From a virus: DNA of 45,659 bases. Where the stretch lies: positions 1 through 45,659 of the IMG/VR virus record IMGVR_UViG_3300030616_000041. The stretch is one strand, 5' to 3'. The notes below the pieces were generated by a model, which saw only the letters and a program-made list of their open reading frames with translations, was not told the DNA's origin and made no database searches. Of this stretch, positions 1 to 45,659 are shown piece after piece; position 1 is the stretch's first letter; the number at the start of each line of letters is the position of its first letter. Made by a program: the position numbers and the translations under genes.

Positions 1-44
1 CCTTTCGCACCTCTTATCCTTTGATATAGGGTAGTACCTTTTTT

Positions 45-245
45 TCAAAACAAACCCAGAAATTTCTTTTTTTCAGCCTGTTTTGCTGGTTTCACGCCAT
101 CCCCCTCATAATCAGGGCATATATCATCCCGATGCGCCTTCTTAGGCCCGTTGTGGTTACAGATACCGACATCCAATGGGTTTCCATATGCCCATAACTC
201 ATCCCAGGATACGCAATTACCGCAGCATGCTTTCTCTTTGGCCAT
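45..245 (-). CDS. Small Cys-rich protein (66 aa)
   Basis: The protein has a cluster of cysteines: an ACCGNC motif near residue 9, a second Cys-plus-His group near residues 29-31, and a Cys near 43. This suggests one bound zinc ion. The C-terminus is Lys-rich. The start ATG follows AAAGGCGGGAACAA, the ribosome-site sequence also used by the next gene upstream because the two sites lie in a 56-bp direct repeat. It is the last complete gene of the early operon in this window. I recognise no family; other early genes here also encode small Cys-rich proteins, so a DNA- or protein-binding role is only a guess. Confidence 0.7.
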   Translation of the reverse strand: MAKEKACCGNCVSWDELWAYGNPLDVGICNHNGPKKAHRDDICPDYEGDGVKPAKQAEKKKFLGLF

Positions 246-296
246 TTGTTCCCGCCTTTCTTTTGTTTATTTGCGCTTGTCCACCCATTCCCCGCA
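241..296. repeat. Direct repeat copy 1 (56 bp, about 3 mismatches to 538-593)
   Basis: On the minus strand this copy covers the last codons of the 267-542 gene (Cys-Gly-Glu-Trp-Val-Asp-Lys-Arg-Lys-stop), the intergenic ribosome site and the ATG of the next gene. The second copy at 538-593 covers the same elements of the neighbouring gene pair. Confidence 0.85.
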
Positions 297-542
297 TATC
301 TTCTGATACTGCTCCGGCAATCGTCCAGTAATTACAAAATGGCAAGCAGCTATCAATTGCTCACGAGTTGCCATAGACTCACCGATGATTGTTGCAAGTG
401 GCTCATGTTGACTCTGTATCTCCGCATACCGGCACATTATAGTCTTGTTTTCAAGCAGCTGCGCCGCATAATTATACTGCTGATATGCCGCGTCTTTTTC
501 CGCTTTCGCTTGCATGTACCTTCCAAAATCTGATACTGCCAT
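267..542 (-). CDS. Small hypothetical protein (91 aa)
   Basis: Residues 10-60 are probably alpha-helical, with many Ala, Gln, Glu and Lys. The protein ends in CGEWVDKRK, exactly like the unrelated protein encoded at 564-809, because both C-termini lie in a direct repeat. The ATG is preceded by an AAAGGCGGGAACAA ribosome site. I recognise no family. The shared tail could be a real functional tag or a by-product of recombination at the repeat. Confidence 0.65.
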   Translation of the reverse strand: MAVSDFGRYMQAKAEKDAAYQQYNYAAQLLENKTIMCRYAEIQSQHEPLATIIGESMATREQLIAACHFVITGRLPEQYQKICGEWVDKRK

Positions 543-593
543 TTGTTCCCGCCTTTCTTTTGTTTACTTGCGTTTGTCCACCCATTCCCCACA
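538..593. repeat. Direct repeat copy 2 (56 bp)
   Basis: This is the partner of 241-296. It covers the C-terminal codons of the 564-809 gene, the intergenic ribosome site and the start codon of the 267-542 gene. Homologous recombination between the copies would delete or duplicate exactly one gene while keeping every reading frame intact. Confidence 0.85.
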
Positions 594-809
594 CCATTCG
601 TCCCGGGCTACCCGCGGGCGCATGGCCTGGTATGATTGCGCGTCCATATCCAGGGAAGGCTTTAAGATACTGGGCGGGAAGCGATGGCAATGCATATCTG
701 TGTAGTATATACATGTAGCACAATGCTGGTCTTTGCTTATTGGCCCCGCCTCTACTGTTGTGGATTGCTGTTTAGGTTGCTGGTATGCTCTCTTGTTGAC
801 CTTAGCCAT
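564..809 (-). CDS. Small zinc-finger-like protein (81 aa)
   Basis: The central part has a CATCIYY motif followed by a Cys-His pair (MHCHRFPP) and a late Cys in the shared CGEWVDKRK tail. This spacing suggests a small zinc-binding fold. The ATG follows AAGGGGGGCCAC. Its first 58 bases overlap the end of the HNH gene at 752-1084 in another frame, a rather long overlap, so the HNH gene's last residues may be unconstrained. Function unknown. Confidence 0.65.
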   Translation of the reverse strand: MAKVNKRAYQQPKQQSTTVEAGPISKDQHCATCIYYTDMHCHRFPPSILKPSLDMDAQSYQAMRPRVARDEWCGEWVDKRK

Positions 810-1084
810 GTGGCCCCCCTTTGGAAGTTGATATTGTACTTATATTCAAAAGCCTTTTTGCCTATTATATGTACCTCTTGGTGATGGTATCTACATAATG
901 GTATAGTCTGGTAGTCGCTACATTTCTGGCCTATGCCGCGCCGCCCAAAATGATGCGGTTCCGAATAATCGGATAATGGGCGCATGATACTGTTGCAAGC
1001 ATAGCACTTCTGCTTTCTTATCCATACCAAATATTCCGGGTCGCGGGCCGGTTTTGTTTTAGGGAATGATTTCAATTCGCTCAT
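752..1084 (-). CDS. HNH-type nuclease-like protein, DUF968/Ref-like
   Basis: After a first Cys pair (CYAC near residue 28) comes a PHHFGRRGIGQ segment, then SDYQTIPLCRYHHQEVH. This Cys-pair, HH, PLCxxHHxxxH order is the pattern of the DUF968/phage Ref-like HNH family. Members include RecA-dependent endonucleases and uncharacterised phage recombination proteins. The length (110 aa) fits a single HNH domain. It sits between the PAPS-reductase-like gene and small Cys-rich genes in the early operon. The family call comes from motif pattern only; the cleavage target is unknown. Confidence 0.75.
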   Translation of the reverse strand: MSELKSFPKTKPARDPEYLVWIRKQKCYACNSIMRPLSDYSEPHHFGRRGIGQKCSDYQTIPLCRYHHQEVHIIGKKAFEYKYNINFQRGATWLRSTREHTSNLNSNPQQ

Positions 1085-1090
1085 ATTTAT

Positions 1091-1864
1091 TTATTCGAAT
1101 AAGGTTGTTTGGTCTATATCATTTTTAATAGGCTTTCTGTTTACCCACCAATTCCAATATGCCTCACCATCTTTGAACAAACGCTTTGCTGATTTAGATT
1201 TTGAATAAGTTTCAATAACTGCCCGATGCCAAGCTCTTTCAATTTTCGGCCATCTTGCCCTGTGTCGCATCAACTCAACGCCACCAATAATCGGGCACAT
1301 CACACACCCGATTCTTTTGAACCCTTCATCATATAGTGAGCAATACGGCAACTTTTTTGAATTTATATATTCCCAAACGTCATTGTCTGACCAATCAAGA
1401 ATAGGGTGTATATAGGTTTTTCTGTAATACTTGGTGCATTCCTCAACCATCTTACGTGAAGCCCTTTTATGGCTTTCTGCACTTCTTATTCCTGTAACTA
1501 CCCGCCTATCAACCCCACCGCACTCTTTGTAATATTTACAGCACCATCGTTTTTGGTGTGTTGGAACACACCTCTGCTTCTCTATCATCATTTTCAAAAG
1601 CGGCATTTTGGGTGGATGAATAACAACATCTGGTTGATGCTTCCGAATATGCCAAACAACTTCTGGTGGATCAATTGTTGTTAAATTATGGTGAAACGTT
1701 GCTTTTACACCAGATCGCTTTACAAGGTCATAAATTACGGTCGAATCTTTCCCGCCAGATACCGCAACCCAATATCCTTCTGGTGGCTCAAATGTCTTTA
1801 GCCGTTCAATAGATATGGCTACCTTATCACGTTCACCAAAAAGCGTCAGGTCTTTTAATGGCAT
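1091..1864 (-). CDS. PAPS reductase/sulfotransferase-like PP-loop protein (257 aa)
   Basis: Residues 36-41 form the PP-loop SGGKDS, which binds the adenine nucleotide in the CysH/ATP-PPase superfamily. Later signatures are a CCKYYKE segment, HPILDWSDNDVWEYI, and a C-terminal RIGCVMCP. Together they give four conserved cysteines suited to an iron-sulfur cluster, as in assimilatory adenylyl-sulfate reductases and in DndC of DNA phosphorothioation. Phages often carry such genes with unproven roles. No dndA, dndD or dndE partner is visible, so backbone sulfuration is not supported. Base composition is more AT-rich than the flanking methylase gene. Confidence 0.85.
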   Translation of the reverse strand: MPLKDLTLFGERDKVAISIERLKTFEPPEGYWVAVSGGKDSTVIYDLVKRSGVKATFHHNLTTIDPPEVVWHIRKHQPDVVIHPPKMPLLKMMIEKQRCVPTHQKRWCCKYYKECGGVDRRVVTGIRSAESHKRASRKMVEECTKYYRKTYIHPILDWSDNDVWEYINSKKLPYCSLYDEGFKRIGCVMCPIIGGVELMRHRARWPKIERAWHRAVIETYSKSKSAKRLFKDGEAYWNWWVNRKPIKNDIDQTTLFE

Positions 1865-1865
1865 T

Positions 1866-2324
1866 TCATCCCCATATCCTTTTTAGCGTTCCCGCCTCAC
1901 GGTCCCACATCAAACCCTTAACATTTTCCCGCGGCCGCCGCAGCCACCATTGGCAAAGCATCAAACCCCGGACCTCTGGCCATAAGCGCCCATGGATAAC
2001 ATAAACCGAACTTTCGCGCCAGGCCGGGATCTGGTTGCGGTCGCTGCTTAATGGCCATATTGATATGATTTTAACATCCCAGTCCTTTTGCTCTTTGCAT
2101 TTGCGGATAAACCGGGTCAAATGGCGGAAGGGCGGATTTAACCAACACCATCCATCCAATGGCCAATCGATACTTAAAGCGTTCTGCCGTTCCGTATAAT
2201 ACCGGCTGCATTTGGCATTGTCAGAATTGGCCGCCATATCATACTTAAACTTAATGCAAAAGTATTCTTCAACGGCTTTTATAAATGAATCGGGCGTTTC
2301 GATGTTCTGGTTACTGTTAGCCAT
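1866..2324 (-). CDS. Phage DNA N6-adenine methyltransferase (Dam-like)
   Basis: The protein of 152 aa matches the short phage Dam family: a D-M-A-A-N segment near residues 29-33, a CSRYYTERQNAL stretch, and WLNPPF at residues 61-66, where NPPF is the catalytic [DN]PP[YF] motif of adenine-N6 methylases. It would use S-adenosylmethionine to methylate phage DNA, typically to evade restriction or mark replication. The start ATG lies inside the end of the preceding 51-aa gene (8-nt overlap), so the two are probably translationally coupled. Confidence 0.85.
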   Translation of the reverse strand: MANSNQNIETPDSFIKAVEEYFCIKFKYDMAANSDNAKCSRYYTERQNALSIDWPLDGWCWLNPPFRHLTRFIRKCKEQKDWDVKIISIWPLSSDRNQIPAWRESSVYVIHGRLWPEVRGLMLCQWWLRRPRENVKGLMWDREAGTLKRIWG

Positions 2325-2472
2325 TTTCCTTTATTGCCCTTTCCAATAATTCCCGCACCCTGTCCGGCCCAAGGGCGATAACCTTTTCCTTCACATCCAC
2401 CGGCAACTTGATCACATACTGATCCATCGGCTTACGGAATTTCACCGGCCGCCCGGCTTTGCGCTTATTCAT
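2317..2472 (-). CDS. Small basic protein, possibly ribbon-helix-helix-like (51 aa)
   Basis: Translation gives a basic N-terminus (MNKRKAGRPVKFRKPM) followed by DQYVIKLPVDVKEKVIA and a helical LLERAIKENG end. A short strand followed by two helices fits a ribbon-helix-helix DNA-binding protein, but the match is weak. The ATG overlaps the stop of the upstream gene as ATGA, and AAAGGGGGACTGA provides a ribosome site. The 3' end overlaps the Dam-like gene by 8 nt. Confidence 0.65.
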   Translation of the reverse strand: MNKRKAGRPVKFRKPMDQYVIKLPVDVKEKVIALGPDRVRELLERAIKENG

Positions 2473-2708
2473 TCAGTCCCCCTTTTTATTTTCATCAGCT
2501 CAAATAATTCGTTCACCAATATTATGTCTTGTTCCGGCCTGGATGAGATATTCAGGCTTTCACTTAAACCATAGCATTTCCCATCCTTATAAAAGCCCGC
2601 GCTAATAACATACAAACCAAGCGCCGCATTTTTATGGCTTACCATGGGCGAAAACAAAACCACTTGCTCCATTCCCAGGGTTTCCACAATCAAGTATTTG
2701 ATAGGCAT
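2469..2708 (-). CDS. Conserved-type phage hypothetical protein (79 aa)
   Basis: The protein begins MPIKYLIVETLGMEQ and contains VVLFSPMVSHKNAA and a C-terminal ISSRPEQDIILVNELF. It resembles, from general memory, small phage proteins of unknown function that end in a similar 'SxSLxxxSRPED' segment. I chose the internal ATG because AAGGAAGGGCAAA stands directly before it; the longer reading frame upstream lacks a site and overlaps the small gene at 2720-2833. Confidence 0.65.
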   Translation of the reverse strand: MPIKYLIVETLGMEQVVLFSPMVSHKNAALGLYVISAGFYKDGKCYGLSESLNISSRPEQDIILVNELFELMKIKRGTE

Positions 2709-2719
2709 TTTGCCCTTCC

Positions 2720-2833
2720 TTAAAAAAGGTTGATAATCCGCGCCGCCATTCGGCAAATCGCATATAAAGCAATTCCAGATATAACCCATGAACCAAACAC
2801 CAATCCTATTGCGTATAAAGCATATTTATTCAC
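2720..2833 (-). CDS. Tiny membrane protein (37 aa)
   Basis: The GTG start overlaps the stop of the 2830-3189 gene (GGGGTGA) and is preceded by AAGGGGGCGGG. The peptide is nearly all hydrophobic (ALYAIGLVFGSWVISGIALY), giving one membrane-spanning helix, followed by a short basic end. Its stop lies just before the ribosome site of the next gene. The tight packing supports a real gene, but the size leaves doubt. Confidence 0.5.
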   Translation of the reverse strand: MNKYALYAIGLVFGSWVISGIALYAICRMAARIINLF

Positions 2834-3189
2834 CCCGCCCCCTTCCTTCTTACTATACCATGTAATTCGTCACTCCAATTCCGAACATCTTTAATAGTTT
2901 GGATTTTTAAACATTCATCAATATCTGTTTTTGTATAATTTTTTAATAATTTCCTTTTTTTCCTGTAACAATTCTTAATAGCTTCCAAAGCTGGGTACTT
3001 TATTGGATACCAATCGATAAAATTTGTGCGTTGAAATATTTTTGGATAAACATCAATAGTTTCAACTATGCAAAAACTATCTAATACCCTTTTATATTCA
3101 ATCTCATCTAACAAATTATCTATTAGTCTATCTACTGGTGGGCGACCAATTTTCGAATATAGATTTCTGCTATTTGGGTGAATCTTCAT
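2830..3189 (-). CDS. Hypothetical protein in an AT-rich stretch (119 aa)
   Basis: No family recognised. The sequence is rich in Lys, Ile, Asn and Tyr, and the coding DNA is clearly more AT-rich than its neighbours, which suggests recent acquisition. It contains a GRPPVDRLIDNLLDEIEYKRV helical stretch near the N-terminus. The GRP-P-x-D start is loosely like homeodomain-type or resolvase helix-turn-helix segments, but this is not enough to call a DNA-binding domain. Confidence 0.55.
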   Translation of the reverse strand: MKIHPNSRNLYSKIGRPPVDRLIDNLLDEIEYKRVLDSFCIVETIDVYPKIFQRTNFIDWYPIKYPALEAIKNCYRKKRKLLKNYTKTDIDECLKIQTIKDVRNWSDELHGIVRRKGAG

Positions 3190-3203
3190 TTTTCAATACC
3201 GAT

Positions 3204-3443
3204 TTATTCCATCCCGCCAACTATGCGGCCGCATTGAAATGCAAAACTGAAATCATGCCATATTCGCGCAATCGCCCCCAACGCCATCCCGGTTGCCAGC
3301 AAAAAACCGTACCATAACCAACGCCCCGGCCATATGATTGAAACAATTTTCTTTCGCTCTTTCCTTATCCACCGAATGCGCTTGATAACCTCAAGCTTGC
3401 CCGATAACCAGCTTATGGCTAAATTCCTGTGCGCCCGCTTCAT
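3204..3443 (-). CDS. Small basic protein with one membrane segment (79 aa)
   Basis: The first 40 residues are strongly basic (many Arg and Lys), then WLWYGFLLATGMALGAIARI forms one likely transmembrane helix at about residues 43-62. The positive-inside rule places the N-terminus in the cytoplasm. The ATG overlaps the stop of the gene upstream by a few bases (ATGA-type junction at 3440-3443). Function unknown. Confidence 0.6.
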   Translation of the reverse strand: MKRAHRNLAISWLSGKLEVIKRIRWIRKERKKIVSIIWPGRWLWYGFLLATGMALGAIARIWHDFSFAFQCGRIVGGME

Positions 3444-3793
3444 TCTTTAACCCCTTCTGTATACTCAAAGCTTATCACATTTACAATATCATCGGGATTG
3501 CATTTATAATGGTCGACAATCATTTGAACAAAGTCTTTCGGCTCCATACACCAAAAACCTTCAAATAAACAACCCATAGTATTTATTGCATTCAACGGTT
3601 CCCGGCGCGTTGCCATGATTCTAATGGGGCCGCCGATTTTTTCTATCCGTTCCCCCTTTTTTAACCCCATGGCTTTTTTAACAGGCTGAACCAAATCACC
3701 AGGTTTCAAAAACCACCAGCCAAAACGCCGCGTTTCCAATTTCTGTTGGTTTTTAATCTGTTCCGTTGTCATAGCAAAAGACATATTTCGCAT
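3440..3793 (-). CDS. ASCH-like phage protein (117 aa)
   Basis: The pattern MSFAMTTEQIKNQQK, then TRRFGWWFLKPGD, then IRIMATRREPLNAI and a C-terminal EGF-to-DFVQMIVDHY region is typical, from memory, of small phage proteins with an ASCH/PUA-like fold that may bind RNA or modified bases. I chose the ATG at 3793 because TGAGGTGGTTAAAA precedes it; an upstream codon in the same frame lacks a site. It overlaps the next gene by 4 nt (ATGA). Confidence 0.65.
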   Translation of the reverse strand: MRNMSFAMTTEQIKNQQKLETRRFGWWFLKPGDLVQPVKKAMGLKKGERIEKIGGPIRIMATRREPLNAINTMGCLFEGFWCMEPKDFVQMIVDHYKCNPDDIVNVISFEYTEGVKE

Positions 3794-3804
3794 TTTTAAC
3801 CACC

Positions 3805-4017
3805 TCAACGCATTTCTTTGCAAACTGAAATTAAAAAGTTATTCCATGCAATTCTAAAATTTAAGCTTTGAGCAATAATCGTATTCTCTGGATATTTGCC
3901 GTAAATCATCTGTTGTTCAAGATGGTATTTTACAATTTGATTGTTTTCTCGTATCCATTTTTCAGTCAATGCCAGAAGTATTTTAAATATCAATTTTCTC
4001 ATTTTATTTATCGCCAT
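3805..4017 (-). CDS. Small basic hypothetical protein (70 aa)
   Basis: The protein is rich in Lys, Ile and Asn and probably helical, with a hydrophobic first third (LIFKILLAL). Its ATG overlaps the stop of the SNF2 helicase gene (TAATG-type junction at 4017). Composition is AT-rich like 2830-3189. No family recognised. Confidence 0.55.
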   Translation of the reverse strand: MAINKMRKLIFKILLALTEKWIRENNQIVKYHLEQQMIYGKYPENTIIAQSLNFRIAWNNFLISVCKEMR

Positions 4018-5930
4018 TATGCACCCCTTCCCAATTGTCCTTTGTATTTATGCAAAATCTTTTTCCCCAGGGCCGCTTGCATTTTCGTCAAACATCCCAT
4101 GCCCGCCAGGTCATGGCCAATTCGCGCATCGATTTTATTGAAGCCAACCCCATTCCGGATATTCGCAAAGTCCGTATCGTCCCCGGCCAGGGTTTTAAGG
4201 TCAATATGAATCTGCCGGATTTCTTCGGGCGTTAAATCTTCGGCCATGGCCTTTAGTTGCGATCTGGTCGATGTTTCCCGCTTTTCCTTCATTGGCAAAA
4301 TCGGTTCTTTGCGTATCATCACATCCAAAGCCTGGTCAATTATAGCCTGTTTGGATACAATCGTTTTCGCCATTACCGCATCAATTGAACCTTCCAACAC
4401 CAGATGTTGCACCAAAACGCTTTCTTCCTGGCCTATTCTATGCAAGCGATCTTCGGCCTGGCTAACATTCCCTGGAACCCAATCCAGTTCCGCAAATACC
4501 ACGGTCGAAGCCTTGGTCAACGTTATACCAACGCCCGCCGCCCGGATTGTGCCGATGAATACCCGGACCTGGCCGCTTTGGAAGTCATCAACCGCTTTTT
4601 GCCTATCTTCCATTTTTGTTTCGCCGGTCAAAACCGCGCTTTTGATTTTCTTCTGCGCCAGCCCCGCCCGGATGCTTGCCACAACATCGTGATGGTGCGC
4701 CATAATGACCAGGCTTTCCACATCGTCCAGAACATCCAAAACGTGTTCAATCACTTTCGGAACCTTGGCCATGGCCGTTTCATGCCGGATTCTGGATATT
4801 TCGCTAAAAGCCGCGCTTGATGCTTCCCCCAGGTTTTCAACCGCCGCCGCATACTCATCATCCGAACCAGCCCGGGCCAATTCCAGGGCCGCTTGCAATC
4901 CTGAAATTCGGTCTTGCATGGCCGCATATGCCCGCGCCTCTTTCTCAACCAACCCCGAACATCCATTGGCCGGAATCTCGATCACTTGCCGCCTTTTTTC
5001 CGGTAATTCCTTTAAAACGTCCTTTTTTAGCCTTCGGATCATCACGGTGGACCTCAGGCTTTCCTGGAGTTCGTCCAGATTCCGCGCGCCGCTGAAATCC
5101 CATCCGTACCCGTTATTGTGAGCATCGCAATATCTTTTTGCGTACCAAAAGAAATTGCCCCAGGTTTGCGGGTCCAGATATGAAATAAGGGAATGCAGTT
5201 CGATGGGGCGGTTTACAATGGGCGTGCCGGTCAAAAGCATGCGCCGTTTAGCTTTTATTGGTTCAATGGCCCATTCCGATTTCCGCGGTTCCCGGTATCC
5301 CATTATCTGCTTTGTGCGAAGCGCCTTTTTGTTTTTCATATAATGGGCCTCATCGCAAACAACCAAATCCCATTCCCGGCTTTTGTCGATGCGCCCGATT
5401 ATATCGTAATTCACAATATTGATCCCATCCATGGTTTTAACCCATTTCGATGTGATAACATTTATTCCCATTTTTCGCACAATCCATTTTTCCGCTTCCC
5501 TGGCCCAATTCAGCCGCAAGGAAGCCGGGCATATAATCAAAACGTTTTCGATTTCAGGTATCGCGTTTATCACACCAAGCGCCTGGATCGTTTTTCCCAG
5601 GCCCATCTCATCCCCTATTAAAACGCCTTGCCGCTTAATGGCGTATGCAATCCCGGCCTTTTGATAACCCAGGTATTCGCAGCCTTCGGGGGCGGGGATC
5701 TCAATATCAATATCCGCCTTTTTGCTTAACTCGATTTCTTTGTTCGTTTCCGCCAGTTGCGCCTTGGCCTCATCATCGGCCCATCGTTCAAGCTTCCGCG
5801 CAACCGCCCCACGGTCGGTCCACCAGGCCCGCAGTTTCGGATCCCAACGAAAACCCGCTTCCTTCGGAACCATGCGCTCCACATAAGATGAAAGCAGAAT
5901 GAAGCGTTCGTTTTTATATGTCAAAGTCAT
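4017..5930 (-). CDS. SNF2-family DEAD/DEAH-type helicase (637 aa)
   Basis: Domains in order: a short N-terminal HARP-like region with FRWDPKLRAWW near residues 27-37; helicase motif I GDEMGLGKT at 106-114; motif II DEAH at 193-196; LLTGTP as motif III; and in the C-terminal lobe QAEDRLHRIGQ as motif VI. The ATPase would translocate on double-stranded DNA. Phage SNF2 proteins are thought to act in replication, recombination or counter-defence. I chose the ATG at 5930, which overlaps the stop of the 22-codon reading frame upstream as ATGA; an in-frame GTG at 5966 would add 12 residues. Confidence 0.9.
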   Translation of the reverse strand: MTLTYKNERFILLSSYVERMVPKEAGFRWDPKLRAWWTDRGAVARKLERWADDEAKAQLAETNKEIELSKKADIDIEIPAPEGCEYLGYQKAGIAYAIKRQGVLIGDEMGLGKTIQALGVINAIPEIENVLIICPASLRLNWAREAEKWIVRKMGINVITSKWVKTMDGINIVNYDIIGRIDKSREWDLVVCDEAHYMKNKKALRTKQIMGYREPRKSEWAIEPIKAKRRMLLTGTPIVNRPIELHSLISYLDPQTWGNFFWYAKRYCDAHNNGYGWDFSGARNLDELQESLRSTVMIRRLKKDVLKELPEKRRQVIEIPANGCSGLVEKEARAYAAMQDRISGLQAALELARAGSDDEYAAAVENLGEASSAAFSEISRIRHETAMAKVPKVIEHVLDVLDDVESLVIMAHHHDVVASIRAGLAQKKIKSAVLTGETKMEDRQKAVDDFQSGQVRVFIGTIRAAGVGITLTKASTVVFAELDWVPGNVSQAEDRLHRIGQEESVLVQHLVLEGSIDAVMAKTIVSKQAIIDQALDVMIRKEPILPMKEKRETSTRSQLKAMAEDLTPEEIRQIHIDLKTLAGDDTDFANIRNGVGFNKIDARIGHDLAGMGCLTKMQAALGKKILHKYKGQLGRGA

Positions 5931-5995
5931 TTGCGCCGCTTTCTCCAAAACCGGTTGCCGTTCCACAAAACCAAGCGAATGAAAAGATTGGTCAT
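5927..5995 (-). CDS. Possible 22-aa leader peptide for the helicase gene
   Basis: An ATG four bases after the stop of the 5997-6188 gene is preceded by AAAGGGTATAAA, a good ribosome site. It opens a 22-codon frame (starts MTNLFIRLVLW, ends WRKRRK) whose stop overlaps the SNF2 ATG. The helicase start has only a distant GGAG of its own, so ribosomes finishing this peptide may re-initiate there. The peptide may have no function beyond coupling. Confidence 0.45.
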   Translation of the reverse strand: MTNLFIRLVLWNGNRFWRKRRK

Positions 5996-5996
5996 T

Positions 5997-6188
5997 TTAT
6001 ACCCTTTGAAGCCCGTATTCTAACGGAAAACAAGTTGGAAGCGTTGATTGTATTATCATATCCACATCAACCGTTTCGCCATCATCACAATAATCGGTTG
6101 CCGGTTCTTCGTTTTCACGATCTAAAAAATAAACCCGCTCTGAACTGCCGTTTTCATTTGATACAACAATAAGCCTGTAAGATTTCAT
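5997..6188 (-). CDS. First gene of the leftmost operon, acidic 63-aa protein
   Basis: The protein starts MKSYRLIVVSNENGS and has an acidic centre (DRENEEPATDYCDDGETVDVD). The ATG has a strong site, GGGGGAAGG, directly in front, and the gene is the first downstream of the promoter at 6235-6263. No family recognised. As a promoter-proximal early gene it could be a host-takeover or anti-defence factor, but nothing in the sequence shows this. Confidence 0.6.
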   Translation of the reverse strand: MKSYRLIVVSNENGSSERVYFLDRENEEPATDYCDDGETVDVDMIIQSTLPTCFPLEYGLQRV

Positions 6189-6234
6189 CCTTCCCCCTTG
6201 CCCTGCCGGGCGGTTATTGTTTGTTTCTACTATT

Positions 6235-6263
6235 ATTATATAATATAATTAATTAAAATGCAA
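6235..6263 (-). promoter_or_regulatory. Sigma70-type promoter of the leftmost operon
   Basis: On the minus strand TTGCAT (6258-6263) and TATAAT (6235-6240) are separated by 17 nt of pure A/T-rich sequence. It lies just downstream of the terminator at 6274-6304 and about 45 bp before the 5997-6188 gene, so it starts a new transcription unit. Confidence 0.75.
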
Positions 6264-6273
6264 GCAATTTATT

Positions 6274-6304
6274 AAAAAAAACCCCCCGGGCCGAAACCCA
6301 GGGG
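6274..6304 (-). terminator. Rho-independent terminator ending the replication operon
   Basis: Read on the minus strand, arms CCCCTGGG and CCCGGGGG form an 8-bp stem (one G-U pair) with loop TTTCGG, followed at once by G and eight Ts. It stands about 45 bp after the stop of the 6351-7010 gene. Confidence 0.85.
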
Positions 6305-6350
6305 ATCGCGCAAAGGAAGAATGAAGAAGTACTTTCAATTTACCTTTTTT

Positions 6351-7010
6351 CTAAGCTATTTGCAAAGTCTGCATTTTCCTTATGTCAGTCCTCAAAAATT
6401 CATCCAGGTTAAAAGGTTCCTTTATGGCATCCGCAAAGGTCACTTCCGGGCCGGTCATTTCGTAGCATTGGCCATTATAAATCATTGCGTATTTTTCACA
6501 TCCAATCAAGCCCATAACGAACTTTTTCCCTTTTTCCGTTATCCGGTAATATCCCGCGCCGCGCCGCCCGTTTTCCGTTCGTTCCAACAATCCCCAAAAG
6601 CACAAAAGCCCGTGTTTGTTCCCCTTCGGCCGGTTCTTCCCGAATATGGACAAATAGGAATCCACATGGATAGGCTTCGAATCCGGGTATCGGTGGAAAT
6701 GCCGGTATATGATGGCCAAAGCGTGCGCCATGCTCTTGCTTATCGTATAGGCATATATTTGAACGTGCTGCTTGCACAAAGGGCATCGACAGCCGCCCGG
6801 TTCGGCCGCCTTGCTCCTTATCCACGCGTTTTCAATACCGAAATCTTTAATTGCCTTTTGTTCAATATTCAATGGTAATGAAATATCGAATTCCTTTTTC
6901 CATTCCCCTTCCTTCTGGCATTGGTAGGAACAATAATTCGGATTCGTATATTTGTTTTCCGATCGGCCATCGTAATATTGCCGGGAACAATTAAGGCAAG
7001 TCCGCTTCAT
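6351..7010 (-). CDS. Zinc-finger protein, probable DNA-binding (219 aa)
   Basis: The N-terminus has two Cys pairs (CLNC near residue 5 and CSYQC near 27) in a short treble-clef-like zinc finger. A second Cys set (CRCPLC) lies near residue 75. The middle contains a stretch reading GLLCFWGLLERTE then GYYRITEKGKKFV, which looks like a winged-helix strand-turn-strand. The C-terminus (DAIKEPFNLDEFL) is acidic. It is the last gene before the operon terminator. A DNA-binding role fits; the specific function is unknown. Confidence 0.65.
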   Translation of the reverse strand: MKRTCLNCSRQYYDGRSENKYTNPNYCSYQCQKEGEWKKEFDISLPLNIEQKAIKDFGIENAWIRSKAAEPGGCRCPLCKQHVQIYAYTISKSMAHALAIIYRHFHRYPDSKPIHVDSYLSIFGKNRPKGNKHGLLCFWGLLERTENGRRGAGYYRITEKGKKFVMGLIGCEKYAMIYNGQCYEMTGPEVTFADAIKEPFNLDEFLRTDIRKMQTLQIA

Positions 7011-7531
7011 TTTTTTGCGCCTTTCTCTTTCGCTGGTTTCTTTTCAGGTTTCTTATCCTGTTTTGGCGGCCTTTCATCCATCTTCATGGTTGTTTGCTGC
7101 CGATGGCCGTTCAAATATTTGATGGCCTCATCCTGTAGCTTGTCCACCATTTCGCGCAATTCTTCGGATATGTCCCGCTTCGGGTTTTCCTTGTCCTCGC
7201 GTTCCAAGCGTAAGGGCGAATTGATAACCATAACCCCGGTTGAATGCAAAAGCTTTTTAAAGCCGCTCAAAATGATTCCCATTCGGTTGTGATCGCCATG
7301 GTAGGATATGGAAACGCCTTGCATGGTTATTCGTTCGGCATCTTGTTTTGATAGTTCGCAAAGTTCGGACATAACCGGCGCAAGGTTATCCAGGGCCGCC
7401 CGGAAGCTTGGGGCCGGTTCCTCATCGCATTTCATTGATATGGAATCATGCGTTCCCATGGAATTGACGTTATCATAAGCCAAATTCACTTTGTTTTTTT
7501 TAATTGCAATATATCGGAATAGCATCTTCAT
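7007..7531 (-). CDS. Hypothetical phage protein with Lys/Pro-rich tail (174 aa)
   Basis: The central part (ISYHGDHNRMGIILSGFKKL, then VINSPLRLERED) looks like a mixed alpha/beta fold, followed by a helical DISEELREMVDKLQDEAIKYL and a disordered C-terminus of Lys, Pro and Glu. Overlaps the next gene by 4 nt. I do not recognise the family; its place between nuclease and zinc-finger genes suggests DNA metabolism. Confidence 0.6.
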   Translation of the reverse strand: MKMLFRYIAIKKNKVNLAYDNVNSMGTHDSISMKCDEEPAPSFRAALDNLAPVMSELCELSKQDAERITMQGVSISYHGDHNRMGIILSGFKKLLHSTGVMVINSPLRLEREDKENPKRDISEELREMVDKLQDEAIKYLNGHRQQTTMKMDERPPKQDKKPEKKPAKEKGAKK

Positions 7532-7551
7532 CCTTTCTTTTTGTTATTAAA

Positions 7552-7578
7552 CCAGGCCCGCGCCAGTTTCGGGCCTGG
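7552..7578 (-). promoter_or_regulatory. Intergenic hairpin, terminator-like or processing site
   Basis: Perfect 9-bp stem: CCAGGCCCG and CGGGCCTGG with a 9-nt loop, in the 112-bp gap between the 7644-8081 and 7007-7531 genes. On the minus strand it is followed only by TTTAATAAC, so termination would be weak. Confidence 0.55.
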
Positions 7579-7643
7579 CTGCCCAAAATAACCATAACAT
7601 TTAAATGACTGGCATCAGCGGTTTATTACCATCGGCCCCCCTT

Positions 7644-8081
7644 TCATATCTTGATTTCCTCGATTTTGGTTCCTTCCTTTTTATACCAATACCGATAAAA
7701 CATAAACCAGGGAAAGGCCGCGGCCGCCACCTTAACCTTTACGTTGCTATCTTCTTCGGACCATCCCCCCTTTATTTCGTGAATTTCAAAATGGCTTGAT
7801 TTAACAACCAGGAAATCCGGATGGTAAAACGTATTCGCCGCCAGCCTTAATCCGAAAGGTTCATATTTCCAATCGATAATTTTTCCGGCCGCCTTCAACG
7901 CTTCCAACATTTCAGCATGCCGCCCTTCTGTTTTGTTCATCTTCCTTTGCCGGTCCATGGGGGCGGGCCTTTCCTTTGGCTTTTCCGGCTTTTGCTCCGG
8001 GCCTTTTAGCTGTTCCTGGATTTGCCGTTGATAACGTTCCGGCAATTCATCAATCGATATTCCGCGCATCCGGCTTTTCAC
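7644..8081 (-). CDS. DUF1064-type PD-(D/E)XK nuclease (145 aa)
   Basis: After a Pro/Lys/Glu-rich linker (residues 25-45) comes NKTEGRHAEML (near 49), then YHPDFLVV with Asp89, and FEIHEIKGG with Glu102 and Lys104. This spacing is the PD-x(n)-ExK catalytic pattern. The order of motifs fits the DUF1064 phage family, restriction-endonuclease-like nucleases thought to act in recombination or Holliday-junction resolution. The ATG overlaps the upstream stop as ATGA. Confidence 0.75.
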   Translation of the reverse strand: MKSRMRGISIDELPERYQRQIQEQLKGPEQKPEKPKERPAPMDRQRKMNKTEGRHAEMLEALKAAGKIIDWKYEPFGLRLAANTFYHPDFLVVKSSHFEIHEIKGGWSEEDSNVKVKVAAAAFPWFMFYRYWYKKEGTKIEEIKI

Positions 8082-8644
8082 TTTGAATACCTTTCCTGAA
8101 TTAACCGCATCCCCAATTCCGGCATCGCGTCCGGATTCGTTCTTTTCCTTACCAAAAAATCAACTTCGTAAATCGAATAGATTTCCTGATAGGTGATTCT
8201 CGAAGGCCGCAACATTATTATTTCCTGGCTGAATGGAAATTGGTGGTTGTCCCGATATTTATTGTAATACGATTCCGCCGATGGCCAGCGTTTACCGGCC
8301 GGGCAATCGCAAGCCATAAGCCTGGTTTCCCATATTGTGCCGGTCCTGAACTGGATTTCGCGCAAGTCCTGTACTACCCCGGTTCCGCTGCATCGGTAGC
8401 ATAACCCATTTATGATATACCACCGATCCGGTATTTCTACATCTTGTTTTTTCCGCGCCCGAACCTCGATATATCGAATCAAGTTTTTCGGGCAAGATTC
8501 CTCTTTCAGTATTTGGCCGATTATTTCATCCGCCCGGCCAGCCGGAACCCAGGATAGCCGGTTGCATATTTCTTCCACATCCTTTTTTTGAAAGCGCCGC
8601 AACCCGGCCGCCTGGATTAACCGCAACCCATCTACCAATCCCAT
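8078..8644 (-). CDS. Zinc-ribbon protein of replication module (188 aa)
   Basis: A CYRCSGTG motif near residue 82 and a CDCPAGKRW motif near 113 would make one zinc ribbon, similar in form to DnaJ-type CxxCxGxG repeats. The N-terminal helical part (residues 1-65) could be a protein-interaction domain. It directly follows the replication initiator, where many phages encode a helicase loader, but no Walker A is present, so it is not a DnaC-type ATPase. It may be a primosome adaptor. Confidence 0.6.
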   Translation of the reverse strand: MGLVDGLRLIQAAGLRRFQKKDVEEICNRLSWVPAGRADEIIGQILKEESCPKNLIRYIEVRARKKQDVEIPDRWYIINGLCYRCSGTGVVQDLREIQFRTGTIWETRLMACDCPAGKRWPSAESYYNKYRDNHQFPFSQEIIMLRPSRITYQEIYSIYEVDFLVRKRTNPDAMPELGMRLIQERYSK

Positions 8645-9510
8645 TTCGAACCTTCCTTTTTAAGCTTGTTAAGGGGATCCATTTCCGGCATGAATTTCAA
8701 ATATGGGGCCGGTTTCTGTTTACCCGGCCGGAAGAAGTCCTCGAATGTATGCGGGTACTTCCCAAAGAAATCATCCTGGGAACCCATTATCTGGTCATAG
8801 GCGTCCAAACAGGCCCGCAGCTCGTCCATAGTATGCTCTTTCAGCGTTCGGGCCTCTGCTGCCCGCATACTGGCCGTACAAGCCCGATGCTTGGGTAAGT
8901 TCGGCTTTGAAATCCAGTATTGGAAAAGGGGCGGAAGTGGACATTCTTCTTCTTCTTCTTTTTTATAATTCTTTATTCTTGTATTAATGGTGTCCCGCTT
9001 TTTGATCATGGGGTGTCCCGTTGCTGTCCCGTTTTCATTTTCTTGGCTGTCCCGGTCAGTTTCGCAAGTTGGTGTATTACAATTACTTGCCTGTCCCGTT
9101 TTTTCGTTTTCAGGTGTCCCGCTTTTTTGATCATGGGTGTCCCGTTGCTGTCCCGCTCTCAAATCTGTATCAGATGAACCTTGATAAATGTCGTATTCAC
9201 ATATCTTTATATGCGTGCAATCGGCCCCAGATTCAAGAATTACGATTGAACCGATTTCTTGTAAACTGCAAAAAAATCTGGATACTTTACTCTTTGACCA
9301 TCCCCATTTTCCTGCCCAAAATCTTAGCGATTTCACAACCTCGCCCCGGTCAACTTTCCGGCTTTTGGATCCGATAATAATTGTGTTCATTTTGTAGCTT
9401 GCCCCCATTAATAGATCAATCCAGGCTTCGGCTTTTGAATAAACCCGTTTCTCATTCCACCATCTGGAATCCTGAATTTTACGGTATAGCTTTATGTAGC
9501 CTCTGTGCAT
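8632..9510 (-). CDS. Replication initiator, phage replisome-organiser type (292 aa)
   Basis: The N-terminus (MHRGYIKLYRKIQDSRWW, then a helix and VKSLRFWAGKWGWSKSKVSRF) is a winged-helix replisome-organiser domain as in DnaD/lambda-O-like phage initiators: it binds origin repeats and recruits host helicase. A low-complexity hydrophilic linker at about residues 112-190 follows, then a C-terminal helical region. The linker DNA holds eight TGTCCCG repeats and an AT-rich tract, so the origin appears to lie inside this gene, as in lambda. The start has no clear ribosome site and sits 10 nt after a structured leader with a T-run. Confidence 0.85.
   Translation of the reverse strand: MHRGYIKLYRKIQDSRWWNEKRVYSKAEAWIDLLMGASYKMNTIIIGSKSRKVDRGEVVKSLRFWAGKWGWSKSKVSRFFCSLQEIGSIVILESGADCTHIKICEYDIYQGSSDTDLRAGQQRDTHDQKSGTPENEKTGQASNCNTPTCETDRDSQENENGTATGHPMIKKRDTINTRIKNYKKEEEEECPLPPLFQYWISKPNLPKHRACTASMRAAEARTLKEHTMDELRACLDAYDQIMGSQDDFFGKYPHTFEDFFRPGKQKPAPYLKFMPEMDPLNKLKKEGSKWDW
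8941..8990. other. AT-rich tract, candidate DNA-unwinding element
   Basis: A pyrimidine/AT-rich tract including a run of TTC triplets and TTTTTTATAATTC lies directly beside the outermost repeat at 8991. In lambda the AT-rich unwinding region likewise flanks the O-binding iterons inside the O gene. Confidence 0.6.
8991..9155. repeat. Iteron array: eight copies of TGTCCCG, helically phased
   Basis: Copies start at 8991, 9014, 9025, 9048, 9092, 9115, 9138 and 9149, all in one orientation. The start-to-start distances are 23, 11, 23, 44, 23, 23 and 11, close to whole helical turns. Two longer units (from 8991 and from 9115) repeat a 41-bp block containing TTGATCATGG. In one unit the T-run is one base longer and the G-run one base shorter, so the inner part is translated in different frames in the two copies. 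This points to selection on DNA, as expected for initiator-binding sites of a replication origin. Confidence 0.8.
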
Positions 9511-9520
9511 GGTAAAAAAG

Positions 9521-9622
9521 ATTCCAGGGTCATGGAATGGGCCACAATAGCCGTGTTAGGACAACTATTGCTTTGTTCCTGTTTCCCTGGAATTAAAGGT
9601 TCATTATTAGAATTCCTAACAC
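9521..9622 (-). promoter_or_regulatory. Structured leader of the initiator gene with interleaved inverted repeats
   Basis: On the minus strand the order is GTGTTAGGA (9614-9622), ATTCCAGGG (9585-9593), TCCTAACAC (9553-9561), CCCTGGAAT (9521-9529), then CTTTTTTACC and the initiator ATG. Arms 1 and 3 pair (9 bp), arms 2 and 4 pair (9 bp), in A-B-A'-B' order, so they form either a pseudoknot or alternative folds. Pairing of arms 2 and 4 is followed by six Ts, a terminator-like layout. A shorter hairpin ATTCCA/TGGAAT also ends at the T-run. Confidence 0.6.
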
Positions 9623-9682
9623 TTGAAGTTTTACCGGATCCCAACCCGGTATCTCAACAATAATATTTTCGTTATCCGCGCA

Positions 9683-10021
9683 TCAACATTCTTTCCATAG
9701 GTTTAAAAAGCCAATAGGTTCAAAGTCATCATCCACATCTGGTGGGTTTACAGTTAAACCAACATTGGCCGCTTGAATCATTGCCGAAAACTGATTAAGC
9801 ATACGCACCTCTTTATCTATGCGTTCATACTCAATAGTTCCTTTATCATAAGACATCATTACACCTGCAATGGCCCCACGCAATCGCGAATCTTCATCTA
9901 TAACAAGCCAATGCGATTTAGTAACTTTCATGGCCTCTTTGAACCTATCAACAATAGAACCACCATTTGATTCAGCCGCAGATTTAGCTTCATTTGCTAA
10001 AATCATAAAACAATTATCCAT
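9683..10021 (-). CDS. Hypothetical protein of recombination/replication operon (112 aa)
   Basis: No family recognised. The N-terminus is probably helical (MDNCFMILANEAKSAAES) and the C-terminus acidic (NPPDVDDDFEPIG). I chose the ATG at 10021 because AAAGGAAATTGTG precedes it; the open frame continues upstream into the neighbouring gene without a site. Base composition is more AT-rich than its neighbours. Confidence 0.6.
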   Translation of the reverse strand: MDNCFMILANEAKSAAESNGGSIVDRFKEAMKVTKSHWLVIDEDSRLRGAIAGVMMSYDKGTIEYERIDKEVRMLNQFSAMIQAANVGLTVNPPDVDDDFEPIGFLNLWKEC

Positions 10022-10035
10022 CACAATTTCCTTTC

Positions 10036-10626
10036 TTATGTACGCATCAACTTTTGTTTTTTGCTTTCCCCCATCCTTTTCAGTTCTTCCCATTCCGCCA
10101 GGGTAATTTTCCGGGCATCTGCCGCATCTGTGAATGATTTTCCCCAATCCCGTAAAGCCCCCATGGTATTTACGCCAATCAAAGCATCGGCCAAGGCAAT
10201 ATAAGCGTCCGTATAGGCCGGTTTGTCTTGGGGCGGCCCAAACTCCGGCGGGGGCGCGTTGTCCTGTCTGGGGGCGCTCTGGTGCTGCCCTGGCCCTATT
10301 TGCGGGCCTTGGTTCGGATCCTGGTATGCTTGCCAGTCATATTCCTTTTGTGCGTTCCGGCGCAAAAAGAAGGTATCCGGCGAATCCTTGCGCTGGCCGA
10401 ATGTCAGCCGCGCCCGGCAATCGTCACAATTAACATGGACATATTTATATTTGCCCTGGGCGATATGCGCCCCAAGCGAAAGGTTTTTGGAACCGCATAT
10501 TCCGCAACATGGTACGCCCTTAAAAGACAGGTTTTGGGCTTCCATAACCGCGTCAAAAAGGTTCTTCCCTTCCGCCACGAAGGTATAAGATATGTCCCCG
10601 AATATTTTTTTTAGGTAGATTTGCAT
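10036..10626 (-). CDS. Zinc-ribbon phage protein, possible ssDNA-binding factor (196 aa)
   Basis: Residues 1-45 form a compact start (MQIYLKKIFGDISY). A zinc ribbon follows with CCGICGSKN near 40 and CDDC near 68, then FFLRRN. A Pro/Gln-rich disordered linker (about residues 105-140) and a helical C-terminus complete it. The layout, globular part plus Pro/Gln-rich tail, and its place beside the exonuclease suggest a single-strand-binding or recombination partner, but this is inference. The ATG overlaps the exonuclease stop (TAATG) and GGGGGAAAGAAAT lies before it. Confidence 0.6.
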   Translation of the reverse strand: MQIYLKKIFGDISYTFVAEGKNLFDAVMEAQNLSFKGVPCCGICGSKNLSLGAHIAQGKYKYVHVNCDDCRARLTFGQRKDSPDTFFLRRNAQKEYDWQAYQDPNQGPQIGPGQHQSAPRQDNAPPPEFGPPQDKPAYTDAYIALADALIGVNTMGALRDWGKSFTDAADARKITLAEWEELKRMGESKKQKLMRT

Positions 10627-11300
10627 TATTTCTTTCCCCCGGCTTTTAATGCTTTGTTGATTTCGTAAATTTTCCGGCAAGCCTTGAACCGTTCCCAATG
10701 AAGATCGATATTGCCAACTTTGACAACCTCGAAACCTTCTTCCTCATTCCGGCCAACCCGAACAATCTTAATTTCATCAACCGGGCAACCATCATCTTTC
10801 AGGGCTTTGGCATAGGCAACGGCCTGTGTATGCATTTCGTCATAAACGCCCTTACAGGTTTTTATGTCGATCACCGTTTTCTTGCCATCGATTTCACAAT
10901 AAATATCAACGGTCCCGCCATACAAAAGAGTTTCAGAAACCACGCCCTTTTCAGATGCGATTTGCTTATAATCCTTTTGTTCGTCTTGCCATTGAATAAA
11001 TTTGATTGCGGAATTTTCGGCCAGGTCGATTTGATTTGCCGTATAATTTTTCAGGTCCGGCTTATGGCCTTTTAGATGGCATTCAATTAGGTAATGCGAA
11101 AGCGTCCCGATCCTGGCCAGTTCATCAACGTATTTTGAAACATCGATTCCTTCCAAGCCTAACCGGTTCGCCCATCGGACCAGGGCGGGTTTGTTCAAAA
11201 CGGATAGAACCGTTGTTACCCCTGGAACTAATACGCCGGATTTTGTGTAATATCTGGTGTGTGCCCTTCCAACTCTCGATGCATGTTTTTTATCGTTCAT
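10626..11300 (-). CDS. PD-(D/E)XK exonuclease, RecB/Cas4-like (224 aa)
   Basis: Catalytic pattern: His69 in GTLSHYLIE, Asp132 in YGGTVDIY, Asp145-x-Lys147 in VIDIKTCKG, and Gln159 in HTQAVAYA. This H-D-DxK-QxxxY order is that of the RecB/Cas4-type (PDDEXK_1) nuclease fold. In phages such enzymes degrade DNA ends to allow single-strand annealing recombination. It overlaps the next gene by one base and the small upstream gene by about 11 nt, so it is part of one translated unit with them. Confidence 0.8.
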   Translation of the reverse strand: MNDKKHASRVGRAHTRYYTKSGVLVPGVTTVLSVLNKPALVRWANRLGLEGIDVSKYVDELARIGTLSHYLIECHLKGHKPDLKNYTANQIDLAENSAIKFIQWQDEQKDYKQIASEKGVVSETLLYGGTVDIYCEIDGKKTVIDIKTCKGVYDEMHTQAVAYAKALKDDGCPVDEIKIVRVGRNEEEGFEVVKVGNIDLHWERFKACRKIYEINKALKAGGKK

Positions 11301-11457
11301 CCCGCTTTTTCTCCTTCTTCTTTCTTTCTTTTGCGTTTTCTGTTGCCTTGAACCCTTGCCTCAAAAGCCCAACCAGGCTATATCCCCGGTCAGTTCTTTC
11401 TTTCAGCATTGCTTCATCTTCTTCGTTCAGCGATAAGCTATGCGGAAACCGCGCCAT
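11290..11457 (-). CDS. Small ribbon-helix-helix-like protein (55 aa)
   Basis: The peptide begins MARFPHSLSLNEEDEAML and continues with DRGYSLVGLLRQGFKA, then a strongly basic tail (KERKKKEKKRDER). A short beta segment, helix, turn (RGYS) and second helix match small CopG-like ribbon-helix-helix repressors. GAAAGGGGGGAAA is a clear ribosome site. It overlaps both its neighbours, so the three genes from 11608 downwards form a coupled unit. It may regulate the promoter at 11615-11642. Confidence 0.7.
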   Translation of the reverse strand: MARFPHSLSLNEEDEAMLKERTDRGYSLVGLLRQGFKATENAKERKKKEKKRDER

Positions 11458-11608
11458 TTTCCCCCCTTTCTTTGCGCTTTTTTTCCAGGCGATCCATGGT
11501 AGTGGAAAGCTTGGCTAATTGTTCCTCCGTGATTCTTTCGCCGGTATCCTGTAACCAGGCGATAAAATCCATGATTTTCATTTCGTTTACCAATTCAATG
11601 TCGCACAT
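11438..11608 (-). CDS. First gene of the recombination/replication operon (56 aa)
   Basis: The peptide MCDIELVNEMKIMDF followed by a helical LAKLSTTMDRLEKKRKERGE is of unknown family. No ribosome site precedes the ATG. Instead a candidate -10 box (TATATT) ends 6 nt before it, so transcription would start on the A of the ATG and the mRNA would be leaderless. The 3' end overlaps the next gene by 20 nt. Confidence 0.6.
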   Translation of the reverse strand: MCDIELVNEMKIMDFIAWLQDTGERITEEQLAKLSTTMDRLEKKRKERGENGAVSA

Positions 11609-11614
11609 GTATTT

Positions 11615-11642
11615 AATATAATATGAAATATTATTATTTCAA
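11615..11642 (-). promoter_or_regulatory. Promoter of the recombination/replication operon, probably leaderless start
   Basis: On the minus strand TTGAAA (11637-11642) and TATATT (11615-11620) are 16 nt apart. The predicted first transcribed base falls on the ATG of the 11438-11608 gene. A near-palindrome (GAAATA-4 nt-TATTTC, 11625-11640) fills the spacer and overlaps the -35 box, so it could be an operator. Confidence 0.6.
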
Positions 11643-11648
11643 ATATAT

Positions 11649-11864
11649 TTATATAATTTTATTAAGGCTTACTTTGCGGGCATTTGGGAAGCGGGAACGG
11701 ATAAGATCGGATGCGGATTTGTGGGGCGCAATTGAAACCATTGAACCGGCCGCGGTTATGGCTCTGAATCCATCCTCAAATTTAACTATGCGAAGCTTCA
11801 GGATACCATAACCGCGATCGGTGATAAAACAATCTCCGGCCTTCCAGGTTATCGGTTTTTCCAC
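11649..11864 (-). CDS. Small hypothetical protein downstream of lysis gene (71 aa)
   Basis: The protein contains ITWKAGDCFITDRGYGIL and FRAITAAGSMVSIAP, probably a small beta-rich fold. The likely start is the GTG at 11864, which overlaps the end of the lysis gene in another frame by 16 nt; a TTG sits one codon earlier. No separate ribosome site is visible, so translation would be coupled. It is the last gene of the late operon. A role as a lysis accessory is possible but not shown. Confidence 0.5.
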   Translation of the reverse strand: MEKPITWKAGDCFITDRGYGILKLRIVKFEDGFRAITAAGSMVSIAPHKSASDLIRSRFPNARKVSLNKII

Positions 11865-12043
11865 CAATTTGAAAGCCCGCGGATTGCTCCGGCAACCAGG
11901 CCCGGAATGATGGATATGGCCGCGATTTGGTCAGCATCCAGGTCCACACCAACCAACGCGCAAATGGCCGCAATCGCAGCCGCAACTTTCCCGGCCTCTA
12001 CCGCGCCCTTGCGTACCGAAACCGAAGGTTTATAATCTGCCAT
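11849..12043 (-). CDS. Holin-like product from an internal in-frame start (64 aa)
   Basis: Within the lysis gene an in-frame ATG is preceded by AAAAGGGGGAAGAA, a strong ribosome site. The resulting protein starts MADYKPSVSVRKGAVEAG, has a hydrophobic stretch VAAAIAAICALVGVDL and a second IAAISIIPGLVAGAI, and ends in a basic LSNWWKNR. Two membrane segments and a charged tail suit a small holin. It would be made both as the C-terminal part of the endolysin fusion and alone. The membrane prediction is by eye. Confidence 0.6.
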   Translation of the reverse strand: MADYKPSVSVRKGAVEAGKVAAAIAAICALVGVDLDADQIAAISIIPGLVAGAIRGLSNWWKNR

Positions 12044-12496
12044 TTCTTCCCCCTTTTCTTCCGGCTGATATACCGGAACCGGATGATTAATGTAAAGCAT
12101 AATCTGGTCTTGCATTTTCAAGGCCGTATCCAGCAAATGGATTATCTCTTCTGTTTCTTCGGCATCTTGCACGCCGATGCATCCCTTGGTTCCATCGTTG
12201 CGTTCGTCATAATGGATAAGGTAATGCGTGAACGTTCCATCCTCTCTGTAAAGCCGGATCTTGCGGCCGCTTTCCCCATCATACCGCATGCCGGATTCAA
12301 TGGTATCAACCGAAGGATCAATGATTTTCCATATACCGGCATCGATGGCGTTTAAAAGGTGGAGTTCGTCATTATCATAATTCAGGCTTCCGGTCCTGGC
12401 AAGGGCGGAATTTAATTCCTTGCCATCTTCGCATAAATTCAATAACCCGAAGCCGCGTTCATTGTACTGGAAGTTTAAGCTAATCTCTTTTTTCAT
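11849..12496 (-). CDS. Endolysin-like protein with fused holin-like C-terminus (215 aa)
   Basis: The N-terminal part ends with FTHYLIHYDERND then GTKGCIGVQD. A His followed some 15 residues later by a Gly-Cys-Ile-Gly segment (Cys106) resembles the catalytic His...GC pattern of L,D-transpeptidase-like cell-wall enzymes found in some phage endolysins. The last 64 residues are holin-like and have their own start at 12043. The ATG is preceded by TTGGAGATGGCCAA. The gene begins inside the end of the GT2 gene (17-nt overlap). The enzymatic call is moderate; the holin part is more convincing. Confidence 0.6.
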   Translation of the reverse strand: MKKEISLNFQYNERGFGLLNLCEDGKELNSALARTGSLNYDNDELHLLNAIDAGIWKIIDPSVDTIESGMRYDGESGRKIRLYREDGTFTHYLIHYDERNDGTKGCIGVQDAEETEEIIHLLDTALKMQDQIMLYINHPVPVYQPEEKGEEMADYKPSVSVRKGAVEAGKVAAAIAAICALVGVDLDADQIAAISIIPGLVAGAIRGLSNWWKNR

Positions 12497-13160
12497 TTGG
12501 CCATCTCCAATGGTGAAAGATCCGTTTGCGGTCAGCCTTTGGATCGGGATAGACATAAATCCCCGGCCCCATAACGTGCCGCTTTGCTTTTCCCTGTTTG
12601 TGCAATTCGCCGTATCTTCGGGAAAAGTCCGTATCATCCCCGCCATATTTTCCGCAAAACTTCGGGTCGTATCCTTTCAATTCATGGAATACGCTGGCCC
12701 GAATTGCGAAGGTGTTATAATGGATATTCCAATCCGCCGCGTTTTTCTTTTTACCGTATTCGTCCAGAACCTTTTCATCCAGGACCAGGCCCCCGCGTTC
12801 ATCCAGAACCCCAAGCCGCCGCGGGAACATCATTTTATCGCCATCAAATTTCCGGACCGCGTTAATTGCTTCTTCGCTAAAGAAATGATCAATGTCGGTC
12901 ATAAGCAGAAATTCGCCCTTGGCCATTAACGCACCCCGGTTCCGGGCGCAGGGTTGTGTCCACGGCCTTTTATCCTTTGTTCGAACTATCATTAATGGAA
13001 AGTCAATGTTTTCTGGAATAGGGATTTCTGGATCCGAACCATCATCCACCAGGATAAATTCAACATCCGGGTATTTTGGAAGGAATCGGTTATAATAAGC
13101 CATTTCGCGCTTTACTACTTCGTATGATTCCAGAACCGCGATCACAACCGAAACCTTCAT
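12480..13160 (-). CDS. Glycosyltransferase family 2-type enzyme (226 aa)
   Basis: GT-A fold signatures: MKVSVVIAVLESY at the start, ILVDDGSD at residues 36-43 for nucleotide binding, MTDIDHFF at 87-94 as the metal-binding DxD motif, and KYGGDDTDFSRRY near 171-183 as the acceptor-side catalytic loop. It would transfer a sugar from a nucleotide donor in the cytoplasm. It is the last enzyme gene of the glycan module and overlaps the lysis gene. Confidence 0.85.
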   Translation of the reverse strand: MKVSVVIAVLESYEVVKREMAYYNRFLPKYPDVEFILVDDGSDPEIPIPENIDFPLMIVRTKDKRPWTQPCARNRGALMAKGEFLLMTDIDHFFSEEAINAVRKFDGDKMMFPRRLGVLDERGGLVLDEKVLDEYGKKKNAADWNIHYNTFAIRASVFHELKGYDPKFCGKYGGDDTDFSRRYGELHKQGKAKRHVMGPGIYVYPDPKADRKRIFHHWRWPNEKRD

Positions 13161-13867
13161 TTCGTACCCCCAAACATGATATTTCTACCTTTTAAAATTT
13201 CCTTTATTTCCATCATAAATTCTGGCCATGCAACCCGATTGTCAACCCGTCCAGATGGTAAACCGATCACCCAATTGTTTACATACTTGGCCATTGAATG
13301 CGCCACTCCCAGGGCTTCTTCCGTATCGATAACCGGTTCAAGATATATCCTTTGCCTAATTCCAATCATTGCAGCCGCGATAATGGCCTTCATTCTCAGA
13401 AATGGCAAATCCGCCCCAGGTTCATATTCCAAGGATTTTTTATAATCCATCCAAACAAGCGAAGTGCAAAACTCCCAATTGTTGGCTTCCATTATATCAA
13501 AATCAGCCATGGCCCGGCTTCCGCCCTTTGTCATTATCCGAAGATTCATTTTGTATTCCGCGAATATTTCCATGGCTTTTCTGGTGATGTTTTCTTCCTT
13601 TGGCATCGGCATATATGGATCCGAATTGAACCCCAAAAGGATAGGGCCTTTTTCTTTCGGATTTTCATCGCACCATTTCCGGATTCTTGCCAGCGTATTA
13701 TTGCCATGGTTCGCGCCGCTGAAATTAAACCGCCGCTTCTCATCCTGGCAGTAAATACAACCGATGGAGCAATAATGGTATAACTCGCAGATAAAGCCAT
13801 CCGCGGCCCCGGGTTTCGATTCGGCCCAACGCATGGCCCGGCTGTTTGGTTTAACCACGCTTCCCAT
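13157..13867 (-). CDS. Radical SAM protein, spore-photoproduct-lyase-like (236 aa)
   Basis: CSIGCIYC (Cys33, Cys37, Cys40) is the CX3CX2C motif that holds the radical-generating 4Fe-4S cluster. The surrounding pattern, including LLGFNSDPYMPMP and LRIMTKGGSR, resembles the SPL-like radical SAM family seen in many bacteria and phages. It lies inside the glycan module, overlapping its neighbours, so it could modify a sugar, a protein or DNA. I chose the ATG at 13867 because the conserved part begins shortly after it; 18 more codons are open upstream. Confidence 0.8.
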   Translation of the reverse strand: MGSVVKPNSRAMRWAESKPGAADGFICELYHYCSIGCIYCQDEKRRFNFSGANHGNNTLARIRKWCDENPKEKGPILLGFNSDPYMPMPKEENITRKAMEIFAEYKMNLRIMTKGGSRAMADFDIMEANNWEFCTSLVWMDYKKSLEYEPGADLPFLRMKAIIAAAMIGIRQRIYLEPVIDTEEALGVAHSMAKYVNNWVIGLPSGRVDNRVAWPEFMMEIKEILKGRNIMFGGTK

Positions 13868-14690
13868 ATACCCCGCGCCTTCCATGAATGAATTCTGGCA
13901 TGTAAACCTTAACATCCGCATCCATTTTTACCGGCTTGCCTTGATGAACAATTCCGCTTCTGCAGCGTTTGGCGAACATGGCGAAATGGTAAATGCCATC
14001 GTTATAATGCCGAAGCCCCAGGGGAACTTTGCCGCGGGCATGCCGCCCATCATTCCATGGATCGAACCAAAACCCCTTATGCGGCCCGCAACCACGCAGC
14101 ATAAGCCCGATATGCTTTTCATCAAGTTTCTTTCGGCATATGGTACAATAGGCATTGTTTTTCCTGGTCACTTCAACCGGCCGCGCTTCCACAACGCTTT
14201 CCATTGTCACATCATAAGCATTAAAGCATTTCAGGGAACAAAACATATTATGATGGCCATCAACATAGGTTTTTGTTTGGGAGCATGTGCAAACGTAATC
14301 CAGGGCAAACCGGATAAATTTGGCGGATCCGTATATCATCCGGCCATGGAAGTTCTGGTTTTGCTTGGCTATTGCTTCGGATTCAAAGATAAAAGCCTGG
14401 TCATGTTTCAATTCTGCAATCCGGTCAAAGGCTTTAATGTCCTTGCAGATTATATCATCATGCATGAAAAGGACATTTTCACCATCCCAAATGTTCTTTA
14501 TGTAATGGTCGTATTTGGCGAATTCAAGCCCGGCAATCGGCAAAGCATAGCTGTCCAGCCCAATATCTTCCGGGATTTTGTCTTTGGCGTTAAAGCTTGT
14601 TAGGAAGGTTACAGGATATTTGGAGTTGATTTGCTTTAATTGTTCGATTAATTCCTTTTCGAAATACCAACCGGCAACGCATATTTTCAA
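13851..14690 (-). CDS. Glycosyltransferase-like protein with inserted Cys clusters (279 aa)
   Basis: The N-terminal half looks like a GT-A fold: MKICVAGWYFEKELI, a central VLFMHDDI at residues 73-80 as a metal-binding DD motif. The middle contains two zinc-like clusters: CTCSQ with CSLKC, and CTICRKK with a later Cys, probably an HNH-like or treble-clef insertion. The C-terminus has GFWFDPWNDGRHARG, which resembles HNH homing-type or wHTH segments of phage genes. It may be a fusion of a transferase with a zinc-binding domain. Function is uncertain, but it is embedded in the glycan operon. Confidence 0.6.
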   Translation of the reverse strand: MKICVAGWYFEKELIEQLKQINSKYPVTFLTSFNAKDKIPEDIGLDSYALPIAGLEFAKYDHYIKNIWDGENVLFMHDDIICKDIKAFDRIAELKHDQAFIFESEAIAKQNQNFHGRMIYGSAKFIRFALDYVCTCSQTKTYVDGHHNMFCSLKCFNAYDVTMESVVEARPVEVTRKNNAYCTICRKKLDEKHIGLMLRGCGPHKGFWFDPWNDGRHARGKVPLGLRHYNDGIYHFAMFAKRCRSGIVHQGKPVKMDADVKVYMPEFIHGRRGVYGKRG

Positions 14691-15568
14691 AACTCAACCC
14701 CTTTCCATGGATCAAATTTAACTTTGGTTACATCTTCCTCGAAATGATTATTCATAAAATAATCGGTCAGTTCGGCATCCGATAATTTCCCAAGTTTTAC
14801 GCTATGCCGGTTTGCGTTTGCCTTGATTGCTTTTTGGTTCTTTTCCATAGCGGCCGCGTTGTTCCGAATCTTGCGGATGAATTGCTCCGGGGACCTGGCC
14901 GGATAATGGCGGAAAACAAGCTCCCTTGCCGTTGCCTCGATATGATGAATCAAAGGCCCGCGCCGCCCCCCATCTTCCCTTATGGTGTCCATGTTGGCCA
15001 TACGGGTCCTATGCGCGCCAAGTTCAAGCCAAACATCCTTTCCGTACCTATAAATAACCTTGCAACGTGAAATCTCATCCCGCGGATCGCCCGGCGCAAG
15101 GAAATGGCGGATTCTCTTTGTAGGATTCGGCCCCCGCTTTTCGTCCCGGCTCGTGCAAATCATGGTTCGCATGCCGGTCCACCAGAAATCAATCGGGGAA
15201 CCCCTCAACAAATCCCCAAGCGCCATGGTCGGACAAGTCCATAATTCATCCGCATCGAACGGTTGAATCATCATCCGGAATTCGGATTTGTGGTTTCCGG
15301 CGCATTTCTCATATGCCATTTTTGCCATGCCGTTAAACTTGATCGCCTGGAAATACCCGAATTGCCGTTCATCGATTATGGTATAATCAACATTTTGTGC
15401 GCTGAATCGCTTTCGGTAATATTCCAGAATATCGCGGGATCCATCCTCGCTCATTATATCGGATATAATCAAGCCATCAAGCTTATTGTTTAGGCAATTT
15501 TCAAGCTGGTATTGCAGAAAGTCGGCCTCATCCTTCATCAAGCAAATACCGTAAACGTATGTTCTCAA
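14687..15568 (-). CDS. Glycosyltransferase, GT2/GT92-like (293 aa)
   Basis: The start MRTYVYGICLMKDEADFL followed by LIISDIMSEDGSRDIL and IQPFDADELW (DADE at residues 105-108) is the pattern of GT2- or GT92-like enzymes: a 'MKDE' opening, a substrate-binding SEDGS and a DxD metal site. Overlaps its neighbours by 4 nt on both sides, so it is co-translated. It would act in the cytoplasm on a nucleotide-sugar donor. The acceptor cannot be read from the sequence. Confidence 0.8.
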   Translation of the reverse strand: MRTYVYGICLMKDEADFLQYQLENCLNNKLDGLIISDIMSEDGSRDILEYYRKRFSAQNVDYTIIDERQFGYFQAIKFNGMAKMAYEKCAGNHKSEFRMMIQPFDADELWTCPTMALGDLLRGSPIDFWWTGMRTMICTSRDEKRGPNPTKRIRHFLAPGDPRDEISRCKVIYRYGKDVWLELGAHRTRMANMDTIREDGGRRGPLIHHIEATARELVFRHYPARSPEQFIRKIRNNAAAMEKNQKAIKANANRHSVKLGKLSDAELTDYFMNNHFEEDVTKVKFDPWKGVEF

Positions 15569-16119
15569 AGAAGCCCCTTTCCCATAAGTCCGATATAATA
15601 CTTTTCCATATCGCCGTTGTGGTTTCCGGTTTTCCTTTGATCGTCACAATAATGATGCTTTTCTTTTTTGCTGAAATGTGAAAACCCATAAAGCGAATTC
15701 ACATCCAGGCCGCCGGTTTCCTTGTAAAACCAATAAAGAAAAGCAAATCCGGATGATGGGGATTGGATAAGCTTCCAGGCTTGATCGTGAATCTTCCCTG
15801 GTTGAAAGATTGCGCCGTAATAATTGGCCATTGCGCCGTTTATGCTTCCATAATGCGCCCGCCATTTTTCGGTGTCAACCGGCAAAGGGCAATAAACCTC
15901 TTTGAATACTCCGGGATTCATGGTATAAACCGTATCGCTCCAAAAGGTGCATACCCAGGCATCCACCTTAATTCCGTAATCAACCGAATAATCCAGGGAA
16001 AAGTTATTAAAACGAACAACAATATCGCGGGAATCGATTTCGCGGCCGCGGCCCCGGCCTAATTCGCATGGTCCGTTTCCAATAATGGCGTATGATTTGC
16101 CTTTAAAAAAGCTTTTCAT
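15565..16119 (-). CDS. GT29 sialyltransferase-like glycosyltransferase (184 aa)
   Basis: The sialylmotif L pattern is visible: SYAIIGNGPCELGRGRG at residues 9-25, then EIDSRDIVVRFNN and later DYGIKVDAW. Motif S appears at 119-147 (SPSSGFAFLYW then NSLYGFSHF), motif III as HHYCDD at 155-160, and motif VS as HNGDME, an HX4E pair at His167 and Glu172. These are the four hallmarks of glycosyltransferase family 29, which uses CMP-activated acidic sugars. Eukaryotic members are best known; bacterial ones are rarer. AAAGGGCGAAG precedes the ATG at 16119. The sugar donor is not known. Confidence 0.8.
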   Translation of the reverse strand: MKSFFKGKSYAIIGNGPCELGRGRGREIDSRDIVVRFNNFSLDYSVDYGIKVDAWVCTFWSDTVYTMNPGVFKEVYCPLPVDTEKWRAHYGSINGAMANYYGAIFQPGKIHDQAWKLIQSPSSGFAFLYWFYKETGGLDVNSLYGFSHFSKKEKHHYCDDQRKTGNHNGDMEKYYIGLMGKGLL

Positions 16120-16639
16120 CTTCGCCCTTTTTTGCAATCCATACCCGGTTATCAAGCCTTCCGAATTCGCCGAAGCTGTCATTTACCGCCCGCCTAACTT
16201 CCGGCCAGCCCTGGCCATAGTCATGGCCGCTTATGTATCCGCCCGGCTTTACCTTTGGATACCAAACCTTTATATCGGCCCTAACCGAACCATAAGAATG
16301 ATCCGCATCGATATAAACCAGATCAAAAAAATTATCCTTAAAAAGCTGAAACGCAACCAAGGAAGGAAGGCGAATCAAACAGGTTTTCGGAAATGCCACG
16401 GCCAGCCGGTAAGCCCGAAAAGCTGTTTCATCCCATTGCGCCCTTGCTTTATCGGCTTGCTGCCGGTCGCAACTTTCACCCTGGCCAAGATCCGAATATG
16501 GCATATAAGGATCCACCAGGAAAAAGCGTTCTACCCCGGGGGCCTCTCTTAAAATCTGGCCAGCATGATTTCCGCCCAAAACCCCAACCTCGCAAATAAC
16601 CTTTAAATCCTTTTCCCGGATGAATTCTTTTATAAGCAT
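16103..16639 (-). CDS. Class I SAM-dependent methyltransferase (178 aa)
   Basis: VICEVGVLGGNHAGQIL (residues 14-30) is the S-adenosylmethionine-binding motif I; FFLVDPYMPY, DLVYIDADHSYGSV and KPGGYISGHDY give motifs II, IV and V of the Methyltransf_24-like family. Such enzymes often methylate sugars or sugar-linked groups in glycan clusters. The ATG follows AAGGCTGATAAGGA and overlaps the aminotransferase stop by 10 nt; the 3' end overlaps the GT29-like gene. Confidence 0.8.
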   Translation of the reverse strand: MLIKEFIREKDLKVICEVGVLGGNHAGQILREAPGVERFFLVDPYMPYSDLGQGESCDRQQADKARAQWDETAFRAYRLAVAFPKTCLIRLPSLVAFQLFKDNFFDLVYIDADHSYGSVRADIKVWYPKVKPGGYISGHDYGQGWPEVRRAVNDSFGEFGRLDNRVWIAKKGEDEKLF

Positions 16640-17736
16640 TCCTTATCAGCCTTTCGAATGGTTTCGATAACGTGAATAAGATCAAAATCGATTATTGAAT
16701 GAAGCGGAATGGTCAGGATTTGATCCTTGATTTGATTTGTTTTTTGAAGTCCGGAAGATCGGAACCGCTGGAAAGCAGTAAAAGTATTGCAGGGGATGTA
16801 ATTAACCCCGGTTCCTATTCCAGCCCCCTTTAAATAATCCATTGCCTTGCGCCGGTTATCACACAACAAAACGTAAATAAAAGGGGATGTGTTATTCCAA
16901 TCGGCCGGAATAACCTTAAAATGATCAAGGTTCTCGAATGCCTTATCATAAGCCAAACAGATTTCGCGCCGCGCCGCAATGAAATCATCCACCTTTTTAA
17001 GTTGCTGCAAACCAACGGCCGCATTTACATTCGGCATATGATACCGGTATCCTTCCCCATATATATCATAATACCATCCATTGCCCCGGTCCTTGGCTGC
17101 ATACCGGTCAATACCAAGCATCCGCGTCCGTTTCAAGGTGTTTGACATACCGCAAAAATCATATGGGAAAACAACGCCGCCGCCTTCAATGCATGTTATC
17201 ATTTTGATTGGGTCGAACGAATAACAAACCGCATTCCCGAAGGTATTTATATTTTCGCCTTTCCAGGTTGAACCGAAAGCATGGGCCGCATCCTGAACAA
17301 TCTTGATTCCATGCCCGGCCAATGCAGCTATCTTGTCCAGGTCGCAAGCATTCCCGCGGAAATGAACCGGCATGATTGCGGCCGTTTTCTTTGTGATAAG
17401 CCTTTCCACATCTTCGCAATCCATATTTAAATCTTCGCCAACATCACAAAAGACAGGTTCCGCACCGGTCATTGTGATTGCCCTAATGCTGGCCGCGAAG
17501 GTCAACGCCGGTACAATAACCTCATGCCCTGGCCCGATATTCAACGCCCGAAGCGCCAAATGCAAAGCGGAAGTTCCGGTATTAACCGCCACGAAGTTTT
17601 CCGCTTTTAAATACTCCATGCATTGATCTTCAAATTCGGCCGTTTTGTTTCCCTGCCCAAGCCATCCAATTTCAAAAATGTTCCTTATGGCCTGTATCTC
17701 TTCATCCCCAACCATCGGTTTTGATACTGGAATCAT
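16630..17736 (-). CDS. DegT/DnrJ/EryC1/StrS-family sugar aminotransferase (368 aa)
   Basis: The start IPVSKPMVGDEE, GTSALHLALRAL at 54-65, FHxxG-like HFRGNACD at 125-132, QDAAHAFGS with Asp149, and SFDPIKMITCIEGGG with the pyridoxal-phosphate lysine Lys178 are all family landmarks. The length of 368 aa is normal. The enzyme aminates a nucleotide-linked keto-sugar, so the phage probably makes or alters an amino-sugar donor. The dehydratase that would provide the keto-sugar is not in the window and may come from the host. Confidence 0.9.
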   Translation of the reverse strand: MIPVSKPMVGDEEIQAIRNIFEIGWLGQGNKTAEFEDQCMEYLKAENFVAVNTGTSALHLALRALNIGPGHEVIVPALTFAASIRAITMTGAEPVFCDVGEDLNMDCEDVERLITKKTAAIMPVHFRGNACDLDKIAALAGHGIKIVQDAAHAFGSTWKGENINTFGNAVCYSFDPIKMITCIEGGGVVFPYDFCGMSNTLKRTRMLGIDRYAAKDRGNGWYYDIYGEGYRYHMPNVNAAVGLQQLKKVDDFIAARREICLAYDKAFENLDHFKVIPADWNNTSPFIYVLLCDNRRKAMDYLKGAGIGTGVNYIPCNTFTAFQRFRSSGLQKTNQIKDQILTIPLHSIIDFDLIHVIETIRKADKECL

Positions 17737-17752
17737 TATGGGCCTCGCCTTT

Positions 17753-18151
17753 CTAAGTAATGGCTAATAGTTGCCGCCCGCAGTATGGACAGAACGTAAA
17801 GTACTTTACAAAAAGGTTAGCGTTTATTTTATCTCCACAATGCGCGCATGATTGTTTTTTGGGCGGCCCATCCACCCCTGCCGCTTTTAGAGCTTTGGCA
17901 AGATCGTCTCTTGAAATGAGAGCATATCCAAGGGCTTTTTGCCCAACAAAACCACCTGTCGCTCTATCCAAAAAATGTTTCCATACCTTGTCGGCCAGAC
18001 TTTGATCGTTAAGCTCTTTCTCCATGTATGTTATTGCTCTTTCTATATCAATAGAAGAAATGCAGCCTCCCGAATTTTTTGCATCGCGATTAATACTCTC
18101 AATCCATTCACGGATTACACTTTTCTGTTTGTCCGTAAATCCATTTTCCAT
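17753..18151 (-). CDS. Hypothetical protein with C-terminal zinc ribbon (132 aa)
   Basis: The N-terminal 80 residues are helical (FTDKQKSVIREWIESINRD, then ITYMEKELNDQSLADKVWKHF). The C-terminus holds CAHCGDKI and CPYCGRQLL, a classic CxxCG...CxxCG zinc ribbon. I chose the ATG at 18151 because GGCGGGGAAGA precedes it; the reading frame upstream overlaps the large glycosyltransferase gene. It is more AT-rich than the flanking genes and is probably a later insertion into the glycan operon. Confidence 0.65.
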   Translation of the reverse strand: MENGFTDKQKSVIREWIESINRDAKNSGGCISSIDIERAITYMEKELNDQSLADKVWKHFLDRATGGFVGQKALGYALISRDDLAKALKAAGVDGPPKKQSCAHCGDKINANLFVKYFTFCPYCGRQLLAIT

Positions 18152-18179
18152 TCTTCCCCGCCTTTCTCTTCCATTATAT

Positions 18180-20459
18180 TTATTTAAAAACATCCCCCAA
18201 AACCTGAACCCATTTTTTCGGGTCAAGGTTTTTGTTTGCCCATTCTTTGGCATGAAGCCCCATGGCCATTCTATAATCTTCTTTCCGATGAAGCTTTTTA
18301 ATGGCTTCCAAAAACTGGTCATAATCAACGCAATGGAAGCCGGTATCCCCATGAATTACCCGGTCCATGGTTCCATCCCTTGGTTCGGTAAGAACCGGCA
18401 TTCCAACGGCCAGGGCTTCGGCAACGCAACGCGGGTATTGATCCCGCCACAAATTTGACGTTCGATAAAGGTAAACATGGCCGCGCTTCAAAAAGTCCGT
18501 TACTTTCATTGAATCCCATTTGTGGAATACCATGCGCCGTTCGGATGAAAATTCTTTTATCAATTCCGGATGCGCTTCCATGAATTCGAATTGAATATCA
18601 AACTTGCAATCCTCAAGCAACCTTTTATAAAAGGCCACATCCTTTTCCTTGAATACCCGCCGTTGCCAAACATGAATCTTCTGGCCATTGCCGAAGCTTT
18701 GATCCGTGACATACTTCCGGTAGTCCGGCATGCAATGTTTCAGAATAACCAACGGTTCTTTCTTGCCGCGCCTGGATGGGGCGGTTTCATAGAACCGGTC
18801 CAGGCTTATGGCCCCGAATAGGGTAACAACCTTTGTATTCTCGAAACCGATTGCATCCCGGATAAACTCTGCGCTCTTTTCCTCGTTTTGGGTTATAACG
18901 CCTTTAAGCTTCCTGGTCTTGGCCAGCCATCCGCATCTTGGCAAATCACCATTTACAAAGTTAATACCGATGGCAACCGCTGAACTTTTATCCACAACCC
19001 ACCGGCTTGATTCCTTGCAGAATTCGTTTACCTGGTCATTTCCATAAAACAACAAAGGAAGCCCGGGTTTCATGGATTCTTGCATGCCGCTTTTAAAGCT
19101 GGCCATTTCAACCCCGGCCCCTTCGTGCTTTTTATGTACCTTATCCCATGGAAAGAAGTTGACCTTCCAACCGGCATTGCGAAGAATTTTCGCAATCATG
19201 CACGCCGATTGTTCGCCGCCCCCAGGCCCTTGAAGGGATGCAAGGAAGTTGATTTCGCGCTTTTCCGATTGTACCACATCCGGCCGCGCCAGCTTTTCCT
19301 TTTTCAGATAAACCGATTTGTATGTGTTTTTGGTCCGGTTATCGTATTTGTAAATATTCCCTTCGTAATACTTTTCGATTGCCCGGATAACATCTTCCGC
19401 CTTGATGGAATCCATACAACCCTGAATCGTGCGGCCTTCCCTTTCAACCGGACAATGGCACATCCGGTTGTTTGCTTCCGGATCCTTATGGATAGGAACA
19501 ATCCTCGATTGCCAGCATCCGCCCGAATCGCAGCAATCCCAGGCCCCGTTCGTATGTAAGATTTGATGGTTACAATACCAGGTAAATGAAGTAGGTTCCC
19601 GGCCGCCATATATGGCAACGCATGGCTTTCTTCCCTTACCTGATCCAACCATTGGATTGGGGGGCATGGCCGCCGCCAAATGCATGGGGAAGGATACCCC
19701 ACTAATAACGCCGGTTGCATGATAAAACAGGGGAACAAGGTCCCGCATGTTGGTTGTTTTATCGGTCATATCGATCACATTATCAAGCTTTTCCAAAAGG
19801 TGATCGGATCGGCCAATGCTTACAAAGGTAATTCGGCCCTTGAAATAATCGGTCACAGCCTGGAATTTCCGCCAGTCCCATATCTTGCATGTGCAATCCC
19901 TTTTACCGCCCGGCGCAACAATCCAATAATGCCCAACGCCATATAGTTCTTTTATTGGATTATAATTCCTTTCGGTTTCGGTCAAATGCAAATCGCCATA
20001 TTGCCGGTAAACTGTTTTGGTAAAGTCTTTGTATTTTTTGCGCCAGGTTATGAACGGTTCGCGGGCGTTTGAATCTTCCTTTTTAACTTCGCCCCATTCT
20101 TTGGCCCCGCCGCCGGACCAGGTAGAAGCGAATTCCCCAATGCTCATTCCAAGCTTTTTATGATAAGCATCCGCATGGCTTATCATATCGAAAAGAAAAG
20201 CTTGCGTAAAATGAATAGAACCATCATTGCAGCCCTGGATTTGCGGATACCCAACATCGTAAACATCCACATCCGGATCGCCTTTTTTGATGCTCCGGTC
20301 CAGATATGGATTATTGTCAAATATCCAATCGAAGGTTTTATTGCATTCAACGTTGATAAGGATTTCAGGAAAAAGATGCTTGAAGTCGCGGATACCGCAT
20401 GTCATCATTAAGACATCACCGGGCGCGCGCATGTGCCGGAATAAGATTTTACGTGCCAT
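18180..20459 (-). CDS. Two-domain glycosyltransferase: GT9-like N-terminus with Cys finger, GT4-like C-terminus (759 aa)
   Basis: Residues 1-360 look like a GT9 (ADP-heptose-type) GT-B fold: ILFRHMRAPGDVLMMT at 5-20, VAPGGKRDCTCKIWDWRKF near 181-199, and VISGVSFPMHLAAAM near 251-265. It contains a Cys-rich block (Cys296, 309, 310, 315, 334, 336, 348) ending CHCPVEREGRTIQGCMDSIKAEDV. From memory this is like the iron-binding finger of autotransporter heptosyltransferases, which modify serines on proteins. Residues 400-759 are a second GT-B unit, with RDQYPRCVAEALAVGMPVLTE matching the GT4 E-x7-E region. A double enzyme could add two sugars in sequence. Confidence 0.75.
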   Translation of the reverse strand: MARKILFRHMRAPGDVLMMTCGIRDFKHLFPEILINVECNKTFDWIFDNNPYLDRSIKKGDPDVDVYDVGYPQIQGCNDGSIHFTQAFLFDMISHADAYHKKLGMSIGEFASTWSGGGAKEWGEVKKEDSNAREPFITWRKKYKDFTKTVYRQYGDLHLTETERNYNPIKELYGVGHYWIVAPGGKRDCTCKIWDWRKFQAVTDYFKGRITFVSIGRSDHLLEKLDNVIDMTDKTTNMRDLVPLFYHATGVISGVSFPMHLAAAMPPNPMVGSGKGRKPCVAIYGGREPTSFTWYCNHQILHTNGAWDCCDSGGCWQSRIVPIHKDPEANNRMCHCPVEREGRTIQGCMDSIKAEDVIRAIEKYYEGNIYKYDNRTKNTYKSVYLKKEKLARPDVVQSEKREINFLASLQGPGGGEQSACMIAKILRNAGWKVNFFPWDKVHKKHEGAGVEMASFKSGMQESMKPGLPLLFYGNDQVNEFCKESSRWVVDKSSAVAIGINFVNGDLPRCGWLAKTRKLKGVITQNEEKSAEFIRDAIGFENTKVVTLFGAISLDRFYETAPSRRGKKEPLVILKHCMPDYRKYVTDQSFGNGQKIHVWQRRVFKEKDVAFYKRLLEDCKFDIQFEFMEAHPELIKEFSSERRMVFHKWDSMKVTDFLKRGHVYLYRTSNLWRDQYPRCVAEALAVGMPVLTEPRDGTMDRVIHGDTGFHCVDYDQFLEAIKKLHRKEDYRMAMGLHAKEWANKNLDPKKWVQVLGDVFK

Positions 20460-20491
20460 TGATCCCCGCTTGAATCAATTAATATGAAGGG

Positions 20492-20842
20492 TTAATTTAC
20501 GGTTTTAACGATTGGTATATTTTCCCAAGTATCGAATAATGAAAGCATGCGTTTCCTGGCGTTTCTCGTAGCCATTAAGCCGGATGCGGATTCAAGCATT
20601 TTGGTAATTGTGGAATAGATTTTTTCATCAAAAATTATATAATCATCCATAAATTTATCACCAACAATCAAGCTATCCCGCCCGTTGATTATTTTCATTT
20701 CGCCGGTTTTCTCAAGGGCATCCAGAAATGAATCCATATCCTTCAATTGGTTCCTGGTAAGCCCGCGGCCGCTATTGCTCGAAACAAGCTGATATAATGC
20801 CTCGATTTCCCCGCCGCTCCATCCTTCAATCTTTCGCGCCAT
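20492..20842 (-). CDS. Hypothetical protein (116 aa)
   Basis: No family recognised. Mostly helical by eye, with GWSGGEIEALYQLVS at the start and IIFDEKIYSTITKMLESA in the middle. AAAGGCGGGGGAA precedes the ATG. It is the first gene after the tail-fibre-like gene and may be the first gene of a glycan operon if the weak promoter before it is real. Confidence 0.55.
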   Translation of the reverse strand: MARKIEGWSGGEIEALYQLVSSNSGRGLTRNQLKDMDSFLDALEKTGEMKIINGRDSLIVGDKFMDDYIIFDEKIYSTITKMLESASGLMATRNARKRMLSLFDTWENIPIVKTVN

Positions 20843-20867
20843 TTCCCCCGCCTTTCATTTGGTTTAA

Positions 20868-20873
20868 TTATAA
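20868..20873 (-). promoter_or_regulatory. Possible -10 box before the glycan module
   Basis: On the minus strand the 102-bp gap between 20945 and 20842 contains TATAAT within a long A/T-rich tract, about 25 bp before the ATG. No convincing -35 box stands at 16-18 nt, so this is a weak candidate only. Confidence 0.3.
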
Positions 20874-20944
20874 TGCAAAATATATGCTTTTATTTAATGT
20901 TTAGCAAAGAATTTTGATTTCCTGAAGTGCTTTTGCTTTTAGCC

Positions 20945-22075
20945 TTATACGTGCGCCGAATGGCTAACATCATACCAGGAACTTCCATCGCATACCATTA
21001 TCCATCCGCCATATTCCGATGTTCGCGTTTCATCGGATCCAGAGTGCATATAAAAATCTTGGTTGCCCGTACCTTCAATATTCTCTAGGGTAGTATCATT
21101 TGTTGCATCAACCACGGCAAAGAAAACCACCTGTCCGGCCACGCCACCAACCGCGCCACCAATGGTTACATTATTACTGTTTGTATTAATTAATACGGTT
21201 CTAACTCCCGTTAAATCTAAGTTGTCGGTCGGCCCCGCCGCTGTTACTGTAATAACGCGCCCCATAATAACTTCATCGTTCCCGGTATCGTCTGTAAACA
21301 TTAATACGTTTGGTGTTGTATTTTTAACCCAAAGCTGGCCATATCCGGCATAATCACCCGCCGCCGCCGGTTCTTCCAAAAGATAAAACTGCCCGCGAAC
21401 TCTTGCACCACCATTAACATCTAATGTTGCGACTGGCGATATATTGCCGATTGCCAATTTTGATTGAGATGAACCACCTTCACCATCATCACCATAAGCC
21501 ATGATTTTAGAACCAGCATCAGCATCTAAAACAACAAAACTCAAATAGTCTAACGCATCATATTGAAGCCTTAAACATTCCGTTGTATTAAGGATTGTAA
21601 CTTGTGCATCGGTCATCGTATTGGTGTTGAATCCGGTATATCCAGTATCGCCATCAACAAAGATCGAATGCGCGCTTCCGCTTGTTTTAATATCCAGATC
21701 AACATCAGCCTGGCCAGCGTTTATATAAATAATGTCCTGGGCCGCCTCGACTATATCGATCATCTGCACGCCGCCAGCATAAAGCAATATTTCATCGGTA
21801 TCGAATTTGATGTATGTATTCGCATCCCCATAATGGAAGATGTATTCACCAACGGTAAGATTTGAATAAGCTGTTACCTCATCAAAATATTCATGGGTAT
21901 AAACCCAAGCCGCGCCATCCCAATATCTGCTTGTTGCCGCCCAAAAGTAATCCGTACCAACGCGCCATACAAAATGGTTTTCATTGTCCGTTAAAACCGC
22001 GCATTGCCCATCGTCAAGGTTCGCCAGAACATTCACCCAGGATTTATTGATTTCGGTAATATGCTTATCAGCCAT
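20945..22075 (-). CDS. Tail fibre or appendage protein (376 aa)
   Basis: The sequence is rich in beta-strand-forming residues, Asp, Gly and Thr, as in trimeric fibres. It starts MADKHITEINKSWVNVLANL and includes SKLAIGNISPVATLDVNGGARV, the kind of segment often seen before fibre C-terminal domains, then YAGYGQLWVKNTTPNVLMFTD and a Val/Asn/Thr-rich end. Its place after the tail-tip gene supports a host-recognition or structural appendage role. The receptor is unknown. Confidence 0.65.
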   Translation of the reverse strand: MADKHITEINKSWVNVLANLDDGQCAVLTDNENHFVWRVGTDYFWAATSRYWDGAAWVYTHEYFDEVTAYSNLTVGEYIFHYGDANTYIKFDTDEILLYAGGVQMIDIVEAAQDIIYINAGQADVDLDIKTSGSAHSIFVDGDTGYTGFNTNTMTDAQVTILNTTECLRLQYDALDYLSFVVLDADAGSKIMAYGDDGEGGSSQSKLAIGNISPVATLDVNGGARVRGQFYLLEEPAAAGDYAGYGQLWVKNTTPNVLMFTDDTGNDEVIMGRVITVTAAGPTDNLDLTGVRTVLINTNSNNVTIGGAVGGVAGQVVFFAVVDATNDTTLENIEGTGNQDFYMHSGSDETRTSEYGGWIMVCDGSSWYDVSHSAHV

Positions 22076-22095
22076 TTTAAATTCCTTTGTTTCTG

Positions 22096-25000
22096 TTAAT
22101 AAACCTTTTGAATGGGCGTATCGCCATCGTTATAAGTCTTTTGCCATTTCGGATCATCATCGTTATAGGTCTTTTGGATCCATGCCGCATCCGGTATTTC
22201 ACCAATAAGACAAAGTTTTAATTGCGTCAAATTCCGGTTTTTGTCCTTCCGCATGTTTTCAACAAAGCAACCGATTGTTTCACCATTCGTTTGGTGCGGA
22301 AGATTAAGGCTTACAAATTTGCCAACATGGTAAAGCCGGGCCTTTTCATAATAAACCGGGACCGTTATCCGGCTCAAGCCCTGCCATCGAACCCAGGTTT
22401 CCAGATACCAAACCGCATCCGTATAATTTTTGATCATCCATTTATCGGTCAAATAGGATGGGGCCTCATTAACCTTCCTCGATTTTTTCCATAGTTCATA
22501 ACACAAATCGTATATCGTTTCACCTATTCCATCGGATATACCCGGCGTGAATGAAGATTGCCATGCGCCAACATGGATATTTTTAACTTCAATCGCGTCT
22601 TGCGGTTCCCCGTTTGCCCAATTATAATTATACCGAACAATCGGTTCCGCAAAGATATTATCCGGGTTTGGCGGTTCATAATCGCCTATTGTTTCACCTT
22701 CCGGCACATCGGCCAGGGTTATGGCATCGGTCACAACAATATCGCCGGATTCCGGCGCAAGGAATTCAACCGATTCCGCGCCCCCGATGTTTTGCCAATT
22801 CACCAGAAAGAAAGTCCGGCAAAGTTCAAGCTTTAAAGCATCAGTCCAGCAATCCGCATATTGAAGGCATTGGAAGGCCGTTGTTATGCTCCGGACAGGA
22901 TTAACACTTGCATTGTCGAATCCGCCTGGTTCCGCTTTCAGATTGATAAGCGCATTTGGTGAATAAGCTTTCCCGAACTCCGTTGTCGTATCCCCGTTAT
23001 CCGCGAAGTTTTGAAGTCTGCAAACGTGTTCCAGTATATCGATCGGATTTTCAATAAGGGCCAAATGCGATTTCCGGCCATCCATATCCGAATTGAATAT
23101 TCGGCCTTTGAATGGTGAATAGATTTCCTTATCAACGGAAGCTTGCTTTTTAAACATCAAACAAGCTTCGTAAAATTTAACAACCGTTTCCCTTGTTGTT
23201 CCGCCTTCCATTTTAATGAATACAGCAAATTTTTCAATGCTGTTATATTCTTCTTCGGAAACCACATCGGACAATTTGAAGGTTGCAAATCCTGTATGCC
23301 AAAACTCCGTTCCAACGTCAACGCCATCAAAAGCGGGAAAGAAATATTTGTTGTCACTATCCAGGGCCACCGGCAATTCGAAGTATTCATCTTGAATATC
23401 CTGGATTCGCCATTGATCGTCACCATCGGATGATTCATGCGTGCAAACTTTTATTGTGGTTGCGTCACCTAAAAAGCGCCGGTATTTGATAACAACTTTA
23501 TGGGTAATGCTTGGCGCTGTTGTGAAATTGATAAGCATCTGCAATCCCATATAAACATCTTTGAAAGATAACCCTGCTGGAACTGTTGGCCGATCAAATT
23601 CATACGCTAAATAGGCGTTATAATAAACTTGGTTTCCATCGCTGAAATTCAATTGGTGATACGTTTCATAGTCTTTATCGGAAATTGCCGCAACCGTGTT
23701 TGTTTCGTAAAAGTTGAAATTACCACTTGGGAAAAGAGTATATAATCCGCTTGCCCGCCGCGTTGCCGCTTCAATATGCCCATCGGTATCAACCCACGCG
23801 TTCAAGTTTCCATCTTCCATCAATGACGGAACCGCGCGCGCAAAAGCAAAACCAAGCAATCGATCCGGATCATCTTCAAAAACGCTTGTTTTAATTTCGA
23901 TGGCGTTATTGCTTCCGGATGCATTATCCTTATAAGCATTTTCTGGAAGTCGTTTAAAGTTTTTCGGCTTTTCATCTAATTGTACCGTTTCCGCGTCCCC
24001 TGTTACTGTTACCGTTTTTTCTCTCTCGAATGAATAAAGTTCAAGGTTTTGCGTTATTTCTGATCCGTTCGAATCCATATATGCTTTGCATGGCCAGGTA
24101 TCAGCCTCAAAAAGCCTTTGGATTGATTCAATCACAACCCAGGATTGATTTGTACCGGATGTGACCAGGGCCGTTTCAAATGCATGGGTTATTGTTATAT
24201 CGAAATTATAATCTGCCGATGCATTGGCAATTGTCACGCTAACGGATTCGATGGCCCGTAATTGGCCTTTGCCGGTTCCTTTGACAACCCGCAATATGTA
24301 GCCGTTCCATTCTGTTGGATAATAGGTTCCGTTTGCAAGCCCGGACCAAATGCCAATACTGGAAACCCTTATAGTGAATTGAACTGGCGTTGTAGTTGAA
24401 TCATCTGCCGTAACCGGGAAATAAGAATTCCTAAAAGGTTCGGTAAATAAGCCAAATGCGCTTATGGATGGAAATTCATTATAAGACATAACCACTTTTT
24501 CGGCCGCCCTCGCAGTTCGAACAAATTTTGCATATTCTATTTGGCCGAATGATGCCGGAATTATAGCCCCGCGATCTTCCTGGCTACTATCTTCCCGGTT
24601 CCCCTCGCTAATCACGGTCGCAATATTGGATCGCCTTGCGCTGAAAATCGGATCAACGTTTATTTGGTATTCGGTTTCGGTCCACCGTGGGATTGAAGTA
24701 ATGCCGCGCATCAAAATGCGTTCATCGTATGCGCTGGTATCTGTAAAAACCTCAACGCCATCTAATGACCAGATTTCGGCTTGGTTGTTTTGTGACCGAA
24801 ATTGTAAATAATCTATTGAAGTGTTCACCGTTCTAAAATCATAAGCGCCTATATATTCCCCATTAACCCATAGTGAATTTTTTTGCGTTGCACAATCTAC
24901 CAACCATTCTAATTTCGTCCATGTGTCGTCAGGAAGTGTATATATATTGCTCCACGAACCAACATACACGGCAAGGTTTAGACTATCATCTGTTCTGGTT

Positions 25001-25623
25001 GTTAATATCCAATCGCTGTTCCCTTGAATTGACGGCACACCTCCTGAAAACCCATATTCGCCATCTTCGATTTTAACCCAATAAACAACCCTGCAACGAG
25101 TAGTTCCGGCAGGTACAGATTTTTTTATATTTAATTCTGTACCGATAGAACCTTCAACATGAACGCATTGCGCCCCGGAATACCCCGCCGGAAAAGTTAC
25201 TGTGCTTGTTGCTGTGTTCACCGTCCAGGCCGCGGCCATTTCCGCCGCCGCCGCATAGCTTTCCATTTCATCCCTGAACCATGGAACATCACCATCCCAT
25301 CTTGTAGCCTTTGAAATGAATTCCACCCGTTCACATCTTAAACCGTTCAGGTCGATATTGTTATCTGAAAGCGTTTTATATAAAAGGTCAGAATTCTTAA
25401 CCATAAAAGAGAATCCGCGAAGTTCCGCCAGGCCCCCGGACCGCTGAAGTTCGGCCCCTTCCTCAATCGGCCCAAGATCATCATTCAGGATAAGCCCGGT
25501 TTTGTAAATCCCCGGCGCAATGCCACCGTTTTCAATCCAATAGAAAACGCCATTTTCTAATCCAATGGCTGAAACGGTTTCGCCGCCCAGGGTATAAATT
25601 CGGATGCCGTGAACTATTTTCAT
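22096..25623 (-). CDS. Large tail-tip protein with a lectin-like domain (1175 aa)
   Basis: This is the longest gene in the window. After an N-terminal 100-residue part resembling tail-attachment proteins, roughly residues 120-300 look like a LamG/concanavalin-type beta-sandwich (AAAWTVNTATSTVTFPAGYSG, DDTWTKLEWLVDCAT, SLWVNGEYIGAYDF). The rest contains many Thr- and Asn-rich beta segments. I chose the ATG at 25623, which overlaps the upstream stop as ATGA. It probably forms the tail tip or hub and may bind cell-surface glycans. Confidence 0.7.
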   Translation of the reverse strand: MKIVHGIRIYTLGGETVSAIGLENGVFYWIENGGIAPGIYKTGLILNDDLGPIEEGAELQRSGGLAELRGFSFMVKNSDLLYKTLSDNNIDLNGLRCERVEFISKATRWDGDVPWFRDEMESYAAAAEMAAAWTVNTATSTVTFPAGYSGAQCVHVEGSIGTELNIKKSVPAGTTRCRVVYWVKIEDGEYGFSGGVPSIQGNSDWILTTRTDDSLNLAVYVGSWSNIYTLPDDTWTKLEWLVDCATQKNSLWVNGEYIGAYDFRTVNTSIDYLQFRSQNNQAEIWSLDGVEVFTDTSAYDERILMRGITSIPRWTETEYQINVDPIFSARRSNIATVISEGNREDSSQEDRGAIIPASFGQIEYAKFVRTARAAEKVVMSYNEFPSISAFGLFTEPFRNSYFPVTADDSTTTPVQFTIRVSSIGIWSGLANGTYYPTEWNGYILRVVKGTGKGQLRAIESVSVTIANASADYNFDITITHAFETALVTSGTNQSWVVIESIQRLFEADTWPCKAYMDSNGSEITQNLELYSFEREKTVTVTGDAETVQLDEKPKNFKRLPENAYKDNASGSNNAIEIKTSVFEDDPDRLLGFAFARAVPSLMEDGNLNAWVDTDGHIEAATRRASGLYTLFPSGNFNFYETNTVAAISDKDYETYHQLNFSDGNQVYYNAYLAYEFDRPTVPAGLSFKDVYMGLQMLINFTTAPSITHKVVIKYRRFLGDATTIKVCTHESSDGDDQWRIQDIQDEYFELPVALDSDNKYFFPAFDGVDVGTEFWHTGFATFKLSDVVSEEEYNSIEKFAVFIKMEGGTTRETVVKFYEACLMFKKQASVDKEIYSPFKGRIFNSDMDGRKSHLALIENPIDILEHVCRLQNFADNGDTTTEFGKAYSPNALINLKAEPGGFDNASVNPVRSITTAFQCLQYADCWTDALKLELCRTFFLVNWQNIGGAESVEFLAPESGDIVVTDAITLADVPEGETIGDYEPPNPDNIFAEPIVRYNYNWANGEPQDAIEVKNIHVGAWQSSFTPGISDGIGETIYDLCYELWKKSRKVNEAPSYLTDKWMIKNYTDAVWYLETWVRWQGLSRITVPVYYEKARLYHVGKFVSLNLPHQTNGETIGCFVENMRKDKNRNLTQLKLCLIGEIPDAAWIQKTYNDDDPKWQKTYNDGDTPIQKVY

Positions 25624-26453
25624 GATTTGAAAAATACCTGTAAGTTGATTTCCCATTGATTATGTACGATATGGGAAACGGTTATAATGTTATCCAAAAG
25701 GCCGCAAGTAAATGTCCCGGCCCCAGGGTATCCGCCGTTCTTATCCCTTCCAAACGGCCAATAACCCCGCGTTGTGGTTAAGGTTATGTCCCCGCCCCGG
25801 CCGGTCCTTTGAAGGTAATTGATCAGCCTGGCCGCCTGTGAATGCTGTTCCCGCAAGGTAAAGCTGGATTGGTATGCATCCCCTTCCACCGCGTTTAAGG
25901 CCGCCCCTGTGCCTCGCAAAACGGCCGTATTAACCTTATATTCCGTTATCGGCTGAAAACCGGATTCGGGGAAATGCAAATCCAATACGGATCCGATTTG
26001 AAAATTCCCGGTTTTGCTGGTTACATCCGGGATCACATTTGGGGGGGCGGAAATCAAAAGAAGTTCGATATTCGTTTTAAAAAGCTGATAAGGCGAATTT
26101 AGGGAACCGCTAAAATCATGGTTTAACGCCCGGACCACATAACGCCGGTTGTCCCCATAATCCGGCCCAAATGGATAAATGCCTTTTGGAACCTTCAATT
26201 GAAACGTGTTCCCGCGCCCCAGGTCAGAATCCGAAAGAAAGTCCTGCAGGGCCTTTTGCTGATCCTCCGGCAAAAGGAAGTCCAGGAAACAAACCCGGTT
26301 ATCATACGCCACGCCCGGATCGTACCAATCAAATTGGCCATTTCCCAGTTTTTCGGTCCTTTTCATGGAAAGGCGGATTTCGGTTCGATACCGCATTTGC
26401 GGGTTCCGGACAGAAACCGCCGTTGAACTTCTTTTGAATTCTGTGTTACTCAA
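25620..26453 (-). CDS. Distal tail or tip-associated protein (277 aa)
   Basis: The protein begins MSNTEFKRSSTAVSVRNPQM and has an internal GKLGNGQ-like FDWYDPGV segment, then many aromatic- and Asn-rich strands, and two similar-looking parts: IYPFGPDYGDNRRYVVRALNHDF and YWPFGRDKNGG. This may indicate an internal duplication. Its place between tape measure and large tip gene corresponds to distal tail proteins in siphoviruses. No family was recognised with certainty. Confidence 0.6.
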   Translation of the reverse strand: MSNTEFKRSSTAVSVRNPQMRYRTEIRLSMKRTEKLGNGQFDWYDPGVAYDNRVCFLDFLLPEDQQKALQDFLSDSDLGRGNTFQLKVPKGIYPFGPDYGDNRRYVVRALNHDFSGSLNSPYQLFKTNIELLLISAPPNVIPDVTSKTGNFQIGSVLDLHFPESGFQPITEYKVNTAVLRGTGAALNAVEGDAYQSSFTLREQHSQAARLINYLQRTGRGGDITLTTTRGYWPFGRDKNGGYPGAGTFTCGLLDNIITVSHIVHNQWEINLQVFFKS

Positions 26454-26504
26454 GTTTAATCCTTTAAGAAAGCCTGTTTAAACACTTAGAAAACGCCGCG
26501 CCGG

Positions 26505-28502
26505 TCAAACCTTAATATCTTGCCATTTGATGTATCCGGCTCTGCTGGCGGCCTTTATTTCGCGCCCAAGCCTTTCCAGCGAATTGGTCACTTCCCCAAC
26601 GTTCGATTTATCGATATTCCCGGCCACGTTCAGGTTTACGGACATCGGGCCGCCCTGGTTTTGGCTTGCCGGTACAACCTGGGAACCGCGGGGAAGGTAG
26701 ATTTGCTCATTTCGGTGGACATACGCCGGGCCGCCGGGGGCGAACCTGGTTCCGGATGCGAAGCTTTGGGATGATATTTGAATGGCGTTTGCGATACCGG
26801 CTGCAATCGCGCCGCCCATGGCCACATAATTGAAAGGGGGCGGATATGATGCCAGGGCCTTATTAGCCGCAACATACGTATTCCATACAGCTTCCGCATA
26901 TGCAACGGCCTTTGCAGCCCGCGCGAAAGCCTTGTTTTTTTCACCGGCCGCAGCCAGCATCGAAGAAATCCCGGAAAGGGCAACCCCAATCGCTTGCATT
27001 TTCGAATCCCTTTCGGCCTTTGCAAGTTCTACCCTTTCCTTTGAATATTTGGCTTCCAGTTCGGTTTTGCGCTTTTCAAAGTTTTCCTTAGTCACCAATT
27101 GCATATCATAAGCCAATTGGTTTTCCATCAGGTCGTTTTCGTAATTGGTTTTTGCTTCCGCCCTGGCCTGGACAAACTGGTTTTTGATTGTAGCCACATA
27201 TTGGGCGGATTTTGCCCGGACCATTGCCATTTGCGCGTCCAGGTTCTTTTTTAATTGCGCCAGCTTATCCTTTCCGCCTTCCTCGTCAACGTTGGCGCCG
27301 GTTGCGCCGGTCCCTGGTAGTCCGGGCGTTGCCTTGCTTGTTGAACGGCCAAGGGAACCAGTCATGGCTTTCCAGGCATCCGCTATCCCTTGCGCGTCCT
27401 GTTTTGTCATTTGCGCCCATGCGGATCCAACGGCTTGCATTTCGGAAAAAGAATCGGACCAGGCCGTTTTCATCGAATCAACCCGGCTTGTTATGAATTC
27501 GCCAAAGCCGGAAAAAACATCCTTGGCTTCGCCGAAGTTCAATGTTACCGCGGCCTTGATACCCTTTCCTATCCGGATAAAAAACTCATTGAATATTTGG
27601 GAAGCTTGGTACATGGTTTTTACCAAAGCCTTCAAAGCGATAATGGCCTGGCCGGTTCCGGCGATAAAAGGGGAATAGATGATTTTTAAAGCATTCCATA
27701 AAATCCGAAGTGTGCTGATTAATACAACGATTGTTTTCCGGACAATCCCAAAACGTTCCATCATTGTATCCGAAAAATCCTTTATGCCATCCGTTGCGCC
27801 ATGAACCCCGGGCATCAAATCATCCATCAAAGCCGCTTGCATTTCCCAAATGTTGGATTTGATAATGGCCACTTTTGCCGCGAATGTACCCGAAGCCTTG
27901 TTAATGGCATCCGGAAACCTTTGTTCCCATACCTGTAATAATCCTTGGCGGATGCTGGCCGCGTCCTTGGCTGTTTCAATGCGTATTTTACCGCTGGCAA
28001 TAACCGCTTGTTTCCCGGTCCGGTCGATTTCAATACCGTATTGCCGAAGCGTTCTTTTGTTCATTCCAATAAAAGCATTCAGCATATCCGATAATTCAGT
28101 ATTGAACAAAAGCGCCACGCCGCCCAGGGTTTTCATTTGCTCAATTGTCGGATCAATACCAACAGCCCGAAGCCGGACATATGCTTTAACCACATCTTCT
28201 GTTTCAAGCGGGGAAGTCCGGGCGAACTCGCGGATTGCTGCCAGGGCTTGGTCGGCTTGCTTTGCATCATCGGAAACCATCATCAATTGCGTTCTGAATT
28301 TTTCAATGCTCGAAGCAACATCGATAAATGATTTACCAATTCTGAACATGAAATAAACGCCGATCGCATTGCGAAGGCTTAAAAGGGAATTGAACGTTTT
28401 GCTTACGGTTTTACCGAACCGCTGGATTCGGCCTTCCATCTTGGCAAGCGTTTTTGTTCCCAGGTCCCGAACCCGAAGTTTAATCAACAGTTCTCTACCC
28501 AT
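26505..28502 (-). CDS. Tape measure protein (665 aa)
   Basis: Long helical N-terminus (LLIKLRVRDLGTKTLAKMEG, QRFGKTVSKTF), a hydrophobic region VGIDPTIEQMKTLGGVALLF, then a middle with MDDLMPGVHGATDGIKDF, a coiled-coil part near residues 420-490 and a C-terminus rich in Gly, Ala and Met. This is the usual pattern of a tape measure, which sets tail length. At about 0.15 nm per residue it predicts a tail near 100 nm. I chose the ATG at 28502 because GGGAAGGATCAAA precedes it; this start lies 8 nt inside the frame of the chaperone extension. Confidence 0.85.
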   Translation of the reverse strand: MGRELLIKLRVRDLGTKTLAKMEGRIQRFGKTVSKTFNSLLSLRNAIGVYFMFRIGKSFIDVASSIEKFRTQLMMVSDDAKQADQALAAIREFARTSPLETEDVVKAYVRLRAVGIDPTIEQMKTLGGVALLFNTELSDMLNAFIGMNKRTLRQYGIEIDRTGKQAVIASGKIRIETAKDAASIRQGLLQVWEQRFPDAINKASGTFAAKVAIIKSNIWEMQAALMDDLMPGVHGATDGIKDFSDTMMERFGIVRKTIVVLISTLRILWNALKIIYSPFIAGTGQAIIALKALVKTMYQASQIFNEFFIRIGKGIKAAVTLNFGEAKDVFSGFGEFITSRVDSMKTAWSDSFSEMQAVGSAWAQMTKQDAQGIADAWKAMTGSLGRSTSKATPGLPGTGATGANVDEEGGKDKLAQLKKNLDAQMAMVRAKSAQYVATIKNQFVQARAEAKTNYENDLMENQLAYDMQLVTKENFEKRKTELEAKYSKERVELAKAERDSKMQAIGVALSGISSMLAAAGEKNKAFARAAKAVAYAEAVWNTYVAANKALASYPPPFNYVAMGGAIAAGIANAIQISSQSFASGTRFAPGGPAYVHRNEQIYLPRGSQVVPASQNQGGPMSVNLNVAGNIDKSNVGEVTNSLERLGREIKAASRAGYIKWQDIKV

Positions 28503-28923
28503 TTTGATCCTTCCCGGCATTTTCGACAATCTTAGCGTATTCGGGAATCATTATATCAAATGCCTTTCTGAGTTTTACCGGCTGAAACAATGTCCCGCGG
28601 CCATCCGGCCAGATAACCCGGCCGTTTTGAATACCTGAATAATACTGGAAAAAATAGGGCAATAACGCGAACTCCAAATTTCCAACCATCGAGCGGGGAC
28701 AACGGTTGACAGGTATCCGGTTATTGCCCTTGCATATTGGGCATCTTTCGTTTTTCCCGCCACAAACCCAACATTCATCTATTCGCCAAACCCCTTCCGG
28801 ACAAAGCTTTTGAGAAAGCGGCCGCTTGCATCCCCGGTTTTTTCTTTCTTCTTTGCTGCAATCGTCACAATCAAAATAAGTCGCAAAGAGTTTATCACCG
28901 GCCAGATGAAGGGCCGCAATCAG
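28495..28923 (-). CDS. Tail chaperone T extension, reached by -1 frameshift (142 aa)
   Basis: After slippage at 28923 the -1 frame stays open for 142 codons to a TAG at 28495, overlapping the tape-measure start by 8 nt. It has no good start of its own near its beginning; an internal ATG exists at 28689. The first third is Cys-rich (FDCDDC, ECWVCGG, CPICKGN), suggesting one or two zinc sites, which I do not know from lambda GT. The rest (NLEFALLPYFFQYYSG) is globular. The fusion G-T would have 295 aa and help assemble the tail tube on the tape measure. Confidence 0.8.
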   Translation of the reverse strand: MIAALHLAGDKLFATYFDCDDCSKEERKNRGCKRPLSQKLCPEGVWRIDECWVCGGKNERCPICKGNNRIPVNRCPRSMVGNLEFALLPYFFQYYSGIQNGRVIWPDGRGTLFQPVKLRKAFDIMIPEYAKIVENAGKDQNG

Positions 28924-28929
28924 TTTTTT
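28899..28929 (-). promoter_or_regulatory. Programmed -1 frameshift signal: A AAA AAC plus hairpin
   Basis: In the zero frame the codons are GCA AAA AAC TGA, so A AAA AAC (28923-28929) is in the correct phase for -1 slippage. Six nt after it starts a hairpin CGGCC/GGCCG with an 8-nt loop (28899-28916), at a usual distance for a stimulator. The -1 frame is open to 28495. Confidence 0.85.
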
Positions 28930-29381
28930 GCCTCATCCTCCCTTATATGCAATTGGTTGTGATACCACTCAAACAGCCTGGATTTTAATTCCATAACCAT
29001 ATAATTTGATGGCCGCCCATCTTCCGGAAACGCCGGAACATCCTTGTTTTCGGAAGTCCAACCTGTTAAGGTTTCATCAATCAACCGGTTGATTTTGGGA
29101 ATCTCTTTTTTCCAGTCGTTCCCATGCTCGATCCGATGGATTTCTAAAATCCTATCCTGAATCATTTTCTGCTGTGCTTTTTGGCTTGGAATTCGCCTCC
29201 CTTTTAAAGAAGCTTTAATTTCTTTTTCCGCCCGGTCATAATATTCTTTTAAGGATGTATCTCCAGGATCCATTATTTCCAGAATAAGGATTTCGGTATC
29301 CCCAACCGGCGGTTTGAAATGATAAGCCACGCCATCGATTTCATGCGTTATTCGCTGTTTGTCTGAAATTGGTATCAACAT
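28920..29381 (-). CDS. Tail assembly chaperone G-like (153 aa)
   Basis: The N-terminus (ISDKQRITHEIDGVAYHFKPP) and the helical remainder fit the small chaperone before the tape measure in siphoviruses. The stop TGA lies directly after the slippery heptamer. GCGGGGGATTAA precedes the ATG. Position between tail tube and tape measure matches lambda gene G. Confidence 0.8.
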   Translation of the reverse strand: MLIPISDKQRITHEIDGVAYHFKPPVGDTEILILEIMDPGDTSLKEYYDRAEKEIKASLKGRRIPSQKAQQKMIQDRILEIHRIEHGNDWKKEIPKINRLIDETLTGWTSENKDVPAFPEDGRPSNYMVMELKSRLFEWYHNQLHIREDEAKN

Positions 29382-29399
29382 TTAATCCCCCGCTGGAAT

Positions 29400-29427
29400 G
29401 GGGGCCTTCCGGTTAAGGAAAGCCCCC
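29400..29427 (-). promoter_or_regulatory. Intergenic hairpin after the tail tube gene
   Basis: An 11-bp stem (GGGGGCTTTCC with GGAAGGCCCCC, one G-U pair) and loop TTAACC. No T-run follows, so it is more likely an RNA processing or stability element than a terminator. Related hairpins follow the two decoration genes. Confidence 0.6.
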
Positions 29428-29436
29428 AATTTGAAA

Positions 29437-30531
29437 TTAAGCAGAAATGCTGCTTATGCTGCTGGAGCTATCCGAAGCACTTGAGGAACTCCGGGATAAT
29501 GAACTGGAACTGGAGCTGGTATAGCTCGCGGATTCGGAACTATTCGAATCGCTGCTATCCGAAGCAACGCTGGAAGAATAGCTTGATTCGTTGCCATTGT
29601 AAATCCGCAAATCCAGTTCGTTGTCCTCAATAACGCCGGTTATTTCCCAGGTCAAAACGCCGTTATTGTCCCCGGGTTTCACGTTATCGATAACGCATTT
29701 TGAACTGAAAATCTGCAAATCCGGATATTCGAAAATCCGGCCCCATTTCAAATCCAGGTTCCCGCGGGTTCCGGCTTCAATGTCCGGATGCGGAATCAAG
29801 GAATTGTCGGCCTTCTGGAAAACCGTTGCATCGAAACGAACCATGCGGTTTGTCATTTCGGTTTCCCCGGCCCCATACTTGGCAGTCGGATCCGGTCGGC
29901 TTGTTACTTCCTGGCCGCCGTTAATGGTGATTTTAACAAGCTTGTATTCCTTGCCGTTAATCGTTGCTTCACCATTTCGGAAAGCGGGCGCAATGGCGTT
30001 TTCCCGATATGATTCCACATCCGGGAAGGTGGAAACCGAAGGCCGCGCAACATATTGGCCTTTGCCGTTAAAATTCATCTTGGCCGCCATGCCGGTTTCG
30101 ATCTCGATCGTCCAGTCGAACATCAGGTTTCCGATTTTCTCAAGCAACGCCTTGTTTGTGCCGGTTGTTCCATCATATCCCCAAAGCGTTCCGGCATCCG
30201 CTATATCGTTGCGAAGGCGAAGGATGATATATGGATCGCTCAAGATACGCCGGAACCCGGCGCAACGCGCAACCCGGACCATGGAAGGCTGAACCGAAGG
30301 CCCGCGGGCGTAAAGCTTAAATGGAATCATCACTTCCGGTGCCCAAATACCGATTGTCGGCCGGTTATTCGAAAACCGCCCGTTCCCGCGTTCATCGGCT
30401 TCCGGGTTCGAATCAACGGTTATGGTTACAGGTTCGGAAGTATCCAGAAAGTCATTCGCGCCCAATGCGCTGGATGGCGAATCGATTTCTTCCTGGCATT
30501 CGAACAATACAAGTTTTTTCTTTTTGACCAT
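29437..30531 (-). CDS. Major tail tube protein with Ser-rich C-terminal tail (364 aa)
   Basis: Residues 1-310 form a beta-rich tail-tube-type fold (IWAPEVMIPFKLYARG, RFDATVFQKADN, CVIDNVKPGDNNGVLTWEITG). The last 53 residues are almost only Ser, with Asp, Glu and a few Ala, Asn, Arg. Such a tail would project from every ring of the tube. AAGGGGGCCGAA precedes the ATG. Position before the G/GT chaperones matches lambda gene V. The call is by context and fold impression. Confidence 0.7.
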   Translation of the reverse strand: MVKKKKLVLFECQEEIDSPSSALGANDFLDTSEPVTITVDSNPEADERGNGRFSNNRPTIGIWAPEVMIPFKLYARGPSVQPSMVRVARCAGFRRILSDPYIILRLRNDIADAGTLWGYDGTTGTNKALLEKIGNLMFDWTIEIETGMAAKMNFNGKGQYVARPSVSTFPDVESYRENAIAPAFRNGEATINGKEYKLVKITINGGQEVTSRPDPTAKYGAGETEMTNRMVRFDATVFQKADNSLIPHPDIEAGTRGNLDLKWGRIFEYPDLQIFSSKCVIDNVKPGDNNGVLTWEITGVIEDNELDLRIYNGNESSYSSSVASDSSDSNSSESASYTSSSSSSLSRSSSSASDSSSSISSISA

Positions 30532-30546
30532 TTCGGCCCCCTTGGT

Positions 30547-32214
30547 TTACCGTATTCGATACGGATTGGTTATATCTATCTTCGTTGAAACTAAAAGCTT
30601 GCTCCAAATTCCAATAAGAATCGCATTTGCGGAAGTGTATAAATCATACGTTCCATGCATCAACTCGCATTTTTCAGCCAAGCCGCCCATGTTAAAATCC
30701 TGGTCGATTGCCTTGGCCATATCCGCCATTACGTTCCGCAAATAATTTGCCATTTCCGTATCCGCATCAGCCGTTGCAACGCCCTCAACTCGATCGCACC
30801 AGGAAGGAAACCACCAAAGATCGTATTCCAACCGTTCAATATTCTGGTAATTCCCAGCGGTCGGTTCATCCTCTAAAATAAGAATAAATGGGAACCGGCC
30901 GTTAATCTGCAGAAAGCGCCTTTCTTCCTCAACGGCTGAAACCGTGTTTTTGTAGCCCGCGCCGCCAATTGCTGCCAGGGCGGTTTTTAGGCTTGCGGTT
31001 ATTTGGGCCTGTATGCAATCGGTCGGATCAACTATGGGGCCAACGCTCAAGCTTGAAACGCTAACGCTTTGGCTGCTGCTTACGGATGCGCTCAAACTCG
31101 ATTCGCTCGAACTTTCGGAAGATTCGCTGCTTGGGCTTAAATTGCTTGATTCCGAAGATTCGCTGGATGTTGATTCGCTGGAATTACTAGATTGCGATGA
31201 ACTCGAACCCGTATCCCATGTGCCGCAACTAAGAAAAGAATCAGGGTCATTCTGATTGCTATATTCTGTTGTAATCCAGCTCGCGGTAAGCGTATTCGTA
31301 TTAACCCTATATTCATCAATCTTCCCGTCTAAACTTGCAGATGTATATCCAATATAGGAATCCGCAGAAGATAAATTAGGAAGCACCGCCGGTATTGTGC
31401 CAGAATCCTCATCAGCCATTTGTACTCCATTAATATAAATTGGAGCCTTGAGTAAATTTGTTGCAAGCGAACCATTATATGGGATAGTTAAATGAAATAA
31501 TGATCCAGCGGATATATAGGAATTAATAGACTTAACTTTTGTTAAGTTCGTTGCAGCCGAAAAAGCAAATCTCAAAGAATTGGAAGTATCAAAATTTATT
31601 TGAATTCTGTTTATTCCATCAATTCTTAACTTTGGATTATCTCCTTGGTTTAAAACATCCTGTGAAAGCCACATGCTATATGTGATGTTTTCAGCCCCAT
31701 TTTCTTCCACAACATTTCCATGATTTACACTTGAATTGTTCCCATTAAAATCAAAAGCATTTCCTATTTTCCCGTTTGCACCATAAGAAACATTTGCAGC
31801 CGTTCCAATATAGTTTCCAGTTGAATCAGATGGGTTTCCAGATGCTTCTTGGAAATGATTTACTAAAGCATACCCTCCATTTGTCCAAACCCCAGTATCG
31901 TTTGCACGGCTTCCATCCTCAACGCGAATGTAAAATGTATTGTCGGTTGCGCTGGACAATAAAGGAACCCGAATCCATAATTCAAGCAGTTCTGAACCTT
32001 CGTTGAAATTTACTATTTCCCTGTCGTATTCGGTATCTTCATCCCCATTCCAAACCTTGATATAACTTGAACCGCCCGCCGCTGTTACCGCCGCCCAAAA
32101 ATCGGAAGGGATGTCCGTAACTCTGGAATCCACCAGAACGGGGAAATGTGAATGCGGCCCTCCTGTTACAGAACTGGAAGGCACGGTCACAAGAAATTTA
32201 CCAATTACAGCCAT
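30547..32214 (-). CDS. Tail-terminator-like protein fused to LamG-type lectin domain via Ser-rich linker (555 aa)
   Basis: Residues 1-120 resemble a DUF2341-type beta domain (FPVLVDSRVTDIPSDFW, DREIVNFNEGSELLELWIRV). Residues 125-325 form a LamG/concanavalin-like domain (YGANGKIGNAFDFNGNNSSV, then DGKIDEYRVNTNTLTASWI). Residues about 337-395 are a Ser/Glu-rich linker. The C-terminal part, from about residue 400, is a paralogue of the C-terminus of the 32499-33653 product and resembles gpU-like tail terminators (YDLWWFPSWCD, GGLAEKCELM). The middle is encoded by markedly AT-richer DNA. Confidence 0.65.
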   Translation of the reverse strand: MAVIGKFLVTVPSSSVTGGPHSHFPVLVDSRVTDIPSDFWAAVTAAGGSSYIKVWNGDEDTEYDREIVNFNEGSELLELWIRVPLLSSATDNTFYIRVEDGSRANDTGVWTNGGYALVNHFQEASGNPSDSTGNYIGTAANVSYGANGKIGNAFDFNGNNSSVNHGNVVEENGAENITYSMWLSQDVLNQGDNPKLRIDGINRIQINFDTSNSLRFAFSAATNLTKVKSINSYISAGSLFHLTIPYNGSLATNLLKAPIYINGVQMADEDSGTIPAVLPNLSSADSYIGYTSASLDGKIDEYRVNTNTLTASWITTEYSNQNDPDSFLSCGTWDTGSSSSQSSNSSESTSSESSESSNLSPSSESSESSSESSLSASVSSSQSVSVSSLSVGPIVDPTDCIQAQITASLKTALAAIGGAGYKNTVSAVEEERRFLQINGRFPFILILEDEPTAGNYQNIERLEYDLWWFPSWCDRVEGVATADADTEMANYLRNVMADMAKAIDQDFNMGGLAEKCELMHGTYDLYTSANAILIGIWSKLLVSTKIDITNPYRIR

Positions 32215-32216
32215 TT

Positions 32217-32474
32217 TTAATAATTCACTATATCGCTTGCCGCGCTATTCAATGCAACAACGGATGGTTGTGCTGCCGTTATCGCATCAAGAATTCCCTG
32301 AACCTGGGCGCGATCATCATCCGTAAAATCTTCGGTTGCCATTGCCGCCTTTAATGCGGTTATGCTCGATTTAACGGATGATAAAGTTGAAATTGAACTC
32401 ACTATTGATTGACAATAGCTTTTGAAATTCGTTGCGAAGCGATCGCGTTTTTCGTCTTTTAAAAATGTTGCCAT
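32217..32474 (-). CDS. Small helical protein between the terminator-like paralogues (85 aa)
   Basis: Rich in Ala, Ser and Asp, likely helical (MATFLKDEKRDRFATNFKSY, DDRAQVQGILDAITAA). No family recognised. Lies 2 bp before the start of the 555-aa gene, so the two are co-translated. Possibly a structural adaptor. Confidence 0.55.
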   Translation of the reverse strand: MATFLKDEKRDRFATNFKSYCQSIVSSISTLSSVKSSITALKAAMATEDFTDDDRAQVQGILDAITAAQPSVVALNSAASDIVNY

Positions 32475-32498
32475 AAAGCCCCCTTGTTTTTTGTGTTT

Positions 32499-33653
32499 TT
32501 ATCTCATCCCGTATGGATTTAATTGGTCAATATCGGTTGTTACAATCACCCTGCACCATGTACCGAAAAGCGTTAAACTCTCATCTTCGTATATTTCCGG
32601 GTTCCCGGGTCGAACTTCCAAATGCTCCGCCAGCCCTTCCAAGGTTTCATCTTGCGCCAGGCATTTGGCAATATCCGCGTTTACATTCCGGACCATATAA
32701 GCGGATTCTGTGTTGGCATCGGCCGCGGTCCCGGTCAAGGTATCATCGTAGTTTATCAGCGTCCAAATGATGTATTCCAATTCCCGCACAAATAAATTTT
32801 CCTGGTTAATCGGATCGTTCTCCAGAATCAAAAGCAATGGCCAGCGGTTATTCACTTGAACCATCTGGCGGGATTCCTCGATCGCGCCGGGCGTGAAGCT
32901 ATACCCGCCCGCAATCGATATTTCCGCAAGCTTGGCTTTTATCTTGGCCGTTATTTGGGCCTTAATACAATCATCGGACAAATAAAGGCTGCTGCTCGAA
33001 TAACTCCGAGTACTGGAATAGGATCCCGAACTGGATGATGTGCTGTCTTTGCTAACGCTTGTTGAATCCGAAGATATGGATCCGCTGGATGATGAATTGC
33101 TGGATACGCTCAAAGAACTGGATTCCGAAGAATTTGACGATACCGAATCCGAAGAAGAAGAATCGCTCGATTGTGATGATTCCGAAGATGCGCTGGAATT
33201 TGACGAACTCGAACCGCTTGATGATGAATTGCTCGAAGTGCTTGATTGGCTCGATGCGGAAGATTCGCTGGAATTGGATGATACCGAACTGCTGCTTTGT
33301 GAAGAATTGGAAGATGAACTTCCGGAAGATTCCGAACTGCTGGATCCCGAACTTTCAGAACTTCCCGAAGATGATGAAAAACTCGAACCGCTCGAACTTG
33401 AATTGCTCGAACTGGATCCGGATGATACCGATTCGCTCGACAAACTGCTTTTGCTTTGGCTGCTGGATTCGGATGATGAACTCAAAGAAGAAATGGATTC
33501 GCTGGAATCCGAAGATGTGCTGGAATCGGAAGATGCACTTGATTCCGATATGGAAGAACTGGATACGGCTTCCCATCCACCCTGCCAAGCTCCCTGATTA
33601 AGAGAGTCAGCGGGTAGCGGCCCACCTTGCCATGCCCCTTGGTTCAACGCCAT
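32499..33653 (-). CDS. Tail-terminator-like protein with long Ser-rich N-terminal segment (384 aa)
   Basis: The N-terminus carries two copies of a short motif (LNQGAWQGG, at residues 3 and 18). Residues about 30-225 are Ser with Glu, Asp, Asn and Gly. The C-terminal 155 residues (CIKAQITAKIKAKLAEI, LLLILENDPINQENLF, LEGLAEHLEVR) are a paralogue of the C-terminus of the 555-aa protein and fit a gpU-type tail terminator. A terminator ring would place the Ser-rich arms at the head-tail junction. Confidence 0.65.
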   Translation of the reverse strand: MALNQGAWQGGPLPADSLNQGAWQGGWEAVSSSSISESSASSDSSTSSDSSESISSLSSSSESSSQSKSSLSSESVSSGSSSSNSSSSGSSFSSSSGSSESSGSSSSESSGSSSSNSSQSSSSVSSNSSESSASSQSSTSSNSSSSGSSSSNSSASSESSQSSDSSSSDSVSSNSSESSSLSVSSNSSSSGSISSDSTSVSKDSTSSSSGSYSSTRSYSSSSLYLSDDCIKAQITAKIKAKLAEISIAGGYSFTPGAIEESRQMVQVNNRWPLLLILENDPINQENLFVRELEYIIWTLINYDDTLTGTAADANTESAYMVRNVNADIAKCLAQDETLEGLAEHLEVRPGNPEIYEDESLTLFGTWCRVIVTTDIDQLNPYGMR

Positions 33654-34672
33654 TAGCCAACCCCCAACTCAATAGACATACCATTGTCCAGATTAGGTGA
33701 CGTAGCCTGTAGTGAGTGGTCAACTCCTGGATTTGTAAACAACGGATTACCTGTGCTTACAAGGTAATCCTGAAATACGGTTGTCACATCCACGTTCACC
33801 CACATATCGGTACATCGCGCATCATCCCCATGGTTGTTCCAAAAGAAGTTAACGTCGGTTTGAGTATCCCAATCAAATCCGCTTGTCGTTGAGCCTTCTA
33901 TAATGTTATTAATGCAAATCGCACACTCTGCTCCTACTCCATACACATCTGTAGAGTTGCCATAAAAAGTATTGTTGATTATTTTGACGTCATCCTCATT
34001 TGTGAGATAAATGGCAATAGCAGCACAAGCATCAAAAATATTTCCAAATATCACCTCACCGTCACCCGGTATCATGGCAAAATCATCCGTAAAATCATGG
34101 ATATAGCAAAACAAACAAGCGGTATTAACACCGAAAACAATGCCTCTTGCATTAGTTGACGTAACCTCGCAATTAATTAATGCACCCGATGCGCCAATAA
34201 TTGCCGTATAATTATTTGACGAAGCCGCTGCGTCATTTTCTATTTTACAATTTTCCACAACGCAATTATTCCCACATTGCAGCACGTAATTAACATCACC
34301 TTGAAAGGAGATGTTTCGGATTATATTGTAATTAGATGTTCTGATTTGAAAAGTTGCCGTATCAAAAAACGGCCTATTAGCAGAATCCCTTGCCCAATCA
34401 GAATAAACGATTGCTGCACCAACGTTTGTAGTTGTGGCTTTTACTCCAATCAACGCAATAGGGGCCGTTTCTGTTCCATTTACTGCGCTCCAATCAATAC
34501 TTGAATCAAGCGTATAATCTCCCTCCATAATAAATATCACATCACCAGCAGCCAACCCACCACCTTCCATGAAGGTTTCAAAGGCTGGTTCGTCAAAAGC
34601 GTTATCCCAGTCGTTGCCATTCTTGAGTCCTGCGCCGCCAGCCTTCAAATGGTAGTACGCGTTGATAGCCAT
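33653..34672 (-). CDS. Right-handed beta-helix protein (339 aa)
   Basis: Repeated short strands with regular Asn, Cys and Ile positions (NNCVVENCKIENDAA, GALINCEVTSTNARG, VKIINNTFYGN, AICINNIIEGS) are typical of a right-handed parallel beta-helix as in pectate-lyase-like fibres. It could bind or cleave polysaccharide or serve as a rigid spike. No catalytic residues can be assigned. The start overlaps the upstream stop (TAATG), and the stop overlaps the next start. Confidence 0.7.
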   Translation of the reverse strand: MAINAYYHLKAGGAGLKNGNDWDNAFDEPAFETFMEGGGLAAGDVIFIMEGDYTLDSSIDWSAVNGTETAPIALIGVKATTTNVGAAIVYSDWARDSANRPFFDTATFQIRTSNYNIIRNISFQGDVNYVLQCGNNCVVENCKIENDAAASSNNYTAIIGASGALINCEVTSTNARGIVFGVNTACLFCYIHDFTDDFAMIPGDGEVIFGNIFDACAAIAIYLTNEDDVKIINNTFYGNSTDVYGVGAECAICINNIIEGSTTSGFDWDTQTDVNFFWNNHGDDARCTDMWVNVDVTTVFQDYLVSTGNPLFTNPGVDHSLQATSPNLDNGMSIELGVG

Positions 34673-35184
34673 TACAGCCCCCTTTCCGTAACATCAGCCA
34701 AGGCTGCCGCTTTTACTTTTTCAGGGTCGGCAAGAAAAGCATCTATCTTCCGTTGTTCAATCACCTTCGGGTCGTTGGTAATAAGAATCGGTTCGTCAAG
34801 CTGCTCTGCTGGTAGGTCAGCGGGTTTTATGCTCAACCCCAATTCAACGTATCTTGCTTTATCCCTTGGCTCAACCGGATTCCCGCTTTTGTCCACTATC
34901 CAATACTGCCCGTCTTTCTGCGCCTTAATGTGCTTGTTCGTGCCTCTGGTTACTGTTGCGCCTGCCGGGATGTTGCAGTTATCAAGGTTACAGTCGATAA
35001 ATTCAACGTCCTCGATATTGGCAGGGAATACGTCTGTGTATGGCTCATCCTGATAAAAGCACGCTCCAACAATTTTTGCACCATTAAAAACCTTTGGGTC
35101 TGCCGTTGTGAAAGTCTGCCGTTTCCATGAATGATGGCTCCAATCCCCTGGTTTCATTGTTCCAATATCAATTTGTTCTGGCAT
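34672..35184 (-). CDS. Pentapeptide-repeat-like protein (170 aa)
   Basis: The segment FNGAKIVGACFYQ and the later VEFIDCNLDNCNIP have the A(D/N)Lxx-type spacing of pentapeptide repeats, though only a few turns. The C-terminal half is Pro- and Lys-rich (PADLPAEQLDEP, RKIDAFLADPEKVKAAAL), resembling the ends of phage tail-fibre assembly proteins. Directly upstream of the beta-helix gene, so it may be its partner or capping factor. Confidence 0.55.
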   Translation of the reverse strand: MPEQIDIGTMKPGDWSHHSWKRQTFTTADPKVFNGAKIVGACFYQDEPYTDVFPANIEDVEFIDCNLDNCNIPAGATVTRGTNKHIKAQKDGQYWIVDKSGNPVEPRDKARYVELGLSIKPADLPAEQLDEPILITNDPKVIEQRKIDAFLADPEKVKAAALADVTERGL

Positions 35185-35206
35185 AATATCCCCCGTTTCA
35201 TATTAA

Positions 35207-35392
35207 TCATTTCAGCCATTCCCAGGTTGTAACATTTTCCTGCTTAACTTCCCTAACCTTTGGTTGCCATTCCCTTTTCTTTTCGCTTTCACCGATAAAA
35301 AACCAAACAGATGCGCCCGATAAAATAATGGCCGATATTGCCGCAGCAATCAGCCATTTTATTTCGTCCCGCCAATCAAACCATAATTTCAT
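35207..35392 (-). CDS. Small membrane protein (61 aa)
   Basis: One transmembrane helix at about residues 13-33 (WLIAAAISAIILSGASVWFF), then a charged C-terminus (ESEKKREWQPKVREVKQE). ATG overlaps the upstream stop as ATGA. Could be a lysis accessory or a membrane-anchored assembly factor; neither is proved. Confidence 0.6.
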   Translation of the reverse strand: MKLWFDWRDEIKWLIAAAISAIILSGASVWFFIGESEKKREWQPKVREVKQENVTTWEWLK

Positions 35393-36129
35393 TGCATTTT
35401 GCCCTTATTCACTTGCGCCGTTGCCCGGTCAACATCCTTTTGCAACCGCCGCATGGCCCCGGCTTCGCGGTTCATCCAGCCCTGGATAAATTTGAATTGT
35501 GGCCTTATATTGATTGCTTTAACGCCGATGAATAAAAGCGCCCTGCCGTAATCACCGGTTTCGGCAGTTTTCTTGTCAAACCATCGCATAACACCACCGG
35601 CCCGGATACTAAAAACGTCCCGTTCCTTGCTTATCCGCCGCAATAATTTTCCGCTATGGAAATAGCCTTCTTTATCGGATTTTAATGTATAACCCAAATT
35701 CACCAAATTTCTATAAATAGGAATTACAAGGTGTTTTCCATGGCCAGATATATGGCCGCCATGCTCCAAAAATTTTAAAATTTTATGAATTGGATGATCG
35801 CCAGCCATTCCCATCGTTAATGTCAAATTGTCAATTTTTGCCGGTCCCCATGGTTTTATAAATCCTTTAAATTGCGCTCTTACTTGTGGGGTCCATATCC
35901 TGTATCCTCCACCCGCATGCCGCCCGCCCCATAACTCTTTCCTGGCCAGCCGTTCCCTGAATACGCCCTGCCGCCCCACTTTCCCGGGCTTTCCGATATA
36001 CCTATTGCGTTCCCGGCCGAAGCCTCTACGCAAATTCCGCAAATATACCTTTGGAGCATAAGCCATTAACCGCGCTAACTCATATTGGCCGGTCATGGTT
36101 CCTTCCATGCTCATTAGCCGTTCGCTCAT
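35389..36129 (-). CDS. Minor tail/head-tail completion protein, gpZ-like (246 aa)
   Basis: A basic N-terminus (LRNLRRGFGRERNRYIG) and a central LEHGGHISGHGKHLVIPIYRNL segment are similar to the region of gpZ/HK97-gp10-like proteins containing an E-x-G loop. Position after the gpFII-like gene and before tail terminators matches lambda Z. I chose the ATG at 36129, which overlaps the previous stop as ATGA, rather than an in-frame codon seven residues upstream. Confidence 0.65.
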   Translation of the reverse strand: MSERLMSMEGTMTGQYELARLMAYAPKVYLRNLRRGFGRERNRYIGKPGKVGRQGVFRERLARKELWGGRHAGGGYRIWTPQVRAQFKGFIKPWGPAKIDNLTLTMGMAGDHPIHKILKFLEHGGHISGHGKHLVIPIYRNLVNLGYTLKSDKEGYFHSGKLLRRISKERDVFSIRAGGVMRWFDKKTAETGDYGRALLFIGVKAINIRPQFKFIQGWMNREAGAMRRLQKDVDRATAQVNKGKMQ

Positions 36130-36476
36130 TCGACAAGCCCCAATCTCCAAACCGCATATTCCGGGTTTGCGCTCATTACCGTTAAGGTCTTATTATGGGT
36201 ATCCCCGGGATTGATTTTCATTGTTACCGTATCCTTGCCGATTGTCACATTGGCCACACCATCGGCCGCCTTTTGGGAAACCAAAAGTTCAATAGCCATT
36301 CGTGCCGGCCGAAAGTTCGCCGGCCCAAGATTAACCGAAGCGTTTTTTGTCTTGTAGATTATCGCAAGGATGGTTTTTGATGTGCCGCCATATGGATTAT
36401 AAACAACGCTTTCCCCGAATTCATCCAGGGAAATATCCGCGAAATCCTCTTTTGCATTGTCTGTATCCCATGCCAT
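36126..36476 (-). CDS. Head-tail connector, gpFII-like (116 aa)
   Basis: The opening DEFGESVVYNPYGG with SKTILAIIYKTK and the later VTIGKDTVTMKINPG, VWRLGLVE fit the small beta-rich gpFII-type connector that closes the neck. Length matches (lambda FII is about 117 aa). Position between decoration proteins and gpZ-like gene agrees. The call is by pattern and order only. Confidence 0.65.
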   Translation of the reverse strand: MAWDTDNAKEDFADISLDEFGESVVYNPYGGTSKTILAIIYKTKNASVNLGPANFRPARMAIELLVSQKAADGVANVTIGKDTVTMKINPGDTHNKTLTVMSANPEYAVWRLGLVE

Positions 36477-36492
36477 TCATTTTCGCCAATCA

Positions 36493-36735
36493 TTATGGAA
36501 TGATTTTATCGCCATACCGGAAAAGAACTTGGACCACAATAACAATTGCAGTATATACCGCAACCTGTTTAATCTGCATTTTATGCAACATTTCTTTCAT
36601 AATTTCAATCGCTGTTTTTAATTCCGGCAAACATAATTCGCATTGTTTCAACCGCTCATCATGCCGCGCAATTGTTTGTTCATCATCGTTAAGCCGCTGC
36701 CCGAATCCATTTAGTTGTTTTATTATTTCGTCCAT
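36493..36735 (-). CDS. Coiled-coil membrane-anchored protein (80 aa)
   Basis: Residues 5-50 are a likely coiled coil (QLNGFGQRLNDDEQTIARHD, ELKTAIEIMKEML); residues 55-72 (VAVYTAIVIVVQVLF) are a membrane helix. The layout resembles XhlA-type holin accessory proteins. The ATG has no ribosome site and stands 8-10 nt after a terminator-like hairpin and T-rich run (36747-36770). Confidence 0.6.
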   Translation of the reverse strand: MDEIIKQLNGFGQRLNDDEQTIARHDERLKQCELCLPELKTAIEIMKEMLHKMQIKQVAVYTAIVIVVQVLFRYGDKIIP

Positions 36736-36736
36736 A

Positions 36737-36770
36737 ATTTAAAAGCGGGGGCCTGGTTGCCCAAGCCCCC
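36737..36770 (-). terminator. Terminator-like hairpin between head and tail genes
   Basis: Minus-strand arms GGGGGCTTGG and CCAGGCCCCC (10 bp, one G-U) with a GCAA tetraloop, followed by GCTTTTAAATT. The T-run is short, so termination is likely partial. It separates the decoration genes from the connector and tail genes. Confidence 0.6.
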
Positions 36771-36776
36771 AATCCT

Positions 36777-37721
36777 TTAAGCTTCGTGGCTTTCAGAACT
36801 TGCCGAACTGTCGGATTCGCTCGATTCGCTCGATTCGCTGATCGAACTGCTCGAATCGCTATTGGATGAAATCGAAAGCGAACTATTTGAACTATCGCTG
36901 TTCGATGAAATCGATTCCGAACTTTCCGAACTGCTCGAAGTCGATTCGCTCGATTCGCTCGATTCGCTCGAAGTCGAACTTTCCGAACTGCTCGAATCGC
37001 TCGATTCGCTCGATGCGCTGGAAGTCGAACTTTCAGAACTGCTCGAATCCGATTCACTCGATGCGCTCGATTCCGAACTATGCGATCCGGATTCGCTCGA
37101 ACTTGAACTGTTCGAACTGTCGCTGTTCGAAGAAACGGATTCAGAACCAGAACTCACGGAATCCGAACCGGAACTTAGCGATCTGCTCGATTGCTCCGAA
37201 AGAGAAGAAACCGATTTCGAAGTCTTGCTTTCGCTCAAACTCGACAAACTCGAAACGGATACGCTCGTAGAAACGGATGAACTGGAAATGCTTCCGCTTG
37301 AACTGGAAACGGAAACCGAAATCGAATCGGCCGCAGCCTTCCGGCCATTCAAAAAAAGGTGAACGTGATTATCGGTCGCATCCGCGGCCAAGCTACATTC
37401 ACCAATATAAAAATCGCCGGTTTTTGCTTCGGACCTTGCAACGGCTACGTTGTGACCAACCGCCCAATAAACATCATCGTCCGTATTGAATACCGATGTA
37501 GAACGTTTTTGAACACTTATTTCGCCGCGAACCAGGTTTTCGCCGCTGCTGCCATTGGCGATCGATTCCCTGGCCATGTGCGCCGTATAAAGCCCAGAAG
37601 CGTTTGCACGCTGCCAGATTTCATTTGGGGCAAGGGCGGATCCGCTGTTGTTCAAAACCGTAACTTGCTCATGTTCATCAATCGAACCAAGCATGTAAGA
37701 TTCTGCTAATGGATCAGCCAT
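36777..37721 (-). CDS. Decoration protein 2, DUF2190-like, with very long Ser-rich tail (314 aa)
   Basis: Residues 1-130 are a DUF2190-type capsid-cement domain, about 65% alike by eye to its neighbour (shared ANASGLY, GENLVRGEISV, FNTDDDVYW, VARSEAKTGD). Residues 133-314 are Ser alternating with Glu and Asp, with few other residues. The tail is three times longer than that of the 195-aa copy, consistent with repeat expansion: the DNA is a tandem array of AGCGAATCG-like units. AAAGGGTTTTGGC precedes the ATG. Confidence 0.75.
   Translation of the reverse strand: MADPLAESYMLGSIDEHEQVTVLNNSGSALAPNEIWQRANASGLYTAHMARESIANGSSGENLVRGEISVQKRSTSVFNTDDDVYWAVGHNVAVARSEAKTGDFYIGECSLAADATDNHVHLFLNGRKAAADSISVSVSSSSGSISSSSVSTSVSVSSLSSLSESKTSKSVSSLSEQSSRSLSSGSDSVSSGSESVSSNSDSSNSSSSSESGSHSSESSASSESDSSSSESSTSSASSESSDSSSSESSTSSESSESSESTSSSSESSESISSNSDSSNSSLSISSNSDSSSSISESSESSESDSSASSESHEA
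36783..37330. repeat. Low-complexity tandem DNA encoding the Ser-rich tail
   Basis: Forward-strand units such as GATTCGCTCGATTCGCTC recur many times. Slippage or recombination among them would change tail length in steps of three residues without breaking the frame. Confidence 0.75.
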
Positions 37722-37749
37722 GCCAAAACCCTTTCTTTGATAAAAGTCT

Positions 37750-37776
37750 GTGGGGGGCCGGTTAAGGCCGCCCCAC
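37750..37776 (-). promoter_or_regulatory. Intergenic hairpin between the two decoration genes
   Basis: GTGGGGCGGCC pairs with GGCCCCCCAC around loop TTAACC, with one bulged C, followed by AGACTTTTATC. Loop TTAACC is the same as in the hairpin at 29400-29427. Confidence 0.55.
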
Positions 37777-37794
37777 CTTGTTTATTTCCAATGT

Positions 37795-38382
37795 TTAGGC
37801 ATTGGAAGAAATGGAATTGGATGAACTGGAAACAGAATCACTATTCGAACTAAGCGATTCGCTCGAAGCTTCGGAAAGCGAAGAAATCGATTTCGAAGTC
37901 TTGCTTTCGCTCGAACTCGAACTTGTGCTTGTCGATGTACTGCTGCTGGAAATGCTGGTCGAAATGGAACTGGATACCGAAATGGTATCAGCCGCATCCT
38001 TCCGGGCATTCAAAAACAGCCGCACCCGCGCATCACCGGAAGCTGCCACTTTGGAGCATTCCCCAAGGTAACGATCGCCGGTTTTTGCTTCGGACCTGGC
38101 TACCGCATCGTTATGACCAACGCGCCAGTAAACATCATCGTCCGTATTGAAGGTGGATCCGGATTTCTTGGCCACGCTGATTTCTCCGCGAACCAAGTTT
38201 TCGCCGGTTGCGTTTGCCGCGATTGTTTCGCGCGCAACATGGGCAACATACAAACCGGATGCATTCGCCCGGAACCAAACCTCATTGGGGGCAAGGGCCG
38301 CCCCGCTGTTGTTTGCTACCGAAACCTGTTCTTGCTGATCCATGGCTCCGGCAAGATAGGCTTCATTCAAAGGATCTGCCAT
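37795..38382 (-). CDS. Decoration protein 1, DUF2190-like, with short Ser-rich tail (195 aa)
   Basis: The N-terminal 130 residues resemble DUF2190 proteins that cement phage capsids (NNSGAALAPNEVWFRANASG, then HNDAVARSEAKTGDRYLG). Residues 134-195 are Ser-rich with Thr, Asn and Glu. The gene directly follows the capsid gene and has a strong ribosome site (CGGAGGTTTTAAAA). It is a tandem paralogue of the 314-aa decoration protein. Confidence 0.8.
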   Translation of the reverse strand: MADPLNEAYLAGAMDQQEQVSVANNSGAALAPNEVWFRANASGLYVAHVARETIAANATGENLVRGEISVAKKSGSTFNTDDDVYWRVGHNDAVARSEAKTGDRYLGECSKVAASGDARVRLFLNARKDAADTISVSSSISTSISSSSTSTSTSSSSSESKTSKSISSLSEASSESLSSNSDSVSSSSNSISSNA

Positions 38383-38452
38383 TTTTAAAACCTCCGTTAA
38401 TGGTTACTTTTTCTGTTCAAAATTTCAATTCTTCCTTTGATTGCCTTACTTC

Positions 38453-40876
38453 TTACGCACCGGCATTCTTGTAAAGGCCCCGGTAATCCGGAATCTTCGG
38501 GATGAAGAAATGCTCGACATCGTAAATAATGCCCTTCACCTCGGCCGCTCCACCAACCCGGCTTGCGGTTTTGGGAGTTTCGCGCCCGGCCAGGGTAATC
38601 ATCAGGGCATAATCCACATCCATCGGATTCGCCATAACGTACCAGGGATAGTTCGTATCGAAGGCATCGATCAGCGGTTCAACCAATGGCTGAATCGTCA
38701 TGCGGCCTTGAGGTCCAAACTGATTCGGTTCCGGGTTCGTTCCGCCGGGAAGATAGGCCGAACTCGTGTATTGATTCGCGATGTATTCGCGCGAAGGGCC
38801 AACGGCCAGGAACATGGGAACGATGTTCAGGTATTGATCGGCTGATTCGCCGCCATCCGGCTGCAACCCCTTGAAGTTGCGGAAAGCCAAATAAGCCGCT
38901 GTTAAGGTATCCGCCGTAATCTGTCCACCGGCTCCAACAGCCACCAAGTTTGCGTGCGCTGCTGCGAAAACAGCGGTCGAATCTTCGGTCAGGGTCGGAT
39001 TGGAATAAAGCAGATTCCAGAACTCATAATTCATCTTCCTGGCGATCGCCCGGCCCCATTTGGCGGGCATATCCGTAAAAACGGAAAGATCGTCATTGAT
39101 GATGGCTTCTTCCGTAATGGAATGCGCCCGGCCCCACTTTTTCAGCTTCGCCGTTTCCTTTTTGTCCGAAATCTTCCCAAGCTTGGGGGCCTGGCCTTCC
39201 GGAATTTCCAGAACATCCGGGCCTTCCGAAGTCTTGTAAAGTTCCCCGGTTTTCAGGTCAGAAAAGGATTTCATGCGCGTAACAAGCTGAAAGGTCGTGT
39301 TCGCGTTTTCGTAACCTTTCAAAAGGCTTTTGTTCGCCACGGTTGAAACCACGCTCAAAAGGTCATTGGTGTTGATACCCATGGCCATATTGGGCGAAAA
39401 CCGGCCGCTTCCGTAAAGCATTTCCAGGAACATGGAACCCACATCCTGGCTGTTTGCTGTATAGGCGCGATTGCCGATGGTCATTCCGGCGCAATGCCGA
39501 ACCAGGGCTTGAAGGCCGCAATGCGCGAATTCGGAACCATGGGCTTCCTGAATTTTCTCCTTGTCGGTTTCGATCCCTGCCCGAACCATGATGGCATTCG
39601 TCAAACCTTCAATTTTCTTGCTTTTTTCGTCCCCGGTCACTTTGGCATCGGCCACGCTCTGGTTGCCTTCCAAATGGGCGTCCAGCATTGCCGCGCGCGC
39701 TTCATCGACTGTTTTGTTTTCATCGATAAGCTTTTGCGTGAATTCCTTTTTCAACTTTAGGCTTTCACCGATTGAGTTGATTTCGGAAATCCGCGTGCGT
39801 TCGGCCGTTGCCGCTTCCTCGCGGGCTTTCTTAGCCGCTTCCTCGATTTCCTTTTGGTGCGCTGCTTTGGCGGGATCCGCCATCTTCTCCGCATCAAGCT
39901 GGGCTTTGGTTTTCAGAATTTCGCCCTTCTCGTTTACAAGGTTTCCGTTTTTGTCGTAGAATTCCATCCCCGACACTCCTTTGGTTTTTGGTTTACCCGC
40001 AGATTTGAAAAATTTATTCGAATCGTCTTCATTTGCAAATTCTTGTTTTACAAAACCGTTTTTCCTTGCGTGCGCCCTGGCTTCGCTTTCGGACCAAGTT
40101 CCCTTTTTGTACCGGCATTCTTGATTTTCCCATTCGCCGGTTTCTTTCCGTTTTCCAGCGATAATCGAAAATGTCTTTTTCGATGATTCGTCCCGTTTTG
40201 TCATTCGGGCAAACTCCGAATATTCTTCCGGGTCATTCAGAATAAAACAATGTTCGTTTTGTACCTCGCCATCGTATTTCATAACGGCCGCGAAAACATT
40301 TTCAGGAATTTGAAGCTTGCCAAAATGGTTTTCCGGTTCCTCAACGTCAACCGGATCAATCATTTCATCCGCCAGGCCCCATTCCACGGCTTCCTCTGCA
40401 GAAAGCCACGTTTCCTCGTCCATGGCCGCCGCAATTTCTTCTTCGGTCTTATCCACCGCATGCCGCTGATAGGCTTTTACCGCGCTTTTTTTGATTTTGT
40501 CCAGCAAATCAGCATCTTTCCGAAGCGCCTTTGAATCGCCCGCGGTCATGATTTGCGGATTGTGAATCATCAAAAAGGTGTTTTCCGGCATCACAATGTG
40601 ATCGCCGGTCATGGCAATGATGGAACCCATGCTGGCCGCCCAACCATCGATAAAAACCGTGATTGTAGCATCCTGGGCTTCCAGAAAATTATAAATCGCG
40701 TTCCCCTCAAATACGGATCCGCCAGGTGTGTTCAAATGCAAATCAATGTGTTTCGGGTTTTTCGCTTTCACCTCATCGATGAAGCTTCGGGCCGTGATTC
40801 CCCATCCGCCGATCTGGTCATGAATCATGATTTCCAGGGTATCACCCTTTTTTTGCATTTTGAACCATTTTTTCAT
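38453..40876 (-). CDS. ClpP-type prohead protease fused to scaffold and major capsid protein (807 aa)
   Basis: Residues 1-200: ClpP-like serine protease with Ser82 in GWAASMGSI, His105 in FLMIHNP and Asp153 in AMDEETW as the catalytic triad. Residues about 205-300 form a linker containing TWSESEARAHARKNGF. Residues about 325-420 are a helical, Ala/Glu/Lys-rich scaffold-like coiled coil. Residues about 425-807 are the HK97-fold-type major capsid protein (ITEEAIINDDLSVF, NPEPNQFGPQGRMTIQPLVE). One open frame with no stop covers protease, scaffold and capsid. Self-cleavage would release the mature capsid protein. Confidence 0.85.
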   Translation of the reverse strand: MKKWFKMQKKGDTLEIMIHDQIGGWGITARSFIDEVKAKNPKHIDLHLNTPGGSVFEGNAIYNFLEAQDATITVFIDGWAASMGSIIAMTGDHIVMPENTFLMIHNPQIMTAGDSKALRKDADLLDKIKKSAVKAYQRHAVDKTEEEIAAAMDEETWLSAEEAVEWGLADEMIDPVDVEEPENHFGKLQIPENVFAAVMKYDGEVQNEHCFILNDPEEYSEFARMTKRDESSKKTFSIIAGKRKETGEWENQECRYKKGTWSESEARAHARKNGFVKQEFANEDDSNKFFKSAGKPKTKGVSGMEFYDKNGNLVNEKGEILKTKAQLDAEKMADPAKAAHQKEIEEAAKKAREEAATAERTRISEINSIGESLKLKKEFTQKLIDENKTVDEARAAMLDAHLEGNQSVADAKVTGDEKSKKIEGLTNAIMVRAGIETDKEKIQEAHGSEFAHCGLQALVRHCAGMTIGNRAYTANSQDVGSMFLEMLYGSGRFSPNMAMGINTNDLLSVVSTVANKSLLKGYENANTTFQLVTRMKSFSDLKTGELYKTSEGPDVLEIPEGQAPKLGKISDKKETAKLKKWGRAHSITEEAIINDDLSVFTDMPAKWGRAIARKMNYEFWNLLYSNPTLTEDSTAVFAAAHANLVAVGAGGQITADTLTAAYLAFRNFKGLQPDGGESADQYLNIVPMFLAVGPSREYIANQYTSSAYLPGGTNPEPNQFGPQGRMTIQPLVEPLIDAFDTNYPWYVMANPMDVDYALMITLAGRETPKTASRVGGAAEVKGIIYDVEHFFIPKIPDYRGLYKNAGA

Positions 40877-40950
40877 GGTCTTTTTTCCCCTTCTTTATAA
40901 TCGGCTGATTGCCCTTTTTAAGCAATTCGAACCTTACGGCCGATGCTCTT

Positions 40951-42510
40951 TTATTCTTGATTACTTCCATCGTTTACCATTTCATCAAGCTTTTCCTCAA
41001 TCATTTGTTCAACCTGTTGCTGGCCGCTTTGCATACCACCCTGCATACCTTCATTCATTGAAATTTCGAATTTTTCTTCCAGGGCCTTGATTCTGCTTTT
41101 CTCAACCGCGATTTGCTCCAACTCCGCTTCCCAGTTTTTGCCCTTATTTGCATAATGCTCTTTCAAGGTAAGCATGTTGTTTTTGCGAAGCTCGATTTCC
41201 GCCCGGGCATCTTTATATGGGTCAACCCAATCGAACCCAGGGGGCATCCAATGGCATTCCTGAAACATCCACGGATCCGCAAGGTAGTCATTGAAGGTAT
41301 AGGGGGCCATTTTACCGGATAAAAACATCCAATAAACGAACCGGCTCCAATCAACTTGGCAAAATTCCTTTATAAACCAAGCTTGGGTCATGCGGAAGAT
41401 GCGCCGGTCCTCGATCACGTTCGCCCGCGATGCCGCGAAATTCATTCCTTCCAAATCCTTTGTAGTAATCTGGTAGGAAAGCCCGGTTCCCATGGCAATC
41501 ATGCGCTGTAAAAGCCGCATAAACGGATTAAAGTTTTCGCTTATTTTATCATCCGATTGGATAACTTCGGGCTTTGTTTTGGTGGAAATGATGCGGGCCG
41601 GTTCCCATTTTATGCGGTTCGAAGAATCTTTGCCTTTCCAAAGCGTTGCGCCATCTTCCGGCTTTACCCACATGGCAATCATGGCCTGGATGCGGGATGC
41701 AATCGATTTATCTTCCATCGCATTGTCGGTATTCCATAAATATTTTAGAACGGGGGCCTTCCAGGGAACCCCGATATATTGCTGCAGCCGTTCGCGCGCA
41801 AAGCGAATATCCATTTTGTCGGCTGATACCGGGCGATCCATACCGCCAACCCAGAACTGGCGAACCGCGCCGTATTTGTCAAGGTCAATACCAAATTGCC
41901 TTTCACCGCTTTTCGGCACGCTTTCCATGGTCGAAATATTCCAGTCTTTTGACCAGTCCAAACGGTCCGGTTCAATCATCTGGAAAGCAACCGGCAAATA
42001 ATCGCCTTTTTTGGATTTTACGGTATTGCACAAAACCGAACCGGAATTGATAATGGTTTTAAACCCAAGTTTTTGGGCCTCATAATACGTGCCGCGGCCA
42101 TCCCGGGACCATTGGTCGTTGTGCCGCTTCCAGCCTTCCGCAAGCTTTTGGTTCAATTCCTTTGCCAGTTCGCCGTTAATCCGGATAACCGGTTCCGGCC
42201 GGATACCCTGTCCGATAACGTTTGAAATATAAACCCGGTCGATCGCATTTGAAAGGCCCTGGTTCGCAAGCGAAAGCCTGGACCTGGAAATCATGCGCTT
42301 TAAATCGTTTTTGGTGTTATTGTAAAAGGTATCGGTTGTGGTTGACCAATCATTGTAAAGCCTGGTCGAACTTGCCGCATCGTAATAAAGCCCGATGTTT
42401 TTCTGGAAGGAATTGAACATCTGGCCAATATCCGGTATAAAGGCCGGATCCGCGCCCAGGCCGAAGCCTATCTTTGCCATTGCCGTTCCGATGCGCTGGA
42501 AAAGTCCCAT
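40951..42510 (-). CDS. Portal protein, lambda gpB family (519 aa)
   Basis: The RLYNDWSTTTDTFYNN and SRSRLSLANQGLSNAIDR segments near residues 50-95, VYISNVIGQGIRPEP, and later MTQAWFIKEFCQVDW and WMPPGFDWVDPYKDARAEIE are the sequence course of the lambda-type portal family. A Gln/Met/Glu-rich C-terminus follows. It overlaps the gpW-like gene by one base (TAATG) with GGAG in front. The portal dodecamer is the DNA channel and terminase docking site. Confidence 0.9.
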   Translation of the reverse strand: MGLFQRIGTAMAKIGFGLGADPAFIPDIGQMFNSFQKNIGLYYDAASSTRLYNDWSTTTDTFYNNTKNDLKRMISRSRLSLANQGLSNAIDRVYISNVIGQGIRPEPVIRINGELAKELNQKLAEGWKRHNDQWSRDGRGTYYEAQKLGFKTIINSGSVLCNTVKSKKGDYLPVAFQMIEPDRLDWSKDWNISTMESVPKSGERQFGIDLDKYGAVRQFWVGGMDRPVSADKMDIRFARERLQQYIGVPWKAPVLKYLWNTDNAMEDKSIASRIQAMIAMWVKPEDGATLWKGKDSSNRIKWEPARIISTKTKPEVIQSDDKISENFNPFMRLLQRMIAMGTGLSYQITTKDLEGMNFAASRANVIEDRRIFRMTQAWFIKEFCQVDWSRFVYWMFLSGKMAPYTFNDYLADPWMFQECHWMPPGFDWVDPYKDARAEIELRKNNMLTLKEHYANKGKNWEAELEQIAVEKSRIKALEEKFEISMNEGMQGGMQSGQQQVEQMIEEKLDEMVNDGSNQE

Positions 42511-42719
42511 TAAGATGGCTCCATAAAGATTATGTCAAGCATGCCGCCATGCGTATCCGATGCGTTTTCCGATTCCATCCATTGCGCGAATTCCATTAAA
42601 GCCTTTACGCTTTCGAAGCGATGCTGCCGGTCCCCAACCTGGACATAAGTCACACCCCGCGCCGCTATCTCTTGCGCTTTTGCCTTAACCGCCAGTATTT
42701 CTGCACTTGTAAAAGCCAT
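42510..42719 (-). CDS. gpW-like head-tail connector (69 aa)
   Basis: The sequence MAFTSAEILAVKAKAQEIA, then ARGVTYVQVGDRQHRFESVK and ALMEFAQWMES, shows the helix-strand-strand-helix order of lambda gpW-like joining proteins, and it sits before the portal gene as in lambda. The ATG lacks a ribosome site and stands two bases after the last T-run of the terminator at 42722-42759. A TTG 63 bases upstream keeps the frame open, but that extension would only be translated terminator. Confidence 0.75.
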   Translation of the reverse strand: MAFTSAEILAVKAKAQEIAARGVTYVQVGDRQHRFESVKALMEFAQWMESENASDTHGGMLDIIFMEPS

Positions 42720-42721
42720 AA

Positions 42722-42759
42722 TAAAAAAAAATAGGGGATCAGTTTTTAGGCTGATCCCC
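42722..42759 (-). terminator. Rho-independent terminator directly before the structural operon
   Basis: Perfect 9-bp stem GGGGATCAG/CTGATCCCC on the minus strand with loop CCTAAAAA, then TAT and eight Ts. The gpW-like ATG follows 2 nt later. Transcripts from the promoter at 42877-42905 would end here unless anti-terminated. Confidence 0.9.
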
Positions 42760-42870
42760 CAACGGAATGGGGGGCAAGGCAATTAAGCCCGCCCCCGAAA
42801 TGCAAACTTTGTGACTGGCAAAGTTTGGCACAAATTACCCCTTTAAAAAGATAATGCCGCTTTGCCAGTC
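42722..42870 (-). ncRNA. Predicted leader or 6S-like short RNA (about 148 nt)
   Basis: Starting at the predicted first base 42870, GACTGGCAAAG (42860-42870) pairs perfectly over 11 bp with CTTTGCCAGTC (42813-42823); GGCA/TGCC extends the stem inward after an internal loop. An alternative hairpin CAAACTTTG/CAAAGTTTG (9 bp, loop CCAGTCA) uses part of the same strand. Then come GGGGGCGGGC with GCCTTGCCCCC (G-U pairs) and the terminator. C-rich and G-rich parts can swap partners, so the terminator may compete with an antiterminator. Confidence 0.65.
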
Positions 42871-42876
42871 TTTTTT

Positions 42877-42905
42877 ATTATACGTTATTTTTTTGAAACT
42901 GTCAA
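42877..42905 (-). promoter_or_regulatory. Perfect consensus sigma70 promoter for the structural operon
   Basis: On the minus strand TTGACA (42900-42905), a 17-nt spacer and TATAAT (42877-42882). Both boxes are identical to consensus and the spacing is optimal. It overlaps the stop codon end of the 42885-43085 gene. It faces the leader and terminator at 42722-42870 and then the head genes. Confidence 0.9.
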
Positions 42906-43085
42906 ACTTTTGTCTAATCGCCTATTTAAAGCCTGAAAGAATCTTAACTCGAAAAGTTCTTTATTTGCAGTCCAAAGGTCCGGATATTTCCTTGCTATTT
43001 CGAAAATAGCCATCCATTTATGCCACAAAAACCGGATCGGAAATAAGCTTTTATAGAATTTTGCAAAAATAGTTTTAATCATCAT
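42885..43085 (-). CDS. Small basic aromatic protein upstream of the late promoter (66 aa)
   Basis: The likely protein starts MMIKTIFAKFYKSLF (ATG 43085 or 43082), after GGCGGAA, and continues IRFLWHKWMAIFEIARKYPD and LFELRFFQALNRRLD. It is basic and rich in Phe, Trp and Arg, probably helical. The frame is open further upstream but overlaps another gene. No family recognised. Its end overlaps the promoter at 42877-42905. Could be a regulator of that promoter. Confidence 0.5.
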   Translation of the reverse strand: MMIKTIFAKFYKSLFPIRFLWHKWMAIFEIARKYPDLWTANKELFELRFFQALNRRLDKSLTVSKK

Positions 43086-43101
43086 TTCCGCCAACGTGCC
43101 G

Positions 43102-43410
43102 CTAAACGGCTGACAGTTCGCGCAATTTTTCATACAATGACATGACGGCATAATGTTCGTGATGTGTTTCACAAGCAAGTATAAACTTATCTAACAATGC
43201 GCGAATTTCAGCCTTCGGTTGTTTGGTGATAGTTGGGGGCGATACCTTTTTTTCCGTTGGCGTGAACCATTCATCAACCTCGTTCTTAAAAACACATACG
43301 CTGTCAGTTGAGCATGAATAATTACCGCAAGAGTGAAATATTTGGACCTCGCCGTCCCTATCATCGTACTCAACCCACCAGCCTGTTTTTATTAAGTGCC
43401 TGTGTATCAC
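43102..43410 (-). CDS. Small Cys-containing protein, candidate late regulator (102 aa)
   Basis: GTG start with a textbook site (TAGGAGGTTGGC). The protein has HSCGNYSCSTDSVC, three cysteines in 12 residues, followed by a Pro-rich segment and a helical C-terminus ETHHEHYAVMSLYEKLREL. Compact Cys clusters of this kind are found in Q-type antiterminators and other small zinc regulators, but I do not recognise a family. Position before the late promoter suggests regulation. Confidence 0.6.
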   Translation of the reverse strand: MIHRHLIKTGWWVEYDDRDGEVQIFHSCGNYSCSTDSVCVFKNEVDEWFTPTEKKVSPPTITKQPKAEIRALLDKFILACETHHEHYAVMSLYEKLRELSAV

Positions 43411-43477
43411 GCCAACCTCCTATAAATTTTCCTCGCCCCTGGCTTTCACCAAACTACCCAAATGATGAACAACATCT

Positions 43478-43675
43478 TCACGTAGAAATATTTTCCATGC
43501 TTCTTGCCCACGGCTTCAATGGCTCCGGTCGGTTTTTATTCTCTGCCACCAGAATAACTCTATCCGCTGGCCGCTCAACGTGCAACCGACCTTCATCAAC
43601 CCACTTCCGGGCAGTGGAAATTGACACCCCCCGCAGCCTCGCCCATTCCGATAATCGAACCATTTTTGTTTTCAT
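43478..43675 (-). CDS. Helix-turn-helix regulator, MerR/excisionase-like (65 aa)
   Basis: The opening MVRLSEWARLRGVSISTARKW and the following VDEGRLHVERP form the winged helix-turn-helix of MerR/excisionase-type small DNA-binding proteins (residues 6-40). The predicted transcription start of the promoter at 43683-43711 coincides with the A of the ATG, and no ribosome site is present, so this mRNA is probably leaderless. This is reminiscent of lambda cI made from PRM. It is the first of three genes before the late promoter. Confidence 0.75.
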   Translation of the reverse strand: MKTKMVRLSEWARLRGVSISTARKWVDEGRLHVERPADRVILVAENKNRPEPLKPWARSMENIST

Positions 43676-43682
43676 ATTTCTA

Positions 43683-43711
43683 TATATAACTTGTTAGATT
43701 AATAATGTCAA
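43683..43711 (-). promoter_or_regulatory. Consensus promoter of the HTH gene, leaderless layout
   Basis: Minus strand: TTGACA (43706-43711), 17-nt spacer, TATATA (43683-43688), then 7 nt and the ATG. Strong match to sigma70 consensus. Confidence 0.75.
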
Positions 43712-43732
43712 CGCAAAAAATGAATTTATCCA

Positions 43733-43924
43733 TCAAAACCCCCCGCGTAAAAAGTAATTTGGCCTATCCGGTTCGTCTATGCATGAAATCGAACTGGATG
43801 ATTTCGGTTTTTCTTTGCTTATCGAATTCGTTTCCTTGTTCAGCCATGCCATGGCCTTTTTGTGCGCCGTTTTGGAAAGAATGCCCTTTTCGAAAAGGGT
43901 TTCAACGGTTTCGGCTTCATTCAT
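43733..43924 (-). CDS. Small protein with terminase-like C-terminus (63 aa)
   Basis: The ATG at 43924 lies just after the terminase stop. The N-terminal part (MNEAETVETLFEKGILSKTA) is helical; the middle is Lys/Ser-rich; the end SCIDEPDRPNYFLRGGF resembles the terminase end ENGPDSDYFARRGF. An open frame extends further upstream within the terminase gene, with alternative starts at 43966 and 43972, but without a ribosome site. Could interact with the same partner as the terminase tail. Confidence 0.5.
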   Translation of the reverse strand: MNEAETVETLFEKGILSKTAHKKAMAWLNKETNSISKEKPKSSSSISCIDEPDRPNYFLRGGF

Positions 43925-43925
43925 A

Positions 43926-45659
43926 TCAAAAACCGCGCCTTGCGAAATAGTCACTATCCGGCCCATTTTCATCTTGTTCAATTTCAACCTGTCTTTGGCT
44001 TTTCGCCGGAACCGGCTGCTCGATTTCGCGAATAGTCGATTCATCAAATAGCGCCCGGTCAAGTTCAAGCATCTTCGCGGCCGCGTGCGCGTAATTTTCA
44101 CAACTCCGATAATGGTTCGGGTTCACCTTCACCCAAACAAGCTTCGTTCCCCCGGACCTTTTCGGTTGCGGTTCAAAATATTCATTTTTCACTTGCTCCA
44201 AATAATCCGCATCTATATTATCCGGCAACCAAAACGTTTTCGAACCCATTATCTTTCCAAATTCTTTAGAAAGTCTTTCGCTTTGGCCCTGGTAATGATC
44301 CCCGGTTTTGGATTCCTCAACGAACGGCTTTGTATAATCAAGCCGCGGGCTTCCAACATACGCCCGAAGCGCCGGGATTTGGGCCGTGATATAATCCACA
44401 TCTTCTGCCCTATGCCCGCCCCTATCCATGAATCCCAAGGTTATTTCCAGCTTTCGGCCATCTTCCCGCTTCCATTCCGCATTCCAAGCGCCATTCATAA
44501 ATCGCTCAAAAGCCAATTGCCGCGGGTCAATGCTGGTCCCGGAATCGGTTTGGCTTTGCTTTATGGCGGATTTTATAAAGCCATTCTTTATCAAATAGGT
44601 TGCCATGCCGCGCCCATATCCTCGCACAACGTAATAAAAGCCATCGTCCTGGACATCAACGCCCATGGTAAGCACCAGAACCGCCTTGGGGATGGATCCG
44701 GCCTTATATCCGCCTATTCTGGTCAAAAGGTATTCGGAAGAAAGCTGTTTAGACATTTCTTCCCAAAATTCCGCCCGGTCCTCATTAACGAAAAGCTGGT
44801 AGGTATCGGATCCGGCCCGCCGCGCCTCATAAAACGCCGCCAGCCGGTCAGCGAATGGGATGCCGAAGTCCAAAAGCCTATCCCAATGGAAAGCCACGCT
44901 TTTACGGTTTGCCCGGCCTGTAATTTCGCCATTTCGGGAAATTTTCTCATTTTCTGCAGCCCAAACGCCTTTTTTGTCCAATTCCGGCCGAATTTCTTCC
45001 GGAATCGGCCGTTTGCACTTCGGGCAACGGTAAAAAGCCGCTTTTTCCCGGGCGATTCTTTCCGGATTATGGTCCAAAACACCTTTCCGGTTCGGCTTTT
45101 CGATAATATTTTTGTCCTGCAGTCTGTGATATTCACCGCATGATGGGCAAGGCAAATATCTTTCCAGGCGCAAAACATCGGCCCGCCGTTCTTCCAGGTT
45201 CAAACAATCGCCTTTTGTAAGCGGTGAAGATTCGAAAATGGCCTTATGCCGCCCGATTATCCGATAAGCGGATTGCCGCCGTTTCAGGGCCTCAAGCGGA
45301 TTCCAACCCTTTTTAATCTTCCATTTGCTAACTTCGGATGCATAAATCAACCCATAACCGAAAGAAGCAATATCGGACCGCGCTTCGGCCGAAGCCACGC
45401 GCATATAAAGGTGATTAAGCTTGATTCGCTTCCTGGTTAAATCATCATCGAACCCGGACCAGTATTTGCGGATGCATGGTGTTTCCCGGATAAACGGCTT
45501 TACCCTGGATTCGAAAACTTCCTGGACAACTTCCCTTTTTGAATAGCAAAAAATGGTATTCATCGGAAGATTGTCGATGGAATAAGCCACCATAACCTCA
45601 GCCAATAGGCTTTTGCCGAATTGCGTTGGCCCGCGAAGGATAATGGTATCGTATTTGAG
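43926..45659 (-). CDS. terL: Terminase large subunit, lambda GpA family (partial at 5' end)
   Basis: The reading frame runs off the window edge and includes the Walker A motif GPTQFGKS, encoded near 45609-45632. Further on: a zinc-finger-like pair CPSCGEYHRL and YRCPKCKRPIPEEI, the start of the nuclease domain in VLVLTMGVDVQDDGFYYVV with its acidic residues, and a C-terminal YFARRGF. This is the GpA-type packaging motor: ATPase plus nuclease that cuts concatemers and pumps DNA through the portal. About 70-90 N-terminal residues are probably outside the window. Confidence 0.9.
   Translation of the reverse strand, partial: LKYDTIILRGPTQFGKSLLAEVMVAYSIDNLPMNTIFCYSKREVVQEVFESRVKPFIRETPCIRKYWSGFDDDLTRKRIKLNHLYMRVASAEARSDIASFGYGLIYASEVSKWKIKKGWNPLEALKRRQSAYRIIGRHKAIFESSPLTKGDCLNLEERRADVLRLERYLPCPSCGEYHRLQDKNIIEKPNRKGVLDHNPERIAREKAAFYRCPKCKRPIPEEIRPELDKKGVWAAENEKISRNGEITGRANRKSVAFHWDRLLDFGIPFADRLAAFYEARRAGSDTYQLFVNEDRAEFWEEMSKQLSSEYLLTRIGGYKAGSIPKAVLVLTMGVDVQDDGFYYVVRGYGRGMATYLIKNGFIKSAIKQSQTDSGTSIDPRQLAFERFMNGAWNAEWKREDGRKLEITLGFMDRGGHRAEDVDYITAQIPALRAYVGSPRLDYTKPFVEESKTGDHYQGQSERLSKEFGKIMGSKTFWLPDNIDADYLEQVKNEYFEPQPKRSGGTKLVWVKVNPNHYRSCENYAHAAAKMLELDRALFDESTIREIEQPVPAKSQRQVEIEQDENGPDSDYFARRGF

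Follow-up and report, generated by a model that had tools for sequence, protein, structure and literature searches.

Why does an uncultured phage bear long serine-rich tracts on several proteins of its particle, and is the glycan gene set lying in the same late region connected with them? The locus that raises this question was analysed over the whole of a 45.7-kb virus record (45,659 nt, IMGVR_UViG_3300030616_000041), hereafter called the window, for which no near match to cultured phages was found by DNA comparison. An answer would provide a function hypothesis for long poly-Ser tracts, which phage annotation leaves unexplained; to our knowledge, virion glycosylation has been demonstrated in few phages.

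Serine-rich segments and the glycan gene set

All genes of the window are on the minus strand, in the order terminase, portal, protease-MCP fusion, two decoration-like proteins, connector genes, terminator-like and tube-like proteins, tape measure, tail tip, glycan set and early-type genes, and the transferase genes share both the strand and the late gene series of the structural genes. The identity of the two decoration-like proteins was backed by phrog_122 and by PF09956, which matched the N-terminal part of 36777-37721 at 3e-5 and 37795-38382 at 6.5e-7. The tube and terminator proteins gave no family match and were identified from gene order and from their homologues in the phage G013 (L014), whose virion proteins are homologous to those of the window, mostly at ~40-53% identity. 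Neither the decoration domain nor the MCP, used as query, found any viral relatives.

As listed in Table 1, the products of five virion genes contain Ser-rich segments that span 57-211 residues with 49-64% Ser, and a late set of glycan genes lies downstream of these genes, just as had been read from the sequence alone. That sequence-only reading regarded all the segments as tails, which holds for the C-terminal arms of three proteins, while the two terminator-like proteins carry theirs as internal linkers before the terminator-like domain. The linker of 30547-32214 joins a LamG lectin-like domain (PF13385, 1.3e-11) to this C-terminal domain, and the part of 32499-33653 that precedes its linker is a 30-aa 'LNQGAWQGG' repeat.

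Table 1. Positions of the Ser-rich segments and of the glycan genes in the window
Feature	Position	Strand	Remarks
Ser-rich C-terminal arm, decoration-like 37795-38382	37798..38004	-	aa ~127-195; 37/69 Ser
Ser-rich C-terminal arm, decoration-like 36777-37721	36780..37349	-	aa ~125-314; 114/190 Ser (60%)
Ser-rich linker, 384-aa terminator-like 32499-33653	32958..33590	-	aa ~22-232; 134/211 Ser
Ser-rich linker, terminator-like 30547-32214	31021..31245	-	aa ~324-398; 37/75 Ser
Ser-rich C-terminus, tail-tube-like 29437-30531	29440..29610	-	last 57 residues; 32/57 Ser
GT9-like + GT4 double glycosyltransferase, 759 aa	18180..20459	-	TibC-like fold; four conserved Cys
DegT/PseC-like sugar aminotransferase	16630..17736	-	PF01041 1.1e-89; TIGR03588 2.4e-81, below its cut-off
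Methyltransferase (Methyltransf_24)	16103..16639	-	family match
GT29 (sialyltransferase-like) protein	15565..16182	-	family match 1.5e-10
Weakly GT2-like protein	14687..15568	-	below Pfam cut-off
13851-type gene, conserved partner	13851..14690	-	no family match; 'FMHDD' motif conserved among relatives
GT2 glycosyltransferase	12480..13160	-	family match

All six Ser codons are present in every Ser-rich segment, and tandem DNA repeats account for only pieces of the segment at 36.8-37.2 kb, the DNA being only locally repetitive. Codon slippage or repeat expansion was therefore rejected as the origin of the tracts, and selection on the protein sequence is indicated instead. The G013 homologues of the decoration, tube and terminator proteins are Ser-rich at the corresponding places: the arm of 37795-38382 is found at the same position, the tube homologue is Ser-rich at its C-terminus (aa 311-351), and the homologue of 32499-33653 is 43% identical across the C-terminal domain. 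The double transferase (57%) is likewise retained in G013, as are the GT2 and 13851-type genes, and the trait has thus survived extensive sequence change.

Such tracts might be disordered acidic spacers, unmodified or phosphorylated, with the enzyme modifying another phage product. Two of the five segments are indeed linkers, one of them beside the lectin-like domain, and bacterial enzymes that bind polysaccharides are known to contain poly-Ser tracts (PMC6821194). The poly-Ser linkers of polysaccharide-degrading enzymes likewise form long Ser tracts between domains; however, no dedicated glycosyltransferase is known to accompany them, and in three of the window's proteins the arm is terminal, with nothing beyond it to be spaced.

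Of the enzymes named in the sequence-only reading, the double glycosyltransferase, the aminotransferase, the methyltransferase, the GT29-like and the GT2 proteins were borne out, whereas the remaining pair, likewise called GT-A enzymes, proved weaker (Table 1); the product of 13851..14690 is probably a GT-A enzyme. Relatives of the methyltransferase lie near the double transferase in 10 other records, and those of the GT2 and 13851-type genes in 6 other enzyme-positive and 5 other double-transferase records, respectively. Among the relatives' records the GT29-like and 14687 genes did not recur and the DegT gene did so weakly in two, so that the glycan may be variable in its outer part. A radical-SAM protein (13157-13921) is also encoded within the cluster.

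The description of the system as self-contained was not upheld, since the genes scanned included neither a sugar-nucleotide dehydratase or epimerase nor a heptose pathway; with no recognisable sugar-nucleotide route in the window, donors from the host are assumed. Nor does any transferase of the cluster possess a transmembrane-like segment, by which the window differs from a Gtr-type serotype conversion cassette, defined by a flippase and a membrane-bound transferase. This bears on a further explanation, namely that the products of the glycan genes alter the envelope of the host, LPS or capsule, and so exclude other phages, the Ser arms being unrelated flexible spacers: envelope-modifying glycosyltransferases are common in phages, but the cluster holds no transmembrane transferase.

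Family and predicted fold of the double glycosyltransferase

Full-length relatives of the 759-aa GT9-GT4 protein with 51-57% identity were found on viral contigs, and a profile search yielded 71 viral loci, many with the GT9-like half alone. The same profile, run against 84,980 species genomes of bacteria and archaea, detected no relative, and tblastn with three family members found no match in the 50,697 phage records of INPHARED. Judged by sequence, the gene is thus of a phage-only family as regards the bacterial genomes and cultured phages searched, a distribution that speaks against remodelling of the host envelope. Three loci (L046, L056 and L082) encode the GT9-like part and the GT4 part in separate, adjoining genes, which suggests two sequential steps.

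A first model of the whole protein was poor in its N-terminal half, and its Foldseek matches to SdgB and Gtf3 reflected the generic GT-B fold and were discarded as evidence. The GT9-like half modelled separately reached a pLDDT of 82 and a pTM of 0.83, and its clear Foldseek matches in the PDB were GT9 heptosyltransferases and TibC. The TibC chains gave the highest TM-scores (0.50-0.53) and the lowest rmsd (5.2-6.7 Å, the others 8.9-12 Å) at E-values of 2e-7 to 1e-5, while the GT9 structures 3tov and 1psw had lower E-values. Among 85 relatives, the G14-D15 dyad of GT9 enzymes and K192 are invariant, as are four Cys residues except for one alignment gap; the dyad, as expected from WaaC, presumably holds the catalytic Asp.

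TibC glycosylates Ser residues of autotransporters and requires a four-Cys iron finger for activity (PMC4358343). The phage enzyme resembles the bacterial autotransporter heptosyltransferases TibC and AAH (eLife 2014, PMC4358343) in its GT9-type GT-B fold, its four conserved Cys may correspond to those of their C-lobe, and it is proposed to act likewise as a dedicated cognate enzyme hyperglycosylating many Ser residues of a repetitive acceptor. It differs from them in being phage-encoded and fused to a GT4 half, and its candidate acceptor is the virion Ser arms rather than an autotransporter beta-helix. Moreover, in the predicted structure the protein begins directly at the GT-B N-lobe and lacks the N-terminal beta-barrel of TibC (~97 residues), and its Cys spacing is C-x5-C-x18-C-x13-C against C-x2-C-x15-C-x11-C in TibC. 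A sequence profile search of PDB chains listed the GT9 structures 3tov and 1psw and did not return TibC at E<=1, and the enzyme had no Aah/TibC NCBIfam match. With homology to TibC undetectable by sequence, the barrel missing and the spacing different, we speak of a TibC-like fold and not of membership in that family.

The fold matched in TibC is also common to LPS heptosyltransferases, to which most GT9 enzymes belong, and this favours a role in the host envelope; the structure with the top TM-score is nevertheless the protein-acting TibC. The TibC-like fold speaks against a third explanation, in which the transferases hypermodify the bases of the phage DNA. Virus-encoded glycosyltransferases acting on DNA are known (Pyle et al. 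2024, as cited in PMC12619734), but such pathways usually include genes of the thymidylate-synthase type, and these are absent in 27 of the 29 enzyme-positive records including the window, fragments being possible among the records; the link with poly-Ser would also be left unexplained. We consider base modification highly improbable.

Co-occurrence of the enzyme and Ser-rich proteins in other phages

An ORF was taken as Ser-rich if a stretch of 40 residues held 50% Ser or more and its Ser codons were of both the TCN and the AGY type, a condition that removes antisense artefacts; in the initial count, an ORF that was the longest frame at its place was accepted as well. The search of other phages for Ser-rich proteins accompanying the 18180-20459 gene, proposed on the basis of the sequence alone, bore fruit: Ser-rich ORFs lay within 10 kb of the enzyme at 31 of the 71 loci, and at 12 of 27 previously unused loci from a second enzyme search, the search patterns favouring members with conserved motifs. 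A poly-TCN pattern, rejected as a poly-Ser finder since nearly all its matches were antisense of other genes, was reused as a control; its 8xTCN loci gave 4/120 with a Ser-rich ORF, one of these mixing both codon types, and 0-4/120 as the overall range. Control loci obtained with an unrelated window gene (PAPS-reductase-like) gave 1/25, a weak match.

Genuine Ser-rich ORFs are rare: two control sets of viral contigs, matched by collection and neither by habitat nor by host, contained 0.10 and 0.27 of them per 100 kb, against 4.0 per 100 kb around the enzyme. This ~15-40 fold higher density near the enzyme is not what unmodified spacers would lead one to expect. When the loci were clustered at 70% enzyme identity, poly-Ser was present in 18 of 27 clusters, and among double-transferase records of at least 30 kb in 11 of 13; the two negative records represent one virus, and one of them was read whole.

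For the reverse direction, a mixed TCN/AGY codon pattern blind to the enzyme retrieved 120 viral loci, 110 of which held genuine poly-Ser proteins. The GT9-like family was detected at E <1e-57 in 13 of 41 poly-Ser records of at least 30 kb, none of them already in the enzyme set, and in 0 of 39 control records (one weak control match), with p 8e-5, or p 4e-4 with near-copies merged. Generic GT2 genes did not differ (9/41 vs 9/39) and GT4 genes differed little (12/41 vs 7/39), and a generic glycosyltransferase association was thus rejected as the cause; the poly-Ser link is specific to the GT9-like family and does not follow from glycan-gene carriage. Remodelling of the host envelope does not account for a two-way association that generic GT2 genes fail to display.

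Arms lacking the enzyme, and the enzyme lacking arms, had been named beforehand as observations that would count against glycosylation, and here the outcome was mixed. The enzyme was not found in 28 of the 41 poly-Ser records, which agrees with a spacer role; many of these are fragments, and there are some with other glycosyltransferases and some T4-like ones with short tails. As viral contigs are mostly fragments, such absence is weak evidence. When 85 GT9-like domains were placed in a tree, poly-Ser was absent from the DNA examined for one derived clade, of 27 rows, so that the enzyme family can act on something else, a point in favour of an envelope role. The poly-Ser label otherwise occurs in both main halves of the tree, with 8 changes vs 26 in shuffles, a clustering that comes partly from near-copies and includes rows selected for poly-Ser (L323-L335). 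The simplest reading is an old enzyme-arm association, lost or redirected in the 27-row clade. Simple descent does not explain the link, as only G013 shares its virion proteins with the window: those of the other double-transferase phages are unrelated except for one weak tape-measure and one weak MCP-region match, and there poly-Ser is borne on other proteins.

Weighing these data together, we regard envelope remodelling as unlikely and unmodified or phosphorylated spacers as quite unlikely. The sequence-only interpretation is supported in part; its central suggestion, that the phage O-glycosylates its Ser-rich arms, has strong though indirect support, from the TibC-like fold and from a two-way co-occurrence that extends across unrelated virion proteins and beyond generic glycosyltransferases.

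Proposed coating of the virion

Co-occurrence alone is no proof that the arms are the substrate. Nevertheless, with Ser arms and a TibC-like enzyme occurring together in many otherwise unrelated phages, the phage probably sugar-coats its own particle, and phage-encoded O-glycosylation of Ser arms on both capsid and tail is the function that we consider likely from sequence and model. Late in infection, the Ser-rich arms of the decoration, tail-tube and tail-terminator proteins would be glycosylated in the host cytosol with donor sugars from the host. The GT9-like half would place a first sugar onto many serines and the fused GT4 half would add a second, while the GT2-type enzymes, methyltransferase, aminotransferase and GT29-like protein may build or cap the glycan, and the virion would be released with hydrophilic glycan bristles. 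Here we infer the arms as acceptor, the step order, the sugar and the benefit, be it shielding, as from antibodies or proteases, or surface binding.

On a wider scale, we lean towards a mobile and widespread virion O-glycosylation module in uncultured phages, in which a phage-only TibC-like family may travel together with Ser-rich arms that have been attached to capsid, tail and fibre proteins of unrelated kinds. Such virions would wear a bottlebrush coat of glycans, made by a chemistry for which bacterial autotransporters are so far the one known example. If true, a phage-only enzyme family with an easily recognised acceptor would lead one to expect that many uncultured phages have glycosylated virions, and compact enzymes for decorating simple Ser-rich tags would become available. 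No report of the enzyme-arm pair was found in the literature searched, which covered few subscription papers or preprints.

In mycobacteriophages, capsid and tail-tube subunits reportedly bear glycans at their C-termini, and the transferases are phage-encoded. Their virion glycosylation is reported to have been shown chemically (Freeman et al. 2023), whereas that of the window is predicted; the window resembles phage virion glycosylation systems in having transferases in the late region together with candidate acceptor segments on virion proteins. The systems of Ser-rich repeat adhesins (GtfA/B, Gtf3, GtfC) and SdgA/B likewise combine Ser-rich acceptors, GT4-type enzymes and sequential transfer, but they prime with a GT4 enzyme, where a GT9-like one is proposed here, and act on cell-wall adhesins instead of virions. 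Some of their structures appeared among the Foldseek matches of the GT4 half, reflecting the common GT-B fold.

Relatives of the double glycosyltransferase

One clade of the phage-only GT9-like family, to which the first half of the GT9-like/GT4 enzyme belongs, comprised the viral loci L048, L054, L060, L071 and their kin, and was without poly-Ser in the DNA examined. An HAD-like gene (LDFDCTFTSDIEFW) recurred directly downstream, with further sugar-type genes close by; the acceptor of these enzymes could possibly differ. The radical-SAM gene of the window lies within its glycan gene series; among the related records, no gene of this type was found near the enzyme.

Other poly-Ser proteins in phages

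Long phage proteins of one T4-like-looking family (L215, L224, L228, L240, L243, L321) had a brief stretch of Ser plus GGGY/GGSY at their ends, and represent a distinct poly-Ser tail class; the GT9-like enzyme was absent from the tested records. In L211, L220, L227, L245 and L298, at least three small unrelated proteins per phage each bore a poly-Ser C-terminus, and a Cys-containing protein of approximately 100 aa (PAYKCPFKNNAGAGI) recurred among them.

Terminator-like virion proteins

Short aromatic-acidic repeats separate the Ser tracts in other poly-Ser phage proteins, namely VxFEDTGAV (L003/L012) and NPGTWTDR (L229).

Features of the window
Feature	Positions	Strand	Observation
Radical-SAM protein	13157-13921	-	phrog_13321, PA0069-like
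LamG protein	30547-32214	-	Ser linker joins LamG lectin-like and terminator-like domains; lectin-free terminator-like paralogue adjoins
Terminator-like protein	32499-33653	-	
Its short N-terminal repeat	33570-33653	-	LNQGAWQGG twice, preceding Ser tract
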